A stretch of DNA of 64,000 nt from Amycolatopsis japonica (lineage in GTDB: Bacteria; Actinomycetota; Actinomycetes; Mycobacteriales; Pseudonocardiaceae). The stretch is taken from positions 5,332,001 to 5,396,000 of the forward strand of contig NZ_CP008953.1 of the NCBI RefSeq assembly GCF_000732925.1. The letters are read 5' to 3'. Positions 1 to 64,000 of the stretch are shown piece after piece (within the stretch, counting starts at the first letter, position 1; each line of letters opens with the position of its first letter). The translations under genes were made by a program, and so were the position numbers. The notes under the pieces were generated by a model. It ran no database searches. It worked only from the letters and a program-made list of their open reading frames with translations, and had not been told where the DNA came from.

Positions 1-1323
1 CAGGACTTCGGCGAGCTCGTGCACGACTCGGTCAAGGAGCACGCGCGGACGCCGTTCAAGGAGTCGGTGTGGAACCGGCTCGCCGAAGGCATCCGGTTCG
101 TCCAGGGCACCTTCGACGACGACGACGCCTTCGACCGGCTCGCGCAGACGGTCAAGGACCTCGACGCCGAGCGTGGCACCGGTGGCAACACCGCGTTCTA
201 CCTGTCGATCCCGCCGAGCGCGTTCCCGGTGGTGACCAAGCAGCTCGCCCGCTCCGGCCTCGCCGACGCGAGCGAGGACACTTGGCGCCGCGTCGTCATC
301 GAGAAGCCGTTCGGCCGCGATCTCAAGAGCGCCAAGGAGCTCAACGAGATCGTGAACGACGTCTTCCCCGAGGAGTCGGTGTTCCGTATCGACCACTACC
401 TCGGCAAGGAGACGGTGCAGAACCTGCTGGCGCTGCGTTTCGCGAACCAGCTGTTCGAGCCGATCTGGAACGCCAACTACGTCGACCACGTGCAGATCAC
501 CATGGCCGAGGACATCGGCCTCGGCGGCCGCGCGGGGTACTACGACGGCATCGGCGCCGCGCGCGACGTCATCCAGAACCACCTGTTGCAGCTCCTCGCG
601 CTGACCGCGATGGAGGAGCCGGTCTCGTTCGCTCCCCGCGCCCTCCGCGCGGAGAAGGTCAAGGTGCTTTCGGCGACGAAGCCCCTCGGTCCGCTCGACG
701 AGACCACCGCGCGCGGGCAGTACGCGGGCGGCTGGCAGGGCGGCATGAAGGTGCCGGGTCTGCTGCAGGAAGGCGGTTTCGCGAAGGACTCGACCACCGA
801 GACCTACGCCGCGGTGACGCTGGAGGTGCAGAACCGCCGCTGGGCGGGCGTGCCGTTCTACCTGCGCACCGGCAAACGGCTGGGCCGCCGGGTCACCGAG
901 ATCGCCGTGGTGTTCAAGCGGGCGCCGCATCTGCCGTTCGACTCGACCTCGACCGAGGAGCTGGGCCAGAACGCCCTGGTGATCCGGGTGCAGCCCGACG
1001 AGGGCATCACGCTGCGGTTCGGGTCGAAGGTGCCGGGGACCACGATGGAGGTCCGCGACGTCACGATGGACTTCGGTTACGGGCACGCCTTCACCGAGTC
1101 GTCCCCGGAGGCCTACGAGCGGCTCATCCTGGACGTGCTGCTCGGCGAACCGTCGCTGTTCCCGGTGAACGAAGAGGTCGAGCTGTCCTGGGAGATCCTG
1201 GACCCGATCCTCGACCATTGGGCCAAGAAGGGCGCGCCCGAGGCGTACCCGCCCGGTTCGTGGGGACCGCCGTCCGCCGATGAGATGCTGGAACGTACCG
1301 GCCGGAACTGGAGGCGTCCGTGA
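1..1323 (+). CDS. zwf: Glucose-6-phosphate 1-dehydrogenase, 5'-truncated by window edge
   Basis: This enzyme oxidises glucose 6-phosphate to 6-phosphogluconolactone with NADP, the first step of the oxidative pentose phosphate pathway. The frame is open from base 1, so the start codon lies upstream and about 440 C-terminal residues are visible. The active-site signature RIDHYLGKE (around nt 385-411) carries the substrate-binding Lys and catalytic His of the family. The rest (FANQLFEPIWN, GYYDGIGAARDVIQNHLLQ) is typical of actinobacterial Zwf. The stop overlaps the opcA GTG start in a GTGA junction, so zwf-opcA-pgl form one translationally coupled operon. The GTG at 19 is an internal codon, not the true start. 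Confidence 0.97.
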   Translation, partial: QDFGELVHDSVKEHARTPFKESVWNRLAEGIRFVQGTFDDDDAFDRLAQTVKDLDAERGTGGNTAFYLSIPPSAFPVVTKQLARSGLADASEDTWRRVVIEKPFGRDLKSAKELNEIVNDVFPEESVFRIDHYLGKETVQNLLALRFANQLFEPIWNANYVDHVQITMAEDIGLGGRAGYYDGIGAARDVIQNHLLQLLALTAMEEPVSFAPRALRAEKVKVLSATKPLGPLDETTARGQYAGGWQGGMKVPGLLQEGGFAKDSTTETYAAVTLEVQNRRWAGVPFYLRTGKRLGRRVTEIAVVFKRAPHLPFDSTSTEELGQNALVIRVQPDEGITLRFGSKVPGTTMEVRDVTMDFGYGHAFTESSPEAYERLILDVLLGEPSLFPVNEEVELSWEILDPILDHWAKKGAPEAYPPGSWGPPSADEMLERTGRNWRRP

Positions 1324-2324
1324 TCATCGACCTGCCGTCGACCACGACGTCGCAGCTGAACAAGAAACTCGTCGAGATCCGTGAACAGGGCGGGCAGGTC
1401 GCGCTCGGCCGCGTGCTGACGCTGGTCATAGTGGCCGACGACGACGACCGGCTCGAAGAGGCGATCGAAGCCGCCAACGAGGCCAGCCGCGAACACCCCT
1501 CGCGGGTGATCGTGGTGGCCAAGGGCGCGCGGACCGCCGCGCCGCGGATCGACGGCCAGATCCGGGTCGGCGGCGACGCCGGCGCGAGCGAGGTCATCGT
1601 CCTGCGGCTCTACGGTCCGCTGGCCTCGCAGGGGCAGAGCGCGGTCGTGCCGCTGCTGCTGCCGGACGCGCCGATCGTCACCTGGTGGCCCGGCACCGGT
1701 CCGAAGGCCCCGGCCAAGGACCCGCTCGGTGAGCTGGCGCAGCGCCGGATCACCGACTCGGCGGCGGAAAAGGCGCCCATAAGGGCACTCACCACGCGGG
1801 CGAAGTCCTATGTGGAGGGTGACACCGACCTGGCGTGGACCCGGCTGACCCGGTGGCGCGCGCAGCTGGTGTCCGCTTTGGACCTTCCGCCGTACGAGAA
1901 GGTCACCGGCGCGACGGTGACCGGCGAGGCCGACTCGCCGTCGACCGAACTGCTCGCCGGCTGGCTGGCCGAGTACCTCAAGGTGCCGGTGAAGCGGGTC
2001 AAGAGCAGCGGCGCGGCGGGCATCATCTCGGTGACACTGGACCGGCGTTCCGGCCCGGTGGAACTGCACCGGCCGGACGGACGGGTCGGCACGCTGACCC
2101 AGCCGGGCCAGCCGACGCGCCGGATCGCCCTGCAGCGGCGGGACAACAAGGACTGCCTGATCGAGGAGCTGCGGCGGCTCGACCCGGACGAGGTCTACGA
2201 GGCTTCGCTGAACGGGCTCGGCAAGATCTCGACGGGCACCGCGGCCAAGGCCGCTCCGGCGAAGAAGGCGGCTCCGGCGGCGAAGAAGGCTCCGGCCGCC
2301 AAGACCGCGAAGAGTGCCTCATGA
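1320..2324 (+). CDS. opcA: Glucose-6-phosphate dehydrogenase assembly protein OpcA
   Basis: OpcA is the accessory subunit needed for assembly or activity of glucose-6-phosphate dehydrogenase in cyanobacteria and actinobacteria. The 334-aa product has the family core (MIIDLPSTTT start, LLLPDAPIVTWWPG, DSAAEKAPIRALTTRAKSYVEGDTDLAWTRLTRWR read in segments). The GTG start overlaps the zwf stop, and the stop overlaps the pgl ATG (ATGA at 2321-2324). Residues from about 303 to the end form a low-complexity Lys/Ala/Pro tail of AAPAKKA-type repeats (nt 2236-2320). I infer this tail is a flexible basic extension outside the conserved fold. Confidence 0.95.
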   Translation: MIIDLPSTTTSQLNKKLVEIREQGGQVALGRVLTLVIVADDDDRLEEAIEAANEASREHPSRVIVVAKGARTAAPRIDGQIRVGGDAGASEVIVLRLYGPLASQGQSAVVPLLLPDAPIVTWWPGTGPKAPAKDPLGELAQRRITDSAAEKAPIRALTTRAKSYVEGDTDLAWTRLTRWRAQLVSALDLPPYEKVTGATVTGEADSPSTELLAGWLAEYLKVPVKRVKSSGAAGIISVTLDRRSGPVELHRPDGRVGTLTQPGQPTRRIALQRRDNKDCLIEELRRLDPDEVYEASLNGLGKISTGTAAKAAPAKKAAPAAKKAPAAKTAKSAS

Positions 2325-3076
2325 GCAAGACCGAGGTCGTCGTCTACGAGAACCCGGATCTCCTGGCCGCCGCCGCGGCGGCCAGGCTGGTCACCAGGAT
2401 CGTGGACGTCCAGGCCGCCAAGGGCTCCGCTTCGGTGGTGCTCACCGGCGGCGGCACCGGGATCGCGATCCTGCGGGAACTGCGTGACTCCAGTGCCCGC
2501 GACGCCATCGACTGGTCGCGGCTGGACGTCTACTGGGGAGACGAGCGCTTCGTCCCGGCGGATTCGGACGACCGCAACGAGAAGCAGGCCCGTGAGGCGC
2601 TGCTCGACCACGTGCCGCTCGACCCGAAGCGGGTGCACGCCATGGCACCTTCGGACGGCGAGTTCGGCGATGACGTGGATGCCGCCGCCGCGGCCTACGC
2701 GGAGATCCTGGCGGCCAACGACGCGGCGTTCGACATCATGCTGCTGGGGCTCGGCGGGGAGGGGCACACCGCCTCGATCTTCCCGGACAGCCCGGCGGTG
2801 CACGAGAAGGAACGCTCGGTCGTCGCGGTGCGCGACTGCCCGAAGCCGCCGCCGACCCGGATCTCGCTGACCCTGCCCGCGATCCGTCGCGCGCAGGACA
2901 TCTGGCTGGTCACCGGCGGCGACGCCAAGGCGGACGCCGTCGCGCAGGCGCTGGCCGGTGCGGGCGAGGTCGAGATCCCGGTCGCCGGGGCACGCGGCTC
3001 GCGCCGCACGCTCTGGCTGCTGGACCGAGGCTCCGCCTCGAAACTCACGAAGGTCTATCAGCCGCCTACGGGCTGA
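2321..3076 (+). CDS. pgl: 6-phosphogluconolactonase
   Basis: The enzyme hydrolyses 6-phosphoglucono-1,5-lactone to 6-phosphogluconate, the second step of the oxidative pentose phosphate pathway. The 251-aa product has the DevB/SOL family motifs: VLTGGGTGIAIL near the N terminus, the YWGDERFVPADSDDRN block, and GLGGEGHTASIFP around nt 2749-2787. The ATG at 2321 overlaps the opcA stop, which sets the start. It is the last gene of zwf-opcA-pgl, and a 25-bp perfect hairpin begins 7 nt after the stop and probably ends the transcript. Confidence 0.95.
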   Translation: MSKTEVVVYENPDLLAAAAAARLVTRIVDVQAAKGSASVVLTGGGTGIAILRELRDSSARDAIDWSRLDVYWGDERFVPADSDDRNEKQAREALLDHVPLDPKRVHAMAPSDGEFGDDVDAAAAAYAEILAANDAAFDIMLLGLGGEGHTASIFPDSPAVHEKERSVVAVRDCPKPPPTRISLTLPAIRRAQDIWLVTGGDAKADAVAQALAGAGEVEIPVAGARGSRRTLWLLDRGSASKLTKVYQPPTG

Positions 3077-3082
3077 CGTTTC

Positions 3083-3137
3083 GCGCGTGAAGGCCCCCTT
3101 CCCTCGGCTGAACCGAGGGAAGGGGGCCTTCACGCGC
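3083..3137. repeat. Family-A palindrome A1 (likely terminator of pgl)
   Basis: Perfect 25-bp inverted repeat (3083-3107 pairs with 3113-3137) with a 5-nt CTGAA loop. The invariant GAAGGCC/CCTT core sits between a GCGCGT basal stem and a CCCTCGG/CCGAGGG apical stem. There is no T tract, so if it terminates transcription it is a U-less hairpin of the kind proposed for actinobacteria. Confidence 0.85.
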
Positions 3138-3162
3138 ATCCGGCCAACGTGACCCAAGGCGC

Positions 3163-3258
3163 AACTCGCGTGATCAGAGACGTAACTCGCGTGTCTGGAG
3201 GCGCCACACGCGAGTTACGTCTCCAGACACGCGAGTTACGTCTTGGATCACGCGAGTC
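3163..3258. repeat. Family-D array of 21-bp repeats in inverted arrangement
   Basis: The 10-mer AACTCGCGTG occurs at 3163 and 3184. Its reverse complement occurs at 3207 and 3228, with a one-base variant at 3249. Spacing within each arm is exactly 21 bp, and the two arms face each other across about 3200. A 21-bp period is two helical turns, so all copies in an arm would face the same side of the DNA. A related array lies at 60435-60503. Confidence 0.8.
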
Positions 3259-3315
3259 ACGGGCCTGATCACGACCCATCAGGCGGCCGCGGCGGTGACA
3301 CTCTCATGGCGGAAG

Positions 3316-3368
3316 TCCGTGAAGGCCTCCTTCCCTACCCTGAAGGTAGTGAAGGAGGCCTTCACGGA
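3316..3368. repeat. Family-A palindrome A2
   Basis: 24-bp stem (3316-3339 with 3345-3368) with one mismatch and a CTGAA loop. The core is GTGAAGGCCTCCTT, the basal stem TCCG/CGGA and the apical stem CCCTACC/GGTAG. It closely resembles copy A8 at 60527-60577. Confidence 0.85.
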
Positions 3369-3470
3369 ACTCGCGCGGCAGGGTCACCGCGCGAGCACGA
3401 AACGTGACATAGATCAACTTCCCCGGACTTCGGCATCAGGGAGGACTTGTTCGCGCGTCGAAATGATCAG

Positions 3471-3574
3471 CGGACCACCGAGCCCGGGTGGTCCGGTGTG
3501 GATTCGACCGACCGAACGTTCATGCACTTGTCCGCAGAACGGACAGTGACCGCCCAGTCGCTAGCCCGACTGGG
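3471..3574 (+). promoter_or_regulatory. Cluster of three short hairpins upstream of the sensor kinase
   Basis: Three inverted repeats follow one another: CGGACCACC (3471-3479) with GGTGGTCCG (3487-3495), TGTCCG (3529-3534) with CGGACA (3540-3545), and CCCAGTCG (3553-3560) with CGACTGGG (3567-3574). They lie 125-230 bp before the kinase ATG, a plausible promoter or leader position. Function is unknown. Confidence 0.4.
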
Positions 3575-3699
3575 GGAAACTTACCGCCCTTGTACATCCA
3601 CCCGTTAGCATCCGCACATTTGTTCGTTCCTGCGCGTCCCGATCGGGCGAAGAACACGTCTCACCATCCAAGTCCACAAGACGAGTGAGGTCGCCAGCG

Positions 3700-4902
3700 A
3701 TGAGCACAGAGGGTCTCTCGATGCCAGGTATCTCGGTGGGCGGCTCCGGAGCGGACGCCGCCGACCGGATGCGCCGTGCCGCCGGGGTCATGTCGTTCGC
3801 CAAGATCAAACGTCCGGCGCTGGTCGCGCTGGGCATCGACACGCTCGCGATCTTCCTGGCCGCGCTCGACGTCTGGCTGGTGATCCCCGAGAAGGCCCAG
3901 CCGTACTCGATCTACCTGTCCGGCGCCGCGTGCCTCGGTCTCGCCTTCCGGCGCAAGCTGCCGTTCCTCGCGGTGATCGTCACCGTCCCCGGCTTCCTGG
4001 CGGGGTGGTCGCAGCTGGCCGCGATGATCGCACTCGGCTTCCTCGCCACCCGCAAACAGATGCACTGGCAGACGTGGACCGGGTTCGCGCTCGTCTTCAC
4101 CTGCCGGTTCGTACAGTGGCCGCTGGCCGACTTCGTCGAGCTCAGCTGGCGCGAACACGTCCTGGACGGCATCTACGGTGTCATCGTCGCCGGGATGCCG
4201 GTGGCCATCGGCCTGCTCATCGGAGCGCGGACCGAGATCTCGCAGAAGCTCTCCGAACTCGCCGCCAGCCGCGACCGTGAACGCCGCTTCCACGCCGACG
4301 CCGTCCGCGCGGAGGAGCGCGCCCGCCTCGCGCGGGAGATGCACGACGTCGTCTCGCACCAGATCACGCTGATCGCGATGCAGGCCGGCGCGCTGCAGGC
4401 GCAGACCACCGACGCCCGGTCGCTCGAAACCGCGCAGGTCATCCGGAAGCTGAGCACCAAGACCCTCGAAGAGCTGCGCTCACTCGTGAGCGTGCTCCGC
4501 TCGGGCTCCGAGGACGACGGGCCCCGGCCGGGCATCAACGAACTCGACCGGCTGATCCGCGGTTCGGACGTCCCGGTGCACCTCACCGTGGAGCGGATCC
4601 CCGACCTGCTGCCCAGCCAGGTTTCGGCGGCGGCCTATCGGACCGTGCAGGAATGCCTGACCAACGTGCACAAGCACGCACCGGGCGCCACCGCGACCAT
4701 CCGGATCCAGGGCGAGCACGGTTCGCTCAAGGTCGAAATACGCAACGAGCGCGCTCGGACTCCCGGTGCGGCCCTGCCCTCGGGAGGGCACGGGCTGACC
4801 GGGCTGGCCGAACGCGCTCGACTGCTGGGTGGGAGTTTCGAAACCGCCGATACCGAGGACGGCGGGTTCCGGGTGCGTGCCCGGTACCCGCTCGACCGGT
4901 GA
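3700..4902 (+). CDS. Orphan NarL-type sensor histidine kinase
   Basis: A 400-aa membrane histidine kinase. The N-terminal half (about residues 40-165) holds five or six hydrophobic segments. A HisKA_3 dimerisation/phosphoacceptor helix follows with LAREMHDVVSHQ (His215), then a HATPase_c domain with the N-box QECLTNVHKHA and G-box GHGLTGLAERARLLGG. The ATG at 3700 is preferred because GTGAGG lies 9 nt upstream; a GTG at 3685 is the in-frame alternative. No response regulator is adjacent: the next gene (rbpA) is convergent and starts its 3' end 7 bp away. The partner regulator must therefore be encoded elsewhere. The stimulus is not visible from the sequence. Confidence 0.85.
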   Translation: MSTEGLSMPGISVGGSGADAADRMRRAAGVMSFAKIKRPALVALGIDTLAIFLAALDVWLVIPEKAQPYSIYLSGAACLGLAFRRKLPFLAVIVTVPGFLAGWSQLAAMIALGFLATRKQMHWQTWTGFALVFTCRFVQWPLADFVELSWREHVLDGIYGVIVAGMPVAIGLLIGARTEISQKLSELAASRDRERRFHADAVRAEERARLAREMHDVVSHQITLIAMQAGALQAQTTDARSLETAQVIRKLSTKTLEELRSLVSVLRSGSEDDGPRPGINELDRLIRGSDVPVHLTVERIPDLLPSQVSAAAYRTVQECLTNVHKHAPGATATIRIQGEHGSLKVEIRNERARTPGAALPSGGHGLTGLAERARLLGGSFETADTEDGGFRVRARYPLDR

Positions 4903-4909
4903 GCGGCTG

Positions 4910-5251
4910 CTAGATCTCCCGGCGCTGGCGCAACCGCTCCAGCGCCTCGGCGAGGATGGCCTCGCCGTCGGCGTCGGAACGCCGTTCCTTCACGTACGCG
5001 AGGTGAGTCTTGTAAGGCTCGGTCCGCGGCGCGGCAGGAGGGTTCTTCTCGTCCTGCCCACCGGGGAGCCCGCAACGCGGGCAGTCCCACTCGTCGGGAA
5101 TCTCGGCGTCCATCGAGAACGAGGGCTGTGCCTCGTGCCCGTTGGCGCACCAGTAGGAAATACGGCGCCGCGGCGCCGACTCACCCCGCTCCGATTCGCC
5201 CGAAGGCCCGGCACCCACACGGGTGCCCCGAATCGCGTTACCGCCAACCAT
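4910..5251 (-). CDS. rbpA: RNA polymerase-binding protein RbpA
   Basis: RbpA is an actinobacteria-specific RNA polymerase subunit-like activator that binds group 1/2 sigma factors and stabilises the open complex. The 113-aa product has the family length. It carries the zinc-ribbon-like cysteines in YWCANGHE and CPRCGLPGG, and the C-terminal sigma-interaction region TEPYKTHLAYVKERRS with DGEAILAEALERLR. It is transcribed alone on the minus strand next to secG. I did not find a confident sigma-R-type promoter in the 65-bp upstream gap. Confidence 0.96.
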   Translation of the reverse strand: MVGGNAIRGTRVGAGPSGESERGESAPRRRISYWCANGHEAQPSFSMDAEIPDEWDCPRCGLPGGQDEKNPPAAPRTEPYKTHLAYVKERRSDADGEAILAEALERLRQRREI

Positions 5252-5316
5252 GAATCCTCACACCTATAGGGATCGGCGGCGCGCCCCCCATAGGCACGCC
5301 GAAACACCTGGATCGA

Positions 5317-5547
5317 TCAGACCTTGAGCAGGAGCCCGAGGCCGATGATGCTGATCAGCCACACCGCGCCCAGCAGCAGCGTGATCCGGTCGAGGTTCTT
5401 CTCGGCCACGCTCGAGCCGGAGAGGCTCGACTGCATACCGCCACCGAACAGCGAAGACAGACCGCCACCACGGCCGCGGTGCAGCAACACGGCGACCACC
5501 AGCAGCACGCTGGAGGCGATCAACAGGATTTGCAGGAACAGCTTCAT
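5317..5547 (-). CDS. secG: Preprotein translocase subunit SecG
   Basis: SecG is the small accessory subunit of the SecYEG protein-export channel. The 76-aa product has two transmembrane helices (about residues 3-22 and 55-75) flanking the family's cytoplasmic loop GRGGGLSSLFGGGMQ. It lies downstream of tpiA, the usual actinobacterial gap-pgk-tpiA-secG order, separated by 140 bp that contain a hairpin (5581-5622). The ATG at 5547 fits the family N terminus. Confidence 0.95.
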   Translation of the reverse strand: MKLFLQILLIASSVLLVVAVLLHRGRGGGLSSLFGGGMQSSLSGSSVAEKNLDRITLLLGAVWLISIIGLGLLLKV

Positions 5548-5580
5548 GTCATCCTCTGCGCTCTTGGAGAATGCAGGAAA

Positions 5581-5622
5581 ACGGTGTGCCACCAGCGGCT
5601 CTTGACCGCCAGAACACACCGT
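5581..5622 (-). terminator. Hairpin between tpiA and secG
   Basis: ACGGTGTG (5581-5588) pairs with CACACCGT (5615-5622), and a nested GCGG/CCGC pair lies in the loop. It sits after the tpiA stop and before secG on the minus strand, so it could end or attenuate the glycolytic transcript before secG. Confidence 0.45.
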
Positions 5623-5687
5623 ACTCCTGGACTCGTCCACTGCTGTGTGACGGACCGGATACCCAGGTTACCCGGTAGGTGCCCCGA

Positions 5688-6473
5688 TCAGGGCAGGGGC
5701 CCGCCCGCGGCGAGTGCGCAGAGTTTGGTGAACTCGTCACCATCCAGGCTGGCACCACCGACGAGCGCACCATCGATGTTCTCGCAGGCGACGAGGTCAC
5801 TGATGTTGTTGGCCTTGGCCGAGCCGCCGTAGAGCACGCGGACCGAGGACGCGACCTCGGCACCGTAATTCTCGGCCAGGGTGGCGCGGATGGCTCCGCA
5901 CACCTCCTCGGCGTCCTGCGGGGTCGCGACCTTGCCGGTCCCGATCGCCCAGACCGGCTCGTAGGCGACGACGACGTCCTTGACCTGCTCGGCCTTGAGC
6001 CCCTTGAGGCCCTCGACCAGCTGGGTCGTGGTGTGGGCGATGTGCTCCCCGGCCTCGCGGACCTCGAGCTTCTCCCCCACGCACAGGATCGGCGTGATGC
6101 CGTGCTTGAGCGCGGCCTTGACCTTCTTGTTCACCAGTTCGTCGGACTCGCCGTGGTACTCACGCCGCTCCGAGTGCCCGACGGTGACGAAGCTGCAGCC
6201 CAGCTTCGCCAGCATCGGGCCCGACACGTCACCGGTGTAGGCACCGGAGTCGTGCGGCGACAGGTCCTGGGCGCCGTAGGTGAGCGACAGCTTGTCGCCG
6301 TCGGTCAGCGTCTGGACGCTGCGGATGTCGGTGAACGGCGGCAGGACCGCGACGTCGACCTTCGCGTAGTACTTCTCCGGCAGGGCGAAGGCGATCTTCT
6401 GAACCAGCGCGATGGCTTCGAGGTGGTTCTGGTTCATCTTCCAGTTGCCGGCGATGAGCGGTTTGCGCGCCAC
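5688..6473 (-). CDS. tpiA: Triosephosphate isomerase
   Basis: Interconverts dihydroxyacetone phosphate and glyceraldehyde 3-phosphate in glycolysis. The 261-aa TIM-barrel protein shows the N-terminal GNWKMN catalytic Lys, the catalytic His in VGHSERR, the active-site Glu in [14 protein letters not shown], and the phosphate-binding [11 protein letters not shown]. The GTG start overlaps the pgk TAG stop by one base, so pgk and tpiA are tightly coupled. Confidence 0.98.
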
Positions 6474-7687
6474 TAGTCGTTCTCTCCCAGCACAGCGACT
6501 CCGGGCAGTTCCTTGCCCTCCAGGTACTCCAGCGACGCGCCGCCGCCGGTCGAGATGTGCGAGAAGCCGTCCTCCGGCAGGCCGAGCTGCCGCACGGCCG
6601 CGGCGGAGTCGCCACCGCCGACCACGGTGAAGGCATCGCTCTTCACCAGCGCTTCGGCCACGGCACGGGTGCCGCCGGCGAAGGACTCGAACTCGAACAC
6701 GCCCATCGGGCCGTTCCAGAACACGGTCGCCGCGTCGGCCAGCTTGCCCGCGAACAGCTCACGCGACTTCGGGCCGATGTCGAGACCCATGCGGCCGGCC
6801 GGGATGGCCGTCGCGTCGACGACGTCGAACTCCGCGTCGGCCGCGAAACCCGTCGCGGCGAGGACGTCCACCGGCAGGATCAGCTCGACGCCGCGCTTCT
6901 CCGCCTCGGCGAGGAAGCCGCGGACCTGGTCCAGCTGGTCCTCCTGCAGCAGCGAGTTCCCGACCTCGTGGCCCTGGGCCTTGAGGAAGGTGTACGCCAT
7001 GCCGCCGCCGATGAGCAGCCTGTCGACCTTGGTCAGCAGGTTGGCGATGACGCCCAGCTTGTCCGACACCTTCGCGCCGCCGAGGACGACGACGTACGGC
7101 CGCGCGAGGTCCTCGGTCAGCTTCTTGAGGACGTCCACCTCAGCCAGCACGAGGCCGCCCGCGTACGCCGGAAGCGCCCGCGCGATCTCGTAGACCGAGG
7201 CCTGCTTGCGGTGCACGACACCGAAACCGTCGGAGACGAACGCGCCGCCGGGGACGAGCGCGGCCAGCTCGGCGGCCAGCTCCTGCCGCTCGGCCTCGAC
7301 CTTGCTGGTCTCGCGCGCGTCGAAACGCACGTTCTCCAGCAGGGCCACCTGGCCGTCGTGCAGGCCGGCGACGGTGGCCTTGGCGGACTCGCCGACCAGG
7401 TCACCCGCCAGCGGGACGTCGACGCCGAGCAGCTCGGTGAGCTTCGCGGCGACGGGCGCGAGCGAGAACTTCGGGTCCGGCTCGCCCTTCGGACGGCCGA
7501 GGTGCGCCGTGACGACCACCTTCGCGCCCGCCTCGGCGAGCCGCTTGAGGGTCGGCAGGGCCGCGCGGACGCGGCCGTCGTCGGTGATCTTGTCCCCGTC
7601 GAGCGGGACGTTCAGGTCGGAACGCACGAGCACGTACCGGCCTGAGACGTCCTCGCCCAGCAGGTCTTCGAGGTTCTTCAGTGCCAT
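6473..7687 (-). CDS. pgk: Phosphoglycerate kinase
   Basis: Transfers phosphate from 1,3-bisphosphoglycerate to ADP, the first ATP-yielding step of lower glycolysis. The 404-aa product is full length. It contains the signature [11 protein letters not shown], the [15 protein letters not shown] substrate loop, the hinge region [15 protein letters not shown], and the nucleotide-binding [13 protein letters not shown] near the C terminus. Only 3 bp separate it from gap upstream, and it overlaps tpiA downstream, consistent with one gap-pgk-tpiA message. Confidence 0.98.
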
Positions 7688-7690
7688 GGC

Positions 7691-8761
<1,071 letters not shown>

Positions 8762-8879
8762 CTAGCGTGCGCGCTCGGGCGGCCCTCTTTGCCCTGACGA
8801 GACTTCCACCACTCGGTGGGTCAGGTCAAGAATCGATTAAGTGCGTCGCTACCAGGACGTCTTGGGAAAACTCTCAGCT

Positions 8880-10061
8880 TCACTGTGCTAGCCGTCGCTC
8901 CAGCGGTGTGCGCATCCGTGGCGTGACTCGCACCTCTCCGAACCACTCGGCCAGGTGGTTCGCCTCCGCCTCGACGGCCCGTTCGACGTCCGCGCCCACG
9001 TCCTCCAGGAGGTGATGGACGACCTCGCCGTCCGGCCGCTGCGCCCAGCCGCCGACGATGCGGCCGTCGGCCCAGACGGTGGGCCCGATGTTGCCGGTGC
9101 CGTCGAACAGCGGCGCCTTGTGCGGGCCGAGGTACCAGTCACGCTCGATCCACCCCATCGCCGTCGGGTCGAGGGACGGGAGCAGGGCGACCCAGGGCTC
9201 GGGCTCCGCGACCGGCTCCAGATCGTCGGCGAGCACCACGCCGGGGACGCCGTCGAGATCGACCTCGACCGGCTGAATCTCCGCGAGCGCCTTCTTGGTC
9301 TGGCCGACCGTCCAGCCCGTCCACCAGCGGAGGTCCGCGATCGGGGCGGGCCCGTAGGCATAGAGCCACCTCCGGGCCAGCTCGACCCTGGCGGCGTCGG
9401 CGTCCCAGCCGTCGAGGCCCTGCGGCAGCCAGCCCTCCATCGGGGCCCAGTAGTACTGGCTGCTGATCCAGCTGCCGCGCGGGCGGCCGCGCACGATGCG
9501 GCCGTCGACCGCGAGCTGGAACAGGACCCGGCTGGTGACGTTGGCGATCGCCTCGTACGGCTTTCCCTTCGCCATCAGGAGTTGCTGCTTCAGGCGCGGC
9601 TCGTCCTGGGAAAGCTCCTGCGCCGTGGCGGAACCGCGGGCCTTCAGCGCGCGCTCCGTCGCGTCCTCGACCTCGGCCAGCCAGCGCGCCGGCTCCGGCA
9701 CGTTCTCCGGATGTCCCTGCGTGCCGAGATGCTGTTCGAGCAGGCGGCGCTGCTTCTTGGCGATGTCGGCGGAACACGCGGCCTGCACGAGGGCCGCGTT
9801 CTCGTGCCCGAGGACGAAGACCGTGCGGCGCATGCCGAGCATCCGGATCAGCGTGCGTTCTTCGTAGAGCGCGCTCTCCAGTTCGGCGACGCCGTCGCCC
9901 TTCACGCGCGCCCACGCCGACAGGTGCACGGACGCCGGATCCGTGGCGTGCAGCGCGACGACCGCGTCCGCGGCGGCGAGCACCGACTCGGCGGGCGTGG
10001 TGAGGCGATGACGCGTCGCGAGCCGGGCGCGGCGCTGCGCAGTGTCGATCTTGGGGGTCAC
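8880..10061 (-). CDS. Winged-helix DNA-binding (AlkZ/YcaQ-like, HTH_42) protein
   Basis: A protein of about 393 aa from the family built of tandem winged helices, whose characterised members (AlkZ, E. coli YcaQ) are DNA glycosylases acting on bulky or cross-linking alkyl lesions. Supporting blocks include VALHATDPASVHLSAWAR, GMRRTVFVLG, RRWLYAYGPAPIADLRWWTG and LPSLDPTAMGWIERDWYLG. The catalytic Gln motif of AlkZ is not evident at the expected N-terminal place, so activity cannot be assumed. GTG at 10061 (MTPKIDTAQRR) is preferred; upstream extension to 10091 is possible. It lies 13 bp after the acyltransferase gene on the same strand. Confidence 0.8.
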   Translation of the reverse strand: MTPKIDTAQRRARLATRHRLTTPAESVLAAADAVVALHATDPASVHLSAWARVKGDGVAELESALYEERTLIRMLGMRRTVFVLGHENAALVQAACSADIAKKQRRLLEQHLGTQGHPENVPEPARWLAEVEDATERALKARGSATAQELSQDEPRLKQQLLMAKGKPYEAIANVTSRVLFQLAVDGRIVRGRPRGSWISSQYYWAPMEGWLPQGLDGWDADAARVELARRWLYAYGPAPIADLRWWTGWTVGQTKKALAEIQPVEVDLDGVPGVVLADDLEPVAEPEPWVALLPSLDPTAMGWIERDWYLGPHKAPLFDGTGNIGPTVWADGRIVGGWAQRPDGEVVHHLLEDVGADVERAVEAEANHLAEWFGEVRVTPRMRTPLERRLAQ

Positions 10062-10074
10062 GGGATCGGTTCTA

Positions 10075-11301
10075 TCACCGGGGCCCGACAAAACCGCCGG
10101 ATCGGCCGTCAGCCACCGAGCCGACGCCCGGGCGGGCCGGGAACGCGGGCGGGACGGCCGGAATCACCTGGGTGATCTCGTTGTCCGGATCCGGCGCGCG
10201 TTCTCCGTCGCCGGACCGGCGTTCGTCCGGCACCCGGAGGTAGACGCGCAGCTTCTGGGTCGGCCGTTCGATCAGCCGCCAGGACACCAGCCCGCAGAGG
10301 TACGCGGTGGGCACCGCGAGCACGATCAGCAGATACGAGTCGCGCACCCCGGCGAGGGTGTACAGCTGCTGCACCGGCATTCCCCACACGTACATCCCGT
10401 AACTGGGATAGACCCACTGGTCGTAGCCCTCCAGCCGCCGCGGCCAGTGGTAGGCCCAGGTGATCGCGCCGTAACCCGCGGCGATGGGCAGGATGAAGCG
10501 CGTCGCGGGTTCGATGGGCGGGGTGAAGTTCGCGACGAGGTAGAGCGCCACCAGTGCGTACGCGACGGCCGGGCGCAACGGGATCAGGTCCCGGTAGGCG
10601 TGCAGCAGCATCCCGAGGACGAACGCCACGAGGAACGCCACCATCGACCCCAGCGGCACGCTGAACAAGGTGCCCGCGTCGCCCTGGAAGCCCACCGAGG
10701 CCCCCATGATCCCGTCCGCCACCATGAACCCCAGCAGCAGCGGGAACAGGACGATCCGTCCGCGGGCGAGGCCGCCAACCAGGCCGACCACGAGCACGAT
10801 CAGATACCCGGTGGTCTCCATCGGGAGCGTCCAGATCGAACCGTTCGCCGAATACGGGTACGGATTCTCCGTGAACACCCCCGGCAGCAGGTGCTGCAAC
10901 GGGTACAGCATCGCGTTGTGCACGACGTAACCCCAGGTGTCGGGGTTGCCCCAGTACTCGCGCGGGCTGAGCACCGTCACCAGTGGCCCGATCACGAACG
11001 CCGTCACCATGACCACGAACAGCAGCGGCGGCCAGATCCGCAGCACCCGTTTGAGCAGGTAGCGCCACCACGAGGAGTCACGTCGCCAGCTGTCCGCGAT
11101 CTGGTAGCCGCTCATGGCGAAGAAGCCCATGAGCGCGAAGTACCCCAGCGAGATGTTCCAGTTCGACGGCAGGCTGGTGATCCGGGTCGGTTCGATGATC
11201 GGGAAACAGTGCTCGAAGACGACCAGGATCGCCCCGAACATCCGCAGCCAGGCGAATCCGGTGTCCGGTTTCGCGTAGGTCTTCGCGCCCCGGCTACTCA
11301 T
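10075..11301 (-). CDS. Membrane acyltransferase family protein (acyltransferase 3)
   Basis: A 408-aa multi-pass membrane protein of the acyltransferase-3 family, which O-acylates sugars, polysaccharides or lipids at the cell surface. Features include the N-terminal WLRMFGAILVVFEHCFPI with the family His, the GFFAMSGYQIADSW block after the first helix, about ten hydrophobic helices, and a hydrophilic tail rich in Pro/Arg from about residue 355. The ATG at 11301 overlaps the 3' end of the giant glycosyltransferase gene by 8 bp. The pair therefore probably acts on one surface glycan, with glycosyl transfer and methylation followed by acylation. The substrate is unknown. Confidence 0.85.
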   Translation of the reverse strand: MSSRGAKTYAKPDTGFAWLRMFGAILVVFEHCFPIIEPTRITSLPSNWNISLGYFALMGFFAMSGYQIADSWRRDSSWWRYLLKRVLRIWPPLLFVVMVTAFVIGPLVTVLSPREYWGNPDTWGYVVHNAMLYPLQHLLPGVFTENPYPYSANGSIWTLPMETTGYLIVLVVGLVGGLARGRIVLFPLLLGFMVADGIMGASVGFQGDAGTLFSVPLGSMVAFLVAFVLGMLLHAYRDLIPLRPAVAYALVALYLVANFTPPIEPATRFILPIAAGYGAITWAYHWPRRLEGYDQWVYPSYGMYVWGMPVQQLYTLAGVRDSYLLIVLAVPTAYLCGLVSWRLIERPTQKLRVYLRVPDERRSGDGERAPDPDNEITQVIPAVPPAFPARPGVGSVADGRSGGFVGPR

Positions 11302-14300
11302 GGACCACCGGGGCGAGCAGTCCGCTCAGGGTCGCGCGAGCCACCCCTGGCCCGAACTGGTCCGCGACGGCGACCCTGCCCGAGTCCGAAAGCCGTTGCC
11401 ACAAGGCGTCATCGGTGAGCAGGGTGACGATCTTCTCGGCGATCTCCTCGGCCGTCTCACCGGTCAGCACCTCTTCGCCGTCGCGCAGCCGCATACCCTC
11501 GAAGGCCAGCGGGGTACCGACCACCGGCACCCCGAAGGCGAGGCTCTCGCCCACTTTTCCCTTGACCCCGGAGCCGAATCGCAGCGGCGCCACGGCCAGC
11601 CGCGCCGCGGCGTAACCCGGGCCGAGGTCGGCGACCCAGCCTCGGACGACGACACCGTCACCGGCGAGCACTTGGAGCTCGCCGGTGGGATCGGCGCCGA
11701 CGAGCTCCAGCTCGGCCGACGGGCATTTCCGCCGCACGGCCGGCCAGATCTCCCCGGCCAGCCAGTACGCGGCGTCCCGGTTCGGGCCGTGTTCGAAACT
11801 GCCGACGAAGATCGCGCCCGACCGGCCTTCGGGGGCGGCGCGTTCGCTGCTGAACGGGTGCACATTGGACAGCACGTCGACCTTGGCCGACGGCACGAGT
11901 TCGGCGAGCAGGTCCCGTTCGGCCTCGGACACCACCAGCGTGCGATCGGCGGACCGGACCAGCGCCAGCTCCAGCTCGCGGTACAGCTCGGCCCGCCGCC
12001 GCAGCATCACCGCGATCGCCGGATCACCGATCCGCTCGACGAGATCGGCTTCCCTGCCGAGCCGGACGAAGTGCAGATCGACCGTGTCGTAGACCAGAGG
12101 CGCCTGCGGCGCGCAGATCTGGATCCGCTCGGCCATATGCCAGGCGACCGTCGGCCGGGACAGCAGCACCAGGCTCAAGGCACTGCCCGCCTCGTCGAGG
12201 AACTTCTCGCGGTCGGCCGGGTCGAGGAGAACGGTGACGCCGGCGCGCCTGAGGTCCTCGGCGTATTCCGGCGGCTGCCCGTCGTCCATCGGACAGAACA
12301 CCACCCGCTGCCCGAGCGCGAGCAGCTCGTCCACGACCCTGCGCATCCGGACCGAGCCGGAATCCTTGTCCGGGGTGGGCACCCGGAGATCGGCGATCAG
12401 CACGATTCCGGTGTCACGTGGTGCTTTCCCCGGCATCCGCTGCCGCCCGAGCCACAGCCCCGCCGGGCTCGGCCCGGCGATCTGCCCGGCGAGTGCGTCC
12501 GCCCACTTCTCGGCGAACACCGGCCGGTTGATCGTCTGGAACCGTTTGTGGCCCGAGTCCGGATCCGTGCCGTGCGAGACGCCCTCGTGGTGCACCACGA
12601 CCGCGGCAGGCTCGACCACGGTCCGGAAACCGGCGGCCCGCACCGCGAACGCCAGGTCGGTGTCCTCGTAGTACGCGGGCGCGTAGCGCTCGTCGAACCG
12701 GCCGAGCCGCTCGAAGAGTTCGCGGCGGATCATGATCGCCGCGCCGGAGCAGTAGTCGACGTCGCGGACCGAGGCGTAGCGGGCGTCGTCCGGGTCGTCA
12801 CCGTGGCCGTAGTTCGCCGCACCGGCGTCCGCCCACACGATCCCGCCGCATTCCTGCAGGGTGCCGTCCGGGTAGAGCAGTTTCGCGCCTGCCATGCCGA
12901 TCCGGTCGTCGCGGTAGACCGCCTCGGCCAGCGAGTCGAGCCATCCCGGCTTCGGTTCGGTGTCGTTGTTCAGCAGGACCAGCAGTTCGCCACGGGCCTC
13001 GGCGGCGCCGAGGTTGGCGGCCTTGAGGAAACCGACGTTGGTGCCGGTGCGGACCAGCCGCACGCCGGGACATTCGGCGAGCACCCGCGCGGACGCGTCG
13101 GGCGAATCGTCGTCGACGATGATCACCTCGAACGGGATCCGTGGCCGTCCCGCCTCGATCGATTCCAGGCACTGCCGCGTGTAGTCCCACTGGCCGTGGA
13201 CGGGGATGACGATGCTGGCCAGCGGTTCGGCGCTGGTGCTCACGGCCACCGGGGTGAGCCCGTGTCCTTCCGGCGGGACCTCGTCGGTGCGCCCGAGCAC
13301 GCGCTCGTAGGCGCCCCGGACCGCGCTGCCCCTCGGCGCGTACTTCTCGACGGCGCCCCGGTACTTCTTGACGAGCCGGTTCACCGTGGCCGAGTGCCCG
13401 TCGCTCAGTACCGCGTTCTCCTCCGCGAGGCGGGCCACCTCGGCGCTGTACCGCTCGGCGGTCTCTGTCCGCCACGCGAGCCGCGCCGCGTCCAGTTCCG
13501 CCTCCCGGCGGAGTTCGGCGACCTCGGCCGTGAGCCGGTCGCGTTCCTCCTTCAGCCGGGCCAGCTCCTCCGCCGCCTCGGCCTGCCCCGCCGCGCCCTG
13601 GTCCCGCATCTCGCCCAGCAACGAGAGCCGGGGATCGAGCAGGGTGCTGACGGCCGGGACGGCGTCCAGCGGGCCGTCGGAGGCGATCCCGATCAGGTAC
13701 GTGTGCGGGCTGCCGTCGGTGACCGTCCAGCCGTCCTCGCCGTTCCCGGTCAGGCTCTGGTTCAGCGCCGGTCCGCTCGCGTGCGGCTCGCCGGGGACGG
13801 CGGCCAACAGCGAACCCACCGCGACGTTCTGCCTCAGCACGGCCACGTTCCCGAAATGGCCGCCGAGGAGCGCACGGAACTCCTCCTCGGTCAGCTCCTT
13901 GACGTGGAAGGGATTGTCGTTGCCGTGTTCGTGGCTGTAGACCCGGATGTCGGGGGTGCTGCCGAGGAAGATCCCGCCGGGGGCGAGCCGGACCCGGACC
14001 AGGCTCAGCAGATCGTCGTGCTCGACGACGTGTTCGATGGCTTCGAAACAGGTGATCACGTCGAACCGGCCGGCGTCCGAGAGCAGCCCCTGGTCGATGA
14101 TCGAGCCCTGCACGAAGCTGAGATTCTTCCGCCCGGCGTAAGTGGCTCGCGCGTGCGCGACGGCCGGCTCGTCGATGTCGACGCCGACGACCTCGGCGGC
14201 GGTCGTGGCCAGCAGCGCCGCGCCGTATCCTTCACCACTGGCGAGATCGAGGACGCGCTTGCCCGCGACGAACCGGGCGGCGAGCGCGTATCGGTGGTAG

Positions 14301-14392
14301 TGCTCGTAGATCATCTGGATATCCCCGGCCCACGGCACACACCGCTCGCCGGTCCATCCGATCAACCGCTGGGAGTCTTCGGAGCCCGCCAT
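11294..14392 (-). CDS. Trifunctional methyltransferase / GT2 / GT1-4-like glycosyltransferase
   Basis: A 1032-aa fusion likely to build or decorate surface polysaccharide. Residues 1-245 form a class I SAM methyltransferase (VLDLASGEGYGAAL at 47-60, CFEAIEHVVEHDDL near 115-128). Residues about 270-350 are Ala/Glu/Arg-rich and probably coiled coil. Residues about 391-640 are a GT2 glycosyltransferase (ASIVIPVHGQWDYTRQ, VIIVDDDSPD, LLNNDTEPKPGW). Residues about 670-1032 are a GT-B type glycosyltransferase (VFVGSFEHGPNRDAAYWL-type strand, PLRFGSGVKGKVGESLAFG sugar-nucleotide region). The ATG at 14392 (MAGSEDSQRLIGW) fits the methyltransferase start. The downstream acyltransferase overlaps it. 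Confidence 0.88.
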   Translation of the reverse strand: MAGSEDSQRLIGWTGERCVPWAGDIQMIYEHYHRYALAARFVAGKRVLDLASGEGYGAALLATTAAEVVGVDIDEPAVAHARATYAGRKNLSFVQGSIIDQGLLSDAGRFDVITCFEAIEHVVEHDDLLSLVRVRLAPGGIFLGSTPDIRVYSHEHGNDNPFHVKELTEEEFRALLGGHFGNVAVLRQNVAVGSLLAAVPGEPHASGPALNQSLTGNGEDGWTVTDGSPHTYLIGIASDGPLDAVPAVSTLLDPRLSLLGEMRDQGAAGQAEAAEELARLKEERDRLTAEVAELRREAELDAARLAWRTETAERYSAEVARLAEENAVLSDGHSATVNRLVKKYRGAVEKYAPRGSAVRGAYERVLGRTDEVPPEGHGLTPVAVSTSAEPLASIVIPVHGQWDYTRQCLESIEAGRPRIPFEVIIVDDDSPDASARVLAECPGVRLVRTGTNVGFLKAANLGAAEARGELLVLLNNDTEPKPGWLDSLAEAVYRDDRIGMAGAKLLYPDGTLQECGGIVWADAGAANYGHGDDPDDARYASVRDVDYCSGAAIMIRRELFERLGRFDERYAPAYYEDTDLAFAVRAAGFRTVVEPAAVVVHHEGVSHGTDPDSGHKRFQTINRPVFAEKWADALAGQIAGPSPAGLWLGRQRMPGKAPRDTGIVLIADLRVPTPDKDSGSVRMRRVVDELLALGQRVVFCPMDDGQPPEYAEDLRRAGVTVLLDPADREKFLDEAGSALSLVLLSRPTVAWHMAERIQICAPQAPLVYDTVDLHFVRLGREADLVERIGDPAIAVMLRRRAELYRELELALVRSADRTLVVSEAERDLLAELVPSAKVDVLSNVHPFSSERAAPEGRSGAIFVGSFEHGPNRDAAYWLAGEIWPAVRRKCPSAELELVGADPTGELQVLAGDGVVVRGWVADLGPGYAAARLAVAPLRFGSGVKGKVGESLAFGVPVVGTPLAFEGMRLRDGEEVLTGETAEEIAEKIVTLLTDDALWQRLSDSGRVAVADQFGPGVARATLSGLLAPVVHE

Positions 14393-14499
14393 GCGCGGGA
14401 GGTTACCGGGGCCTTGCCGGGGTCCGTGCGGGATACCGATACTTCTGGTGAGAAAGTACCGATGCCGGAACACCAAGAGCGCGGAAGGAGCGACCCACA

Positions 14500-14613
14500 G
14501 TGACCGAGTCGGATCGTTCACGCCGGGAACGCAACCTGGGCCTCGTGGTGATCGTGATGCTGGTGATCGTCTTGGAGGCCGCGGTGATCGGTTACCTCAT
14601 CACCTCGAACTGA
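14500..14613 (+). CDS. 37-aa single-pass membrane protein
   Basis: A very small gene with a strong ribosome-binding site: AAGGAG at 14485-14490, 9 nt before GTG 14500. The product is a short charged N terminus (MTESDRSRRERN) followed by one hydrophobic helix (LVVIVMLVIVLEAAVIGYLI) and a four-residue tail. It is divergent from the giant glycosyltransferase gene, 107 bp away. No function can be assigned. The strong Shine-Dalgarno sequence and clean amphitopic layout argue that it is real. Confidence 0.6.
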   Translation: MTESDRSRRERNLGLVVIVMLVIVLEAAVIGYLITSN

Positions 14614-14621
14614 GCCGCGCT

Positions 14622-14671
14622 CGTGAGTGGCGAGGACGGTTGGAGCCACCCGCGCCACCCACGCGGGGTTA
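14622..14671. terminator. Imperfect hairpin between the 37-aa gene and the deazaflavin oxidoreductase
   Basis: CGTGAGTGGCG pairs with CGCCACCCACG across about 20 nt with one mismatch. It lies in the 55-bp convergent gap (extending just into the 3' end of the minus-strand gene), a position suited to a bidirectional transcript end. It is weaker than the main palindrome families and has no T tract. Confidence 0.35.
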
Positions 14672-15091
14672 GACGCGCTCCAGCTCGAAAACCGGGATGA
14701 CCCGGCTGGTCTTGCTCTGGTACTCGGCGAACTGCGGCATGAGGGCCGACTGCCTGGCGTAGACCTCGTCGCGCTCGGAGCCGGCGAGCACCCGCGCGCG
14801 GACCGGGAAGGTCTCGGTGCCGAGCTCGACCTTGGTGTCCGGATTGGCCACCAGGTTGTGGAACCACGCCGGGTTGTCGTCGGCGCCGCCCTTGCTCGCG
14901 AAGATGTAGATCCGGTCGTCGTCGAGGAGCGGGACGAGCGGCGCGATCCGCTCGGTACCGGACTTCGCGCCGGTGTGGTGGACGAGGACGAGCGGGTAGC
15001 CCTCGAACATGCCGCCCGCCTTGCCGCCCGTTTCGCGGAACTCGGCGATCACGCTTCGGTTGATCTTGTCGAAGTCGAAGGTGTCTGTCAT
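14669..15091 (-). CDS. Nitroreductase-family deazaflavin (F420)-dependent oxidoreductase
   Basis: A 140-aa protein of the Ddn/AOR split-beta-barrel family, which uses F420H2 to reduce quinones or nitro compounds. Supporting blocks are PLVLVHHTGAKSGTERIAPL (cofactor-binding strand-turn), IYIFASKGGADDNPAWFHNL and the C-terminal LMPQFAEYQSKTSRVIPVF. Length and layout match mycobacterial Ddn paralogues. It is divergent from the AraC regulator at 15178 with 86 bp between the starts, so that regulator may control it. The physiological substrate is unknown. Confidence 0.88.
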   Translation of the reverse strand: MTDTFDFDKINRSVIAEFRETGGKAGGMFEGYPLVLVHHTGAKSGTERIAPLVPLLDDDRIYIFASKGGADDNPAWFHNLVANPDTKVELGTETFPVRARVLAGSERDEVYARQSALMPQFAEYQSKTSRVIPVFELERV

Positions 15092-15177
15092 GCCTCGATC
15101 GTATGGCGCACCGAGTGACCGTATCGATGCTCGAAAAGGCCATGAACATATCCGTCTGTCGCATTACCATCGCCGCT

Positions 15178-16125
15178 ATGGACCTCTTGGCCGAAGTGCT
15201 CGCCGTGGGCGGCGTCCGGGGCACCGCCGGAGCACGTATCGAGGCGTCGGGGCCGTGGGGCATCCTCTGGCATGGCATCTCCCGCGCCGCCTTCTACGCG
15301 ATCACCTGCGGGACGGCCTGGCTGGAACTGGCCGGGCACCCGCCGCGGCAGCTCATGCCCGGCGACGTCGTCCTGCTGCCGAACGGGCCGGAGCACACCC
15401 TGCGCAGCGCCCCGGACGTCGCGATCATTCCCAATCTGTGCACCGCGGCGGAAAAGGCACGGGACTGCGGTGGCGTGCTGCGCCTGGGCTCCGGGGAAGT
15501 CGAGACCCATGTCCTCGGCACGTCCTACGACTACGACCCGGCGGTGTCCACCCAGGTGCTCGCCACCCTGCCGGAACTGGTGCACATCCGCGCGAACCGC
15601 GGCCGCGACGGGCTGGACGACACCGTGCGGCTGCTGTCGCGGGAACTGGCGAGCCCGCAGATCGCCACCGACTTCGTCCTCAACCGGCTCGTCGACATCC
15701 TCCTGGTCCAGCTGCTCCGCGCTTGGCGGACCGAGAAACCGGCCGAGACGCGGGGAACCTGGCTCGGCATCCTCGGCGATCCGCTGATCGGCGTGGCGCT
15801 GGCCAAGATCCACGAGGACCCGGCGAAACCCTGGACCACCGATCTGCTCGCGGCGGAACTGGCGACCTCACGCAGCACGCTGACCCGCCGGTTCCGCGAA
15901 ACCACCGGCCGGACGCCCGGCGACTACCTGACCCTGTGGCGGATGGACCTGGCCGCGGTCCGGCTGCGCGACACCGACGACACGGTGGACACCATCGCGC
16001 GCTCGGTCGGCTACACGTCGGTGTACGCGTTCAGCCGGGCTTTCCGGCGCGCCCGCGACCAAGCGCCCGGGCAGTACCGGACGTCGACGCGGAAAAGTCT
16101 CAGACCGGCCGCGCCTGTCGCGTGA
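15178..16125 (+). CDS. AraC-family transcriptional regulator with cupin sensor
   Basis: A 315-aa regulator. Residues 1-180 form an AraC_binding/cupin_6-type domain (SRAAFYAITCGTAWLELAG, LMPGDVVLLPNGPEHTLR). The C-terminal 100 residues carry the two HTH motifs of AraC/XylS proteins (WTTDLLAAELATSRSTLTRRF and VDTIARSVGYTSVYAFSRAFR). Cupin-type AraC members of this kind are commonly found beside oxidoreductases and sense small ligands. The divergent deazaflavin oxidoreductase is the obvious candidate target. The gene ends before a family-A palindrome at a convergent junction. Confidence 0.9.
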   Translation: MDLLAEVLAVGGVRGTAGARIEASGPWGILWHGISRAAFYAITCGTAWLELAGHPPRQLMPGDVVLLPNGPEHTLRSAPDVAIIPNLCTAAEKARDCGGVLRLGSGEVETHVLGTSYDYDPAVSTQVLATLPELVHIRANRGRDGLDDTVRLLSRELASPQIATDFVLNRLVDILLVQLLRAWRTEKPAETRGTWLGILGDPLIGVALAKIHEDPAKPWTTDLLAAELATSRSTLTRRFRETTGRTPGDYLTLWRMDLAAVRLRDTDDTVDTIARSVGYTSVYAFSRAFRRARDQAPGQYRTSTRKSLRPAAPVA

Positions 16126-16132
16126 GTCCCCA

Positions 16133-16187
16133 GTACATGAAGGCTCCCTTCCTTGCGCCTAGGTACAGGAAGGGGGCCTTCATGTAC
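16133..16187. repeat. Family-A palindrome A3 at a convergent gene junction
   Basis: 21-bp stem (16133-16153 with 16167-16187) with one G-U wobble. The basal stem is GTACAT/ATGTAC around the GAAGGC core, and the loop region TTGCGCCTAGGTAC is shared with copy A7 at 60322-60376. It separates the AraC gene (+) from the small minus-strand gene, suiting a bidirectional terminator. Confidence 0.85.
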
Positions 16188-16218
16188 ACGCGAGCGAGTG
16201 CGCCGAATCACTCACGGG

Positions 16219-16416
16219 CTACCGGACCGGTCGATCGTCCGCTTCCCCGGCGAAAGCGTCGTCGAGATCCGCACGGAACCTGTCCAGGTCGATCAGCGGA
16301 GCGTTCGCCGAGCCGGCGGCGAACCGGTCACGGGTCAGGGTGAAGGTTTCGCTGTGCTCGACCGCGTCATGATCTCGCCGGACCGGTTCCGAAGATCGTG
16401 CCACCCTGTGGCTCAC
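16219..16416 (-). CDS. Small hypothetical protein coupled to the SMC-like gene
   Basis: A 65-aa product whose GTG start overlaps the stop of the SMC-like gene (GTGA, 16413-16416), making it the last gene of the kleisin-KITE-SMC operon. The sequence is hydrophilic. Its C-terminal half, LIDLDRFRADLDDAFAGEADD, faintly resembles the acidic C termini of short antitoxins, but this is too weak to assign. In related condensin-type operons this position is often taken by the JetD/MksG nuclease. This ORF is far too short and has no Toprim-like motif. It could be an unrelated small partner, a remnant, or a chance frame. Confidence 0.5.
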   Translation of the reverse strand: MSHRVARSSEPVRRDHDAVEHSETFTLTRDRFAAGSANAPLIDLDRFRADLDDAFAGEADDRPVR

Positions 16417-19400
16417 GCCGTCTCCTCCTGCTCAGGCTCCTCCGACGGCCGCGTGAACAGGCGTGTCGCCGACAGCCGCGCCACACCGTCCGGCTCGCCG
16501 AGTTCGTCGGTCGCGTTCCGGATCGTCGCGTCGACGGACAGGTACTTGCGCCCCGCCCGCAGGTCCGCGTCGTTGCGCAGCCGCACGATCAGCGGGAACT
16601 CGCTCAGCGCGCCGGCGTCGAACAGGCCCGTGGTGTAGATCAGCTGGACACCCAGCGCCTCCGCGACCGCGCGCTGCAGTTCCAGCAGGTAGCCCGCCGA
16701 CGCGCGGCCGATCGGGTTGTCGAGGAACAGCACGCCGGAATGCCGGTTGCGGGCCTTGCCGCGGTTGTTCGCCCGCAGCGCCGCCAGGGTGCAGTAGAGG
16801 ATGATCGCCGCGGTCAGCTGCTGCCCGCCGGAGAACACGTCCCGGATCTCGGAGACGCGCTGCCGTTCGGTCCGCAGCACCGAGTCCGGCTTCAGCATGT
16901 CGACCCGGAAACCCTTGGGAGCGGCGGCTTGCACGCCGCGCAGCACGAGCGAAAGCCCGTCCCGTTTGACGTCCCGGCCATCGGAGGTCTTCCCCACCGC
17001 GGCCTCGTCGACGACCTCGCCCAGCTTCTCGGCGAGCACGTTCTCTTCGAGTTCGGTGAAGCGGATCCGCAGGAACTCCTGACCAGACCAGTCGCCGAGA
17101 CCGTCGGGCAGCCGTGAGACCCGTTGCGCCGCACGGAGGGTGCGCAGCGCGCCGTCGACCATGCCCTGCAGGCGGGTGATGATGCCGCCGCGGTGCCGGT
17201 CGATCTGCGCGAGATCGTCGGTGAGCGTGCGCAACCGGGGCCGCAGCGCCTCCGCCCATTCCGCCGCGTGGGCGGGCAGCTGGTCGCGGCGGACCGAGAT
17301 CACCTGCTGCCGCACCGGTGTGCTGAGCTTCTCGAACCGCTTGTCCGTGGCGTACTGCGCCAGCTGGTCGGCCGCGGCGCGCACCCGGCGGTCACCCGCG
17401 TCGGCCGCGTCCTGCGCCTCGGTGAGCGCCGTGTTGAGCCGGGAGTGCTTGGTGCGCGCGGATTCGACGTCGCCGTCGAAGGCCACCTCGTCGTCCTCTT
17501 TGGACAACAGGTGTGCCATGGATTCGGCCAGCAGGCCGAAGCCGGACGCGGACGTCTTCGCGGACTCCAACGTCGCTTCGGCCGCGGCGCGGCGCTCCTG
17601 CAGTTCCTCCCATTTCCTCGCGGCGGCGGACACTTCGAGGCCGGCTTCGTCGATCAGCTCCAGGCCGTGCTCGATGTCCTTCGGCCGCGCGTCGAGGGCG
17701 AGCGCTGACGGCTGTTCCGGCAGCTGGCCCAGTTCCGCCTTGCGGGTCGCGACGAGCCCGACGATCTCGGTGCGCTCCTCCTCCAGCACCGCGACGGCCC
17801 GGTTCGCCCGCGCCTGCGCCGCGGCCCGCGCCGAAGCGTCGGAGCCGTCCGGCGTCTCCAGCAGCGCCGAAGCCCGCTCGCGGACGGCGTCGTCCAACGC
17901 CTCCAGTGCCGCCCGCGCGGACGCCTCGACGCTCTCGGCCTGGTCGAGTTCGGCACGGAGATCGCTGCCGACCTCCACCTTCGCGTACGCCTCCGAAGCC
18001 GACGCGAAGGTGCGCCGCAACGCGTCCACCGGTTCGGCGGGCACGGAGTCGTCCTCGGTGACGTCGCTCGATCCCGGCACTTCGGCCAGTTCCGCCTTCG
18101 CGGTCGTCGCCGTGCGCCGGTGTCCGTCGGCGGTGCGTTGTTCCTCGCCCGCCTGCTCGCGCAGCCGGGAGGCCTTCACCGCGGCTTCGGACGCCGTGGC
18201 CTCGGCCCGCTCGGCGATCTCGGTGGCGCGTTCGACGTCGTCGGTCCACTCCGGGATCTTCGCGGCACGCGTGGCGAGTGCTTCCAGCCCGCGAACGCGC
18301 TCCCCCGCCTCGGCCGATGCGGTGCGCAGCTCGGGGATCCGCTCCCGCAGCCCGGCCGCCTTCTCACCGAGCCGCTGGAACTCCTTTTCGGCCTGCTCCA
18401 AGGCGGTCCGAGCGGTCTCGTGCGCGGTGCGCGCGTTCTGGAGCTGCTCGGCGAGCGTCGCGATGCTGCCGGGCGGGTAGTCCTCGCGCCAGGTCTTGAG
18501 CTTCCACGACAGCGCGCTGTCGTCGGCCAGCGACGTCGCCAAGGCCTCCAGCCGGCGCTGGCGTTCCGCGTGCCGGAGCGCGATGGCCTCACGCTCAGCG
18601 TCGGCGGCCTCCTCGTCGTACATCGCCGGATTGGGCGGCACGAGGAACTCGATCCCGGCCTCGCCCGGCAGCCGGTCGGTCGTGGTGGCCTCGGTCGTGG
18701 CGACCGGGATGATCGTGCTGGGCAGCAGCCGCCGCTCCGCCAGGACCTTCTCGGCGAGCCGTACCTGTTCCGGTTCGTTCAGCAGGATCCCCGAGACCAG
18801 CTGCGGAGCACGGGCCAGCACGGCCGCCCGCCGCTTCTTGTCCAAAGTGGACAGGTAGCGCCAGCCGGACCACGCGTTCATCCCGGCGGCCTCCAGCGCG
18901 TCGAGCGCGGCCTGGACCTCTTCCGGAGCGGGCAGGAGGCCGCCCGAACCGAGCGCGTTCAGCGCGCGCTCGTCGACGGATTCCTCCATCCGCAACGCCG
19001 TCTGTTCCTTCTCCGCGGCCGAACCCGCCTCGCGCAGGCGTTCCAGCAGCACCGGGAGATCCGTCTCCAGCGCGACGTCGTCCGCGCCGAGGAGTTCGCT
19101 CAGCCGGGGTTCGACGGCGAGCGCGTCGGTGCGCCGGTTGGCGCGGTCGAGTTCGTCGGCCGCGCGTTCCAATCGGTCCTTTGTGGACCCAGCGAGCCGG
19201 TGCGCGTCGTTGACCGTGGCCTGCGCGGCACGAAGGTCTTCGGCGACGCGTTCGAGTTCCTGTTCCCGGCGGACGAGTTCCGCGGCGGTCGCCTCGGCCT
19301 CGGCCCTGGCCGCGCGTGCCGCTTCGGCGACGTCGGCCCCCGCCTTGAGCGCACCGGAGCGAACGGTTTCCGCGATCTCCTCCCGGATTTCGGCGATCCG

Positions 19401-20876
19401 CGCACCCAGCCCGCGAGCCTCCGCCCGGCGCGAGGCCGCCAGGTTCGCCGACTCGTCGCGTTCCGCCTGCGCCTTCTCCGCTTCGGCCCGCAGAGCGCCG
19501 ACATGGGCTTCGGCCTTCGCCGCCTGCTCGGTGGCGTTCCTGGCCAGTCCCAGCAATCCCCTGGCGAGTGCGCCCGCGGCGGCGTTACGCGCCTGAAGCG
19601 CGGGCTGCGCCTTCTGCTCGCGATTCCCCACCAGTTCCCGGAAATCGCGGGCCTTGCGGGCGGCGTTGAGGTGGTTGAGCACGGTGGCGCATTCACGCCA
19701 GGCCTCGGCCGCGGTCTTGGCCTCGGCCAGTTCGCCGTCGATCCGCTTCTTGCTCTCCTGCGCCTCGTCGAGCCGCAGTTTGCCGACCAGGCGGCGGAGT
19801 TCGGTGACGCCGGCGGTGAGACGGCGGTGGTCGCCCTCGGCCAGTTTCTCCGCGGACTTCACCTCGTCGACGTGCTGTTCGAGCCCGCTCAGCCGCTCGT
19901 TCTCCAGCTTGTCGCGGGCGGCGACCTGACCGGCCAGCGTCCGCATCTCGGCGCGGGCCGCGTCGGCGAGCTTCCGCGACGCGGCGGCGACGCCTTCCTC
20001 CTCCGCCAACGGCGTGAGCAGGTCCAGCGCGCCCGCGACGAAGTCCCGCTCCGACAACAGATCCCCGCGCTGGGCGAGATTGTGCGCGTAGGTCGCGACG
20101 ACCTCGGCGAGGTCCTTCGGCTCTTCCTCCGAAAGCACCGCGCGCAACAGGAACTCGACGAACGCCTCGTCGGTGCTGAAGGCGAAGGCGTCGGCCGCCT
20201 CGCCCTCACCGGCGTTCATCGCGCGCTGGTACCGGAAGAGTTCGGTGTCGAGGCCGAGACCGTCGAGCCGCGACGTCCATTCGTGGTGCCGCCGGGTCCA
20301 GAACAGCTCCAGTTCCGGCTCGCCGCCGTGCACCTTGTCGAGCTGGTCGTGGAAACCGGACATCGTCAGCAGCCTGCCGTCCGACGTCAGCGGCAGCGAG
20401 TCCAGATCGAGCGAGGGCGTCGGCCGGAAGCAGTACCAGGAATCGACGAGGTTCTCCGAGTCCGCCGACACCACGTGCCCGCGCCATTCCGACACCTTGC
20501 CGGTGATCACCCGATGGCCGGTCTCGACCTGCAGCCACTCCAGCACGACGTGCGAAACGTCCTTGGCGGCGACGAACTTCTCCAGCACCTTGGTGTTCGT
20601 CGTGCCGACGACCTGGCGGCGGCCGGGCAGCATGACCGAGAAGATCAGCTTGATCAGGACGGATTTCCCGCCGCCGTTCTCCAGGAACAGCACGCTCGCC
20701 GGCGACGGGCGCCGCGGCGGCCCCTCCCCCGCCAGATGGATGCCCGCGCTGAACAACGCGTCCTGTTTGGGCGCGGTGATGGCGGCGCCGACGCCGCTGA
20801 AGTCCAGCACGACGTCCTGGTACCGCGCGCCCGCCGGGCCCACCGAGTGCAGGCGAACCCGCGAAAGCTCGTACAT
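16413..20876 (-). CDS. SMC/MukB/JetC-like coiled-coil ATPase
   Basis: A 1487-aa protein with split ABC ATPase halves joined by long coiled coils, the layout of MukB, MksB and Wadjet JetC. The N-terminal half has a P-loop-like LENGGGKSV (K71, S72) after an insert. The region from about 290 to 1250 is Ala/Glu/Arg-rich coiled coil with a central break near residues 700-760 that may be a hinge. The C-terminal half has the ABC signature SGGQQ (from residue 1349) and a Walker B strand GVLFLDNPIG. Asn1387 follows the Walker B Asp, where canonical SMC proteins have Glu. The ATG at 20876 lies 12 bp after the KITE-like gene. Likely role: DNA loop extrusion in chromosome maintenance or plasmid defence. 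Confidence 0.75.
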   Translation of the reverse strand: MYELSRVRLHSVGPAGARYQDVVLDFSGVGAAITAPKQDALFSAGIHLAGEGPPRRPSPASVLFLENGGGKSVLIKLIFSVMLPGRRQVVGTTNTKVLEKFVAAKDVSHVVLEWLQVETGHRVITGKVSEWRGHVVSADSENLVDSWYCFRPTPSLDLDSLPLTSDGRLLTMSGFHDQLDKVHGGEPELELFWTRRHHEWTSRLDGLGLDTELFRYQRAMNAGEGEAADAFAFSTDEAFVEFLLRAVLSEEEPKDLAEVVATYAHNLAQRGDLLSERDFVAGALDLLTPLAEEEGVAAASRKLADAARAEMRTLAGQVAARDKLENERLSGLEQHVDEVKSAEKLAEGDHRRLTAGVTELRRLVGKLRLDEAQESKKRIDGELAEAKTAAEAWRECATVLNHLNAARKARDFRELVGNREQKAQPALQARNAAAGALARGLLGLARNATEQAAKAEAHVGALRAEAEKAQAERDESANLAASRRAEARGLGARIAEIREEIAETVRSGALKAGADVAEAARAARAEAEATAAELVRREQELERVAEDLRAAQATVNDAHRLAGSTKDRLERAADELDRANRRTDALAVEPRLSELLGADDVALETDLPVLLERLREAGSAAEKEQTALRMEESVDERALNALGSGGLLPAPEEVQAALDALEAAGMNAWSGWRYLSTLDKKRRAAVLARAPQLVSGILLNEPEQVRLAEKVLAERRLLPSTIIPVATTEATTTDRLPGEAGIEFLVPPNPAMYDEEAADAEREAIALRHAERQRRLEALATSLADDSALSWKLKTWREDYPPGSIATLAEQLQNARTAHETARTALEQAEKEFQRLGEKAAGLRERIPELRTASAEAGERVRGLEALATRAAKIPEWTDDVERATEIAERAEATASEAAVKASRLREQAGEEQRTADGHRRTATTAKAELAEVPGSSDVTEDDSVPAEPVDALRRTFASASEAYAKVEVGSDLRAELDQAESVEASARAALEALDDAVRERASALLETPDGSDASARAAAQARANRAVAVLEEERTEIVGLVATRKAELGQLPEQPSALALDARPKDIEHGLELIDEAGLEVSAAARKWEELQERRAAAEATLESAKTSASGFGLLAESMAHLLSKEDDEVAFDGDVESARTKHSRLNTALTEAQDAADAGDRRVRAAADQLAQYATDKRFEKLSTPVRQQVISVRRDQLPAHAAEWAEALRPRLRTLTDDLAQIDRHRGGIITRLQGMVDGALRTLRAAQRVSRLPDGLGDWSGQEFLRIRFTELEENVLAEKLGEVVDEAAVGKTSDGRDVKRDGLSLVLRGVQAAAPKGFRVDMLKPDSVLRTERQRVSEIRDVFSGGQQLTAAIILYCTLAALRANNRGKARNRHSGVLFLDNPIGRASAGYLLELQRAVAEALGVQLIYTTGLFDAGALSEFPLIVRLRNDADLRAGRKYLSVDATIRNATDELGEPDGVARLSATRLFTRPSEEPEQEETA

Positions 20877-20888
20877 CGACTCCCCTTG

Positions 20889-21680
20889 TTAAAGCGTGTC
20901 CGAAGCGGCCGCACGCAGGGTCCCGCCGCCGTTGGCGACCGAGACCACGTTCAGCTCCAGCAGATCGTCGAAGGCAGCGTCGGCGGCGAGTTCCCGCACC
21001 TGCACCTGATAGCGCGGTGTCGTCCGGTAGGTCCCGCCCTGTTCCCCGCTGACCTGGACGAGAAAGCCCTGATCGGCGAGGAACCGCAGGGCCCGCGCGA
21101 CCATGCCGCGTGTGGTGTCCGACGACAGCCTGCCGTCCTTGGTCGCGGCGGCCGCCGGGCGCCGGGCGTAGGCGCGCCACGCCTGTTCGAGTTCGGGCGC
21201 GTCGGCCAGCGGGTCGTTGTTCGCTTCGGCCTCCGCCGCGCGTTCGTCGAGGATCCGGCAGGCCTCGCGCACCATCGCGTCCACCTGCTCGACGCTGACG
21301 CGGCCGATGTAGGTGTCGTTGGCGAGATCGTCCGGGCGCGGGTAGCCGAGCGCGGCGGTGGCCAGGTGGACGAGCCCGTGCAGGACCTTCTCGGTCTCCC
21401 GGCGTTCGCGGATCTTGCTCTGCCGGGCGTAGCTGTCCATCTTGATCTCGAAGACGGACTCGTCGGTCGCCGCCAGCACGGCGCCGGCCTGGAGGTTGAC
21501 CTCCAGCACCATCAGCCCCAGCCCGGCCGCGACCGCGTGCGTGAGCTGTTTGAACGCCCTGTCCTCGCCGTAGCGCCGGACCAGGTCGCCGTACACGACG
21601 TCCCGCGACGGCAGCTGCTTCGGGCGCATGCCGAACGAGACGAGCCGGGCCGCGGATTCGACGTCCCCGTTGGTCGTCAC
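20889..21680 (-). CDS. KITE-like (MukE/MksE/JetB-type) winged-helix subunit, candidate
   Basis: A 263-aa protein with no catalytic motif. Its C-terminal part (TRGMVARALRFLADQGFLVQVSGEQGG) reads as a winged helix with a beta-wing, and an earlier segment (DAMVREACRILDERAAEAE) is helical. In an operon between a kleisin-like gene and an SMC-like ATPase, this size and fold match MukE/MksE/JetB KITE subunits that clamp the kleisin. The GTG start overlaps the upstream stop (GTGA at 21677-21680), and the SMC gene begins 12 bp downstream. Assignment is from context and predicted secondary structure rather than sequence identity I can name. Confidence 0.6.
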   Translation of the reverse strand: MTTNGDVESAARLVSFGMRPKQLPSRDVVYGDLVRRYGEDRAFKQLTHAVAAGLGLMVLEVNLQAGAVLAATDESVFEIKMDSYARQSKIRERRETEKVLHGLVHLATAALGYPRPDDLANDTYIGRVSVEQVDAMVREACRILDERAAEAEANNDPLADAPELEQAWRAYARRPAAAATKDGRLSSDTTRGMVARALRFLADQGFLVQVSGEQGGTYRTTPRYQVQVRELAADAAFDDLLELNVVSVANGGGTLRAAASDTL

Positions 21681-23152
21681 GCGACCTCCTCCTCTTCTTC
21701 GTGTCGATCGACCGTGGCCGACGAGAGCAGCAGATCCGCTCCGCCGAACTCGGGATCTTCGAGCAGCGTGCCGTCGTCCACGGCCAGCAGCACTTGACGC
21801 TCCCCCAGCCGGAGCGCCGCGCCGACCTCGGGACTGTAGGCGTGCACCGCCCGCAGGGCGACCAGGGCGGGTAACGCGGGATCGATCCGCCGGGCTTCTT
21901 CGAGCAGCCCGGACAGCCGTCGCGGCACCTCCGGCAGGTCGAGCAGGTCGTCGGCGAGACGCCACTGCTCGTCGCCGAACTTGTCGGTGACGTCGGCGGG
22001 CATCAGCTCGGGCTCGGGGATCTCGCCGACGAGCTGATCGCGTTCGGGGGCGGGCCGCAACAGCAGCGACACCAGCGAGGACAGCGACGGCACGGTCGGC
22101 GGCGAGATCCCGGCACCGGCGTGGAAGAACGACTCGGCCGGCGCGACGGCCTGGGCGATCGGCAGGCTCAGCGTCGGCATCAGGAGCTGGCCGAACAGAT
22201 CGATCGTGGCGCGCTGCGGCGGTCCGGAGAACTGCTGGCGGTCCTGCTCGGCGCGGAACACCGCACCGGCGTCGGCGAGCCGGGACTGGAGCCGGGTGTG
22301 GCGGCGGATGCAGTCGCCGACGATGTCGACGAGCTCCGCGGCACGGCGTTTGCGGTCGAGGTCCTCGGTCTCGTCCCGTGACGCGGTGATGTTCTTGAGG
22401 ATCGCGTTCTCGGCGCGGAACCGGGACTCGATATGGGACAACGCCTGATCCAGCAGATCCGGGACCTCGCGCTCCCAGTCGACCGCGCGCACGTCGCGGC
22501 GGGTGGCGTCGAGTTTGGCGCGCAGCGTCTCGCCGTACTGGACCGTCCGGTAGCGGGCCTGTTCGGCGGCGAGCTTCGCGTCGGCGAGGCGGCCACGGTT
22601 GATCAGGTTCTCCAGTTTGACCTCGGCCGCGATCTGGGCGGACTCGACGTCGGTGTCCAGCGCGCCGACGAGCACGTTGATCGCCTCGTCGGTGGCGCGC
22701 AGGTAGACCTCGCCGTCGGGCGCGGCCAGCTCGACGAGCAGCTTGAAGTCGAACTGGCGGCGCTGGTAGCCGCCGCCGGGGCCGATGGAGCCGTAGACGC
22801 GGCGGAACCCGCGATCGGTGGTGCCGACGTTGATCAGGTTGTCGAGCACCCACCGGGCGACCTTGGCGTGTTCGTCCGGCGTCCGGCCCGGCGCCTGGAG
22901 CGCGACGAACGGCAGCAGGCGCGCGATCACCTGATCGTGGTCGGCGCCGGTGTCGAAGTCCATCGACACGGTGACCTGGTCGATCGTGTGCAGGGCGATC
23001 TCGGCCATCTGGTAGATCGTGGCGTCCGCCCAGTCCAGCTTCGACTTGCGCGCGTCGAGGTCGTGCAAGGGCGCTGTGCAGGCCAGCGCCTTGAGGCGGC
23101 GCGTCAGCCCCTCGTCGGCCAGCCCCATCCCGGTCAGCTCGTCGTCTCGCAC
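21677..23152 (-). CDS. Kleisin-like (MukF/MksF/JetA-type) subunit, candidate
   Basis: A 491-aa, largely helical protein that opens the SMC-like operon. It has a helical/winged N-terminal part (about 40-190), a long helical middle with heptad-like stretches (QIAAEVKLENLINRGRLADA, FRAENAILKNITASRDE), and a C-terminal mixed domain ending in an acidic EEEEEVA tail. Gene order (this, KITE-like, SMC-like) is the same as mukFEB and jetABC. GTG at 23152 is the outermost start; ATG at 23128 is an alternative, since neither has a strong ribosome-binding site. No enzymatic motif is present. Confidence 0.6.
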   Translation of the reverse strand: MRDDELTGMGLADEGLTRRLKALACTAPLHDLDARKSKLDWADATIYQMAEIALHTIDQVTVSMDFDTGADHDQVIARLLPFVALQAPGRTPDEHAKVARWVLDNLINVGTTDRGFRRVYGSIGPGGGYQRRQFDFKLLVELAAPDGEVYLRATDEAINVLVGALDTDVESAQIAAEVKLENLINRGRLADAKLAAEQARYRTVQYGETLRAKLDATRRDVRAVDWEREVPDLLDQALSHIESRFRAENAILKNITASRDETEDLDRKRRAAELVDIVGDCIRRHTRLQSRLADAGAVFRAEQDRQQFSGPPQRATIDLFGQLLMPTLSLPIAQAVAPAESFFHAGAGISPPTVPSLSSLVSLLLRPAPERDQLVGEIPEPELMPADVTDKFGDEQWRLADDLLDLPEVPRRLSGLLEEARRIDPALPALVALRAVHAYSPEVGAALRLGERQVLLAVDDGTLLEDPEFGGADLLLSSATVDRHEEEEEVA

Positions 23153-23207
23153 AGCAGGCCAGGCTAGTCGCCGTCCCCTTCACCCCGCACGGGTGACCGG
23201 GTCGAGC

Positions 23208-23837
23208 TCAGGTGTGGACGTAGGACTGGATCAGGATCGAGGTTTCGGCGCCGCCTCGGTGCTGCAGAATCGTCCGGTCCCCGCCCGCGCAGTCCCGTCC
23301 GGCGTAGCCCCAATGCCGCTCCGCGCTGCGGTTCACCATCGACCTCGCCGGGAACGGCAACGCGGCGCACTGCCGTCCGTCACTCGCCCAATCCGGCGGC
23401 AGTTGCACCTTGGCGCCGCCGTAGCCGGGTTCGGGCCAGAAACACAGGAAACCTTCCGCGCAGTCCGGGACGACCGTGGCCGCAGGAGCGGAGCCGGAGC
23501 GATCCGAAGCCAACACGAGCACCACGGCGGTGGCGGCGAGCCCGGCGGCCACCGCCGAGCCCACCCGGAGCACGCGTCTTCGCCACGGTCTGGCGGCCAG
23601 GCTCGCTTTCACTTCGCCCCGGATCCGGTCGAAGCGCTCGAGCAGTTCGGGCTTCCCGCAGCCGTGCAGATAGCAGCGCAGCTGCCCCGCCGTCGGCAGC
23701 AGACCGTTCTCGATGTTGGACACCCGTTGCCGGGTCAGCGCGTCCTGGCCGAGCAAGGAGCGCTTGGCGACGCATTCCTGAGTGAGCCTTCCGCGCACCT
23801 CGCGCAACTGCGCGCCGAAGTCCTTCGCAGTGGACAT
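23208..23837 (-). CDS. XRE-HTH / transmembrane / peptidase-inhibitor I36-like fusion protein
   Basis: A 209-aa protein with three parts. Residues 5-60 are a helix-turn-helix of the XRE class (LTRQRVSNIENGLLPTAGQL). Residues 89-111 are one transmembrane helix. Residues 124-209 form a Cys-containing beta domain resembling peptidase inhibitor family I36 or beta/gamma-crystallin folds (CAEGFLCFWPEPGYGGAKVQLP, SMVNRSAERHWGYAGRDC). The DNA-binding end would be cytoplasmic and the crystallin-like end outside, suggesting a membrane-tethered regulator that reads an extracellular cue. Start ATG 23837 has GGGAGGGGG upstream. It is divergent from a small secreted protein gene. Confidence 0.7.
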   Translation of the reverse strand: MSTAKDFGAQLREVRGRLTQECVAKRSLLGQDALTRQRVSNIENGLLPTAGQLRCYLHGCGKPELLERFDRIRGEVKASLAARPWRRRVLRVGSAVAAGLAATAVVLVLASDRSGSAPAATVVPDCAEGFLCFWPEPGYGGAKVQLPPDWASDGRQCAALPFPARSMVNRSAERHWGYAGRDCAGGDRTILQHRGGAETSILIQSYVHT

Positions 23838-23988
23838 GGTCCACCCCCTCCCCATCGCCATTGTGTCGGACCCGGTCACGGTGTCGCGGGACGAACCGCG
23901 ACACACCGCGACATCGTTTTCCCTGGTCAGCGCCACGTGATGCTGCTGTCGTGGACGTGTCGGACAAGCGATCAGGGAGGAATTCATC

Positions 23989-24387
23989 ATGAAACGTTCA
24001 CTCGTTCCGGTGGCCGCGGCCGCCGCCTTGCTCATCTCGGGGGTGGCCTGCACACCGGCTTCCGCGGCGGAAGAGGGCAACTGCACTCCGGTCGTGCACT
24101 GGTGTGGCGGGGTCTTCAACGACACCCCGCGCGTCGTCACGGTGGCCGGGAACTTCGACGGCCGGAACTACACCGATCTCCTGCCGCTCAGTGCCGGCGG
24201 GCGGACCGGGCCGAACCGGGACATCGACGGCGTGCGGATCCCGGTCGGCTGCACCGCGCATCTGCGCACGATCGTCAACCGGTGGGGTGGCGAGGACTAC
24301 GACGGTGGCGCCGCGTACGCGTCGGGCACCTGGCACCGCATCCACGACGACGAGGTCGTCAAGATCACCCGGCTCGCCTGCCGGTAG
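23989..24387 (+). CDS. Small secreted protein of unknown function
   Basis: A 132-aa product with an N-terminal signal peptide (MKRSLVPVAAAAALLISGVA, probable cleavage after ASA near residue 27). The mature part contains paired cysteines (NCTPVVHWCGG, VGCTAH, LACR) likely to form disulfides outside the cell. A strong ribosome-binding site (AGGGAGGA) precedes ATG 23989. It lies 151 bp from, and divergent to, the membrane-tethered XRE-I36 gene, so the two may share regulation. The Cys at 21 is not in a convincing lipobox. I do not recognise the family. Confidence 0.75.
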   Translation: MKRSLVPVAAAAALLISGVACTPASAAEEGNCTPVVHWCGGVFNDTPRVVTVAGNFDGRNYTDLLPLSAGGRTGPNRDIDGVRIPVGCTAHLRTIVNRWGGEDYDGGAAYASGTWHRIHDDEVVKITRLACR

Positions 24388-24395
24388 CCGGGGCG

Positions 24396-24430
24396 GGTGC
24401 TGCCCGGCGACCGGGGGTCCGGGCAGCACC
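24396..24430 (+). terminator. Hairpin after the small secreted protein gene
   Basis: Perfect 12-bp stem GGTGCTGCCCGG (24396-24407) with CCGGGCAGCACC (24419-24430), starting 8 nt after the stop at 24387. It is a GC-rich hairpin without a T tract. Confidence 0.6.
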
Positions 24431-24485
24431 ACCCCCGGGTGACCGGGGCTGCTCACCGCCGGGGTGTCCCGGTAGCGTCGGGATC

Positions 24486-24923
24486 ATGCGTGAAATGAGC
24501 CGGGACGAATGGTGGGCCTTCGCGAGCGAGGGCACGCGGACGGGCATGCTCGGCCTGGTCCGCGCCAACGGGGCGGCGATCGTGACGCCGGTGTGGTTCC
24601 TGCTGAACGAGGGGCCGGACGGGGACGAACTGATCTTCACCACCGGCACGGACACGCTCAAGGGCAAGGCGCTGCGGCGCGACCCTCGGCTTTCCCTGGC
24701 CGTCGATGACCAGAAGCCGCCGTACTCGTATGTGCAGTTCACCGCCGAAGCCGTGTTGCACGACGACCTCGGCGAGATGCTCGAATGGGCGACCAGGCTC
24801 GGTGGCCGGTACATGGGTGAGGACAAGGCCGAGGCCTACGGCAAGCGCAACGCCGTACCGGAGGAGTCCTTGGTACGCGCGCGGATCACGAAGGTGATCG
24901 CCCGCGCCGACATCGCCGGCTGA
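24486..24923 (+). CDS. PPOX-class (pyridoxamine 5'-phosphate oxidase-like) protein
   Basis: A 145-aa split-barrel flavin/F420-binding protein. The N-terminal REMSRDEWWAFASEGTRTGMLGLV, the GAAIVTPVWFLL strand, TLKGKALRRDPRLSLAVDD and the C-terminal RARITKVIARADI match the PPOX-class F420-dependent family, whose members reduce or bind small cofactors and substrates. The specific reaction cannot be read from the sequence. The ATG at 24486 matches the family N terminus. A family-B palindrome begins 19 nt after its stop. Confidence 0.85.
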   Translation: MREMSRDEWWAFASEGTRTGMLGLVRANGAAIVTPVWFLLNEGPDGDELIFTTGTDTLKGKALRRDPRLSLAVDDQKPPYSYVQFTAEAVLHDDLGEMLEWATRLGGRYMGEDKAEAYGKRNAVPEESLVRARITKVIARADIAG

Positions 24924-24941
24924 CCCCTTCCCCCCTCTCTC

Positions 24942-25003
24942 GCATTTAGTCCTCTGGATGCGGTCCTTGCACACGCAAGTACCGCATCCAGAGGACTAAA
25001 TGC
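24942..25003. repeat. Family-B palindrome B1
   Basis: Perfect 23-bp stem (24942-24964 with 24981-25003) built on TTTAGTCCTCTGGATGCGGT. Inside the loop a second stem CTTGC/GCAAG (24966-24970, 24975-24979) closes an ACAC tetraloop. It lies directly downstream of the PPOX gene. Other copies are at 37467 and 58016, with a half copy at 44678. Confidence 0.85.
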
Positions 25004-25084
25004 ATTCAAGGGGGTGACTCTCCGTGTTGATGTTGGTCAAGTATTGACACGAAGCACCCACTGGTGTGTGATCTGAACCATAGA

Positions 25085-25099
25085 TAGGAAAGTTTCCTA
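25085..25099 (+). promoter_or_regulatory. Palindromic operator candidate upstream of the secreted sugar dehydrogenase
   Basis: TAGGAAAGTTTCCTA is a perfect 7-1-7 palindrome about 85 bp before the start of the dehydrogenase gene, in a local AT-rich patch. Symmetry, position and base composition fit a repressor or activator site, for example for a sugar-responsive regulator. The binding protein is not identifiable here. Confidence 0.55.
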
Positions 25100-25183
25100 A
25101 CTAAAACTCCACCTTCCCCGCCGGGCCCCGCCCGGTCCGCCGTTGTACCTCCCGACCCCCGAACTTCACGTATGGAGGCTCCA

Positions 25184-27742
25184 GTGGCACCCCGACCACC
25201 GTGGCGCGCGCTGCTCACGTGTGCCGCCGCGACGGCGATGACCGTCGCCGTCCTGCCGGCTACGCCCGCCGGCGCGGCACCGACCGATCACGAGTCCGAA
25301 GCCGCCACGATCTCCCAAGGCGCCGTCGAAAAGAACCACGCGGGCTTCTCCGGCACCGGGTTCGTGAACTTCGACAACGTCGTCGGCAGCTATGTCGAGT
25401 ACACGGTGAACGCCGCGCAGGCCGGAACCCAGACGCTGACCTTCCGCTACGCCAACGGAACCACGATCGACCGGCCGGTTTCCCTCAGCGTCAACGGCAC
25501 CGCGGCCGGGACGCTGTCGTTCCCCGGCACCGGCGCGTGGACCACCTGGAAGACCGTCACGAAGGACGTCGCACTGGCGGCCGGGGCCAACAAGATCCGC
25601 ACCACCGCCACCACCGCGAACGGCGGCCCCAACGCGGACAAGCTCACCGCGAGCGGAGTGACCGACGCCGAAGCGCCGACGCCGCCGAAGAACCTGGCCG
25701 CCAAGGACATCAAGGCCCGCAGTGCCACGTTCACCTGGGAAGCCGCGACCGACAACGTCGGCGTGGTCCGCTACGACGTCATGCGCGGCGGCAACGTCCT
25801 CAAGTCCGTCGACGGGAACACGCTCACCACGACCGTCGACAACCTGCAGCCGAACACGGCCTACGACATCTCGGTCGGCGCCTTCGACGCGGCCGGGAAC
25901 CCTTCGCAGCAAAGCAATGTCGTCCAGTTCACCACGCCGTCCAGCGGGGACACCACACCCCCGACGGTGCCGGGGAACCTGCGCTCGACGTCGGTGACCG
26001 CGAACAGCGTTTCCTTGGCGTGGAACGCTTCCACGGACGACAGCGGCACCATCGCCGGTTACGACGTGTACCAGGGCACCACGAAGGTCGCGACGACGCC
26101 GTCCCTCGAAGCCACGGTCACCGGCCTGACGGCGAACACGTCGTACACGTTCACGGTGAAGGCCCGTGACCTCGACGGCAACGCTTCGGCCGCGAGCAAC
26201 GCGCTGACCGCGAAGACGAGCGGCGCCGCGGGCGGCGGGATTCCCGAGTACGACAAGGACATCACGAAGGCGGACCTCGCCTGGTCCGTCGACTTCCTGC
26301 CGGACGGCACGGCGCTGGCGACCGAACGGGACCGGTTCGAGATCCTGCGGATCACGCCGTCGGGCGAGAAGACGACGGTCGGCAAGGTCCCCGGCGCGGT
26401 CGGCACCAACGGCGAGGGCGGCCTGCTCGGTATCGCGATCTCGCCGAACTACGCGGCCGATCACGCGATCTACCTGTACCACACCGCGTCCGGCGACAAC
26501 CGGATCGTGAAGATGACCTACGACAACGGAAAGCTGTCTTCGTCGTCGACGCCGGTGCTCACCGGGATCGCCAAGAACCGTTACCACAACGGCGGAAGGC
26601 TGCGGTTCGGCCCGGACGGCAAGCTCTACGCCACCGTCGGCGACGGGCAGAACAAGGACACCGCGCAGAACAAGGGCTCGCTCAACGGGAAGATCCTGCG
26701 GGTCGACCCCGACGGTTCCGCGCCGAGTGACAATCCGTTCTTCTCCACCGGTGGCAACGCCCGCTACGTCTGGAGCTTCGGGCACCGCAACCCGCAGGGC
26801 CTGGCCTGGGATTCGCGTGGTCAGCTGTGGGCTTCGGAGTTCGGCGACGGCAAGCTCGACGAGCTCAACCTGATCCAGAAGGGCGGCAACTTCGGCTGGC
26901 CCCAGTGCGAAGGCACCGAAGGATCCTGCGGCGGCACGGTCGCGCCGAAGAAGACGTGGCCGACCAGTTCCGGCGGGCCGAGCGGGATCGAGATCGTCAA
27001 CGACTGGATCTACGTCGCGGCGGTCACCAGCGCGCAGCTCTTCGCCACGCAGATCAACGCGGCGGGCAACGGCGTCGGTCCGGTGCAGTCGCTGTTCTCC
27101 GGCCGCTGGGGCAGGCTCCGCTCGGTCACCAAGACACCGGACGGCGGGCTGTGGGTCACCTCGACCAACGCGGACAAGAACGGCGGCACACCGAGCGTGA
27201 TCGACAACGTGGTGGTGCGGCTGAAGTTCCCCGGCGGCTCGCAGCCGGGGGCGTTCAAGCTGACCAGTTCCGCGTTCGCCGACAACGCGTCCATCCCGGA
27301 CAAGTTCACCTGCGCCGGTGACGGCACCGCGGGGCAGGACACCTCGCCGCCGCTGGCGTGGAGCGCCGGGACCACGGGCGCCAAGGGGTACGCGATCGTC
27401 TTCGCCGACGTGGCCAACAACGGCAACAAACTGCACTGGGCGATCTGGGACATCCCGGCGTCGGCGGCTTCGCTGCCGGAAGGACTGGGCTCAGGCTTCA
27501 CGGTCCCGAACCAGAACGGCGCCAAGCAGAAGGCCATGGGCAGCGGGGCGAACTCGCAGAAGTACTTCGGCCCCTGCCCCGGCGGCTCCAGCCATCCCTA
27601 CACGTTCACGCTCTACGCGCTGAAGTCGGCGACGGTGCCGGGCTTGTCCTCGTCCTCGACGATGGCGCAGATCGAAACGGCCATCAAGAACGCTTCGACG
27701 GCCAACGTCAAGCTACGCGGCAAATCCAGCGCCGCGTCCTGA
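25184..27742 (+). CDS. Secreted PQQ/sorbosone-type sugar dehydrogenase with CBM35, FN3 and PEBP domains
   Basis: An 852-aa secreted protein. Residues 1-31 are a signal peptide; about 32-160 a CBM35/CBM6-like module (VEYTVNAAQAGTQTLTFRYA, NGTAAGTLSF). Two fibronectin type III repeats follow (about 165-250 and 255-345). Residues about 350-690 form a six-bladed propeller of the soluble glucose/sorbosone dehydrogenase family (GEGGLLGIAISPNYA, NGGRLRFGPDGKLYATVGD, GHRNPQGLAWD). Residues about 695-852 are a PEBP/YbhB-like domain (SPPLAWSAGTTGAKGYAIV, HPYTFTLYAL). The carbohydrate-binding and FN3 parts suggest oxidation of sugars on a polymer. Start GTG 25184 has GGAGG 5 nt upstream; ATG 25172 is in frame but without one. 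PQQ dependence is inferred from the fold. Confidence 0.88.
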   Translation: MAPRPPWRALLTCAAATAMTVAVLPATPAGAAPTDHESEAATISQGAVEKNHAGFSGTGFVNFDNVVGSYVEYTVNAAQAGTQTLTFRYANGTTIDRPVSLSVNGTAAGTLSFPGTGAWTTWKTVTKDVALAAGANKIRTTATTANGGPNADKLTASGVTDAEAPTPPKNLAAKDIKARSATFTWEAATDNVGVVRYDVMRGGNVLKSVDGNTLTTTVDNLQPNTAYDISVGAFDAAGNPSQQSNVVQFTTPSSGDTTPPTVPGNLRSTSVTANSVSLAWNASTDDSGTIAGYDVYQGTTKVATTPSLEATVTGLTANTSYTFTVKARDLDGNASAASNALTAKTSGAAGGGIPEYDKDITKADLAWSVDFLPDGTALATERDRFEILRITPSGEKTTVGKVPGAVGTNGEGGLLGIAISPNYAADHAIYLYHTASGDNRIVKMTYDNGKLSSSSTPVLTGIAKNRYHNGGRLRFGPDGKLYATVGDGQNKDTAQNKGSLNGKILRVDPDGSAPSDNPFFSTGGNARYVWSFGHRNPQGLAWDSRGQLWASEFGDGKLDELNLIQKGGNFGWPQCEGTEGSCGGTVAPKKTWPTSSGGPSGIEIVNDWIYVAAVTSAQLFATQINAAGNGVGPVQSLFSGRWGRLRSVTKTPDGGLWVTSTNADKNGGTPSVIDNVVVRLKFPGGSQPGAFKLTSSAFADNASIPDKFTCAGDGTAGQDTSPPLAWSAGTTGAKGYAIVFADVANNGNKLHWAIWDIPASAASLPEGLGSGFTVPNQNGAKQKAMGSGANSQKYFGPCPGGSSHPYTFTLYALKSATVPGLSSSSTMAQIETAIKNASTANVKLRGKSSAAS

Positions 27743-27803
27743 GCACGGCCGGGGTGTCCGGAGCGGCGCCGGGCACCCCGACCGTATCCAGTGTGACTGG
27801 AGG

Positions 27804-27844
27804 AACGCCACCCCGTCCGGGATTTCCCGGCGGGGTGGCGTTTT
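27804..27844 (+). terminator. Intrinsic terminator of the sugar dehydrogenase gene
   Basis: AACGCCACCCCG (27804-27815) pairs with CGGGGTGGCGTT (27831-27842), with an inner CCGGGA/TCCCGG stem, and the right arm runs into a TTTT tract. This is the classical rho-independent layout, unlike the palindrome families nearby. Confidence 0.75.
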
Positions 27845-27918
27845 CGTGCGGCCGGCAGGCTTCGGCGCCCGCATGCGGCTTCACCAGGGCACTCGGGACA
27901 CCGTCGGCGGTCCGGCGC

Positions 27919-27975
27919 GTGTCGCGAAAGCCACTTTCGCGACGTGTGATGTCCCGAAAGTGGCTTTCGCGACAC
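27919..27975. repeat. Palindrome E between convergent genes
   Basis: Perfect 21-bp stem GTGTCGCGAAAGCCACTTTCG (27919-27939) with its complement at 27955-27975 and a 15-nt loop. It lies between the dehydrogenase gene (+) and the TetR gene (-), a bidirectional terminator position. Only one copy is present in this window. Confidence 0.75.
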
Positions 27976-28024
27976 GACCGCACCCGGATCAACGTCCCTT
28001 GTGGACAGTCGAGACCGCGATCGT

Positions 28025-28636
28025 TCACCAGCCGAACAGGTTCCGCATGATCCGCGAGCAGCGCTCGGTCATCGCCGCGGCGTCCTGATCCGGCTGGTCG
28101 ATCCACCAGCTGATCAGCGAGTCGACCACGCCGGTCCACACCTGGGCGATCGCCTCGATGTCGCGATCGTCGTCCAGCCCGCGCGAGTGCATCAGCTGGG
28201 CGGCGCCGACCAGCGCGAAGCCGTCGAGCCGGTAGCGGTAGTCGACCGCGACACCGGCGATCTCACCGGTCGAGGGCACCGTCGGGTCGCGTAGCAGCTT
28301 CCAGGCGTACCGGTCGTTGTCGAACGTCTCGAAGATGGCCGCGAGCACCGCGAGCGGCATCCGTTCCGGCGGCTCGCCCTCCTCCGCCATCGTCTCGGCG
28401 ACGCCTTCGGTCAGTCTGTCGCCCGCCCGGTGCAGGCAGGCGAGGTACAGCCCGTCCTTCGAGCCGAAGTACTGGTACAGCAAGGGTTTCGTGACACCGA
28501 CCCGGCGGGCGATCTCCACCATCGACGCCCCGGCGTACCCGTTCTTGCCGAACTCCTCCGTCCCGGCGCGCACGATCTGGGACTCCCGCTCCTCGCGGGG
28601 CACCCCCTTCGTGCCGACGGCCCTTGCTTCTGTCAC
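28025..28636 (-). CDS. TetR/AcrR-family transcriptional regulator
   Basis: A 203-aa regulator. The N-terminal HTH (ASMVEIARRVGVTKPLLYQYFGSKDGLY, read in segments) is typical of TetR repressors, and the helical C-terminal domain should bind an inducer. It is divergent from the sterol-desaturase family gene. The intergenic region carries nested inverted repeats (28642-28697) likely to be its operator, so it probably controls itself and the desaturase gene. Confidence 0.92.
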   Translation of the reverse strand: MTEARAVGTKGVPREERESQIVRAGTEEFGKNGYAGASMVEIARRVGVTKPLLYQYFGSKDGLYLACLHRAGDRLTEGVAETMAEEGEPPERMPLAVLAAIFETFDNDRYAWKLLRDPTVPSTGEIAGVAVDYRYRLDGFALVGAAQLMHSRGLDDDRDIEAIAQVWTGVVDSLISWWIDQPDQDAAAMTERCSRIMRNLFGW

Positions 28637-28641
28637 GGCGG

Positions 28642-28697
28642 TTATCTTACCCTGAGGTAAATGACCCTAGGGTAAGTTACCTGATGGTCAGATAACC
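28642..28697. promoter_or_regulatory. Nested operator between tetR and the sterol desaturase gene
   Basis: Three inverted repeats nest here: the outer GTTATCT (28642-28648) with AGATAAC (28691-28697); TTACC-ctga-GGTAA (28648-28661); and TTACCCT (28648-28654) with AGGGTAA (from about 28670). The repeated GGTAA half-sites in an AT-rich patch are the usual shape of a TetR-family operator covering both divergent promoters. Confidence 0.7.
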
Positions 28698-28721
28698 GGG
28701 GGCGAGACAGGGAGAGGTGCG

Positions 28722-29600
28722 GTGGCGGATTTTCTTGCCCATCTGAGTGACCCGGTGCTGATGGCGACGCCGGTGTTCCTGCTGTTCGTCGCGATCGAGA
28801 TCCTCGCGCTGCACGTGCTGGGACACGACGACAACGTCATCGGCTACAGCGTCAAGGACACCCGCACCAGCATGTCCATGGGCGCGGTGGCGGTGGTGAT
28901 CAACGGCGTCTTCCGCATCGCCATGCTGTTCGTCTTCGCCGCGCTCTACGAACTCGCGCCGGTGAAGTTCAGCCCGCACGACTGGTGGACCTGGGTCCTG
29001 ATGCTGCTGGGCCAGGAGATCGTCTTCTACGCCTACCACCGCGCGAGCCACCGCGTCCGGCTCATGTGGGCGGGTCACCAGGTGCACCATTCGAGCGAGC
29101 ACTACAACTTCTCGACGGCGTTGCGGCAGAAGTGGACCCCGTACTTCCAGCTGCCGTTCTGGTCGATCCTCGCCCTGGCGGGCATCCCACCGTGGATGAT
29201 CCTGACCGGACTGTCGATCGACCTCGTCTACCAGTTCTTCGTGCACACCGAGAAGATCCGGAAGCTGCCGCGCTGGTTCGAGTACGTGTTCAACACGCCT
29301 TCACACCATCGGGTGCACCACGGCAGCGACCAGGAATACCTGGACGCGAACTACGGCGGCATCCTGATCATCTGGGACCGGATGTTCGGCAGTTTCGTGC
29401 CGGAGGGCAAACGCCCGACCTACGGGCTGACCAAGAACGTCGAGTCCTACAACCTGCTCAAGGTCGGCTTCCACGAATACGGCTCGATCCTGCGCGACGT
29501 CCGCGCGGCCGGCTCGTGGCGGGACAAACTCGGTTACGTGTTCGGCCCGCCGGGCTGGCGGCCCAAGGAGGCGCTAAGCGCTCCTGCGCAACGCGGGTGA
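28722..29600 (+). CDS. Sterol desaturase / fatty acid hydroxylase superfamily membrane protein
   Basis: A 292-aa integral membrane di-iron oxygenase. Hydrophobic helices occupy about residues 10-30, 52-78 and 88-105. The three histidine clusters of the superfamily are present: HRASH (106-110), HQVHHSSEH (119-127), and SHHRVHHG near 215. Members hydroxylate or desaturate lipids and sterols; the substrate here is unknown. GTG 28722 follows a GGAGAGG ribosome-binding site. Divergent TetR control is likely. Its last 27 bp overlap the convergent gpgS gene, so the two 3' ends are antisense to each other. Confidence 0.88.
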   Translation: MADFLAHLSDPVLMATPVFLLFVAIEILALHVLGHDDNVIGYSVKDTRTSMSMGAVAVVINGVFRIAMLFVFAALYELAPVKFSPHDWWTWVLMLLGQEIVFYAYHRASHRVRLMWAGHQVHHSSEHYNFSTALRQKWTPYFQLPFWSILALAGIPPWMILTGLSIDLVYQFFVHTEKIRKLPRWFEYVFNTPSHHRVHHGSDQEYLDANYGGILIIWDRMFGSFVPEGKRPTYGLTKNVESYNLLKVGFHEYGSILRDVRAAGSWRDKLGYVFGPPGWRPKEALSAPAQRG

Positions 29601-30578
29601 GTTCTCCGGGCGGATCTCCGGAGGGAGGCTCTCCAGCGGCGGCCGCTGGGTGAGGGTCACGTCGGTGAGCACGAGTTCCCGCTCGACGGCCTCCCCCGCG
29701 CCACGCCGGAACTGGGCGAGCGATGTCGACGGCGGCGCCGCGGAGATCACCCGGCCGCCGCGCTCCAGCCGGTCCATCAGGGTCAGCATGATCTGCGCGG
29801 CCATCCGGCCGAGTGCCTGGGTGCTCTGATGCCGATGGGTCCGATGGCCGAGGTCGACCTGCGCGAGCGCGTCGAGCCCGTGCAGTTCGAGCAGGTCGAT
29901 CAGGTGGCCGACCTCGACGCCGTAATGCGTGACGAACGGGATGCCTTCGAGCACTTCGCGCCGTCCCGCGTACTCGCCGGCCAGCGGCTGGACGAAACCG
30001 GCCAGTTCCGGCCAGTACATGTTGAGCAGCGGACGGGCGACGAGTTCGGTGACCCGGCCGCCGCCGTCGGGTTCGACACCCGCCGCCCCGGCGAGCGGAC
30101 GGTGGTAGAACCCTTTGACGTAGGCGATCGCCGGGTCGGTCAGCAACGGCCCGAGCAGTCCGGTCACGTAGTCCGCGGTGAAATCGCGGAGGTCGCCGTC
30201 GACGAAGACGACGAGGTCCCCGCTGGTTTCGGCGACCCCCTTCCAGAGCGCTTCCCCCTTGCCCGTCAGGCTTTCCAGTTCCGGGAACACCGCGTCCTGC
30301 GCGACGACGTCCGCCCCGGCCGCCGCGGCGACCTCGGCGGTCGCGTCCGTGGAATGGCTGTCCACCACCAGGATCTCGTCCACCAAGGGGAAGCGTTCGA
30401 CGAGTTCGCGCCGGATGGTGCCGACGATCGCGCCCACCGTCTCCGCCTCGTCGCGAGCCGGGATCACCACCGAAACCCGCGTCCCGCGTTTGGCGGCGAC
30501 CAGCTCCGCCGCCCACCAGTCACCCGCCCGGCTGCTGCGCCGCGCGAGCCACGTGCCGACCTCCGCCGATACCCGCAT
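29574..30578 (-). CDS. gpgS: Glucosyl-3-phosphoglycerate synthase
   Basis: A GT81 enzyme that makes glucosyl-3-phosphoglycerate from NDP-glucose and 3-phosphoglycerate, the first step to glucosylglycerate and, in mycobacteria, methylglucose lipopolysaccharide. The 334-aa product shows VSVVIPARDEAETVGAIV, VVDSHSTDAT, the metal-binding DGD in VVFVDGDLRDF, and the GEYAGRREVLEGIPFVTHYGVE region of the active site. ATG 30578 has AAGGGGA upstream. A hairpin sits just upstream of that (30590-30623). Confidence 0.9.
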   Translation of the reverse strand: MRVSAEVGTWLARRSSRAGDWWAAELVAAKRGTRVSVVIPARDEAETVGAIVGTIRRELVERFPLVDEILVVDSHSTDATAEVAAAAGADVVAQDAVFPELESLTGKGEALWKGVAETSGDLVVFVDGDLRDFTADYVTGLLGPLLTDPAIAYVKGFYHRPLAGAAGVEPDGGGRVTELVARPLLNMYWPELAGFVQPLAGEYAGRREVLEGIPFVTHYGVEVGHLIDLLELHGLDALAQVDLGHRTHRHQSTQALGRMAAQIMLTLMDRLERGGRVISAAPPSTSLAQFRRGAGEAVERELVLTDVTLTQRPPLESLPPEIRPENSPALRRSA

Positions 30579-30589
30579 GGCTTCCCCTT

Positions 30590-30623
30590 CCCTCGAAGAT
30601 CACCTCACCGGTGAGCTTCGAGG
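30590..30623 (-). promoter_or_regulatory. Inverted repeat immediately upstream of gpgS
   Basis: CCCTCGAAG (30590-30598) pairs with CTTCGAGGG (30615-30623), enclosing the smaller palindrome CTCACCGGTGAG (30604-30615). It lies 12-45 nt before the gpgS start, so it could be an operator or a leader hairpin that affects translation. Confidence 0.45.
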
Positions 30624-30663
30624 GGAGCTGTTTCCATCCGTCGTCGCCGCGGAAACCGCCGCG

Positions 30664-31587
30664 TTACGCCTGCCCGCCGGAGGTTAACGCCCGGGAGAGG
30701 GCCTCACCCGTCCGTCGCTTGGCGAGATAGAACGCCGCCTCGTGCGGCTTCGCCCCGTTGTCGACCGTGTAGCCGCTGTCCAGGACCCCGTCGGCGCCGG
30801 GGAACAGCCCGCTGAGGTCGGGCCGGGCGGCGACGAGGTCGTCCCGGTCGGCCAGGTTGACCCAGCTCGCGACGCCGGGCGGGACGGACGGCGGCTGCGG
30901 GCGGGTCCGTTCGTAGACGACCGTGCGCAGGCCCAGCGGCGAGCCGAGGGTGAGCAGCAGCGGCAACGGACGGCCGTGCAGATGGGCGGCCTCATAAGCG
31001 ACGACGGAACCGAGGGAATGCCCGATGATCGCCTCGGTCTCCGGCCCGATGTGCTCGGCGACGCGGGCCTGCACGCGTTCCCGGATCGTCTCGTCGGTGA
31101 GGTACAGCGTCACCTGCTTGAGTGCCTTGACCACCACGCGTTCGGCGAACGCCACCCCGAGCCGCGCGAACGGCTTCAGCCGCACCAGCGCGTTCAGCAC
31201 CGGGCGGGCGGCCGCGCGCACGCCCTGGGTCTCCCCCGCCGGACCGCCGAGCAGGTCCAGTTCGGTCTTCGCCCGGTTCCGGTCCGCCTCGCTCGACGCC
31301 GAAGAAGCCGCGTTCCGGAGCCATTCCGCCGCCAGCGCTTCGGCGAGCGCCCACTCGTCCGGGGTGAGTTCGTCCGCGCCGCCCTGCTGGCCGTCCTTGA
31401 GGAAAAGGTCACCGTAGAAGGCCATCCGCGCGTCGCCGGGCCGGGCGTCGCGCCACAGGGTGTCGGCCAGCGCGGCGTCACCGGCGAGCCGGATACCGCC
31501 CGCCAGGCTCGGCAGCCATTCCGCCTCGAGCGTGTCCGCGGACTTCTGTTCCTGGGCGATGCCGTGCACCAGAACGATCCGAGCCAT
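30664..31587 (-). CDS. Alpha/beta-hydrolase (lipase-like), divergent partner of the caspase-like gene
   Basis: A 307-aa serine hydrolase. The N-terminal IVLVHGIAQEQ forms the first strand and oxyanion His-Gly, and the nucleophile elbow is GHSLGS with Ser191 (IIGHSLGSVVAYEAAHL). A later LLTLGSPLGLRTVVYERTRP block is typical of this intracellular esterase/lipase branch. There is no signal peptide. It is transcribed away from the caspase/NTPase gene with only about 60 bp between the starts, so both probably share one control region. A role as an effector or as a housekeeping esterase cannot be separated from sequence alone. Confidence 0.8.
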   Translation of the reverse strand: MARIVLVHGIAQEQKSADTLEAEWLPSLAGGIRLAGDAALADTLWRDARPGDARMAFYGDLFLKDGQQGGADELTPDEWALAEALAAEWLRNAASSASSEADRNRAKTELDLLGGPAGETQGVRAAARPVLNALVRLKPFARLGVAFAERVVVKALKQVTLYLTDETIRERVQARVAEHIGPETEAIIGHSLGSVVAYEAAHLHGRPLPLLLTLGSPLGLRTVVYERTRPQPPSVPPGVASWVNLADRDDLVAARPDLSGLFPGADGVLDSGYTVDNGAKPHEAAFYLAKRRTGEALSRALTSGGQA

Positions 31588-31647
31588 GGCGCACAGTATC
31601 GCGGGCCGCCCTTGCCGGTGGCCGCCCGATGAGACAAAGTGATCTCC

Positions 31648-34419
31648 GTGGGAGAGCGGAGGTCGTTGGTGGTCGCGTCGCAATGCGACTCACTGAACCT
31701 TCTCTCGTTCCTCCCCGACGCGGGCCATCAGGTCTCGACGGCCCTGCTCGACCCCGAGATCGGCGGCTGCGTCCCCGCCCTCGAAGACGGTCGCGGCCTG
31801 CTCGTCGACCCGACGATGGTCGAGCTGGACGACGCGCTGGTGGAAGCCTTCGAGCGCGCGTCGGAAGACGAGGCGACGCTCTTCCTCTCACTCGTCGGGC
31901 ACGGCGAATACGCCGACGACGACTTCTACTTCCTCACCAAGGACACCGGGTTGCCGGTGGACAGCCGCCGCTCCTTCCTGTTCGCGCAGCGGATCAAGGA
32001 ACTCCTCGGCCGCTACTCGATGCTCGACGGGCTGGTGATCCTGCTCGACACCTGCCACGCCGGTATCGGGGCGAGGCAGGCGGGTCAGCGCTGGCTGCGG
32101 ATCGTCGGCGAGGCGGGCAAACGGTTCGACCTGCTCACCGCCTCGGACGACCGGGTCGCCGCGAACGGGTGTTTCAGCCGGTCGCTGGTCTCGGTGCTGA
32201 GGACGGGGCACGCGGAGTTCGGCGAACGCGTCCGGTGCGCGGATCTCAAACGCGTGATCACCGGCCTGTGCCCGGCGCAGACGGCCGTCCACCTGGGTTT
32301 CGACGGCACCCGCGAGGTCGCCGAGGCCGACCAGGGGCTGTGGCTCGCGCTGAACTCCTCCCCCGCCTGGCGGCGTTCGCCGCTGGCGGGCAACCCGGCC
32401 GCGCCCACGATCGAACGGCTGACCGCGCATTACCAGCCGGATCCGAAACTCGGCGAGATCGTCGGGCAGCTGCTCACCGGCGCCCGGCTGGTCGCGATCA
32501 CCGGCGAGGAGGGGGCGGGGAAGTCGACCATGCTCGCCGCGCTCGCCCGGCCGTCGGTGGCCGGATCCTATGTGCCGCCCGACTTCCTGCACGCCGTGCT
32601 GTTCGCGAGCCGTGGCGACACGGCCGAGCGGCTCGCGAGCGAACTCGCCCGTCAGTTGCGGCGCACCGTTCCCGGTTTCGCCGAAGCCGAGCAGGCGCAC
32701 CGGGCCGGTCTCGACGACGCGGGCCGGAGCGGTGCGAGCGCTTTCGATCTGGCGCTGCTCGGTCCGCTGCGAACTCTCGCTCCACAATGGACCGGAGCCC
32801 CCGTGCGGATCGCGATCGACGGGCTCGACGACCTCGATCCCGATGTCCGGGACCGGCTGTGCGGTCTTCTCCGGAGCCTGTCGACGGCACCGGAGCTGGC
32901 GCTGATCAAGACGGTCGCGACCACGCGGGATCCGGCGCGGCTTCCGCCCGCGGTCGAGGTCTGCCTGGTGATGGCGGGCGGTTTCGAGCCGCCCGACGGC
33001 TGGGGACGGCCTGCCGTCGACCCGGCTCCCGTGGTGCGGGAACCGGAGGACAGCGGGGACTGGGGCAGCGAGCCCGGCTACGACACGGGGTCGCCCACCT
33101 CGCCGAGGATCACCCCCGCCACCCTGATCATCGACGTCCCCGGACAGCCGCCCGCCCACCACGAACTGTCCTTCGGGCTCACGACGCTCGGCCGCAGCAG
33201 GAACGCCGCGGTCCGGCTCGGGGACTCGCGGGTGTCCCGGCTCCACTGCAAGATCCGCTGGGACGGCACGGACGCGTGGCTGACGGACCTCGACTCCGCC
33301 AACGGGACCTTCGTCAACGGACAGCGGGTGCCGAGCGCCCGGCTGGCGCACGGTGACATGCTCCGGCTCGGCGATTCGACGGTCACCTTCATCAGCGTCG
33401 CGCAGGAGGACGCCGACGTCGAGCAGGGCACCGGTGCGGTGGCCTCGCCGCGGCCCGGCCACGCCGTCCTGCTGGAACTGCTGGGTCTCGCCGCCTCCCG
33501 CGGGCCCATCCCGATCTCGATCCTCACCGCGGTGAGCGCGGCGGCGGGCGGCCCGGACCGGCGGGTGCGCGTCCGCGATTTCCTGGCCGGACTCGGCGAC
33601 TCGGTCAGCCGGACGCGGGCGGGTCTCGACGACGAAACCGTCCTGTGGACCGGGGAGCCGCCCGTTCTCTCCCCCGACGCGGCGGCCCGGCTGCGCGCCC
33701 GGCTGGCGGCGACGACCTCGGAGGTGCCACTCGTGGCCGGAGACGACGAGCCGACGCTAGAACAGAGCTACGCGGCGGCCAACGAGGCCGAGCACTTCTG
33801 GCTCGCCGGGCTCCACGAAGACGCCTTCGCCGCATTGGAGCGACGGGCGTCCCACATCCCCGTCGAGAACCGGGAACGCTGGGCGGCCTGGGCGAACCGC
33901 GCGGCCCGGGAGCTCGGCGACACCGACCGGATCACCTTGCGCTGCAAGGCACGGCACGCGACCTGGACCGGCAAGGCGGGCGACGCGGCCGGAGCGCTCG
34001 CCCGGTTCGAGGAGCTGCTGCCGATCGCCACGGCCGCCCTGTCGAGTGGCGACGAAGAGGTCTTGAGCATTCGCCACAACATCGGCTACCTCCTCATGGA
34101 TCTCGGCCGCTTCGAAGAGTCCCGGGCGGCGTTCGAAGCCCTGGTCCGGGACGCCACCCACGCTCTCGGAGCCGATCATCGCGAGACGCTGCACGCCCGG
34201 CACCTACTCGCGGTGGCGACGGGCAAGACCGGGAACGGGGAGGAGTCCCTGCGCCTCTCCCAGGAGCTGCTGCCGCAGGCGAAACAGGCGCTGGGCGACG
34301 ACGAGATCGTCAGCCACGTGCGGCACAACATCGCGTTCTGGAGCGCCGAAATCGAGCACCCCCCCCGTCGTTTCGGACTACCGGCGGCTCCTCGCCGAAG
34401 CGACGGGGCGGCTGAATGA
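31648..34419 (+). CDS. Caspase-like / P-loop NTPase / FHA / TPR conflict-system protein (frame broken at a C8 tract)
   Basis: A large signalling protein. Numbered from GTG 31648, residues 1-230 are a caspase-like (C14) domain with the His/Cys dyad His85 (SLVGHGEY) and Cys136 (LLDTCHAGIG). Residues about 270-440 are a STAND-like NTPase with Walker A GEEGAGKS (286-293) and Walker B IAIDGLDDLD (388-397). Residues about 500-582 are an FHA phosphothreonine-binding domain (LGRS, SRLH, NGTFVNG). The rest is TPR-like helical repeats. The reading frame leaves the conserved C terminus after residue 904 at a run of eight C (34359-34366) and stops at 34419. With seven C it would run to 34606. Starts at 31639 (GTG) and 31669 (GTG, best SD) are alternatives. 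Confidence 0.8.
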   Translation: MGERRSLVVASQCDSLNLLSFLPDAGHQVSTALLDPEIGGCVPALEDGRGLLVDPTMVELDDALVEAFERASEDEATLFLSLVGHGEYADDDFYFLTKDTGLPVDSRRSFLFAQRIKELLGRYSMLDGLVILLDTCHAGIGARQAGQRWLRIVGEAGKRFDLLTASDDRVAANGCFSRSLVSVLRTGHAEFGERVRCADLKRVITGLCPAQTAVHLGFDGTREVAEADQGLWLALNSSPAWRRSPLAGNPAAPTIERLTAHYQPDPKLGEIVGQLLTGARLVAITGEEGAGKSTMLAALARPSVAGSYVPPDFLHAVLFASRGDTAERLASELARQLRRTVPGFAEAEQAHRAGLDDAGRSGASAFDLALLGPLRTLAPQWTGAPVRIAIDGLDDLDPDVRDRLCGLLRSLSTAPELALIKTVATTRDPARLPPAVEVCLVMAGGFEPPDGWGRPAVDPAPVVREPEDSGDWGSEPGYDTGSPTSPRITPATLIIDVPGQPPAHHELSFGLTTLGRSRNAAVRLGDSRVSRLHCKIRWDGTDAWLTDLDSANGTFVNGQRVPSARLAHGDMLRLGDSTVTFISVAQEDADVEQGTGAVASPRPGHAVLLELLGLAASRGPIPISILTAVSAAAGGPDRRVRVRDFLAGLGDSVSRTRAGLDDETVLWTGEPPVLSPDAAARLRARLAATTSEVPLVAGDDEPTLEQSYAAANEAEHFWLAGLHEDAFAALERRASHIPVENRERWAAWANRAARELGDTDRITLRCKARHATWTGKAGDAAGALARFEELLPIATAALSSGDEEVLSIRHNIGYLLMDLGRFEESRAAFEALVRDATHALGADHRETLHARHLLAVATGKTGNGEESLRLSQELLPQAKQALGDDEIVSHVRHNIAFWSAEIEHPPRRFGLPAAPRRSDGAAE
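34359..34366 (+). repeat. C8 homopolymer tract inside the caspase/NTPase gene
   Basis: Eight consecutive C. Removing one base restores an open frame with a TPR-like sequence. Such tracts slip during replication, so this may be a phase-variable switch, a fixed mutation, or a sequencing error. Confidence 0.9.
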
Positions 34420-34606
34420 GCGGCATCCCGACGTTCTCGATCTCCGGTTCGGCCTCGCGCTGGCCCTCGCCAAGGCGGGCCGGGTCACCGAGGCGCTCTC
34501 GACCTGGACCCTGCTGCTCGGCGATTCCGTCGAGGTCCGCGGCGAACGGCACGGCGAAACCCGGAAGATCCGCGAGCAGCTCGATCACTGGGGCACGCGG
34601 GAGTGA
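34367..34606 (+). other. Out-of-frame C-terminal remainder of the caspase/NTPase protein
   Basis: In the frame reached with seven C, the sequence reads VVSDYRRLLAEATGRLNE, then RFGLALALAKAGRVTEALSTW and GETRKIREQLDHWGTRE to TGA at 34604-34606. This continues the TPR pattern and gives a stop 3 bp before the next gene's GTG. That tight junction is strong evidence that this segment is the original 3' end of the gene. Confidence 0.75.
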
Positions 34607-34609
34607 GCG

Positions 34610-35824
34610 GTGAGCGCCCTGCGCATCGCGCTCCTGACCTACCGCGGAAACCCGCGCAGCGGCGGTCAGGGCGTGTACGTCCGGCATCTGAGCCGCGAAC
34701 TCGCCGCGCTGGGACATCGCGTCGAGGTGCTGTCCGGGCCTCCCTACCCGGAGGTCGATGAGGGCGTGCGGCTGACGAAGATCCCGGGCCTCGACCTGTT
34801 CGCGGAGCCGAACCCCTTCCGGACCCCGCGGCCGCGCGAGCTGCGCGACCTGCCGTCGTGGGTGGAGTTCCTCGGCATGCGCCGCGGCGGATTCCCCGAA
34901 CCCCTCGCGTTCTCCCTGCGTGCCGCGCGCCATCTCGCGAAGCGCCGGGGCGAGTTCGACATCGTCCACGACAACCAGGGACTCGGCTACGGGATGCTCC
35001 ACTGTGGACTGCCGACGCTCGCCACGATCCACCATCCCATCGCCGTGGACCGGGCGCTGAAACTCGCGACCGTCAGCGGACGGGAGGCGGCGCGGGTCGC
35101 GCGGTGGTACGGCTTCGTGGAGATGCAGCACCGCGTCGCACGGAGGCTGCCCGCGCTGACCGTGTCGCGGGCATCGCGTGCGGCCATCGGCCGGGAGATG
35201 GGTGTTCCGGAGGACCGGATCCACGTCGTCCCGCTCGCCGCGGACACCCGGATCTTCCGGCCGCGGCCCGAGATCCCGCGCGTCCCCGGCCGGGTCGTGG
35301 CCACCGCGAGCGCGGACGAACCGTTGAAGGGGCTCGAACATCTGCTGGCGGCGTGGGACCGGATCGAAGGCGAACTGGTGATCGTCGGCAAACCGAAGCC
35401 CGACGGGCCGGCGGCGCGGGCACTCGCCCGGCTCGGTCCCGGCGCCGACGTCCGTTTCGTCAGCGGGCTGACCGACGACGAACTCGCGCGGCTGCTGTGT
35501 TCGGCCGAAATCGCTTGCATACCTTCGTTGTTCGAAGGGTTCTCGCTGCCGGCGGCCGAGGCCATGGCCTGCGGGACACCGGTCGTCGCGACGACCGGCG
35601 GGGCGCTGCCCGAAGTCGTGGGGGACGCGGGGATCCTGGTGCCGCCGGGCGACGTCCCCGCCCTCGCGGAAGCGCTCACCAAGGTCCTCGGCGACGAACA
35701 CCTGCGCGCCGACCTCGCGGCCCGTGGCCTGGCGACGTCGGGCGGGCTGAGCTGGCGACGCACCGCCGAGGAGACCGCCGCGCACTACCGGCGCGTCCTC
35801 GGCCGGGAGCGTGCGGAATGCTGA
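34610..35824 (+). CDS. GT4-family glycosyltransferase
   Basis: A 404-aa GT-B glycosyltransferase. The N-terminal domain begins RIALLTYRGNPRSGGQGVYVRHLSREL. The donor-binding C-terminal domain has LEHLLAAWDRIEGELVIVGK, PSLFEGFSLPAAEAMACGTPVV (the E-x7-E type motif) and GDAGILVPPGD. It should transfer a nucleotide-activated sugar to a lipid, polysaccharide or metabolite; the acceptor is unknown. The GTG start lies 3 bp after the inferred original stop of the caspase/NTPase gene. The stop overlaps the methyltransferase ATG, so all four genes may be one transcript. Confidence 0.88.
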   Translation: MSALRIALLTYRGNPRSGGQGVYVRHLSRELAALGHRVEVLSGPPYPEVDEGVRLTKIPGLDLFAEPNPFRTPRPRELRDLPSWVEFLGMRRGGFPEPLAFSLRAARHLAKRRGEFDIVHDNQGLGYGMLHCGLPTLATIHHPIAVDRALKLATVSGREAARVARWYGFVEMQHRVARRLPALTVSRASRAAIGREMGVPEDRIHVVPLAADTRIFRPRPEIPRVPGRVVATASADEPLKGLEHLLAAWDRIEGELVIVGKPKPDGPAARALARLGPGADVRFVSGLTDDELARLLCSAEIACIPSLFEGFSLPAAEAMACGTPVVATTGGALPEVVGDAGILVPPGDVPALAEALTKVLGDEHLRADLAARGLATSGGLSWRRTAEETAAHYRRVLGRERAEC

Positions 35825-36525
35825 CCGTCGATTTCGACCGGTTCCCCGTCGGCCCCGGCGACCGGGTGCTCGACCTCGGCTGCGGGGACGGCCGTCACGC
35901 GTACGAGGCTTACAAACGCGGCGCGGACGTGGTCGCCGCCGACCTCGACGACACCGCGCTCAAACACGTGCGGGACATGTTCGCCAACCTGGCAGAGGCG
36001 GGCGAGGCACCCGGCACGGCTTCGGCGCTGGCCGTCCGCGCGGACGCTCTCCGGTTGCCGTTCCCGAGCGGCTCCTTCACCCGGGTGATCGTCGCCGAGA
36101 CCCTGGAACACATCCATGCCGACCGCGCGGTGCTCGCGGAGGCGAGCCGTGTGCTGGCGCCGGGCGGACGGTTGGTGGCGACCGTGCCGCGCTGGTGGCC
36201 GGAGCGGATCTGCTGGCTGCTCTCGGACGCGTATCACGAGGTCGAAGGCGGGCACATCCGGATCTACCGGCGCCGCGAGCTGCTCGGCAAGCTCACCGAG
36301 GCCGGGCTGCGGACAACCGGCGGCCATCACGCGCACGCCCTGCATTCGCCGTACTGGTGGCTGAAATGCGCGGTCGGCCCCGACGAGGAGCACCCCCTTT
36401 GCGCGCTGTACCACCGGTTCCTGGTCTGGGACATCATGCGGAGCCCCCGGCCGGTGCGGTTCGCCGAATGGGCGCTGAATCCGGTGCTAGGCAAGAGCCT
36501 CGTCGTCTACGCGCGCAAACCGTGA
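35818..36525 (+). CDS. Class I SAM-dependent methyltransferase
   Basis: A 235-aa Rossmann-fold methyltransferase. Motif I is RVLDLGCGDGRHAYEAYKRG, an acidic motif II follows (VVAADLDDTALKH), and motif IV is VIVAETLEHIHADRAVLAEA, a Methyltransf_11 pattern. The C-terminal region (HSPYWWLKCAVGPDEEHPLC) is distinctive to this branch. ATG 35818 overlaps the glycosyltransferase stop, and the TGA overlaps the next gene's GTG, so the three enzymes are translationally coupled. The substrate is unknown. Confidence 0.9.
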   Translation: MLTVDFDRFPVGPGDRVLDLGCGDGRHAYEAYKRGADVVAADLDDTALKHVRDMFANLAEAGEAPGTASALAVRADALRLPFPSGSFTRVIVAETLEHIHADRAVLAEASRVLAPGGRLVATVPRWWPERICWLLSDAYHEVEGGHIRIYRRRELLGKLTEAGLRTTGGHHAHALHSPYWWLKCAVGPDEEHPLCALYHRFLVWDIMRSPRPVRFAEWALNPVLGKSLVVYARKP

Positions 36526-37475
36526 AGGCCACCGCCGCCACCATCGCGGCCGTGCAGTGGCGGGACGGCGGGATCCCCTGGGAGCCCGGCGGGCACCTCG
36601 ATCCGTGGAATCACCTCGAAGCCGCGATGGGACTGGACGTCGCCGGGCTGGGGTCCGAGGCCGAAGCCGCGTACGAATGGCTGCTCCGCAACCAGCGCCC
36701 TGACGGATCCTGGGCGGCCCGGTACCGCGACGGCCGCGTCGACTTGTCCACTATGGACACGAACTTCACCGCGTACGTCGCGGTCGGGACCAGGCACCAC
36801 TTCCTGCGGACCGGGGATCACGCCTGGCTGGACCGGATGTGGCCGGTCGTGGACAAGGCCGTCGACGCCGTCCTGCGGCGGCAGCAGCCGTCGGGCGCCA
36901 TCTCCTGGCGCGACGGTCCCGAGGTCCGGCTGGTCGCGGGCTGCGCCAGCATCCACCACGCGCTGACGCAGGCGCTGGCGATCGCCTCCGTGCGGGGGCT
37001 GGACCGTCCACAATGGCGAGTCGCGGCGCACCGGCTGCGTACCGCCCTGCTCGGCGAGCCGGGGCTGTTCGCCGCGAAACCGCACGCGATGGATTGGTAC
37101 TACCCGGTTCTGGGCTCCGTCGTCACCGGCGCCGACGCGGCGGAGCGGCTGGCGGCGGGCTGGGACCGGTTCGTCGAGCCCGGGCTCGGGGTGCGGTGCG
37201 TGCACCACGAGCCGTGGGCCACCGGCGGCGAGACGGCCGAACTGGCGCTCACCCTCGCCACTCGCGGTGACCGTGCCCGCGCGACTGAACTCCTCGCGTG
37301 CCTCGCCCGGCTACGCCACGATGACGGCTCGTACTGGACCGGCTATCAGTTCGCGGACGAGGAATTCTGGCCGGACGAACGCACCACGTGGACCTCGGGC
37401 GCGGTCCTTCTGGCGACCGCCGCCCTCGACGGCGACCCGGCCACCTGCGACGTCTTCGGCGAACACCGCGTTTAG
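36522..37475 (+). CDS. Prenyltransferase/squalene-cyclase-like alpha-barrel protein
   Basis: A 317-aa helical-barrel protein with terpenoid-cyclase/prenyltransferase-like repeats (YEWLLRNQRPDGSWAARYRDG, RQQPSGAISWRDGPEV, CLARLRHDDGSYWTGYQF). It also resembles six-hairpin glycosidase folds. No DxDD or catalytic zinc site is seen, so prenyl or cyclase activity should not be assumed. The GTG start overlaps the methyltransferase stop. Glycosyltransferase, methyltransferase and this protein form a coupled trio. The stop codon lies inside family-B palindrome B2. Confidence 0.7.
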   Translation: MKATAATIAAVQWRDGGIPWEPGGHLDPWNHLEAAMGLDVAGLGSEAEAAYEWLLRNQRPDGSWAARYRDGRVDLSTMDTNFTAYVAVGTRHHFLRTGDHAWLDRMWPVVDKAVDAVLRRQQPSGAISWRDGPEVRLVAGCASIHHALTQALAIASVRGLDRPQWRVAAHRLRTALLGEPGLFAAKPHAMDWYYPVLGSVVTGADAAERLAAGWDRFVEPGLGVRCVHHEPWATGGETAELALTLATRGDRARATELLACLARLRHDDGSYWTGYQFADEEFWPDERTTWTSGAVLLATAALDGDPATCDVFGEHRV

Positions 37476-37530
37476 TCCTCTGGATGCGGTCCTTGCACAC
37501 GCAATTACCGCATTCAGAGGACTAAACGCG
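37467..37530. repeat. Family-B palindrome B2, overlapping a stop codon
   Basis: 24-bp stem (37467-37490 with 37507-37530) with one G-U wobble and an inner loop CCTTGCACACGCAATT. It begins inside the last codons of the prenyltransferase-like gene, so its TAG lies in the left arm. It ends 6 bp before the convergent whiA stop. Confidence 0.85.
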
Positions 37531-37536
37531 GGTGGG

Positions 37537-38526
37537 TCAGGCCTCGTCTTCTTCCAGCATGTCCGGGGTGACGGCCGATTCGGTGTCCGGAATGCCTTGT
37601 TCCTTCGCCTTTTTGTCGGCCATCGCCAGCAGGCGGCGGATCCGGCCGGCGACGGCGTCCTTGGTCATCTGCGGATCGGACAGCTGGCCCAGTTCCTCCA
37701 GCGAGGCCTGCCGGTTCGACAGCCGCAGCTTGCCCGCGGCGAGCAGGTGCTCCGGGGCGGATTCGCCGAGGATGTCCAGCGCGCGCTCCACCCTGGCCGC
37801 CGCCGCGACGGCCGCGCGGGCCGAACGCCGCAGGTTGGCGTCGTCGAAGTTCGCGAGCCGGTTCGCGGTGGCTCGCACCTCGCGGCGCATCCGCCGCTCT
37901 TCCCAGGCGAGCACGCTCGTGTGCGCGCCGAGCCGGGTCAGCAGGGCACCGATCGCGTCACCGTCGCGCACCACGACCCGGTCCGCGCCGCGGACCTCCC
38001 GCGACTTGGCCTGGATGCCCATCCGCCGGGCGGCGCCGACGAGCGCCAGCGCGGCCTCGGGACCGGGACAGGTGACCTCGAGCGACGACGAACGACCGGG
38101 TTCGGTGAGTGAACCGTGCGCCAGGAACGCGCCGCGCCAGGCGGCTTCCGCGTCGGCGACGCCACCGGACACGACGGCGGCGGGCAGCCCGCGCACCGGG
38201 CGGCCGCGCTGGTCGATCAGGCCGGTCTGCCGGGCGAGCCCCTCGCCGTCCTTGACCACCCGGACGACGTACCGCGTGCCCTTGCGCAAGCCGCTGGAGG
38301 AAATGACGTGCACGTCGGACTGGTGTCCGTACAGTTCGTGGATCTCCTTGCGCAGCCGCCTCGCCACCGAACCGGTGTCGAGTTCGGCCTCCACCACGAC
38401 GCGGCCGGCCACGATGTGCAGCCCGCCCGCGAATCGCAGCATCGACGCGACCTCCGCGCGGCGCGGGCCGATCTTGGTGATCTCCAGCCGGCTCAGCTCG
38501 TCCTTCACGGCGGCGGTCATCGCCAT
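37537..38526 (-). CDS. whiA: DNA-binding sporulation/division regulator WhiA
   Basis: WhiA activates sporulation septation genes with WhiB in filamentous actinobacteria and is conserved beyond spore formers. The 329-aa product has the N-terminal [13 protein letters not shown], the LAGLIDADG-like fold in the middle ([28 protein letters not shown], read in segments) and the C-terminal HTH ([19 protein letters not shown]). ATG 38526 has GGAGGGG 5 nt upstream; ATG 38520 is the alternative. It overlaps yvcK by 10 bp and closes the uvrC-rapZ-yvcK-whiA operon. Confidence 0.96.
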
Positions 38527-39521
38527 CGCTGCCCCTCCATACCTTCAGCTCCTCCCCCGGTGAGACCGAGAGCGTCTCGCATACAGCCCGCGAGCGCATC
38601 AGGATCATGCCGCCCCGTCACGACCGGGTCAGCCACCGCCCCCAGCAACGCCCGCGCGCCCAGTCTCCCGGCCGCGTCCCGCAACCGGGCTGGTGAGGGC
38701 ACCGAGTCCCGGTCCGCGATGACCGCGTCCACCCGTAATTCCGGGGCGTGTTCGAAGAGTACGTCCAAATGCTTCTCCGGCGAGAACCCCGCCGTCTCCC
38801 CCGGTTGGGGGATCAGGTTGAGGATCACAACCTTCGTGGCGTCCGTTCGGAGCAACGCGTCGTGCAGATCCGGCACCAGCAGATGCGGCAGCACACTCGT
38901 GAACCACGAACCCGGACCGAGGAACACCACGTCCGCGTCGAGCACGGCCTCGATCGCCTCGGCACAGCCACGCGGTGGGCGGTCGGCCTGCCCGGTCGGG
39001 TGAAGACTGATCCGGTGCACCTGCCCCGGGGTCGTCGCCACCGCCACCTGGCCGCGGATCCGCCGCAACGCCTCGGGATTCTCGGCGTCCAGCCCCGAAA
39101 CCTCGCCCTGGATCTCCAGCGGTTCGGGTGACATCGGCAGAACCCGGCCGGAGATGCCCATGAGCCTGCTCGCCTCGTCGAGCGCGGCGACCGGGTCGCC
39201 GAGCACCTCGAACAACCCGGCCAGCAACAGGTTCCCGACCGCGTGCCCGGCGAGCGCGCCGTCACCGCCGAAGCGGTGCTGGAACACCTCCGCCCACAAC
39301 GTCCCGCCGTCTTCGGCGGCGAACGCGGCGAAGGCCTGCCGCAGGTCGCCCGGCGGCAGCAGCCCCAGTTCCCGGCGCAGCCTGCCGGACGAGCCCCCGT
39401 CGTCCGCGACGGTGACCACGGCGGTGACCTGCGAGGTCACCCGGCGCAAGGCGGTGAGGGTGGCGTGCAGGCCGTGCCCGCCGCCCAGTGCCACCGCGCG
39501 CGGTGCGCTACTCGCGGCCAA
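38517..39521 (-). CDS. yvcK: YvcK/CofD-like gluconeogenesis factor, UDP-GlcNAc-binding
   Basis: YvcK proteins bind UDP-N-acetylglucosamine and link carbon status to cell-wall synthesis and morphogenesis; they share the CofD fold. The 334-aa product has [43 protein letters not shown] and [19 protein letters not shown]. The start is a TTG at 39521 overlapping the rapZ 3' end by 14 bp; a GTG at 39494 is possible but would remove the leading strand. Confidence 0.95.
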
Positions 39522-40398
39522 GGTCGCGGTGCACCACCTTCACGGCCATACCGTCCTCATTGGACAGACGCTGGGCGAGCTCCTCGGAGATGGCGACGCT
39601 GCGGTGCTTCCCGCCGGTGCAGCCGACGGCCAGCGTCAGATACCGCTTGCCCTCGCGTTTGTAGCCCGCGCCGATCAGGCGCAGCAACTGGTGGTAGCGG
39701 TCGAGGAACTCGTCCGCGCCTTCCTGGCTGAGCACGTAGTTGCGGACCTCGCCCTCGAGACCGGTGTGGTCGCGCAGTTCCGGGATCCAGAACGGGTTCG
39801 GCAGGAAGCGGACGTCCATCACCAGGTCGGCGTCCATCGGCAGGCCGTACTTGTAGCCGAACGACAGCACGGTGACCCTGGTCTGCGTGCTCGCCTCGGA
39901 ACCGAAGGCGTCCTCGATCTTGGCGCGCAGATCGTGCACCGAAAGCGACGACGTGTCGAGCACGAGGTCGGCCTCTTCCCGCAGCGGCTCCAGCAGCGTG
40001 CGCTCGGCGGTGATGCCGTCGGCGAGCCTGCCGTCGCCCTGCATCGGGTGGCCGCGGCGGACGGCCTCGAACCGGCGCACCAGCACCGCGTCGGTGGCCT
40101 CCAGGAACAGGACACGCGGCTTGTACCCGCGGGCGTCGAGGTCCTTGATGACCGAAGCCAGGTCGTCGGTGAACGCGCGCGAACGCACGTCCATCACCAC
40201 GGCGACCTTGGTGATCGCGCCCCGCGCCTGCGCGCCGAGCTCGACCATGGTCGCGATCAGCTCGGGCGGCAGGTTGTCCACCACGAACCAGCCCAGGTCC
40301 TCCAGGCATTTCGCGGCGGTGCTGCGGCCGGCGCCGGACAGACCGGAAACGACCGCGACCTCCATCCCGGAACCGCGGCCTTCTTCTTGCGCACTCAC
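39508..40398 (-). CDS. rapZ: RNase adapter / nucleotide-binding protein RapZ
   Basis: RapZ-family P-loop proteins control amino-sugar metabolism in E. coli through small RNAs; in actinobacteria the role is less clear. The 296-aa product has the P-loop VVSGLSGAGRSTAAK (Arg in place of the usual Lys), DLGWFVVDNLPPELI, FLEATDAVLVRRFE, SFGYKYGLPMDADLVMDVRFLPNP and GCTGGKHRSVAISEEL. GTG 40398 has GAAGGGA 5 nt upstream. It lies 17 bp after uvrC and overlaps yvcK. Confidence 0.95.
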   Translation of the reverse strand: MSAQEEGRGSGMEVAVVSGLSGAGRSTAAKCLEDLGWFVVDNLPPELIATMVELGAQARGAITKVAVVMDVRSRAFTDDLASVIKDLDARGYKPRVLFLEATDAVLVRRFEAVRRGHPMQGDGRLADGITAERTLLEPLREEADLVLDTSSLSVHDLRAKIEDAFGSEASTQTRVTVLSFGYKYGLPMDADLVMDVRFLPNPFWIPELRDHTGLEGEVRNYVLSQEGADEFLDRYHQLLRLIGAGYKREGKRYLTLAVGCTGGKHRSVAISEELAQRLSNEDGMAVKVVHRDLGRE

Positions 40399-40415
40399 AA
40401 TGGTCCCTTCACCGA

Positions 40416-42368
40416 TCACGTACTGGACTCCCCCGCCGCCGCGGCTGTCTCCCCTGCGAGTGCCGCGACGACCGCTTCGGCGGTGCGCCTGCCGAAGCCG
40501 GGCACCGCCTCGATCTCCTCTATCCGCGCTTCGCGGAGTTTCTTCACCGAGCCGAAATGCTTGATCAGCGCGGTACGACGAGCCTGCCCCAGCCCCGGCA
40601 CACCGTCCAATGCGGACACCTGCATCCGCTTGGAGCGCTTCTCGCGGTGGTACCGGATGGCGAAGCGGTGCGCCTCGTCGCGCAGCCGCTGCAACAGATA
40701 CAACGCGTCGGAGGTGCGCGGCAGGATCACCGGATCGGGATCGCCCGGGAGCCACACCTCCTCCAGCCGCTTCGCCAAGCCGACCACGGCGATGTCGGTG
40801 ACGCCCAGTTCGGAGAGCACGTCCGCGGCGGCGGTGGCCTGCGGGCCCGCGCCGTCGACGACGAGCAGGTTCGGCGCGTAGGCGAACTTGCGCGGTTTGC
40901 CGGTCTCCGGGTCGATGCCCGGCCGGTCCGGATCGACTCCTTCGGCGTTTTCCTTGAGATACCGGGAAAACCGGCGGCGGACGACTTCGGCGATCGACGC
41001 GACGTCGCCTTCCTCCGCGGCCTCACGCAAGGCGAAGCGCCGGTACTCGGACTTGCGCGGGATACCGTCCTCGAACACCACGAGCGAGGCGACCACGTCG
41101 CTGCCCTGGATATGGCTGATGTCGACGCATTCGATACGCAGCGGCGCGGTTTCCAGCGCCAGGTAGTCCTGCAGTTCCGCCAACGCGGCCGAGCGCGCGG
41201 TGAGGTCGCCCGCGCGGCGCAGTTTGTGCTGGGTGAACGCCTCTCCTGCGTTGCGTGTCACGGTTTCGGCGAGCGCGCGTTTGTCGCCGCGCTGCGGCAC
41301 CCGCAGGCTCACCCGAGACCCTCGCAGCCCGGAAAGCCATTCGCCCAGGGCTTCCGCGTCGGCGGGCAACTCGGGGACGAGCACCTCGCGCGGCACCGGC
41401 GAGCCGCCGTCGGGATCGTCCGCGCGTTCGGCCTGTTCGCCGTAGAACTGCGTGATGAAGTGGTCGACGAGATCCTTGACGTCCATCTCTTCGGCCTTGT
41501 CGATCACCCAGCCGCGCTGCCCGCGGACCCGTCCGCCGCGCACGTGGAAGACCTGGACGGCGGCTTCGAGCTCGTCGTGGGCGAAGGCGACGACGTCCGC
41601 GTCGGTGCCGTCGCCGAGCACGACCGCCTGCTTCTCCATCGCGCGCCGCAGCGCGCCGAGATCGTCACGCAGCCGCGCGGCTCGCTCGAACTCCAGCTCT
41701 TCGGACGCTGCCGCCATTTCCTGTTCCAGACGGCGGATCAGCGCGTCGGTGCGGCCGGCGAGGAAGTCGCAGAAGTCCTCGACGATCTCGCGGTGCTCGT
41801 CGGCGGAGACCTTGCCGACGCACGGCGCGGAGCATTTCCCGATGTAGCCGAGCAGGCACGGCCTGCCGATCTGGCCGTGCCGTTTGAAGACGCCCGCCGA
41901 GCAGGTGCGCGCCGGGAAGACCCGGAGCAGCAGATCGAGCGTTTCGCGGATGGCCCAGGCGTGCGCGTACGGCCCGAAGTACCGCACGCCCTTCTTGCGC
42001 GCGCCGCGATAGACGTGCAGGCGCGGGTACTCCTCGTTCATCGTGACGGCGAGGACCGGGTAGCTCTTGTCGTCGCGGTACCGGACGTTGAACCGCGGGT
42101 CGAACTCCTTGATCCAGTTGTATTCGAGCTGGAGCGCCTCGACCTCGGTGCCCACGACGGTCCACTCGACGCTCGCCGCCGTCGTCACCATCTGGCGGGT
42201 GCGCGGGTGCAAGCCCGTGATGTCGGCGAAGTACGAGTTCAGCCTGCTTCGGAGGCTTTTCGCCTTGCCGACATAGATGACCCTCTTCGTGGCGTCACGA
42301 AATTTGTACACGCCAGGGGCGTCCGGGATGCTCCCCGGCGAGGGACGGTAGGTGGTCGGGTCAGCCAC
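40416..42368 (-). CDS. uvrC: Excinuclease ABC subunit C
   Basis: UvrC makes both incisions in nucleotide excision repair. The 650-aa product has the N-terminal GIY-YIG nuclease ([29 protein letters not shown]), a cysteine cluster ([25 protein letters not shown]), a UvrB-binding segment ([24 protein letters not shown]), the C-terminal RNase H-like nuclease ([22 protein letters not shown]) and a helix-hairpin-helix pair ([30 protein letters not shown]). GTG 42368 ([12 protein letters not shown]) is preferred to upstream extension. It opens the uvrC-rapZ-yvcK-whiA operon. Confidence 0.97.
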
Positions 42369-42484
42369 GTCGACAAGCCTATGGGGCACCACCGACAGTC
42401 TTACGAGGCCCCGTCCTTACGCGCGGTCCGGTCAACCCTTCGAGTGGCCATTCCCACCATCCGGTCCATCTTTCACCACGCATA

Positions 42485-42528
42485 CCGACCTAAGTCGGGT
42501 CTTCCGCCGTAACCGACGTTCGTTGGTT
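42485..42528. promoter_or_regulatory. Two inverted repeats in the uvrC/protease intergenic region
   Basis: CCGAC-ctaa-GTCGG (42485-42498) and AACCGACG-tt-CGTTGGTT (42511-42528, one G-U) sit between the divergent uvrC and protease genes, about 90-130 bp before the protease start. Both carry the CCGAC half-site, so they could be paired operator sites. Confidence 0.45.
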
Positions 42529-42617
42529 CCTAGCGGGTGAATCGGTTGATTACTTTCCGTCCCAGTTCCACTTCATTCGGTTCTTCGTCAGATGACGCTC
42601 GAAAGGACTCCTGCACC

Positions 42618-43355
42618 GTGAGCCGTCTTCGTACGCTGGGCGCCGCCACCCTCGCCGCCGCAGCCCTCACCATGACCGCGGGCGCCGTCGCCTCCGCGGG
42701 CACCCCCACCGGTGTCCAGCCCAACATCGTGGGCGGCGGCACCGCCCCCACCGTGAGCTGGGGCGCCCAGGTCTACGTCAACACCCCGGGCCGTCAGTGG
42801 GACGGGTTCAACTGCTCCGGCAGCGTCATCGCCCAGCGCTGGGTCCTGACCGCCAAGCACTGCCTCGACTCCGACGGCACCGGCATGCGGGTCCGCGTCG
42901 GCAGCAACCAGCTCCAGGGCGGCCGTGAGATCGCCGTCGACCGCAAGGTGTCCTCGCCCGCCGGCTCCGACATCTCGCTGCTGCACCTGGCCTCCGACGC
43001 CGGCGTCACGCCGATCACCCTGGCGAGCTCGAACCCGTCGGTCGGCAGCACCAACCAGCTCTACGGCTGGGGCCGCGAGACCCCGACCGGCCCGCCCGCC
43101 TCGGCGCTGAAGGTCGCCAACGTGCGCGTCAGCGGCAGCTCGACCGACGCCTACGGTGGCCCGGCCATCCAGAGCGTCGGCATCAACGGCTCCGCGTGGA
43201 AGGGCGACTCGGGCGGCCCCCAGGTCTCCAACGGCGTCCAGGTCGGTGTCGCTTCGACCGTGCAGAACCAGAGCGGCTCGAACATCCGCGGCACCAACAA
43301 CTACGGCAGCGTCGCTTCGGCCCGCTCCTGGATCCGCTCGACCACCGGGGTCTGA
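42618..43355 (+). CDS. Secreted S1-family (chymotrypsin-fold) serine protease
   Basis: A 245-aa secreted endopeptidase. Residues 1-27 are a signal peptide (LGAATLAAAALTMTAGAVASA). The mature enzyme may begin after a short propeptide, near IVGG (37-40). The triad is His81 (TAKHC), Asp118 (SDISLLHL) and Ser198 (GDSGGP). Residue 192, six before the nucleophile, is Ser rather than the trypsin Asp, so cleavage after Lys/Arg is unlikely. GTG 42618 follows GAAAGGA. A strong terminator lies just after the stop. Confidence 0.92.
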   Translation: MSRLRTLGAATLAAAALTMTAGAVASAGTPTGVQPNIVGGGTAPTVSWGAQVYVNTPGRQWDGFNCSGSVIAQRWVLTAKHCLDSDGTGMRVRVGSNQLQGGREIAVDRKVSSPAGSDISLLHLASDAGVTPITLASSNPSVGSTNQLYGWGRETPTGPPASALKVANVRVSGSSTDAYGGPAIQSVGINGSAWKGDSGGPQVSNGVQVGVASTVQNQSGSNIRGTNNYGSVASARSWIRSTTGV

Positions 43356-43369
43356 CCTCCACCCCGGCC

Positions 43370-43413
43370 GGGGCCCCTGCCGCGACGTGACCCGTCGCGG
43401 CAGGGGCCCCTTT
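43370..43413 (+). terminator. Strong intrinsic terminator of the S1 protease gene
   Basis: Perfect 18-bp stem GGGGCCCCTGCCGCGACG (43370-43387) with its complement at 43393-43410, loop TGACC, followed by TTT. It starts 14 nt after the stop and separates the protease from xth. Confidence 0.8.
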
Positions 43414-43452
43414 CACGTCGGAGTGTCGGTGGGGTGTGGGACGCTCGCGGGC

Positions 43453-44232
43453 ATGCGGATCGCGACCTGGAACGTGAACTCGATCGGGCCCCGGCTGCCG
43501 AGGGTGCTGGAGTGGCTCGGTTCGGCCCAGCCGGACGTGCTGTGCCTGCAGGAACTCAAATGCGGCACCGACGCCTTCCCCTTCGACGCGGTGAAGGAAC
43601 TGGGCTATGAGACGGCGGCGTACGGCATCGGACGCTGGAACGGCGTCGCGATCCTGTCGCGCGTCGGGCTGGAAGACGTGACACGCGGGCTGACCGGCGA
43701 GCCCACCTTCGAGGACAAGACCGACGCGCGGGCCATCGGCGCCACCTGCGGCGGGCTGCGGCTGTGGTCGGTGTACGTGCCCAACGGGCGCGACCTGGAG
43801 AACCCGCACTACGGCTACAAACTCGCCTGGCTCTCCGCGCTGGAGGCGACGGTGCGGGAGGAGCAGGCGCGCGGCCTGCCGTTCGCGGTGCTCGGTGACT
43901 TCAACATCGCGCCGACCGACGCGGACGTCTGGGACATCGGCGTGTTCGCCGAATCGACGCACGTGACCGAACCGGAGCGGAAGGCGCTCGCCGCGCTGCG
44001 GGACCTCGGACTGTCCGACGTGTTCCCTCGGCCGCTGAAGTACGACCACCCGTTCACGTACTGGGACTACCGGGCCGGGAACTTCCCGAACAACAAGGGA
44101 ATGCGGATCGACCTCGTGTACGCCGACGCCGTCGTGGCCGGCGCGGTGACGGATTCCTATGTGGACCGTGAGGCGCGGAAGGGGAAGGGGCCTTCGGACC
44201 ACGCGCCGATCGTGGTGGATCTTTCGCTCTGA
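43453..44232 (+). CDS. xth: Exodeoxyribonuclease III
   Basis: An AP endonuclease and 3'-5' exonuclease of base excision repair. The 259-aa product has the ExoIII/APE1 motifs MRIATWNVNSI, CLQELKCG (metal Glu), the catalytic Tyr region WSVYVPNGRDL, GDFNIAPTDADVWD and the C-terminal SDHAPIVVDL. ATG 43453 begins the conserved first strand. It ends before a 490-bp palindrome island at a convergent junction. Confidence 0.95.
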   Translation: MRIATWNVNSIGPRLPRVLEWLGSAQPDVLCLQELKCGTDAFPFDAVKELGYETAAYGIGRWNGVAILSRVGLEDVTRGLTGEPTFEDKTDARAIGATCGGLRLWSVYVPNGRDLENPHYGYKLAWLSALEATVREEQARGLPFAVLGDFNIAPTDADVWDIGVFAESTHVTEPERKALAALRDLGLSDVFPRPLKYDHPFTYWDYRAGNFPNNKGMRIDLVYADAVVAGAVTDSYVDREARKGKGPSDHAPIVVDLSL

Positions 44233-44255
44233 ACGCGCGTTTTCGGGTGCCGGAT

Positions 44256-44308
44256 GTCATGAAAGGGTCGTTCAGGACGTTTTTCGTCCCGAACGACCCT
44301 TTCATGAC
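44256..44308. repeat. Palindrome F, first element after xth
   Basis: 24-bp stem GTCATGAAAGGGTCGTTC... (44256-44279 with 44285-44308), one mismatch, with a T-rich loop of five bases. It starts 23 nt after the xth stop and could be its terminator. Single copy in this window. Confidence 0.75.
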
Positions 44309-44348
44309 ACTTGAGTGAGCCCGGCGAACGCCGCCTGCCCCGGATGCC

Positions 44349-44395
44349 AGGAACGGTCCTTTCCTGGCAAATTTTGCCAGGAAAGGACCGTTCCT
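44349..44395. repeat. Family-C palindrome C1
   Basis: About 22-bp stem AGGAACGGTCCTTTCCTGGC (from 44349) with its complement ending at 44395, around an AAATTTT apex. The GAACGGTCCTTTCCTT-type arm recurs at 54629 and 60218, always with an AAATTT apex. Confidence 0.85.
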
Positions 44396-44436
44396 AGCAC
44401 CTGAAGGAGCCGGAGAGCGGCGTCAGCCTCCCTTGG

Positions 44437-44501
44437 CCCAAGTCCGTGAAGGCCTCCTTGAGGGACTCTGGGTCCCTCAAGGAGGCCTTCACGGACTTGG
44501 G
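44437..44501. repeat. Family-A palindrome A4 (30-bp perfect stem)
   Basis: The longest perfect stem in the window: 44437-44466 pairs with 44472-44501 around a TCTGG loop. Core GTGAAGGCCTCCTT; apical stem GAGGGAC/GTCCCTC; basal stem CCCAAGTCC/GGACTTGGG. Confidence 0.88.
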
Positions 44502-44548
44502 AGGCGCCACATGCGCCCCACCTGCACCAGCAGTCACAGCGGCCGCGC

Positions 44549-44596
44549 GTGAAGGGGCCCTTCCCTCGGCTCAGCCGAGGAAAGGAGTCCTTCACA
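44549..44596. repeat. Family-A palindrome A5 (degenerate)
   Basis: GTGAAGGGGCCCTTCCCTCGGC (from 44549) pairs imperfectly with the arm ending at 44596; four mismatches lie in the middle while both stem ends pair. It looks like a decaying copy of the A1 type. Confidence 0.75.
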
Positions 44597-44603
44597 CCTT
44601 CCC

Positions 44604-44662
44604 AAGTACATGAAGGCCCCCTTCCTTGCGCTAGACGCAAGGAAGGGGGCCTTCACGTACTT
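44604..44662. repeat. Family-A palindrome A6
   Basis: 27-bp stem (44604-44630 with 44636-44662) with one mismatch and loop CTAGA. Apical stem CCTTGCG/CGCAAGG; basal stem AAGTAC/GTACTT. Confidence 0.85.
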
Positions 44663-44677
44663 GCCACACCTAAGGAT

Positions 44678-44700
44678 CGCATTCAGAGGACGAAACGCGG
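44678..44700. repeat. Half copy of family B (B3)
   Basis: CGCATTCAGAGGACGAAACG matches the right arm of B4 (58057-58075) but has no left arm here. It is a solitary half-element next to A6. Confidence 0.7.
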
Positions 44701-44721
44701 TCGGTCGGGAAAAGGCGAGCG

Positions 44722-47016
<2,295 letters not shown>

Positions 47017-47020
<4 letters not shown>

Positions 47021-47640
47021 GCCCGCTCCTCCGTACCGCCATTGTCCCCCTGCGCGCGCAGGTGCGGCATGGCCAGCTTCTCGACGTACTTGGCGACCAC
47101 GTCCACCTCGAGATTCACCAGGTCACCCGGGGTGTTCCGGCCGAGCGTGGTGAGTTCGAGCGTGGTCGGGATCAGGGCGACGGAGAACTCCTCGTCGGTC
47201 ACCGAAGCGACCGTGAGGGAGACGCCGTCGACCGCGATCGACCCCTTCTCGACGACGTACCGGGACAGCTTCTTCGGCAGCGCGAACGTGGTGAGTCCCT
47301 GCTCGTCGCGTTTGAGGAAGACGCCGGTGCCGTCGACATGGCCTTGCATGATGTGCCCGCCGAGCCTGCCGCCCGCCGGCGTCGCGCGTTCGAGGTTGAC
47401 GACGTCGCCGACCTGCACCTTCGCGAGGCTGGAGCGCTGCAGGGTCTCGTGCACGACATCGACGGTAAACTCACCGCCCGCCACCGCGACCACGGTGAGG
47501 CACACGCCACTCACCGCGATGGAGTCGCCGTGCCCGGCGTCGCTGGTCACCAGCGGCCCCCGAACGGTCAGTCTCGCGGCGTTCGGGACCTGCTCGACCG
47601 CGGTGACCTCGCCGAGTTCCTCGACAATGCCGGTGAACAC
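47017..47640 (-). CDS. ribE: Riboflavin synthase alpha chain
   Basis: Dismutates two lumazines to riboflavin. The 207-aa product shows the internal duplication of lumazine-binding domains: [12 protein letters not shown] with [14 protein letters not shown] in repeat one, and [13 protein letters not shown] with [11 protein letters not shown] in repeat two. GTG 47640 has AGGAGGG upstream and matches the family start. No ribD lies between this gene and rpe, and the leader does not look like an FMN riboswitch. Confidence 0.96.
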
Positions 47641-47752
47641 TCCTGCTGCCCTCCTCCTGGCTCGCACCGCCGCTGGGAACGGTGCTCCCCTCATCCAACA
47701 CCCCTCGCGGCCGATTCCTTCTCCTGACCCGACGGCGGATCACGAGGCGGGA

Positions 47753-48436
47753 TCAGCCGCGGACGCGGGCCGCCTGCTCACGAAGCGCCGCGACGGCCTT
47801 ACCAGGGTCTTCGGCGCCGTAGACGGCGGAACCGGCGACGAAGCAGTCCACTCCGGCTTCGGCGGCCTGCTCGATGGTGTCGGCGTTGATCCCGCCGTCG
47901 ATCTCGACGACGAGTTTGAGGTGGCCGGTGTCGACCAGGCGCCGCGCGGTGCGGACCTTGTCGAGGACGCCCTCGATGAACGACTGACCGCCGAAACCGG
48001 GCTCGACCGACATCACCAGGAGCGTGTCGTAGTGCTTGAGGGTCTCGAGGTGGTCCTCGATCGGCGTGTTCGGCTTGATCGACAGGCCGGCCTTCGCCCC
48101 GGCGGCGCGCAGGTTCTTCGCCAGCGCGATCGGGTCGTGCGCGGCCTCGACGTGCACGGTGACGTTGTAAGCGCCCGCTTCGGCGTACCCGATGGCCCAC
48201 TTGTCGGGGTTCTCGATCATCAGGTGGCAGTCGATGGGGACGTCGGTGGCCTTGAGCAGCGACTGCACCACGGGCAGGCCCAGGGTCAGGTTCGGCACGA
48301 AGTGCGCGTCCATGACGTCGACGTGGACCCAGTCCGCGCGGGTGTCGCCCTCCCCCGCGACGGCACGGATCTCGTCGCCGAGCCGGGCGAAGTCCGCGGA
48401 GAGGATGCTGGGTGCGATCAAAGGTCGGTGAGCCAC
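47753..48436 (-). CDS. rpe: Ribulose-phosphate 3-epimerase
   Basis: Interconverts ribulose 5-phosphate and xylulose 5-phosphate. The 227-aa TIM-barrel protein has [55 protein letters not shown] and [12 protein letters not shown]. It precedes ribE on the same strand with 112 bp between them, the usual actinobacterial neighbourhood, and supplies the ribulose 5-phosphate used by ribBA. Confidence 0.97.
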
Positions 48437-48566
48437 GCGCCCGAGTGTAGGAGGACGCCGCTAACGCCCGCTAACCGGCTGTGACCGTCGACCCGGTCTG
48501 GAGTATGACGCGAAATGGCACCGCAGTGGGAGGTGCGCGCACGCGCCGCCGAATAGCGTTCCCCTC

Positions 48567-49802
48567 ATGGTCAACCCACTCAAGCCCCTCGTGCGGATCG
48601 GCAGCTACCGCAGCGTCCCGTTCGGACTCCTCGGCATGGCGATGACGGCGATCCCGTTCCCCATCGCGCTCATTCCCGCCGTCCTCCTCCCGGGCGACGT
48701 GTGGGCGAAGATGGCCTACGGCGTGCTCGCCATGGGCGTGCTGGTCGTGCTGGCCGGTTTGCCCGGACCGATGCGCCGGGTCGGTATCTGGTTCTCCAAC
48801 CAGATGCTGGACGCCCGGATCGCGCAGCCTCCGCAGCACACGAAGGTCGCCTGGTCGGAGCGCTGGCGCTCGGCGGCCTGGCTGCTCGTGCACACCGCGC
48901 TCGGCTGGGTGCTGTTCGGCCTCGGCTGTTTCCTGATGCTCGGCTTCGTGTTCGCCATCGTGTGGGCGGGAGGCGGCGGCAGCCCCATCGAGTTCTTCGG
49001 GGAACGGGTGACGATCGAATCGGGCACCGGCGGGCTGTGGACGCTGCCGATCGCGCTGGTCACGCTCGTCGTCATCGCCTACGTCCTCGCCGGTTTCAGC
49101 AAGCTGTTCCAGTACGCCGCGGTCGCCCTGCTTGGCCCGTCCGCCGCCGAACGCGTCGCCGCGGCGGAAGTCCGGGCGAACCACTTCGAGCAGCGCAACC
49201 GGCTGGCCCGCGAACTGCACGACTCGATCGGCCACACGCTGACGACGTCGACCATCCAGGCCGCCGCGGCCGCCGAACTGGTCGATTCCGAACCACAGCT
49301 GGTGCGCCGGGCACTGGGCACCATCGAGGAGTCTTCGAGGGCGGCGCTCGAAGACCTCGACCACGTACTCGGCCTGCTGCGGGACGACCGGTCGTCCCGA
49401 GAGCCCGAACGGCGGCTCATCGAGGCCGGGACACTGGCCGAACGGGCCCGCGCGGGCGGCGCTGAGATCGACTACGAGCTCACCGGCCCCGCCGCCGAAC
49501 TGCCCGCGACCCTTTCGCGGGAGGCGTACCGGATCGTCCAAGAAGGACTGACGAACGCGTTGCGGCACGCCCATCCCGGCCCGGTGAGCGTGCGGGTCGC
49601 GGTACTCGCCGACGCGCTGCGGATCGAGATCGTGAACCCGCTCATGGAGCACGCGGCCGCCTCCGGCCGCGGCGGCAACGGGCTGCCGGGGCTCACCGAA
49701 CGCGTCGAGGCCCTGCGCGGGGAGCTCGTCGCGGGCCCCGCCGTCGACGGGGAACCGTTGTGGCGGCTGGTGACCACGATCCCGCTACGGTCGCGCTCAT
49801 GA
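48567..49802 (+). CDS. NarL-type sensor histidine kinase
   Basis: A 411-aa membrane kinase. Hydrophobic helices span about residues 20-62, 108-130 and 150-175. HisKA_3 carries RLARELHDSIGHTLTT (His218). The HATPase domain has VQEGLTNALRHAHPG and GNGLPGLTERVEALRGE. Its TGA overlaps the response regulator ATG (ATGA, 49799-49802), so the two are made together. The extracellular loop near SPIEFFGERVTIESGTG may sense the signal, which is unknown. Confidence 0.93.
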   Translation: MVNPLKPLVRIGSYRSVPFGLLGMAMTAIPFPIALIPAVLLPGDVWAKMAYGVLAMGVLVVLAGLPGPMRRVGIWFSNQMLDARIAQPPQHTKVAWSERWRSAAWLLVHTALGWVLFGLGCFLMLGFVFAIVWAGGGGSPIEFFGERVTIESGTGGLWTLPIALVTLVVIAYVLAGFSKLFQYAAVALLGPSAAERVAAAEVRANHFEQRNRLARELHDSIGHTLTTSTIQAAAAAELVDSEPQLVRRALGTIEESSRAALEDLDHVLGLLRDDRSSREPERRLIEAGTLAERARAGGAEIDYELTGPAAELPATLSREAYRIVQEGLTNALRHAHPGPVSVRVAVLADALRIEIVNPLMEHAAASGRGGNGLPGLTERVEALRGELVAGPAVDGEPLWRLVTTIPLRSRS

Positions 49803-50458
49803 CACTGCGCGTCCTGATCGTCGACGACGAACCCTTGCTGCGAGCCGGTTTGCGTTCCCTGCTGGACAACCAGCCGGATCTGACCGTGGTCGGCGAGGCG
49901 GGCGACGGCGGCGAGGTGGTCGATCTGGTGCGGCGGACACATCCCGACGTGGTCCTGATGGACGTGCGCATGCCCGGGGTGGACGGGATCGAGGCGACCC
50001 GGCGGGTGCTCGCCGAAATCCCGGACCCGCCGAAGGTCCTCGTGATCACGACGTTCGACAACGACGACTACGTCTACGACGCCCTGCTGGCCGGGGCCAG
50101 CGGATTCCTGCTGAAGCGGGCGCGCAAGGAGGAGTTCGCGCACGCCATCCGGACGATCGCCGCCGGGGAGACGCTGCTGTTCCCCGACGCGATCCGCCGG
50201 ATGGTCACCGCGCGCCCGGCGCCGTCCGGCCTCGCTCCCCGCCCGTCGTCGCTGACGAAACGGGAGACCGAGGTGCTGCGGCTCATCGCCACCGGGAAGT
50301 CCAATGTGGACATCGCGGCCGAGCTGGTCATCAGCCTCGAAACCGTCAAGACCCATGTGGGCAACATCTTCGGGAAACTGGGCGCGGCCAACCGGAGCCA
50401 GGCCGTGGTGTTCGCCTACGAGACCGGCGTCGTCGCGCCGGGGCACAGCCTGCGCTGA
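49799..50458 (+). CDS. NarL/LuxR-family response regulator
   Basis: A 219-aa regulator. Its receiver domain has the acidic pair in LIVDDEP, the phosphoacceptor Asp in DVVLMDVRMPGVDG and the conserved Lys in LLKRARKEEF. The LuxR HTH follows (LTKRETEVLRLIATGKSN, ELVISLETVKTHVGNIFGKLG). It is coupled to the upstream kinase. Two adjacent palindromes before the next gene (50468-50504) are good candidates for its binding sites. Confidence 0.95.
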   Translation: MTLRVLIVDDEPLLRAGLRSLLDNQPDLTVVGEAGDGGEVVDLVRRTHPDVVLMDVRMPGVDGIEATRRVLAEIPDPPKVLVITTFDNDDYVYDALLAGASGFLLKRARKEEFAHAIRTIAAGETLLFPDAIRRMVTARPAPSGLAPRPSSLTKRETEVLRLIATGKSNVDIAAELVISLETVKTHVGNIFGKLGAANRSQAVVFAYETGVVAPGHSLR

Positions 50459-50467
50459 GCGGCATGG

Positions 50468-50504
50468 TGGGGCAAACCCCAGTAAGGCGTGGGGGTTCAC
50501 CCCA
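50468..50504 (+). promoter_or_regulatory. Tandem short palindromes upstream of the serine hydrolase
   Basis: TGGGG-caaa-CCCCA (50468-50481) and TGGGGG-ttca-CCCCA (50490-50504) are two similar G/C-flanked palindromes about 22 bp apart, between the response regulator stop and the serine hydrolase start. A 22-bp centre spacing fits two dimers on one DNA face. Confidence 0.5.
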
Positions 50505-50540
50505 TGGCCACCGCGTCCGAGCCTCCCTAGCGTGGAACCC

Positions 50541-51656
50541 ATGCGAAAATCCTTGCCAGGCAAGAAGATCGTCGCCGTCGGTTCACTGGTCGCGCTGCTC
50601 GCCGCGACGACCGCCACCCCGGCTTTGGCCGTGACCCACCCGCGGGACGAAGTCGACAAAGCGCTGAAAACACTGGTGCAGGACGGCGTCCCCGGCGCGC
50701 AGGCGACCGTGACGAGCCCTTCCGGGCGGTCGTGGTCGGAGCGTGAGGGCGTCGGGAACGCCGAGACCGGGACACCGTTCCCGCACGACTCGAAGTTCCG
50801 GGCGGCCAGCATCACCAAGACCTTCGTCGCGGTCGTGGTCCTGCAGCTGGTCGCCGAGGGGAAGGTGCGGCTGGACGCGCCGATCGACCGCTACCTGCCC
50901 GGTCTCGTCCACGGGAACGGCAACGACGGCACCAAGATCACCGTCCGGCAGCTGCTGCAGCACACGAGCGGGCTGTACAACTACGTCCGCGATCTCGACA
51001 TCGACGAGTGGCGGCATCGCGGCGCCGAACCCGGGGAGCTGCTGGCGGTCGGTCTGGCGCATCCGCCGGACTTCGCGCCGGGCACGAACTGGAAGTACTC
51101 CAACACGAACTACGTCATCGCGGGCATGCTCATCGAGAAGCTCACCGGCCGCTCGGTCTCCACCGAGATCCGGAAGAGGATCGCCGAGCCGCTCGGCCTG
51201 CGCCACACCTACCTGCCGTCGCGCGGCGACGAGCGCCTGCCGCTTCCGCACGCCAGGGGCTACGCGCCGGGTCTCGTCGACTACACCGAACTGGATCCCT
51301 CGCTCGCCGGAGCCTCCGGCGGGATCGTTTCGACCGGCGCGGAGCTGAACCGCTTCTACGGGGAGCTCGTCGACGGCCGTCTCCTGCACCGGGCACAGCT
51401 GGCGGAGATGCAGCGGACCGTGCCGGCGGGTCTGGGCATCCCCGGCGCGGAATACGGGCTCGGGATCGCGTCGGTGCCGCTGTCCTGCGGCGGGAGGTTC
51501 TGGGGCCACGGCGGCAACCTCCGCGGCTTCGCGAACATCTCGGGGGCGGTCCCGCACGGGAAGAAGGTGAACGTCGTGGTCAACCAGGACCCGCTGCCGG
51601 ACGGGGCGTCGGCGCATCTCGTGGCCGCGGTCGACACGGCGTTCTGCGCCCGCTAG
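50541..51656 (+). CDS. Secreted serine beta-lactamase-like hydrolase (D,D-peptidase family)
   Basis: A 371-aa exported protein of the class C beta-lactamase / D-alanyl-D-alanine carboxypeptidase fold. Residues 1-30 are a signal peptide. The motifs are SxxK S90-ITK (RAASITKTFV), YxN Y186-SN (WKYSNTNYV) and H-x-G H323-GG (WGHGGNLRG). Likely roles are trimming peptidoglycan stem peptides or hydrolysing D-amino-acid esters or antibiotics. It follows the two-component genes by 82 bp and may be their target. Its stop overlaps the convergent flavoprotein stop by 4 bp. Confidence 0.9.
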   Translation: MRKSLPGKKIVAVGSLVALLAATTATPALAVTHPRDEVDKALKTLVQDGVPGAQATVTSPSGRSWSEREGVGNAETGTPFPHDSKFRAASITKTFVAVVVLQLVAEGKVRLDAPIDRYLPGLVHGNGNDGTKITVRQLLQHTSGLYNYVRDLDIDEWRHRGAEPGELLAVGLAHPPDFAPGTNWKYSNTNYVIAGMLIEKLTGRSVSTEIRKRIAEPLGLRHTYLPSRGDERLPLPHARGYAPGLVDYTELDPSLAGASGGIVSTGAELNRFYGELVDGRLLHRAQLAEMQRTVPAGLGIPGAEYGLGIASVPLSCGGRFWGHGGNLRGFANISGAVPHGKKVNVVVNQDPLPDGASAHLVAAVDTAFCAR

Positions 51657-52159
51657 ATCGCCGGGAGCAGGTCCAGCACCGAGGTCCACGCGGTTTCCGG
51701 GGTGAGCCTCGTGGTCGTGACCCCGGCGGAGGCGAGCGTGTCGAGATGGCGCCGCCACGCCGGATGGTGCACCCGGGTGTCCTGGATCTGGTAGCCCAGC
51801 ACGATCGTGATGCCCGGCGTGCCGAGGACGTCGCCGAGCAGGGTCAGCGCCTGGTTGTCGGCGATGCCCAGCGCCAGTTTCGCCACGGAGTTGGCGGAGG
51901 CGGGCGCGAACAGGAACACCTCCGGATCCGGATGCGGGCGGGGTTCGCCCGGTAGCCGGGAGGTGCTGCGGACCGGCAGCTCGGTGCACTTTTCCAGGTC
52001 ACCGAGCCCGCCGGTCGTCTCCAGCCAGCGGGCCGCGGTGGGGGTCAGCGTGATCGCGAGCTCCCAGCCGCGGTCCGCGGCCGGTTTCGCGAGCTGCGCG
52101 GCGAACCGGGTGTCCAGTCCGCCGCACGAGCTCGCGACCAGGCCGAGGACCCTGCTCAC
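51653..52159 (-). CDS. Flavoprotein (CoaC/UbiX-type fold)
   Basis: A 168-aa homo-oligomeric flavin-containing Cys decarboxylase (HFCD)-like protein. The N-terminal LGLVASSCGGLDTRFA is the flavin strand-loop, followed by VFLFAPASANSVAKLALGIADNQAL, the region that carries the Pro-Ala-Ser-Ala-Asn flavin motif. It is too short for CoaBC, which is encoded elsewhere (61896-63116). The GTG start overlaps the rsmB stop (GTGA), so it is co-translated with the fmt-rsmB pair. Substrate unknown. Confidence 0.85.
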   Translation of the reverse strand: MSRVLGLVASSCGGLDTRFAAQLAKPAADRGWELAITLTPTAARWLETTGGLGDLEKCTELPVRSTSRLPGEPRPHPDPEVFLFAPASANSVAKLALGIADNQALTLLGDVLGTPGITIVLGYQIQDTRVHHPAWRRHLDTLASAGVTTTRLTPETAWTSVLDLLPAI

Positions 52160-53592
52160 CCGGCGGTGTCCGGCTTCCGCAGCACGGCGCAGAACATCGC
52201 GTCCGTGCCGTGGCGGTGCGGCCACAGCTGGACGTACGGGCCGTTGCCGAGCTGCGGGACGCCGGGGAAGAACTCCCGCGCGTCGACGATCTGGGCACCG
52301 GCGCGGCGCGCGGTCTCCCCCACGACGCCTTCGGTCTCGGCCAGATGCGGCGAGCAGACGACGTAGGTGACGATGCCGCCGGGCCGGACCAGGTCCAGTG
52401 CCGCGGTGATCAGCTGGCCCTGCAGTTTCGTCAGGTCCGCGATGTCGCTGGGCTGGCGGCGCCAGCGTGCCTCGGGGCGGCGCCGCAGTGAGCCGAGACC
52501 GCTGCACGGCGCGTCGACGAGGACGCGGTCGTAGCCCGGTTCGAGACCGGTCTCGCGGCCGTCGGCGACGTGCACGGTCACCGGCAGGTCCTGGACGGCC
52601 TTCTCGATCAGCTTCGCGCGGTGCGGGGCCTTTTCGACGGCGTCGACGGTCGCGCCCGCGGCCACCGCGAGCGCGCCGAGCAGCGCCGCCTTGCCGCCCG
52701 GACCGGCGCACAGGTCCAGCCACCGCACGTCGGTGCCGGAGACCGGGACCCTCGTGACGGCGTAGGCGCACAGCTGGCTGCCCTCGTCCTGGACCGCGGC
52801 CAGCTTTTCCTTGATCGGCTCGAGGTCGCCGGGGTCACCGGAGCCCGCGGGCAGCCGGACGCCATAGGGCGAGTACGGCGCGACGTCGCCACCGGTGATG
52901 GCGGCCAGCTCCTCGGCGCTGATCTCGCCGGGCCGGGCGACCAGGTGGACGTCGGGGCGGTCGTCGTCGGCCTCCAGTGCCGCCTTCAGCTCCGCGCCCT
53001 TGTCCCCCAAGGCTTCCGCGAACGACCGCGCTACCCAGCGCGGATGCGCCGTCCGCAGGGCGTAGGCGCCGATCGGGTCGGCGGCCTCGTCGGGGGCCAG
53101 CTCGTTCAGCCAGGTCTCTTCGTCCTTTTCGGACACCGAGCGCAGCACGGCGTTCACGAAACCCGCGATCCAGGAACCGACTTCGGCGCGGACGAGGTCC
53201 ACAGTGGACCCGACAGCGGCGTGCTGGGGGATGCGAGTGCGCAGCAGCTGGTACGCGCCGAGCCGGAGGCCGTCCAGCACGATGGCGTCGACCTTCTCCA
53301 GCGGACGGTCCAGGCAGGCCGCGATGACGGCGTCCAGCATGCCGACCGCGCGGCAGGTGCCGTAGGTCAGTTCGGTGGCCAGCGCCGCGTCGCGGCCGGA
53401 GATCCGGCGGTTGCGCAGCAGTTGCGGCAGCACCAGGTTCGCGTACGCGTCGTCTTCGCGGACCGCGCGCAGGACGTCGAAGGCGACCTGCCGGGCCGGG
53501 TCGATCTGCGGCGGGCGGCTGGGCCCTTCCTTGCGCGGGGCCGGGCGGCCTCGCTGCGGCCTCGACGGCCGGCGTTCCCTACGCTCGTTCAC
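52156..53592 (-). CDS. rsmB: 16S rRNA (cytosine-967-C5)-methyltransferase
   Basis: RsmB (Sun/Fmu) methylates C967 of 16S rRNA. The 478-aa product has a basic N-terminal extension, a NusB-like RNA-binding domain (about 35-170; [24 protein letters not shown]) and the SAM methyltransferase ([41 protein letters not shown] with catalytic Cys, [13 protein letters not shown]). GTG 53592 overlaps the fmt stop, and the stop overlaps the flavoprotein start. Confidence 0.95.
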
Positions 53593-54515
53593 TGCAGGCG
53601 CTCTCCTTGTTCGATCCTCGTACCGCGCGCCCAGTCGGTGGCCGCCATCCGCTTCTTCCCCTGCGCCTGCACCTCGCCCAGCCGCACCGGCTTCGACGCC
53701 GTGCCGACCAGCACCCGCTTGCGCTCCACGACGAGTTCGCCGGGCGGGGGCCCCGGCTCGTCCACGACCGTCACCGGGCCGAGTTTCAGCCGCTCGCCCC
53801 GGAACTCCGCCCACGCGCCCGGCTCCGGCGTGACCGCGCGGATCTGCCGGTCGACCGCGGCGGCCGGGTCGGCGAACGACACGCGCGCGTCCTCGACGGT
53901 CACCTTGGGCGCGTAGCTCACGCCGTCGCCGGTCTGCTCGACCGCGCGCAGCGAACCGTCGGCGATTCCGTCCATCGTGGACACGAGCAGTTTCGCCCCG
54001 GACTCCGCCAGCCTGCCGAGCAGTTCGCCCGCGGTGTCGGTGGCGGCGATCTGCTCGGTGACCACGCCGTAGACCGGGCCCGCGTCGAGTTCCTTGACGA
54101 TGCGGAACGTCGAGGCGCCGGTGATCTCGTCCCCGGCGCGGATCGCGGCCTGGACCGGCGCGGCGCCGCGCCACGCGGGCAGCAGCGAGAAGTGCAGGTT
54201 GACCCAGCCGTGCGCCGGGATGTCCAGCGCGGCCTGAGGCAGCAACGCCCCGTACGCGACCACGGGGCACGCGTCGGGCGCGATCTCCGCGAGCCGGGCG
54301 AGGAACGCGGGGTCGCTCGCCTTCGGCGGGGTCAGCACCTCGATCCCGTGCTCGTCGGCCAGCGCGCCGATCGGCGATCGGACGACGCGGCGGCCGCGGC
54401 CTGCCTGGGCGTCCGGACGGGTCACGACGGCGACGACCTCGTGCTGCTCGGACGCGAGGAACGCGCGCAGCGACGGGACCGCGGGTTCGGGGGTGCCGGC
54501 GAAGACGAGGCGCAT
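53589..54515 (-). CDS. fmt: Methionyl-tRNA formyltransferase
   Basis: Formylates initiator Met-tRNA using 10-formyl-tetrahydrofolate. The 308-aa product has [55 protein letters not shown] (folate and catalytic Asn-His region, read in segments) and the C-terminal OB-like domain. ATG 54515 fits the family start; a TTG one codon upstream is also open. It is followed by rsmB with a GTGA overlap. Confidence 0.96.
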
Positions 54516-54628
54516 CAACGCACCTCCGCCGGGGGGACGGGTACCTCTGACTGGGCGAACATCGCCGCTCAGTCTAGAAGGAGCTCACCACCCCGGCGCG
54601 CTCGCTCTCCCTCTGCGATGCGGCGGAT

Positions 54629-54681
54629 GCTAGGAACGGTCCTTTCCTTGCGAAATTTGCAAGGAAAGGACCGTTCCTAGC
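54629..54681. repeat. Family-C palindrome C2
   Basis: Perfect 23-bp stem GCTAGGAACGGTCCTTTCCTTGC (54629-54651) with its complement at 54659-54681 and loop GAAATTT. It lies downstream of ggt and upstream of fmt, both on the minus strand. A further imperfect hairpin (about 54682-54711) separates it from the ggt stop. Confidence 0.85.
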
Positions 54682-54720
54682 GCGCGAAAGGGCCGAAGAG
54701 GCCTTCGCGAGCGAGGCGTC

Positions 54721-56532
54721 CTAACGCGGCGGCCAGGGCAGCACGACGGCCGCCGAGCCGCCTCCCCGGCGCGTGGGTTCGGCCGCGGCGAGCCACCGGC
54801 CGTCCCGCAGCCGTTCGACGCCGGTCGCCGCCCCGATCTCCGCGGGCGTCGTCGAGAAGCCCTGCCCCTTGGCCTTCAGCACCTTGAGCACCTCGGTCTG
54901 ATCCAGGAACGCCTGCTCGACCTGCGCGGCCGCGGAGTTCCGCTGCGAGGCGCGCGGTTCGGCGATCGCGTCGACCAGTTTCAGCCCGCGATCGATCCGG
55001 CCGGTGAGGATCTGCAGCACCGTGGTGATGATCGACGCGCCACCGGGCGAGCCGACGGCGAGGAACGGCTTGCCATGGTCGAGCACGATGGTCGGCGCCA
55101 TCGACGAACGCGGCCGCTTCGCCGGGCCCGGCAGGTTCGGGTCGGGCACGCCCGGCGTCACCGGGGTGAAGGAGAAGTCGGTCAGTTCGTTGTTGAGCAG
55201 GAAGCCGCGGCCCGGGACGACGATGCCGCTCCCGCCCTCCTGCTCGATGGTCAGCGTGTAGGCGACGACGTTGCCCCACCGGTCGGCGACCGTGAGATGC
55301 GTGGTGTTCTCGCCCTCGTACGGGGTCGGCGCGGGGTTCGCCCCGGCCACGCACGGGGTGGGCTTGCGCGGGTCCGCCGGCGCGACCGGACTGGTCCCGG
55401 CCTTCGCGGCGTCGATCAGGCACGCGCGGCTGTCGGCGAACTTCTGGCTGATCAGCTCCTTCGCCGGGACGTCGACGAAGGCCGGGTCGCCGATCCACCG
55501 GTTGCGGTCGGCGAAGGCGTACCGGGTCGACTCCAGGAAGTAGTGCAGGTAGTCGGCCTTCTCCAGCTTCGAGAGCTTCGTGTTCTCGAGGATGTTCAGT
55601 GCCTCGCCGACGGTCAGCCCGCCGGACGAGGGCGCGGGCATGCCGTAGACGTCGAGACCGCGGTACTGGGTCTTCGTCGGCTTCCGCTCGACGACGCGGT
55701 ACTTCGCGAGGTCGGCCGCGGTCATGTCACCGGGGCGCACCTTCAGCGTCGACGCGGGGTCGACCGGCGGCTTCCGCACGGTGTCGACGACGTCCGCGCC
55801 GATCGGGCCGCGGTAGAGCACGTCGGTGCCCTTCGCGGCGAGCTGCGCGTACGTGCCCGCGAGGTCCGGGTTCTTGAACGTCGTGCCGACCGCGGGCGGC
55901 GCGCCGCCGGGCAGGTACAGCGACCGGGTGGACGGGAACGCCGAGAACCGGGCGGCGTTGTTCGCGATCTGGGTGTTGAAGGTCTGGTCGACGGTGAAAC
56001 CCTTGCGGGCGAGGTCTTCGGCGGGTTTGACCGCCTTCGCCAGCGACTTGGTCCCCCACTTGCGCAGGGCTTCCTGCCAGGTGGCGGGCGTACCGGGGAC
56101 GCCGACGCCCAGTCCGCTGGTGACGGCCTCGGCGAACGGGATCGCCTTGCCGTTCTCGACGAAGAGGTTCTCGTTCGCGGTCGACGGGGCGGTCTCGCGG
56201 CCGTCGAGGGTGTGCACCTTGCCGGAGCGCGCGTCGTAGTAGACGAAGAAGCCGCCACCGCCGAATCCGGCGGAAAACGGGTCGGTGACGCCGAGGGCGG
56301 CGGCGGTCGCGACGGCGGCGTCGACGGCGTTGCCACCCTCGCGCAGGATCTTCGTGCCGATCGCGGTCGCGTCCGCGTCGATACTCGACACCGCGCCCAG
56401 ATAGCCGACGGCGGTGGGCGATTTGGGTGTCGGTGGCGCTGCCGCCGCCATCCCCGGCGCGGCGGCGCCGACCAGGACGGCGATCGCGGTGACTGCGGTG
56501 ATGCGTACCGGAGTGCTTCTGTGCGCGGCCAT
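54721..56532 (-). CDS. ggt: Gamma-glutamyltransferase, secreted
   Basis: A Ntn-hydrolase that transfers or hydrolyses gamma-glutamyl groups, for example from glutathione. The 603-aa precursor has a signal peptide (about 1-32) and should self-cleave before Thr410, the nucleophile in GENTTHLTVADRWGN. Other family blocks are EGGNAVDAAVATAAAL, GFGGGGFFVYYD, GVPGTPATWQEAL and GRGFLLNNELTDFS. It is divergent from the secreted C15-like gene, with 97 bp between starts. Confidence 0.94.
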   Translation of the reverse strand: MAAHRSTPVRITAVTAIAVLVGAAAPGMAAAAPPTPKSPTAVGYLGAVSSIDADATAIGTKILREGGNAVDAAVATAAALGVTDPFSAGFGGGGFFVYYDARSGKVHTLDGRETAPSTANENLFVENGKAIPFAEAVTSGLGVGVPGTPATWQEALRKWGTKSLAKAVKPAEDLARKGFTVDQTFNTQIANNAARFSAFPSTRSLYLPGGAPPAVGTTFKNPDLAGTYAQLAAKGTDVLYRGPIGADVVDTVRKPPVDPASTLKVRPGDMTAADLAKYRVVERKPTKTQYRGLDVYGMPAPSSGGLTVGEALNILENTKLSKLEKADYLHYFLESTRYAFADRNRWIGDPAFVDVPAKELISQKFADSRACLIDAAKAGTSPVAPADPRKPTPCVAGANPAPTPYEGENTTHLTVADRWGNVVAYTLTIEQEGGSGIVVPGRGFLLNNELTDFSFTPVTPGVPDPNLPGPAKRPRSSMAPTIVLDHGKPFLAVGSPGGASIITTVLQILTGRIDRGLKLVDAIAEPRASQRNSAAAQVEQAFLDQTEVLKVLKAKGQGFSTTPAEIGAATGVERLRDGRWLAAAEPTRRGGGSAAVVLPWPPR

Positions 56533-56629
56533 GGCGCGAGTCTGCCCCGCCTGTCCACCCCGGACAAGACCCGCCGAGACCTGCGTTCGTCGGTGGTGCG
56601 GCCGTGGCGGGATGAGCAGAATGCGGGCC

Positions 56630-58009
56630 ATGAAGACTCCCGGCAGGCGGTGGGGCGCCTTCCTCCCGCTGCTCATCGCACTTCCCGTCCTCGCTGTCCC
56701 CGGTGTCGCGCAGGCAGAAGGCGCGAGCGCCTGCTTCGACGACTCCGCCGCGATCACCGTCGAGGAGAAGCGGCTCACCGCGACCATGCCTTCGGGTGGT
56801 CCGGCGGTCGGCCCGGAACTCGTCCGGCTCGCCGGATTCGACAAGCTCGTCTCCGACTTCACGGCGCGCCTCTGCGCCACGAAGACCGCTTTGCGGGCCG
56901 AGAAGCTCGCCGAGACCGCCGGTGAGGGGCTCTGGCGCACCGCGGTCGACCGCGCGCAGGGCCGCCGTCCGGATCTCGGCAGCATCGACAAGGCCGACGA
57001 CCGGCCGCTCTACTGGGCCCGCCTCCAGATGAGCAAGGCGTTGCGGCAGTGGACGCCGCGTTTCCCGCTGTCCGCGCCCGCCCGGGCGGAGCTGCTGAAG
57101 ACGTTCGACTTCGGCGCGCGGGGACTCGACGATTCCCGCTTCCCCGCCGGTCCGAAGCTGCGGCGGGTGCTGGTGAGCGGGTTCGATCCGTTCACCCTCA
57201 ACGGCGCGGGCGTCCGCATCGCGAACCCGTCGGGCGCGGCGGCGCTGCATCTCGACGGCAAGACCATCCAGACGCCGACCGGGCCCGCGCTGGTGCAGGC
57301 CGTGTCGTTCCCGGTGGTGTGGCGCTACTTCGACGCCGGAATCGTCGAGGCCGCCTACGGCCAGGCGTTCAAGGACCGGTTCCGCCGTCCGGAGCTGATC
57401 ATGACGATCAGTCAGGGTCGTCCCGGCCGCTTTGACATCGAGCGGTGGGCCGGCGCGTGGCGCGGCGGTTCGCCGGACAACCTCGACGAGCCCGTCCGCG
57501 GCCAGGTCCCGCCCGCCGACGGCTGGCCGCAGCCGGACGTCCAGTTCATCGAAACCACGCTGCCGTACGAAAAGATGCTCGCCGCGCCCGCCGGGGCGTA
57601 TCAGGTGCTGTACAACGAGGCGTTCTGCGTCTGGCCGGACAGCACGAAACCGGGGACGGGGACCGCGGTGTGCCGGACGGACGCGCCGAAGCCCGGTGAG
57701 GTCGCCGCTTCCGGTGGCGGCGGCAACTACCTGAGCAACGAGTCCATGTATCGCAGCAACCGGCTCCGGACGGGCCTCGGTCTGACCGGGATCGCGGGCG
57801 GGCACCTGCACACCCCCGTCCTCGGCACGCCCACCGATCCTTCGGCCCTGACCGACGCCGATTTCGAGGCGCGGCGGGCGGCGATCTCATCGCAGATCGT
57901 CACGCTGCTCACCGCCGCTCTGGGCGGCTCCGCCACGAAGGCCGCTTCGCCCGCTCCGGGCGCCTCGGCCCGCGCCGACGTCCTCGCGACCCCCGGCACG
58001 ACCCTCTGA
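56630..58009 (+). CDS. Secreted pyroglutamyl-peptidase (C15)-like protein with Cys-to-Ser change
   Basis: A 459-aa exported protein. Residues 1-29 are a signal peptide and about 30-175 a unique helical segment. From about 178 it resembles pyrrolidone-carboxylate peptidase: RRVLVSGFDPFTLN (family VLVTGFxPF), IANPSGAAALHLDG, MTISQGRPGRFDIERW with a candidate Glu271, and GGHLHTPVLG with His392/394. In the nucleophile position (family Y-V-C-N) the sequence is NYLSN, so Ser369 replaces Cys. The protein is longer than the 200-aa cytoplasmic enzymes. It may be a non-canonical peptidase or a binding protein. ATG 56621 is an alternative start. B4 follows the stop. Confidence 0.6.
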   Translation: MKTPGRRWGAFLPLLIALPVLAVPGVAQAEGASACFDDSAAITVEEKRLTATMPSGGPAVGPELVRLAGFDKLVSDFTARLCATKTALRAEKLAETAGEGLWRTAVDRAQGRRPDLGSIDKADDRPLYWARLQMSKALRQWTPRFPLSAPARAELLKTFDFGARGLDDSRFPAGPKLRRVLVSGFDPFTLNGAGVRIANPSGAAALHLDGKTIQTPTGPALVQAVSFPVVWRYFDAGIVEAAYGQAFKDRFRRPELIMTISQGRPGRFDIERWAGAWRGGSPDNLDEPVRGQVPPADGWPQPDVQFIETTLPYEKMLAAPAGAYQVLYNEAFCVWPDSTKPGTGTAVCRTDAPKPGEVAASGGGGNYLSNESMYRSNRLRTGLGLTGIAGGHLHTPVLGTPTDPSALTDADFEARRAAISSQIVTLLTAALGGSATKAASPAPGASARADVLATPGTTL

Positions 58010-58015
58010 CCCCAC

Positions 58016-58077
58016 GCATTTCGTCCTCTGGATGCGATGGTTCGCTGTCGAACTACCGCATTCAGAGGACGAAACGC
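58016..58077. repeat. Family-B palindrome B4
   Basis: TTTCGTCCTCTGGATGCG (58019-58036) pairs with 58057-58074 with one G-U wobble; inside, GTTCG/CGAAC (58040-58044, 58049-58053) closes a CTGT tetraloop. The inner stem differs from B1 (CTTGC/GCAAG) on both sides, so pairing is kept while sequence changes. It lies at a convergent junction 8 bp before the priA stop. Confidence 0.85.
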
Positions 58078-58084
58078 GGGGGCG

Positions 58085-60175
58085 TTAGATGAGTTCCAGC
58101 GGGTCCAGCTGGATCCGGATGGGCTCGGACGCCTTGCGCGCGTCCCGGCGCGCGGCCGCGGCGTGGACGGCGGCGGCGAGCGCCTTCCCGTCCGGACGCG
58201 CGACGCGCACCAGGGCCCGCTCCCGTTCGGCGTTGCCGTCCTCGTCGACCTCGCCGAGCGGCACCGGGCCCAGCACCTCGCCGCTCTCCGGGAGGGCGAG
58301 GTCGTCGAGCAGTCCGGCGACCGCGTCCGGCGTGCCTTCGATACTCGCCATCCGCATCGCGGGCGGGAAACCGAGTTCGCGCCGCTCGGCCAGTTCGAGG
58401 CTCGCGTGCCAGCCCGGGTCCCAGCGCACCAGCGCCTGCACCACGGAAAGGCCCGCTTCCGCGCCGACGAACACGCGACCGCCTTCGGTTCCCGGCCGCA
58501 CCAGGGCCGCCGCCGCCATCCAGCGCCGCAGGGTCTCCTCCCCCGCGCGCAGGTCCTGCCGCCCCAGCAGCGCCCAGCCGTCCAGCAGCAGCGCCGCGCC
58601 GTAACCGCCTTCCGCGACCGGCTCGGCGCCCGGCGTGCACACGACCAGCGCCGGTTTTCCGGGCACCGAAGCCAAAACCTCCGTCGCGCCCGAGGTCCGC
58701 ACGGGGAATCCGGAGAACGCGCGGCCCAGTTCCTCCGCGGTGCGCTTCGACCCGACGACGACCGCCCGCAGCCGCACCGAACCGCATGCGGCGCAATGGA
58801 AGTTCGTCTCGGGGACGCCGCACCACCGGCAGGCCGGCGGCCTCGGCGCGCCGTCGATCAGCCCGCCCGGCAAGGAAAGCGGGCCGGCGCACCGACGGCA
58901 GTGCGCTGACGTCCGGCAGTTGCCGCACGCGAGCCCCGGGACGTACCCGCGACGTGGAACCTGCACCAGCACGGGGAATCCGCCCGCCAGCGACTGCCGC
59001 GCCGCCTCGAAGGCGACCGACGGGAGCCGCGCGGCCTTGGCCGCTTCGTCCCGCGCGACGTCGAAGTCCTCGCCGACCGGCGTGACCCTCGGCGCCGCCG
59101 CCCGAAGTTCCGGCCGGGCGGCCACGAGAGGCTGCGCCCAGCCAGATTCCACCAGGAACTGCGCTTCGGCGGTGCGCGCGAAACCGGCGACGAGCATGGA
59201 GCCCTTCGCGGCGTGCGCGCGGTCCATCAGCACGTCACGGACGTGTGGATACGGCGCGTGCTGGTCGAGGTGGACGTCGTCGCCGTCGTCCCACACCACG
59301 AACAGGCCGGGATCGGCGACCGGCGCGAACATCGCCGCGCGCGTGCCGACGACGACGCGCACCGCGCCGCGCAGCACCGCGAGCCAACGGCGATACCGCT
59401 CGGCGGGGCCGAGCCCCGCGATCAACGCGACCACGGAATCGGCGCCCAGCAAGGAAACGCACGCGTCGTGCAGCCGGGTCAGGTCACGATGGTCGGGTAC
59501 GACCATGACCACACCCCGGCCCGCGGAAGCCGCGACGGCGGCCGCTTCGGCGAGGCGACGCGGCCAGTCCTCCCCCGGCAGCGCCTGCCAGACCGCGTTG
59601 GCCGGACGCCGTTCCGCGACGGCCTCCAGGAACGCCGGACCGCTCTGGTACTTCTCCCAGGCGGTGGTTTCGGGCGGCTCCGGCGTCGGCGCGGGTTCGG
59701 CGGGCGGTTCACCCTCGGCCTTCGCGTGCCGGGACGGGATCGCGAGCCGCAGGACGTCGCTGAGTGTGCCGCCGTAGCGGTCCGCGACGGACCGGCAGAG
59801 CGTGAGCAGCGCCGGGGGCAGCACGGGCTCGCTGGAGGTCACCCTGTCGATGTAGGCGAGCTTCCCGGTGAACTCCGTGGTGTCGGCGCGCTCGACCAGG
59901 TACCCGTCGACGAGCTGACCCGCGAACCGGACCCGCACCCGGCAGCCGGGGACGGCGGTTTCGTGCAGTTTCTCGGGGATCCGGTAGTCGAAGGTGCGGT
60001 CGAGATGGGTGAGCGGGATGTCCACGACGATCCGCGCGACCGGGTTCTCGGGCGCGGGGTTCTGCGCCCCGCGACGGCTGGCCGTTTTCGCGCGCGACGG
60101 CTTGGCCTTCCGCGCCGGCTCGGCCTTCGGCTCCGGAAGGTCCCACAGAGGGGTCGGTTCGGGACTGCTGCTCAC
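58085..60175 (-). CDS. priA: PriA-like primosomal protein N', helicase-degenerate
   Basis: PriA recognises stalled forks and restarts replication. The 696-aa product keeps the N-terminal DNA-binding domain (ARIVVDIPLTHLDRTFDY, GCRVRVRFAGQLVDGYLVE) and the zinc-binding cysteines (CGNCRTSAHCRRC, CRWCGVPETNFHCAACG). The helicase core is eroded: the place of the GxTGSGKT Walker A reads ALPGEDW, and the DEEH box reads WDDGDD. Loss of helicase motifs is known for actinobacterial PriA. GTG 60175 starts at MSSSPEPTPLW; the longer upstream reading runs through the 21-bp repeats and is rejected. Confidence 0.92.
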   Translation of the reverse strand: MSSSPEPTPLWDLPEPKAEPARKAKPSRAKTASRRGAQNPAPENPVARIVVDIPLTHLDRTFDYRIPEKLHETAVPGCRVRVRFAGQLVDGYLVERADTTEFTGKLAYIDRVTSSEPVLPPALLTLCRSVADRYGGTLSDVLRLAIPSRHAKAEGEPPAEPAPTPEPPETTAWEKYQSGPAFLEAVAERRPANAVWQALPGEDWPRRLAEAAAVAASAGRGVVMVVPDHRDLTRLHDACVSLLGADSVVALIAGLGPAERYRRWLAVLRGAVRVVVGTRAAMFAPVADPGLFVVWDDGDDVHLDQHAPYPHVRDVLMDRAHAAKGSMLVAGFARTAEAQFLVESGWAQPLVAARPELRAAAPRVTPVGEDFDVARDEAAKAARLPSVAFEAARQSLAGGFPVLVQVPRRGYVPGLACGNCRTSAHCRRCAGPLSLPGGLIDGAPRPPACRWCGVPETNFHCAACGSVRLRAVVVGSKRTAEELGRAFSGFPVRTSGATEVLASVPGKPALVVCTPGAEPVAEGGYGAALLLDGWALLGRQDLRAGEETLRRWMAAAALVRPGTEGGRVFVGAEAGLSVVQALVRWDPGWHASLELAERRELGFPPAMRMASIEGTPDAVAGLLDDLALPESGEVLGPVPLGEVDEDGNAERERALVRVARPDGKALAAAVHAAAARRDARKASEPIRIQLDPLELI

Positions 60176-60217
60176 CCGGTGATCTCTACCAGACACTGTC
60201 GCCAGTGCCCGCCACCG

Positions 60218-60276
60218 CGTGCAATGAACGGTCCGTTGCTTGCGAAATTTGCAAGGAAAGGACCTTTCATTGCACG
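60218..60276. repeat. Family-C palindrome C3
   Basis: 26-bp stem (60218-60243 with 60251-60276), three mismatches, loop GAAATTT as in C2. The base CGTGCAATGAA/TTCATTGCACG pairs apart from the internal mismatches, although it differs from the base of C1 and C2. Confidence 0.8.
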
Positions 60277-60321
60277 GCTGCTGGAGCCATCTCGCGGTGG
60301 AGTGCTGTGAAGGCCTCCCGA

Positions 60322-60376
60322 GTACATGAAGGCCCCCTTCCTTGCGCCTAGGTACAGGAAGGACCCCTTCATGTAC
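60322..60376. repeat. Family-A palindrome A7
   Basis: GTACATGAAGGCCCCCTTCCT (60322-60342) pairs with the arm 60356-60376 with three mismatches. The apex TTGCGCCTAGGTAC is identical to that of A3 at 16133-16187, although the two loci are 44 kb apart. Confidence 0.8.
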
Positions 60377-60434
60377 CTCCGGCAAGCAGCGACGCGCCAG
60401 CACCACGCAGGCCGGGGTCTCAACCTGGCAGCCT

Positions 60435-60503
60435 CGCGTGATCGAACGGACGACACGCGTGATCCGGCGGACGACACGCGTGACTGGATGGACGACACAC
60501 GCG
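60435..60503. repeat. Family-D tandem 21-bp repeats
   Basis: Three 21-bp units start at 60435, 60456 and 60477, each CGCGTGAtc/ct followed by a variable stretch and GGACGACA, then a final CACGCG. Period and the CGCGTGATC...GACG layout match the array at 3163-3258. Confidence 0.8.
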
Positions 60504-60526
60504 CAACCAGGCTCCGACCCCAAACG

Positions 60527-60577
60527 CCGTGAAGGCCTCCTTCCCTACCCTCAAGGTAGGCAAGGAGGCCTTCACGG
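60527..60577. repeat. Family-A palindrome A8
   Basis: 23-bp stem (60527-60549 with 60555-60577) with one mismatch, loop CTCAA. Core CCGTGAAGGCCTCCTT with apical CCCTACC/GGTAG; near-identical to A2. It begins 20 bp beyond the metK stop on the minus strand and probably ends that transcript. Confidence 0.85.
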
Positions 60578-60596
60578 AACGGAATGCAACGACGGA

Positions 60597-61802
60597 TCAG
60601 GCGCCCGCGGCCGACTTCAGGTCCGCGGCCCGCGCCGTGTTCTCCCACGGGAGCGCCAGCTCGGGACGGCCGAAGTGGCCGTACGCGGCCGTCGGCGCGT
60701 AGATCGGGCGAAGCAGGTCGAGGTCGCGGATGATCGCGGCCGGACGCAGGTCGAAGACCTCCGTGATGGCGGCCTGGATCTTCGACGGGTCGACCGTCTC
60801 GGTGCCGAAGGTCTCGACGAAGAGGCCCACCGGGGCCGCCTTGCCGATCGCGTACGCGACCTGGACCTCGGCGCGGGAAGCGAGCCCGGCCGCGACGACG
60901 TTCTTCGCCACCCAGCGCATCGCGTACGCGGCCGAGCGGTCCACCTTGGAGGGGTCCTTGCCCGAGAACGCGCCGCCACCGTGACGGGCCATGCCGCCGT
61001 AGGTGTCGACGATGATCTTGCGGCCGGTCAGGCCCGCGTCACCCATCGGGCCGCCGATGACGAAGCGGCCGGTCGGGTTGACCAGCAGCCGCACGTCGGA
61101 GGTGTCGAGCCCGAGCTCGGCGATCTCCGGGGCGACCACGTGCTCACGGACGTCGACGCCGAGCATCTGCTCCAGGTCGATGCCGTCCGCGTGCTGGGTG
61201 GACACGACCACCGTGTCGAGCCGCACCGGCTGGTCGCCGGCGTACTCGATGGTGACCTGGGTCTTGCCGTCCGGGCGCAGGTACGGCAGCACGCCTTCCT
61301 TGCGGACCCGGGTCAGCCGCTGCGAGAGCCGGTGCGCCAGCGCGATCGGCAGCGGCATCAGCTCGGGGGTGTCCGAGCAGGCGTAGCCGAACATCAGGCC
61401 CTGGTCGCCGGCGCCCTGGCGGTTGATCTCGTCCTCGTCGGATTCCACGCGGGACTCGTACGCGGTGTCGACACCCTGCGCGATGTCCGGCGACTGGGAG
61501 CCGATCGCGACGTTGACGCCGCAGGAGTTGCCGTCGAAGCCCTTGGCCGAAGAGTCGTAGCCGATCTTCAGGATCACGTCGCGGACGATGGTCGGGATGT
61601 CCGCGTAGGCCTCGGTGGTCACCTCGCCGGCGACGTGCACCTGCCCAGTGGTGATGAGGGTTTCGACCGCCACCCGGCTGCGCGGGTCCTTGGCCAGCAG
61701 GCCGTCCAGGATCGAGTCGCTGATGGCATCGCAAATTTTGTCGGGATGACCTTCAGTCACCGATTCCGATGTGAACAGTCTGCTCGTGGACGCGGTCACG
61801 GT
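60597..61802 (-). CDS. metK: S-adenosylmethionine synthase
   Basis: Makes S-adenosylmethionine from methionine and ATP. The 401-aa product has [56 protein letters not shown] and [22 protein letters not shown] 61802 ([13 protein letters not shown]) is preferred on family length and the GAGGGAG upstream; GTG 61811 is also in frame. It follows coaBC with a 93-bp gap containing palindromes. Confidence 0.96.
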
Positions 61803-61895
61803 GCCCGTCACTCCCTCACCTAGACGTCTGATGCCTAGAAAGTTAGGCACCCCTCAGCTTGAACTCAAGCCTACTGACTATCGCTTTGGGGGCTC
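61803..61895 (-). promoter_or_regulatory. metK leader with short palindromes
   Basis: The 93-bp gap between coaBC and metK contains GCTTGA-ac-TCAAGC (61857-61870), TGCCTA-gaaagt-TAGGCA (61832-61849) and AGACGTCT (61822-61829). It does not fit a SAM riboswitch consensus I know. It may hold an internal promoter or operator for metK. Confidence 0.4.
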
Positions 61896-63116
61896 TCAAC
61901 GCTTCATCAAGGTCACAACAGCATCCCACAATGTGGACGCGAGTTCGGCCTTGGCGCCGAGCGGGATCGGGATTTCGGTGCCGTCGGCCCCGAGCAGCCA
62001 GCCCGAGTTGTCCTCGGTGCCGAAGGCCTTCCCTTCACCGACGGCGTTCACCACCAGCAGATCCGCGCCCTTGCGCTTGAGTTTGACCCTGGCGTGGTCG
62101 AGGACGCCACCCTTATCGTCCCCTGTTTCGGCGGCGAACCCGACGACCACCTGGCCAGGGGTCCGATTCCGCACCAGTTCGGCCAGGATGTCCGCGTTGC
62201 GCGCGAGTTCGACGACGGGATCCGGCGCGTCGTCGGACTTCTTGATCTTGTGATCGGCCCGGTTCGAAGGCCGGAAGTCGGCGACGGCGGCGGCCATCAC
62301 GAGGACGTCGGCGGAGGCGGCCTCGGCGTGCATGGCCCGGCGCATCTCCTCGGCGGTCGACACGTGGACGACCTTCGCGCCCGCGGGCTCCGGCAGCGCG
62401 ACGGTGTGCGCGGTGACCAGGGTGACCTCGGCGCCACGCTGGGCGGCGACGCGGGCCAGCGCGTAACCCTGCTTGCCCGACGAACGGTTGCCCAGATACC
62501 GGACCGGGTCCAGCGGCTCACGGGTGCCGCCCGCCGAAATGGCCACGCGCACGCCTTCGAGGTCACGCGTGAGGGCCTTCGGCACGGCGAGCAGGAGCCG
62601 GGCGAGGTCGACGATCTCGGCCGGGTCGGCGAGCCGTCCCTTGCCGGTGTCCTTGCCGGTCAGCCTGCCGGCGGCGGGTTCGGCGACGCCCAGGCCACGC
62701 GACCGCAGCAGCGCCACGTTGTCGCGGGTGGCCGGGTGCTCCCACATCTCGGTGTGCATCGCCGGGAAGAAGGCGACCGGGCACCGGGCGGTGAGCAGGG
62801 TGTTCGTCAGCAGATCGTCCGCGATGCCGTGCGCGGCCTTGGCGAGCAGGTTCGCCGTAGCGGGGACGACGATCACCAGGTCGGCTTCCTTGCCGACGCG
62901 GACGTGCTGGACCTCGGGCACTTCGGTGAACACGCCGGTGTGCACCGGGTTCCCGGAAAGTGCCTCGAAGGTGGCCGCGCCGACGAAGTTCAGCGCGGCT
63001 TCGGTGGGGACCACGCGGACGTCGTGACCGGATTCGGTCAGCCCGCGCAGGACCTCACAGGCCTTGTAGGCGGCGATCCCGCCACCCACGCCCAGAACGA
63101 CCTTGGGTTTACTCAC
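61896..63116 (-). CDS. coaBC: Bifunctional phosphopantothenoylcysteine decarboxylase / synthetase
   Basis: Performs two consecutive steps of coenzyme A synthesis. The 406-aa product has an N-terminal CoaC flavoprotein ([55 protein letters not shown]) and a C-terminal CoaB synthetase ([31 protein letters not shown] read in segments, [21 protein letters not shown]). GTG 63116 overlaps the rpoZ stop by 8 bp. Confidence 0.96.
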
Positions 63117-63378
63117 CCTCGGTGTGCTCGAGCAGACCGCCGTGGATCTCGCGCAGGGCGATGGACAGCGGCTTCTCGCGCGGGCCCGGCTCGACCAGCG
63201 GGCCGACGTACTCCAGGAGACCCTCGCCCAGCTGGGCGTAGTAGTCGTTGATCTGGCGAGCGCGCTTGGCCGAGTAGATCACCAGCGCGTACTTCGAGCT
63301 GACCTTCTCGAGGAGGTCGTCGATGGGCGGGTTGGTGATGCCTTCGAGCTCTTCGTGCAGCGTGGCCTGAGTCGTCAC
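63109..63378 (-). CDS. rpoZ: DNA-directed RNA polymerase omega subunit
   Basis: Omega helps fold and assemble the beta' subunit. The 89-aa product has the conserved [33 protein letters not shown] (read in segments) and the actinobacterial tail [20 protein letters not shown]. It lies between gmk and coaBC in the usual gmk-rpoZ-coaBC-metK order. GTG 63378 fits the family N terminus. Confidence 0.96.
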
Positions 63379-63401
63379 TCGTGGTGCTCCGAATCTTCGG
63401 T

Positions 63402-63971
63402 TTACTTGTCGCCGGTTATCAAGTTTAGCAACTGCTCGGCGGCCTCTCGCACGTCGGCGTTGACGACGCGCTCGTCGAACTCCCCGGCGGCGGCGAGTTC
63501 GCGTTCCGCCTCGGCCAGCCTGGCCTTCACGGCGGCCTCGTTCTCGGTGCCGCGGCCGGTCAGCCTGCCGACCAGTTCGTCCCATGACGGCGGCATCAGC
63601 ATCACCAGCCGGGCTTCCGGCATCGCCTTGCGGACCTGCCGCGCGCCCTGGAGTTCGATCTCCAGGATCGCGTTGCGGCCCTCGGCCAGCACCCGCTCCA
63701 CGGGCCCGCGCGGAGTGCCGTAGCAGTTGCCCGCGAACTCGGCGTGTTCGAGCAGTTCGCCCTCGGCGACCATGCGGTCGAACTCGGCCCGGTCGATGAA
63801 GTGGTAGTGCTCGCCGTCCACCTCACCCGGCCTCGGCTTCCTGGTGGTCACCGAGACGCTGAAATAGATCTTCGGATCCAGCTTGCGCAGCTCCCCCGCC
63901 ACGCTCGACTTCCCGACCCCCGAAGGCCCTGAGACGACCGTGAGCCGGTGCCGGGATTCGACTCCCGCCAC
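63402..63971 (-). CDS. gmk: Guanylate kinase
   Basis: Phosphorylates GMP to GDP. The 189-aa product has the P-loop [62 protein letters not shown] and [23 protein letters not shown] 63971 gives the usual length. The window ends 29 bp upstream, so a slightly earlier start cannot be excluded. Confidence 0.93.
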
Positions 63972-64000
63972 CGGCTCACCGCCGCGGTCAGCGCCCGGGT

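Follow-up and report, generated by a model that had tools for sequence, protein, structure and literature searches.

On balance, the palindromes of this Amycolatopsis sequence are probably mobile, REP-like repeats that serve as two-way hairpins without a U-tract at gene ends. They would form a clade-specific community of non-autonomous palindromic repeats, in which copies multiply, land almost solely behind stop codons and disappear by deletion. Through such deletion and settling of copies, a given gene end would come to bear a palindrome of another subfamily or family while the genes themselves diverge by a few per cent. The symmetric hairpin would most likely act as a two-way transcript end lacking a U-tract, or as a 3′-end protector, for both flanking genes. 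REP-like palindromes are already known; set apart here, judged from sequence, are the use of the same gene-end sites by several unrelated families and fast exchange between close species, in a genus where no REP transposase was found.

Palindrome Families and Subfamilies

The window, that is the whole stretch of DNA analysed, covers 64,000 nt of Amycolatopsis japonica (GCF_000732925.1, NZ_CP008953.1 positions 5,332,001-5,396,000, forward strand; host genome 9.05 Mb), and palindromes within it are given without strand. All eight family A palindromes located by an earlier note are present, the 44604 copy being placed at 44603. Family A consists of two 12-nt core arms flanking a 19-nt apex within a subfamily-specific basal stem. 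It measures 43 nt core to core, and the conserved unit of about 59 nt (AAGT...ACTT) is the palindrome itself, conservation ending at the palindrome boundaries. In turn, the arms have the form of small inverted repeats (GAAGG...CCTTC, CGAAAG...CTTTCG). The core had been called invariant, which holds for both arms of five copies (3083, 3316, 44437, 44603, 60527) but not for the other three, which depart in the left arm (16133), the right arm (60322) or both arms (44549). The apical stems had been described as matching complements; this is fully so in three copies (3083, 44437, 44603), while the other five carry one mismatched pair (3316, 44549, 60527) or four (16133, 60322).

Within each subfamily a particular basal stem goes with a particular core variant and apex. 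The eight copies belong to five such linked subfamilies and do not count as eight separate events. CGG is represented at 3083..3137, fully paired and 6 nt past a stop codon, and at 44549..44595, a degraded copy with three core mismatches and one apical mismatch. ACC lies at 3316..3368 and 60527..60577, GGA at 44437..44501 (fully paired) and GCG at 44603..44663. The chimeric CHI was found in a convergent gap at 16133..16187, with one core mismatch, and at 60322..60376, with three; in both, the left apical arm CCTTGCG stands opposite the right arm GTACAGG.

The exact core-N5-40-core pattern was matched 247 times in the own genome versus 0 times for a reversed control pattern, and 24 of 80 Amycolatopsis genomes had at least 43 copies of the core-to-core pattern. 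Strong hairpins numbered 130 in 864 kb of own sequence and 1 in 264 kb of Markov-resampled sequence. The repetition is far beyond chance. Of 42 own copies, 28 depart from the reference of their subfamily at three or fewer of 55 positions and are thus recent. Among 150 strong hairpins from 1.2 Mb of own sequence, 114 fall into eight clusters, and family A is one among several palindrome families and one of the commonest. In 19 near-clade genomes with at least 74 A sites, the rank correlation of family copy numbers was 0.54 for A and D (p 0.016), 0.14 for A and E and -0.24 for D and E, values by which a common rate of spread for the three families was rejected.

Three A palindromes make up a composite of about 220 nt at 44443-44663, with the GCG copy as its third member. 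Its sequence, spacers included, recurs at several dozen places among those listed in relatives and partly at four other places in the stretches of own sequence analysed, which is the palindrome clustering with recurring spacers typical of BIMEs. The repeated unit would be the palindrome, and some units may move as such composites. The same convergent gap holds a family C palindrome (44255..44309) and a family B palindrome (44345..44399); a solo right arm of family E follows behind the composite (44672..44699), and the corresponding gap of G117 contains a whole E (G091, G107, G128 and similar labels denote relatives' genomes). Family B also occurs at 60218..60276, and a family D palindrome at 27918..27976 adjoins a U-tract hairpin.

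Placement at Gene Ends

Genes were called with a home-made caller using codon usage. Enrichment at gene ends, one of the points on which the earlier note could have failed, was strong: among 47 A copies none was coding, 22 were convergent, 23 tandem and 2 divergent, against 7.4, 26.9 and 12.7 expected by gap length for the three gap classes (P 4e-5 for the divergent class). Such an extragenic position near gene 3′ ends is characteristic of REP elements. All hairpins together gave 69 convergent, 67 tandem and 7 divergent (expected 22.4, 81.9 and 38.7); five of the 150 were coding and two, probably lying where a stretch ends, belonged to no gap class. In tandem gaps, the chosen palindrome lay within 20 nt past the upstream stop in 34 of 52 cases, where 11.2 were expected, or 21.2 if the last 60 nt were barred. 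For A alone the count was 13 of 19, with 3.5 or 7.8 expected, respectively.

The hairpin itself was considered as a transcript end. Folded as RNA, the A-type hairpins reach a median energy of -45.0 kcal/mol. The 8 nt after the A stem contained on average 1.33 T (44 copies, both strands), which is near background, and at least 4 T were found in 6% of cases. A U-tract intrinsic terminator was therefore rejected, no T-rich tract following the A stems. U-tract terminators were also rejected as the usual solution, since a crude scan found them in 8 of 173 convergent gaps (one analysis of these convergent pairs omits 12 that overlap by more than 10 nt). As strong, stop-proximal hairpins without a U-tract, the palindromes resemble U-less (I-shaped) terminators in form and placement, and the bidirectional transcript end put forward earlier is compatible with a symmetric hairpin between convergent genes. 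A search of 4227 Rfam families against the window gave 0 matches above the gathering score.

Exchange Between Species

Neither the other palindrome families nor their exchange between species figured in the earlier note. Families were assigned for the gap comparison by best local score against typed reference palindromes, the letter classes used earlier being rougher. In 63 comparisons with an occupied own site, the relative shared the subfamily in 24, had only other subfamilies in 25 and had none in 14. One convergent gap carried E, E, B and F between the stop codons of four species, with closely matching flanks. Exchange series outside the window include E, B and F at a gap 13.6 kb to its left and A subfamilies at a gap 10.8 kb to its left. 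Within the window, the gap with E at 24942..25003 has A in G107 and A, D and E in G128; the convergent gap with E at 37466..37531 has F instead in G128 and G109; the gap with B at 54629..54681 has H in G144 and A in G128; and the convergent gap with E at 58011..58082 is reduced to 9 nt without a palindrome in G107. Single gaps are affected by apparent sequencing-adapter remnants (two gaps in G098) and by runs of N (some gaps in G107). That close species often differ in the palindrome lying behind the same gene suggests mobile, interchangeable gene-end hairpins.

With convergent and tandem sites pooled, a site was occupied in at least three of four species 18 times, versus 1.8 if independent, a figure inflated by shared descent. 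For convergent sites alone, joint occupancy was 10 versus 7.0 (shuffle maximum 11), not clearly above independence. At the 44-kb gap, eight of ten distant Amycolatopsis genomes with both anchors have 0-62 nt and no visible palindrome, so that this gene pair can do without one. The figure for convergent sites and the 44-kb gene pair both speak against the reading as mobile gene-end hairpins.

A bolder proposal, which we offer tentatively and consider rather doubtful, would treat gene ends as sockets. A machine that is neither Y1 nor dependent on IS110 would plug in interchangeable full palindromes of several unrelated families, with existing hairpins as preferred landing places; the site would retain a two-way hairpin, yet the sequence of that hairpin would be exchanged in full over a few per cent of divergence between the genes.

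Co-variation and Core Conservation

Subfamily linkage and co-variation were analysed in 251 A copies, for which the 19-nt apex was required. Many of these loci were fetched via the exact core, so the set is unfit for testing core conservation, which was scored on a separate set in which the core was not required. The earlier note saw pairing kept through changes on both sides. Within subfamilies this was strong in one, modest in two and absent in two, and most differences lie between linked subfamilies. Both-side changes numbered 51 in GCG (shuffle mean 10.5, maximum 19), 10 in CGG (2.9, 8), seven of them at one core position, and 5 in GGA (0.7, 4), all above shuffles. No excess was found in ACC (15; 14.4, 23) or CHI (3; 1.1, 4). 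When own-genome copies were taken alone, the shuffle maximum was exceeded only by GCG (10 versus 7). Hairpin-templated correction, in which one arm is copied from the other, could mimic co-variation without selection. The absence of within-subfamily co-variation in ACC and the broken apex retained by CHI count against useful gene-end hairpins.

A core-specific binder, also proposed earlier, found no favour, since departures from the subfamily reference are about equally frequent in core and apex (0.049 versus 0.056); the values for loop and basal stem were 0.062 and 0.123.

Search for a Mover

The search for a RAYT/TnpA-REP gene advised earlier gave no PF01797 match in 80 Amycolatopsis genomes and none in the own genome, the control being positive in 5 of 14 genomes. 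In the 10 nt beyond the palindrome, a GTAG/CTAC tag was seen in 13 of 251 copies and 13 of 250 control flanks, and a CGTC/GACG tag in 40 of 251 and 53 of 250. Identical flanks of 3-8 nt at offsets 4-11, as a target-site duplication would leave, were no commoner in the 251 copies than in control flanks. The lack of a target duplication, a mover or an identified parent element in the searches described here weighs against mobile repeats. IS110 transposase was rejected as mover: PF01548 had 0 matches in G091, G158 and G160, which are rich in A sites (276, 229 and 211), so IS110 is not required. Plasmid or phage carriage was likewise rejected, a 241-nt stretch with the composite being unmatched in plasmid and phage collections at 1e-5. 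To look for a parent insertion sequence with palindromic ends, 2.2 Mb were scanned for solo arms of families A-F; this turned up only five long-range pairs, known by their arms alone, of which three were A and two F (345-1151 nt).

Alternative Explanations

The palindromes might instead be neutral or selfish sequences that insert anywhere and survive only in the safe harbour behind stops, with coding and promoter insertions purged and no role in transcription. We regard this as possible, if less than probable. Such purging would leave no coding and few divergent A copies (0 and 2 of 47), and the independent copy-number histories of A, D and E and the distant relatives without a palindrome at the 44-kb gap fit it. 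However, palindromes in tandem gaps lie nearer to the upstream stop than a uniform draw would place them, also with the last 60 nt barred (34/52 versus 21.2; A 13/19 versus 7.8, P ~1e-4), and the same sites are repeatedly occupied by other palindrome families; both points speak against a neutral origin without being decisive.

Another option is sites for protein binding or cruciform formation, with a role in organising the chromosome or in insulating supercoils where genes converge. Positive supercoils meet at convergent genes, and the inverted-repeat arms would provide four half-sites per unit. This option is improbable in our judgement: unrelated families that swap at the same gap are ill-suited to one sequence-specific binder, and the core is not clearly better conserved than the apex. 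Classical REP/REPIN elements moved by a RAYT (TnpA-REP, Y1) transposase appear less probable still. The convergent and stop-proximal preference, as described for REPs elsewhere in PMC3733652, and the BIME-like composites with recurring spacers agree with them, but no PF01797 was found in 80 genomes of the genus, neither tag rises above control, and the units exceed REP size.

Relation to Known Systems

As far as PMC3733652 describes them, REP elements (GTAG and CGTC super-families) and BIMEs are likewise short extragenic palindromes in high copy and in clusters, with alternative complementary-stem subfamilies, and favour convergent and tandem gaps near stops. In contrast, the palindromes here are longer than the 20-40 bp given there, fully palindromic and without an unpaired terminal tag, in a genus where no Y1 transposase was found. 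Moreover, the phyla listed in that source for GTAG and CGTC repeats exclude Actinobacteria, and wholesale replacement by unrelated families at one gap appears to have no counterpart in what it describes. U-less (I-shaped) and bidirectional terminators of GC-rich bacteria share the strong GC-rich gene-end hairpin without U-tract. According to PMC8269248, 353 of 535 highly structured 3′ ends of Streptomyces clavuligerus lack a U-rich tract, and its bidirectional ends have longer stems and less read-through; the long stems are shared by the palindromes here. Ordinary terminators differ in not being multi-copy repeats with subfamilies. Haemophilus uptake-signal hairpins, as outlined in PMC5217627, are also a repeated sequence whose inverted pairs are recruited as gene-end hairpins or terminators, but they derive from a single short uptake motif, unlike the several unrelated long palindromes here. 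A literature search, with most subscription papers outside its reach, found no paper on these palindromes.

Should the hairpins prove to end transcripts, these antibiotic producers would have recruited mobile repeats for most of their strong gene-end hairpins, and natural replacements for weighing terminator sequence against shape would be at hand in the exchange series. The repeats also point to some mechanism that spreads perfect palindromes. MITEs such as Correia or RUP elements are short, non-autonomous and intergenic. The palindromes here differ from them in showing no target duplication above control (251 copies), and resemble them in those three properties; one palindrome may also sit inside another.

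Structure and Subfamilies of the Family A Palindromes

All eight core-bearing palindromes of family A that the earlier note had listed in the window were present. However, the core it called invariant was exact in both arms in only five of the eight. The apical stems, described as matching complements, were fully paired in three copies and had one mismatched pair in three others, whereas four pairs were mismatched in the remaining two (16133 and 60322), which carry a chimeric apex, CCTTGCG opposite GTACAGG. This apex is not peculiar to the window, because 21 of the 251 family A copies assigned from the collected loci were of the chimeric type, 12 of them with exactly this apex. In the A. japonica genome, 247 exact core-to-core sites were found, compared with 0 for the reversed control pattern. 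Allowing as many as two substitutions in each arm gave 47 copies in 1.2 Mb of evenly spaced sequence, a count that extrapolates to roughly 350 copies in the whole genome.

The 251 copies formed discrete subfamilies (GCG 52, CGG 51, ACC 50, GGA 35, CGC2 24, CHI 21, GAC 11, MED 4, and other 3). Basal stem, core Y and apex were linked in the five main subfamilies, indicating that the co-variation of the two stems described earlier is mostly a difference from founder to founder. Within subfamilies, co-variation was retained for GCG, CGG, and GGA, in which both-side changes (51, 10, and 5) exceeded the shuffle maxima (19, 8, and 4; means 10.5, 2.9, and 0.7). It was not retained for ACC, which showed no excess (15 changes; shuffle mean 14.4, maximum 23), or for CHI, in which the maximum was not exceeded (3 changes; mean 1.1, maximum 4). 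When own-genome copies only were used (8 or 9 per subfamily), GCG alone was above the shuffle maximum (10 vs 7). These comparisons indicate that pairing is well kept in GCG and loosely in ACC. Correction of an arm against its partner within a hairpin would yield the same sign of co-variation.

The conserved unit stops at the palindrome ends (AAGT...ACTT in the GCG, GGA, and CHI types), and no flank common to A copies was found beyond them. Neither a GTAG or CGTC tag at the ends nor a target duplication around the copies was in excess over control. Divergence from the subfamily reference was estimated by region for 42 copies from the window and the own-genome sample, with the core not required, and was 0.049 of positions in the core, 0.056 in the apical stem, 0.062 in the loop, and 0.123 in the basal stem. 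The copies are young, since 28 of the 42 had three or fewer differences in 55 positions. A composite of three A palindromes with their spacers (about 44443–44663) occurred at several dozen other places in relatives among the matches listed, and partially at four other places in the own-genome stretches examined. Between two A palindromes of the window, at 3166–3255, lies a nested array (family I) of short direct and inverted ACTCGCGTG-type words; similar arrays recur in relatives.

Placement at Gene Ends

The enrichment at gene ends anticipated by the earlier note was borne out. None of the 47 A copies was coding, and 22 lay in convergent gaps, 23 in tandem gaps, and 2 in divergent gaps, against 7.4, 26.9, and 12.7 expected by gap length (P = 4e-5 for the divergent deficit). 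All strong gap hairpins were distributed similarly (69 convergent, 67 tandem, and 7 divergent vs 22.4, 81.9, and 38.7). In convergent gaps, these hairpins lay a median of 9 nt from a stop. For tandem gaps, a single palindrome was drawn from each gap, and the upstream stop was within 20 nt in 34 of 52, compared with 11.2 expected, or 21.2 with the last 60 nt barred. For family A alone, the corresponding count was 13 of 19, against 3.5 expected, or 7.8 with the last 60 nt barred (P about 1e-4). Sixty of the 161 convergent gaps were under 30 nt and thus have no room for such a palindrome, and 32 of the 41 gaps of 60–120 nt contained one. No T-rich tails were found behind families A to F (means of 0.88–1.68 T per 8 nt).

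Exchange of Palindromes Between Species

Gap lengths were compared across four species (164 kb), a gap being stable when its length range was at most 3 nt. Stable gaps made up 84% of 19 divergent and 76% of 89 tandem gaps but 16% of 19 convergent gaps, 63% of which changed by at least 40 nt. Aligned window pieces of the relatives were 91–98% identical. Where the own site was occupied (63 comparisons), the relative had the same subfamily in 24, other subfamilies only in 25, and no palindrome in 14. The gap 13.6 kb left of the window holds E, E, B, and F in the four species, between flanks that match closely up to both stop codons; that 10.8 kb left of the window holds A in all four, in two differing types, and that 30.8 kb beyond the right end of the window holds E, D, E, and A. 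That unrelated palindromes take each other's place at a fixed gene end would surprise a specialist. Loss also occurs: the E palindrome of 58011–58082 is missing from genome G107, and truncated E remnants lie in another gap in G144 and G128. Palindromes can also nest, one having been found inside another. A lone E right arm (44672–44699) stands behind the A composite, and G117 has a whole E in that gap. When 44655–44680 was compared with G107 (locus L166), the final A copy, at its right end, and the old E apex both contained GTACTTGC in G107; by eye, this would fit a junction of the composite with E at a short common word.

Most likely, the palindromic repeats spread, copies behind stop codons are tolerated or favoured, and these act as symmetric U-less hairpins serving both strands; judged from sequence, neutral survival in a safe harbour is a plausible main rival. 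A palindrome was present in at least three of four species in 18 convergent and tandem gaps pooled (1.8 if independent) and in 8 tandem gaps (0.23), whereas convergent gaps alone gave no clear excess (10 vs 7.0, maximum 11); shared descent adds to these counts. In the convergent gap with the composite, near 44 kb, every one of the 17 near-clade genomes that have both flanking genes carried one or more palindromes, the families (classed by eye) varying. Among ten distant genomes with both genes, eight had 0–62 nt and no palindrome seen by eye, indicating that the gene pair can do without; the others had an F palindrome (G135) and a 461-nt gap (G150).

For the U-less hairpin role, the nearest experimental support, by analogy, is Term-seq of Streptomyces clavuligerus: among 535 highly structured 3′ ends, 353 had no U-rich tract, and bidirectional 3′ ends showed longer stems and lower read-through (PMC8269248). 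The palindromes may resemble U-less terminators. They also work like REP/BIME elements, and REPs in other bacteria have the same placement (PMC3733652). Haemophilus uptake-signal hairpins indicate that repeats can be recruited as terminators (PMC5217627). REP identity itself was not borne out by enzyme (searched with PF01797), tag, or size.

Distribution of Family A and Other Families

In the named genome collection, at least 120 stretches matched family A, and 80 of 80 among the matches listed were titled Amycolatopsis. The core pattern matched in 58 of 390 genomes and 5 of 46 genera of the bacterial family, and in one of 396 genomes of a phylum-wide sample, A. japonica itself. In the genus, 24 of 80 genomes had at least 43 sites and the remainder at most 19; the largest count outside it was 12. 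Beyond the main range, exact core-to-core sites numbered 1, 7, and 12 in three genomes (G333, G334, and G335) of another genus of the family, g33. By identity at the 44-kb locus, the 24 high-copy genomes split into a near group of 19, A. japonica included (aligned pieces 92–98% identical), and a second group (G101, G108, G113, G145, and G150; 82–83% over the better matching piece), which among the matches listed (G101, G108, and G113) mostly had a different apex, ACCGGC...GCCGGT. Runs of N break up palindromes in draft assemblies (G107, gaps matching 3077–3720 and 24924–25237; L062 near 3225), so draft copy numbers are probably underestimates. In the same two gaps of G098 (L208–L210), remnants beside N within palindromes are presumably sequencing adapter. 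Palindromes seem to disrupt short-read assemblies.

An unbiased hairpin scan detected 130 strong hairpins when the window was included (864 kb of own-genome sequence) and 150 in the 1.2-Mb sample, which excludes the window. Eight clusters held 114 of the 150, and 36 were singletons (5 coding). The largest cluster had 69 members (best reference A 28, B 20, C 11, and H 10), followed by D 14, E 10, G 8, and F 6. Visual inspection gave about ten families. These have separate histories. Within the genus, D sites occurred in 20 of 80 genomes (A. japonica 72, G128 226, G126 0) and E sites in 18 of 80 (A. japonica 77, G117 121, G097 0). D ranges beyond the A-rich clade, since G154 and G163 have 31 and 40 exact D sites despite 1 and 0 A sites. 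In G087, without A copies, palindromes with arms CGAATGTGGCTTTCG (L259 9486–9542 and L260 15293–15345) are relatives of D. Hairpin density was 4 per 100 kb in G138, G087, G145, and G098 (100 kb each) vs 12.5 in A. japonica. On direct reading, the arms of several families proved to be small inverted repeats in their own right (GAAGG...CCTTC and CGAAAG...CTTTCG). In five of six species, the convergent gap at 27743–28024 retains a hairpin whose tail is rich in T; in the matching gap of G107 the region of this hairpin differs, and an F-like palindrome adjoins it.
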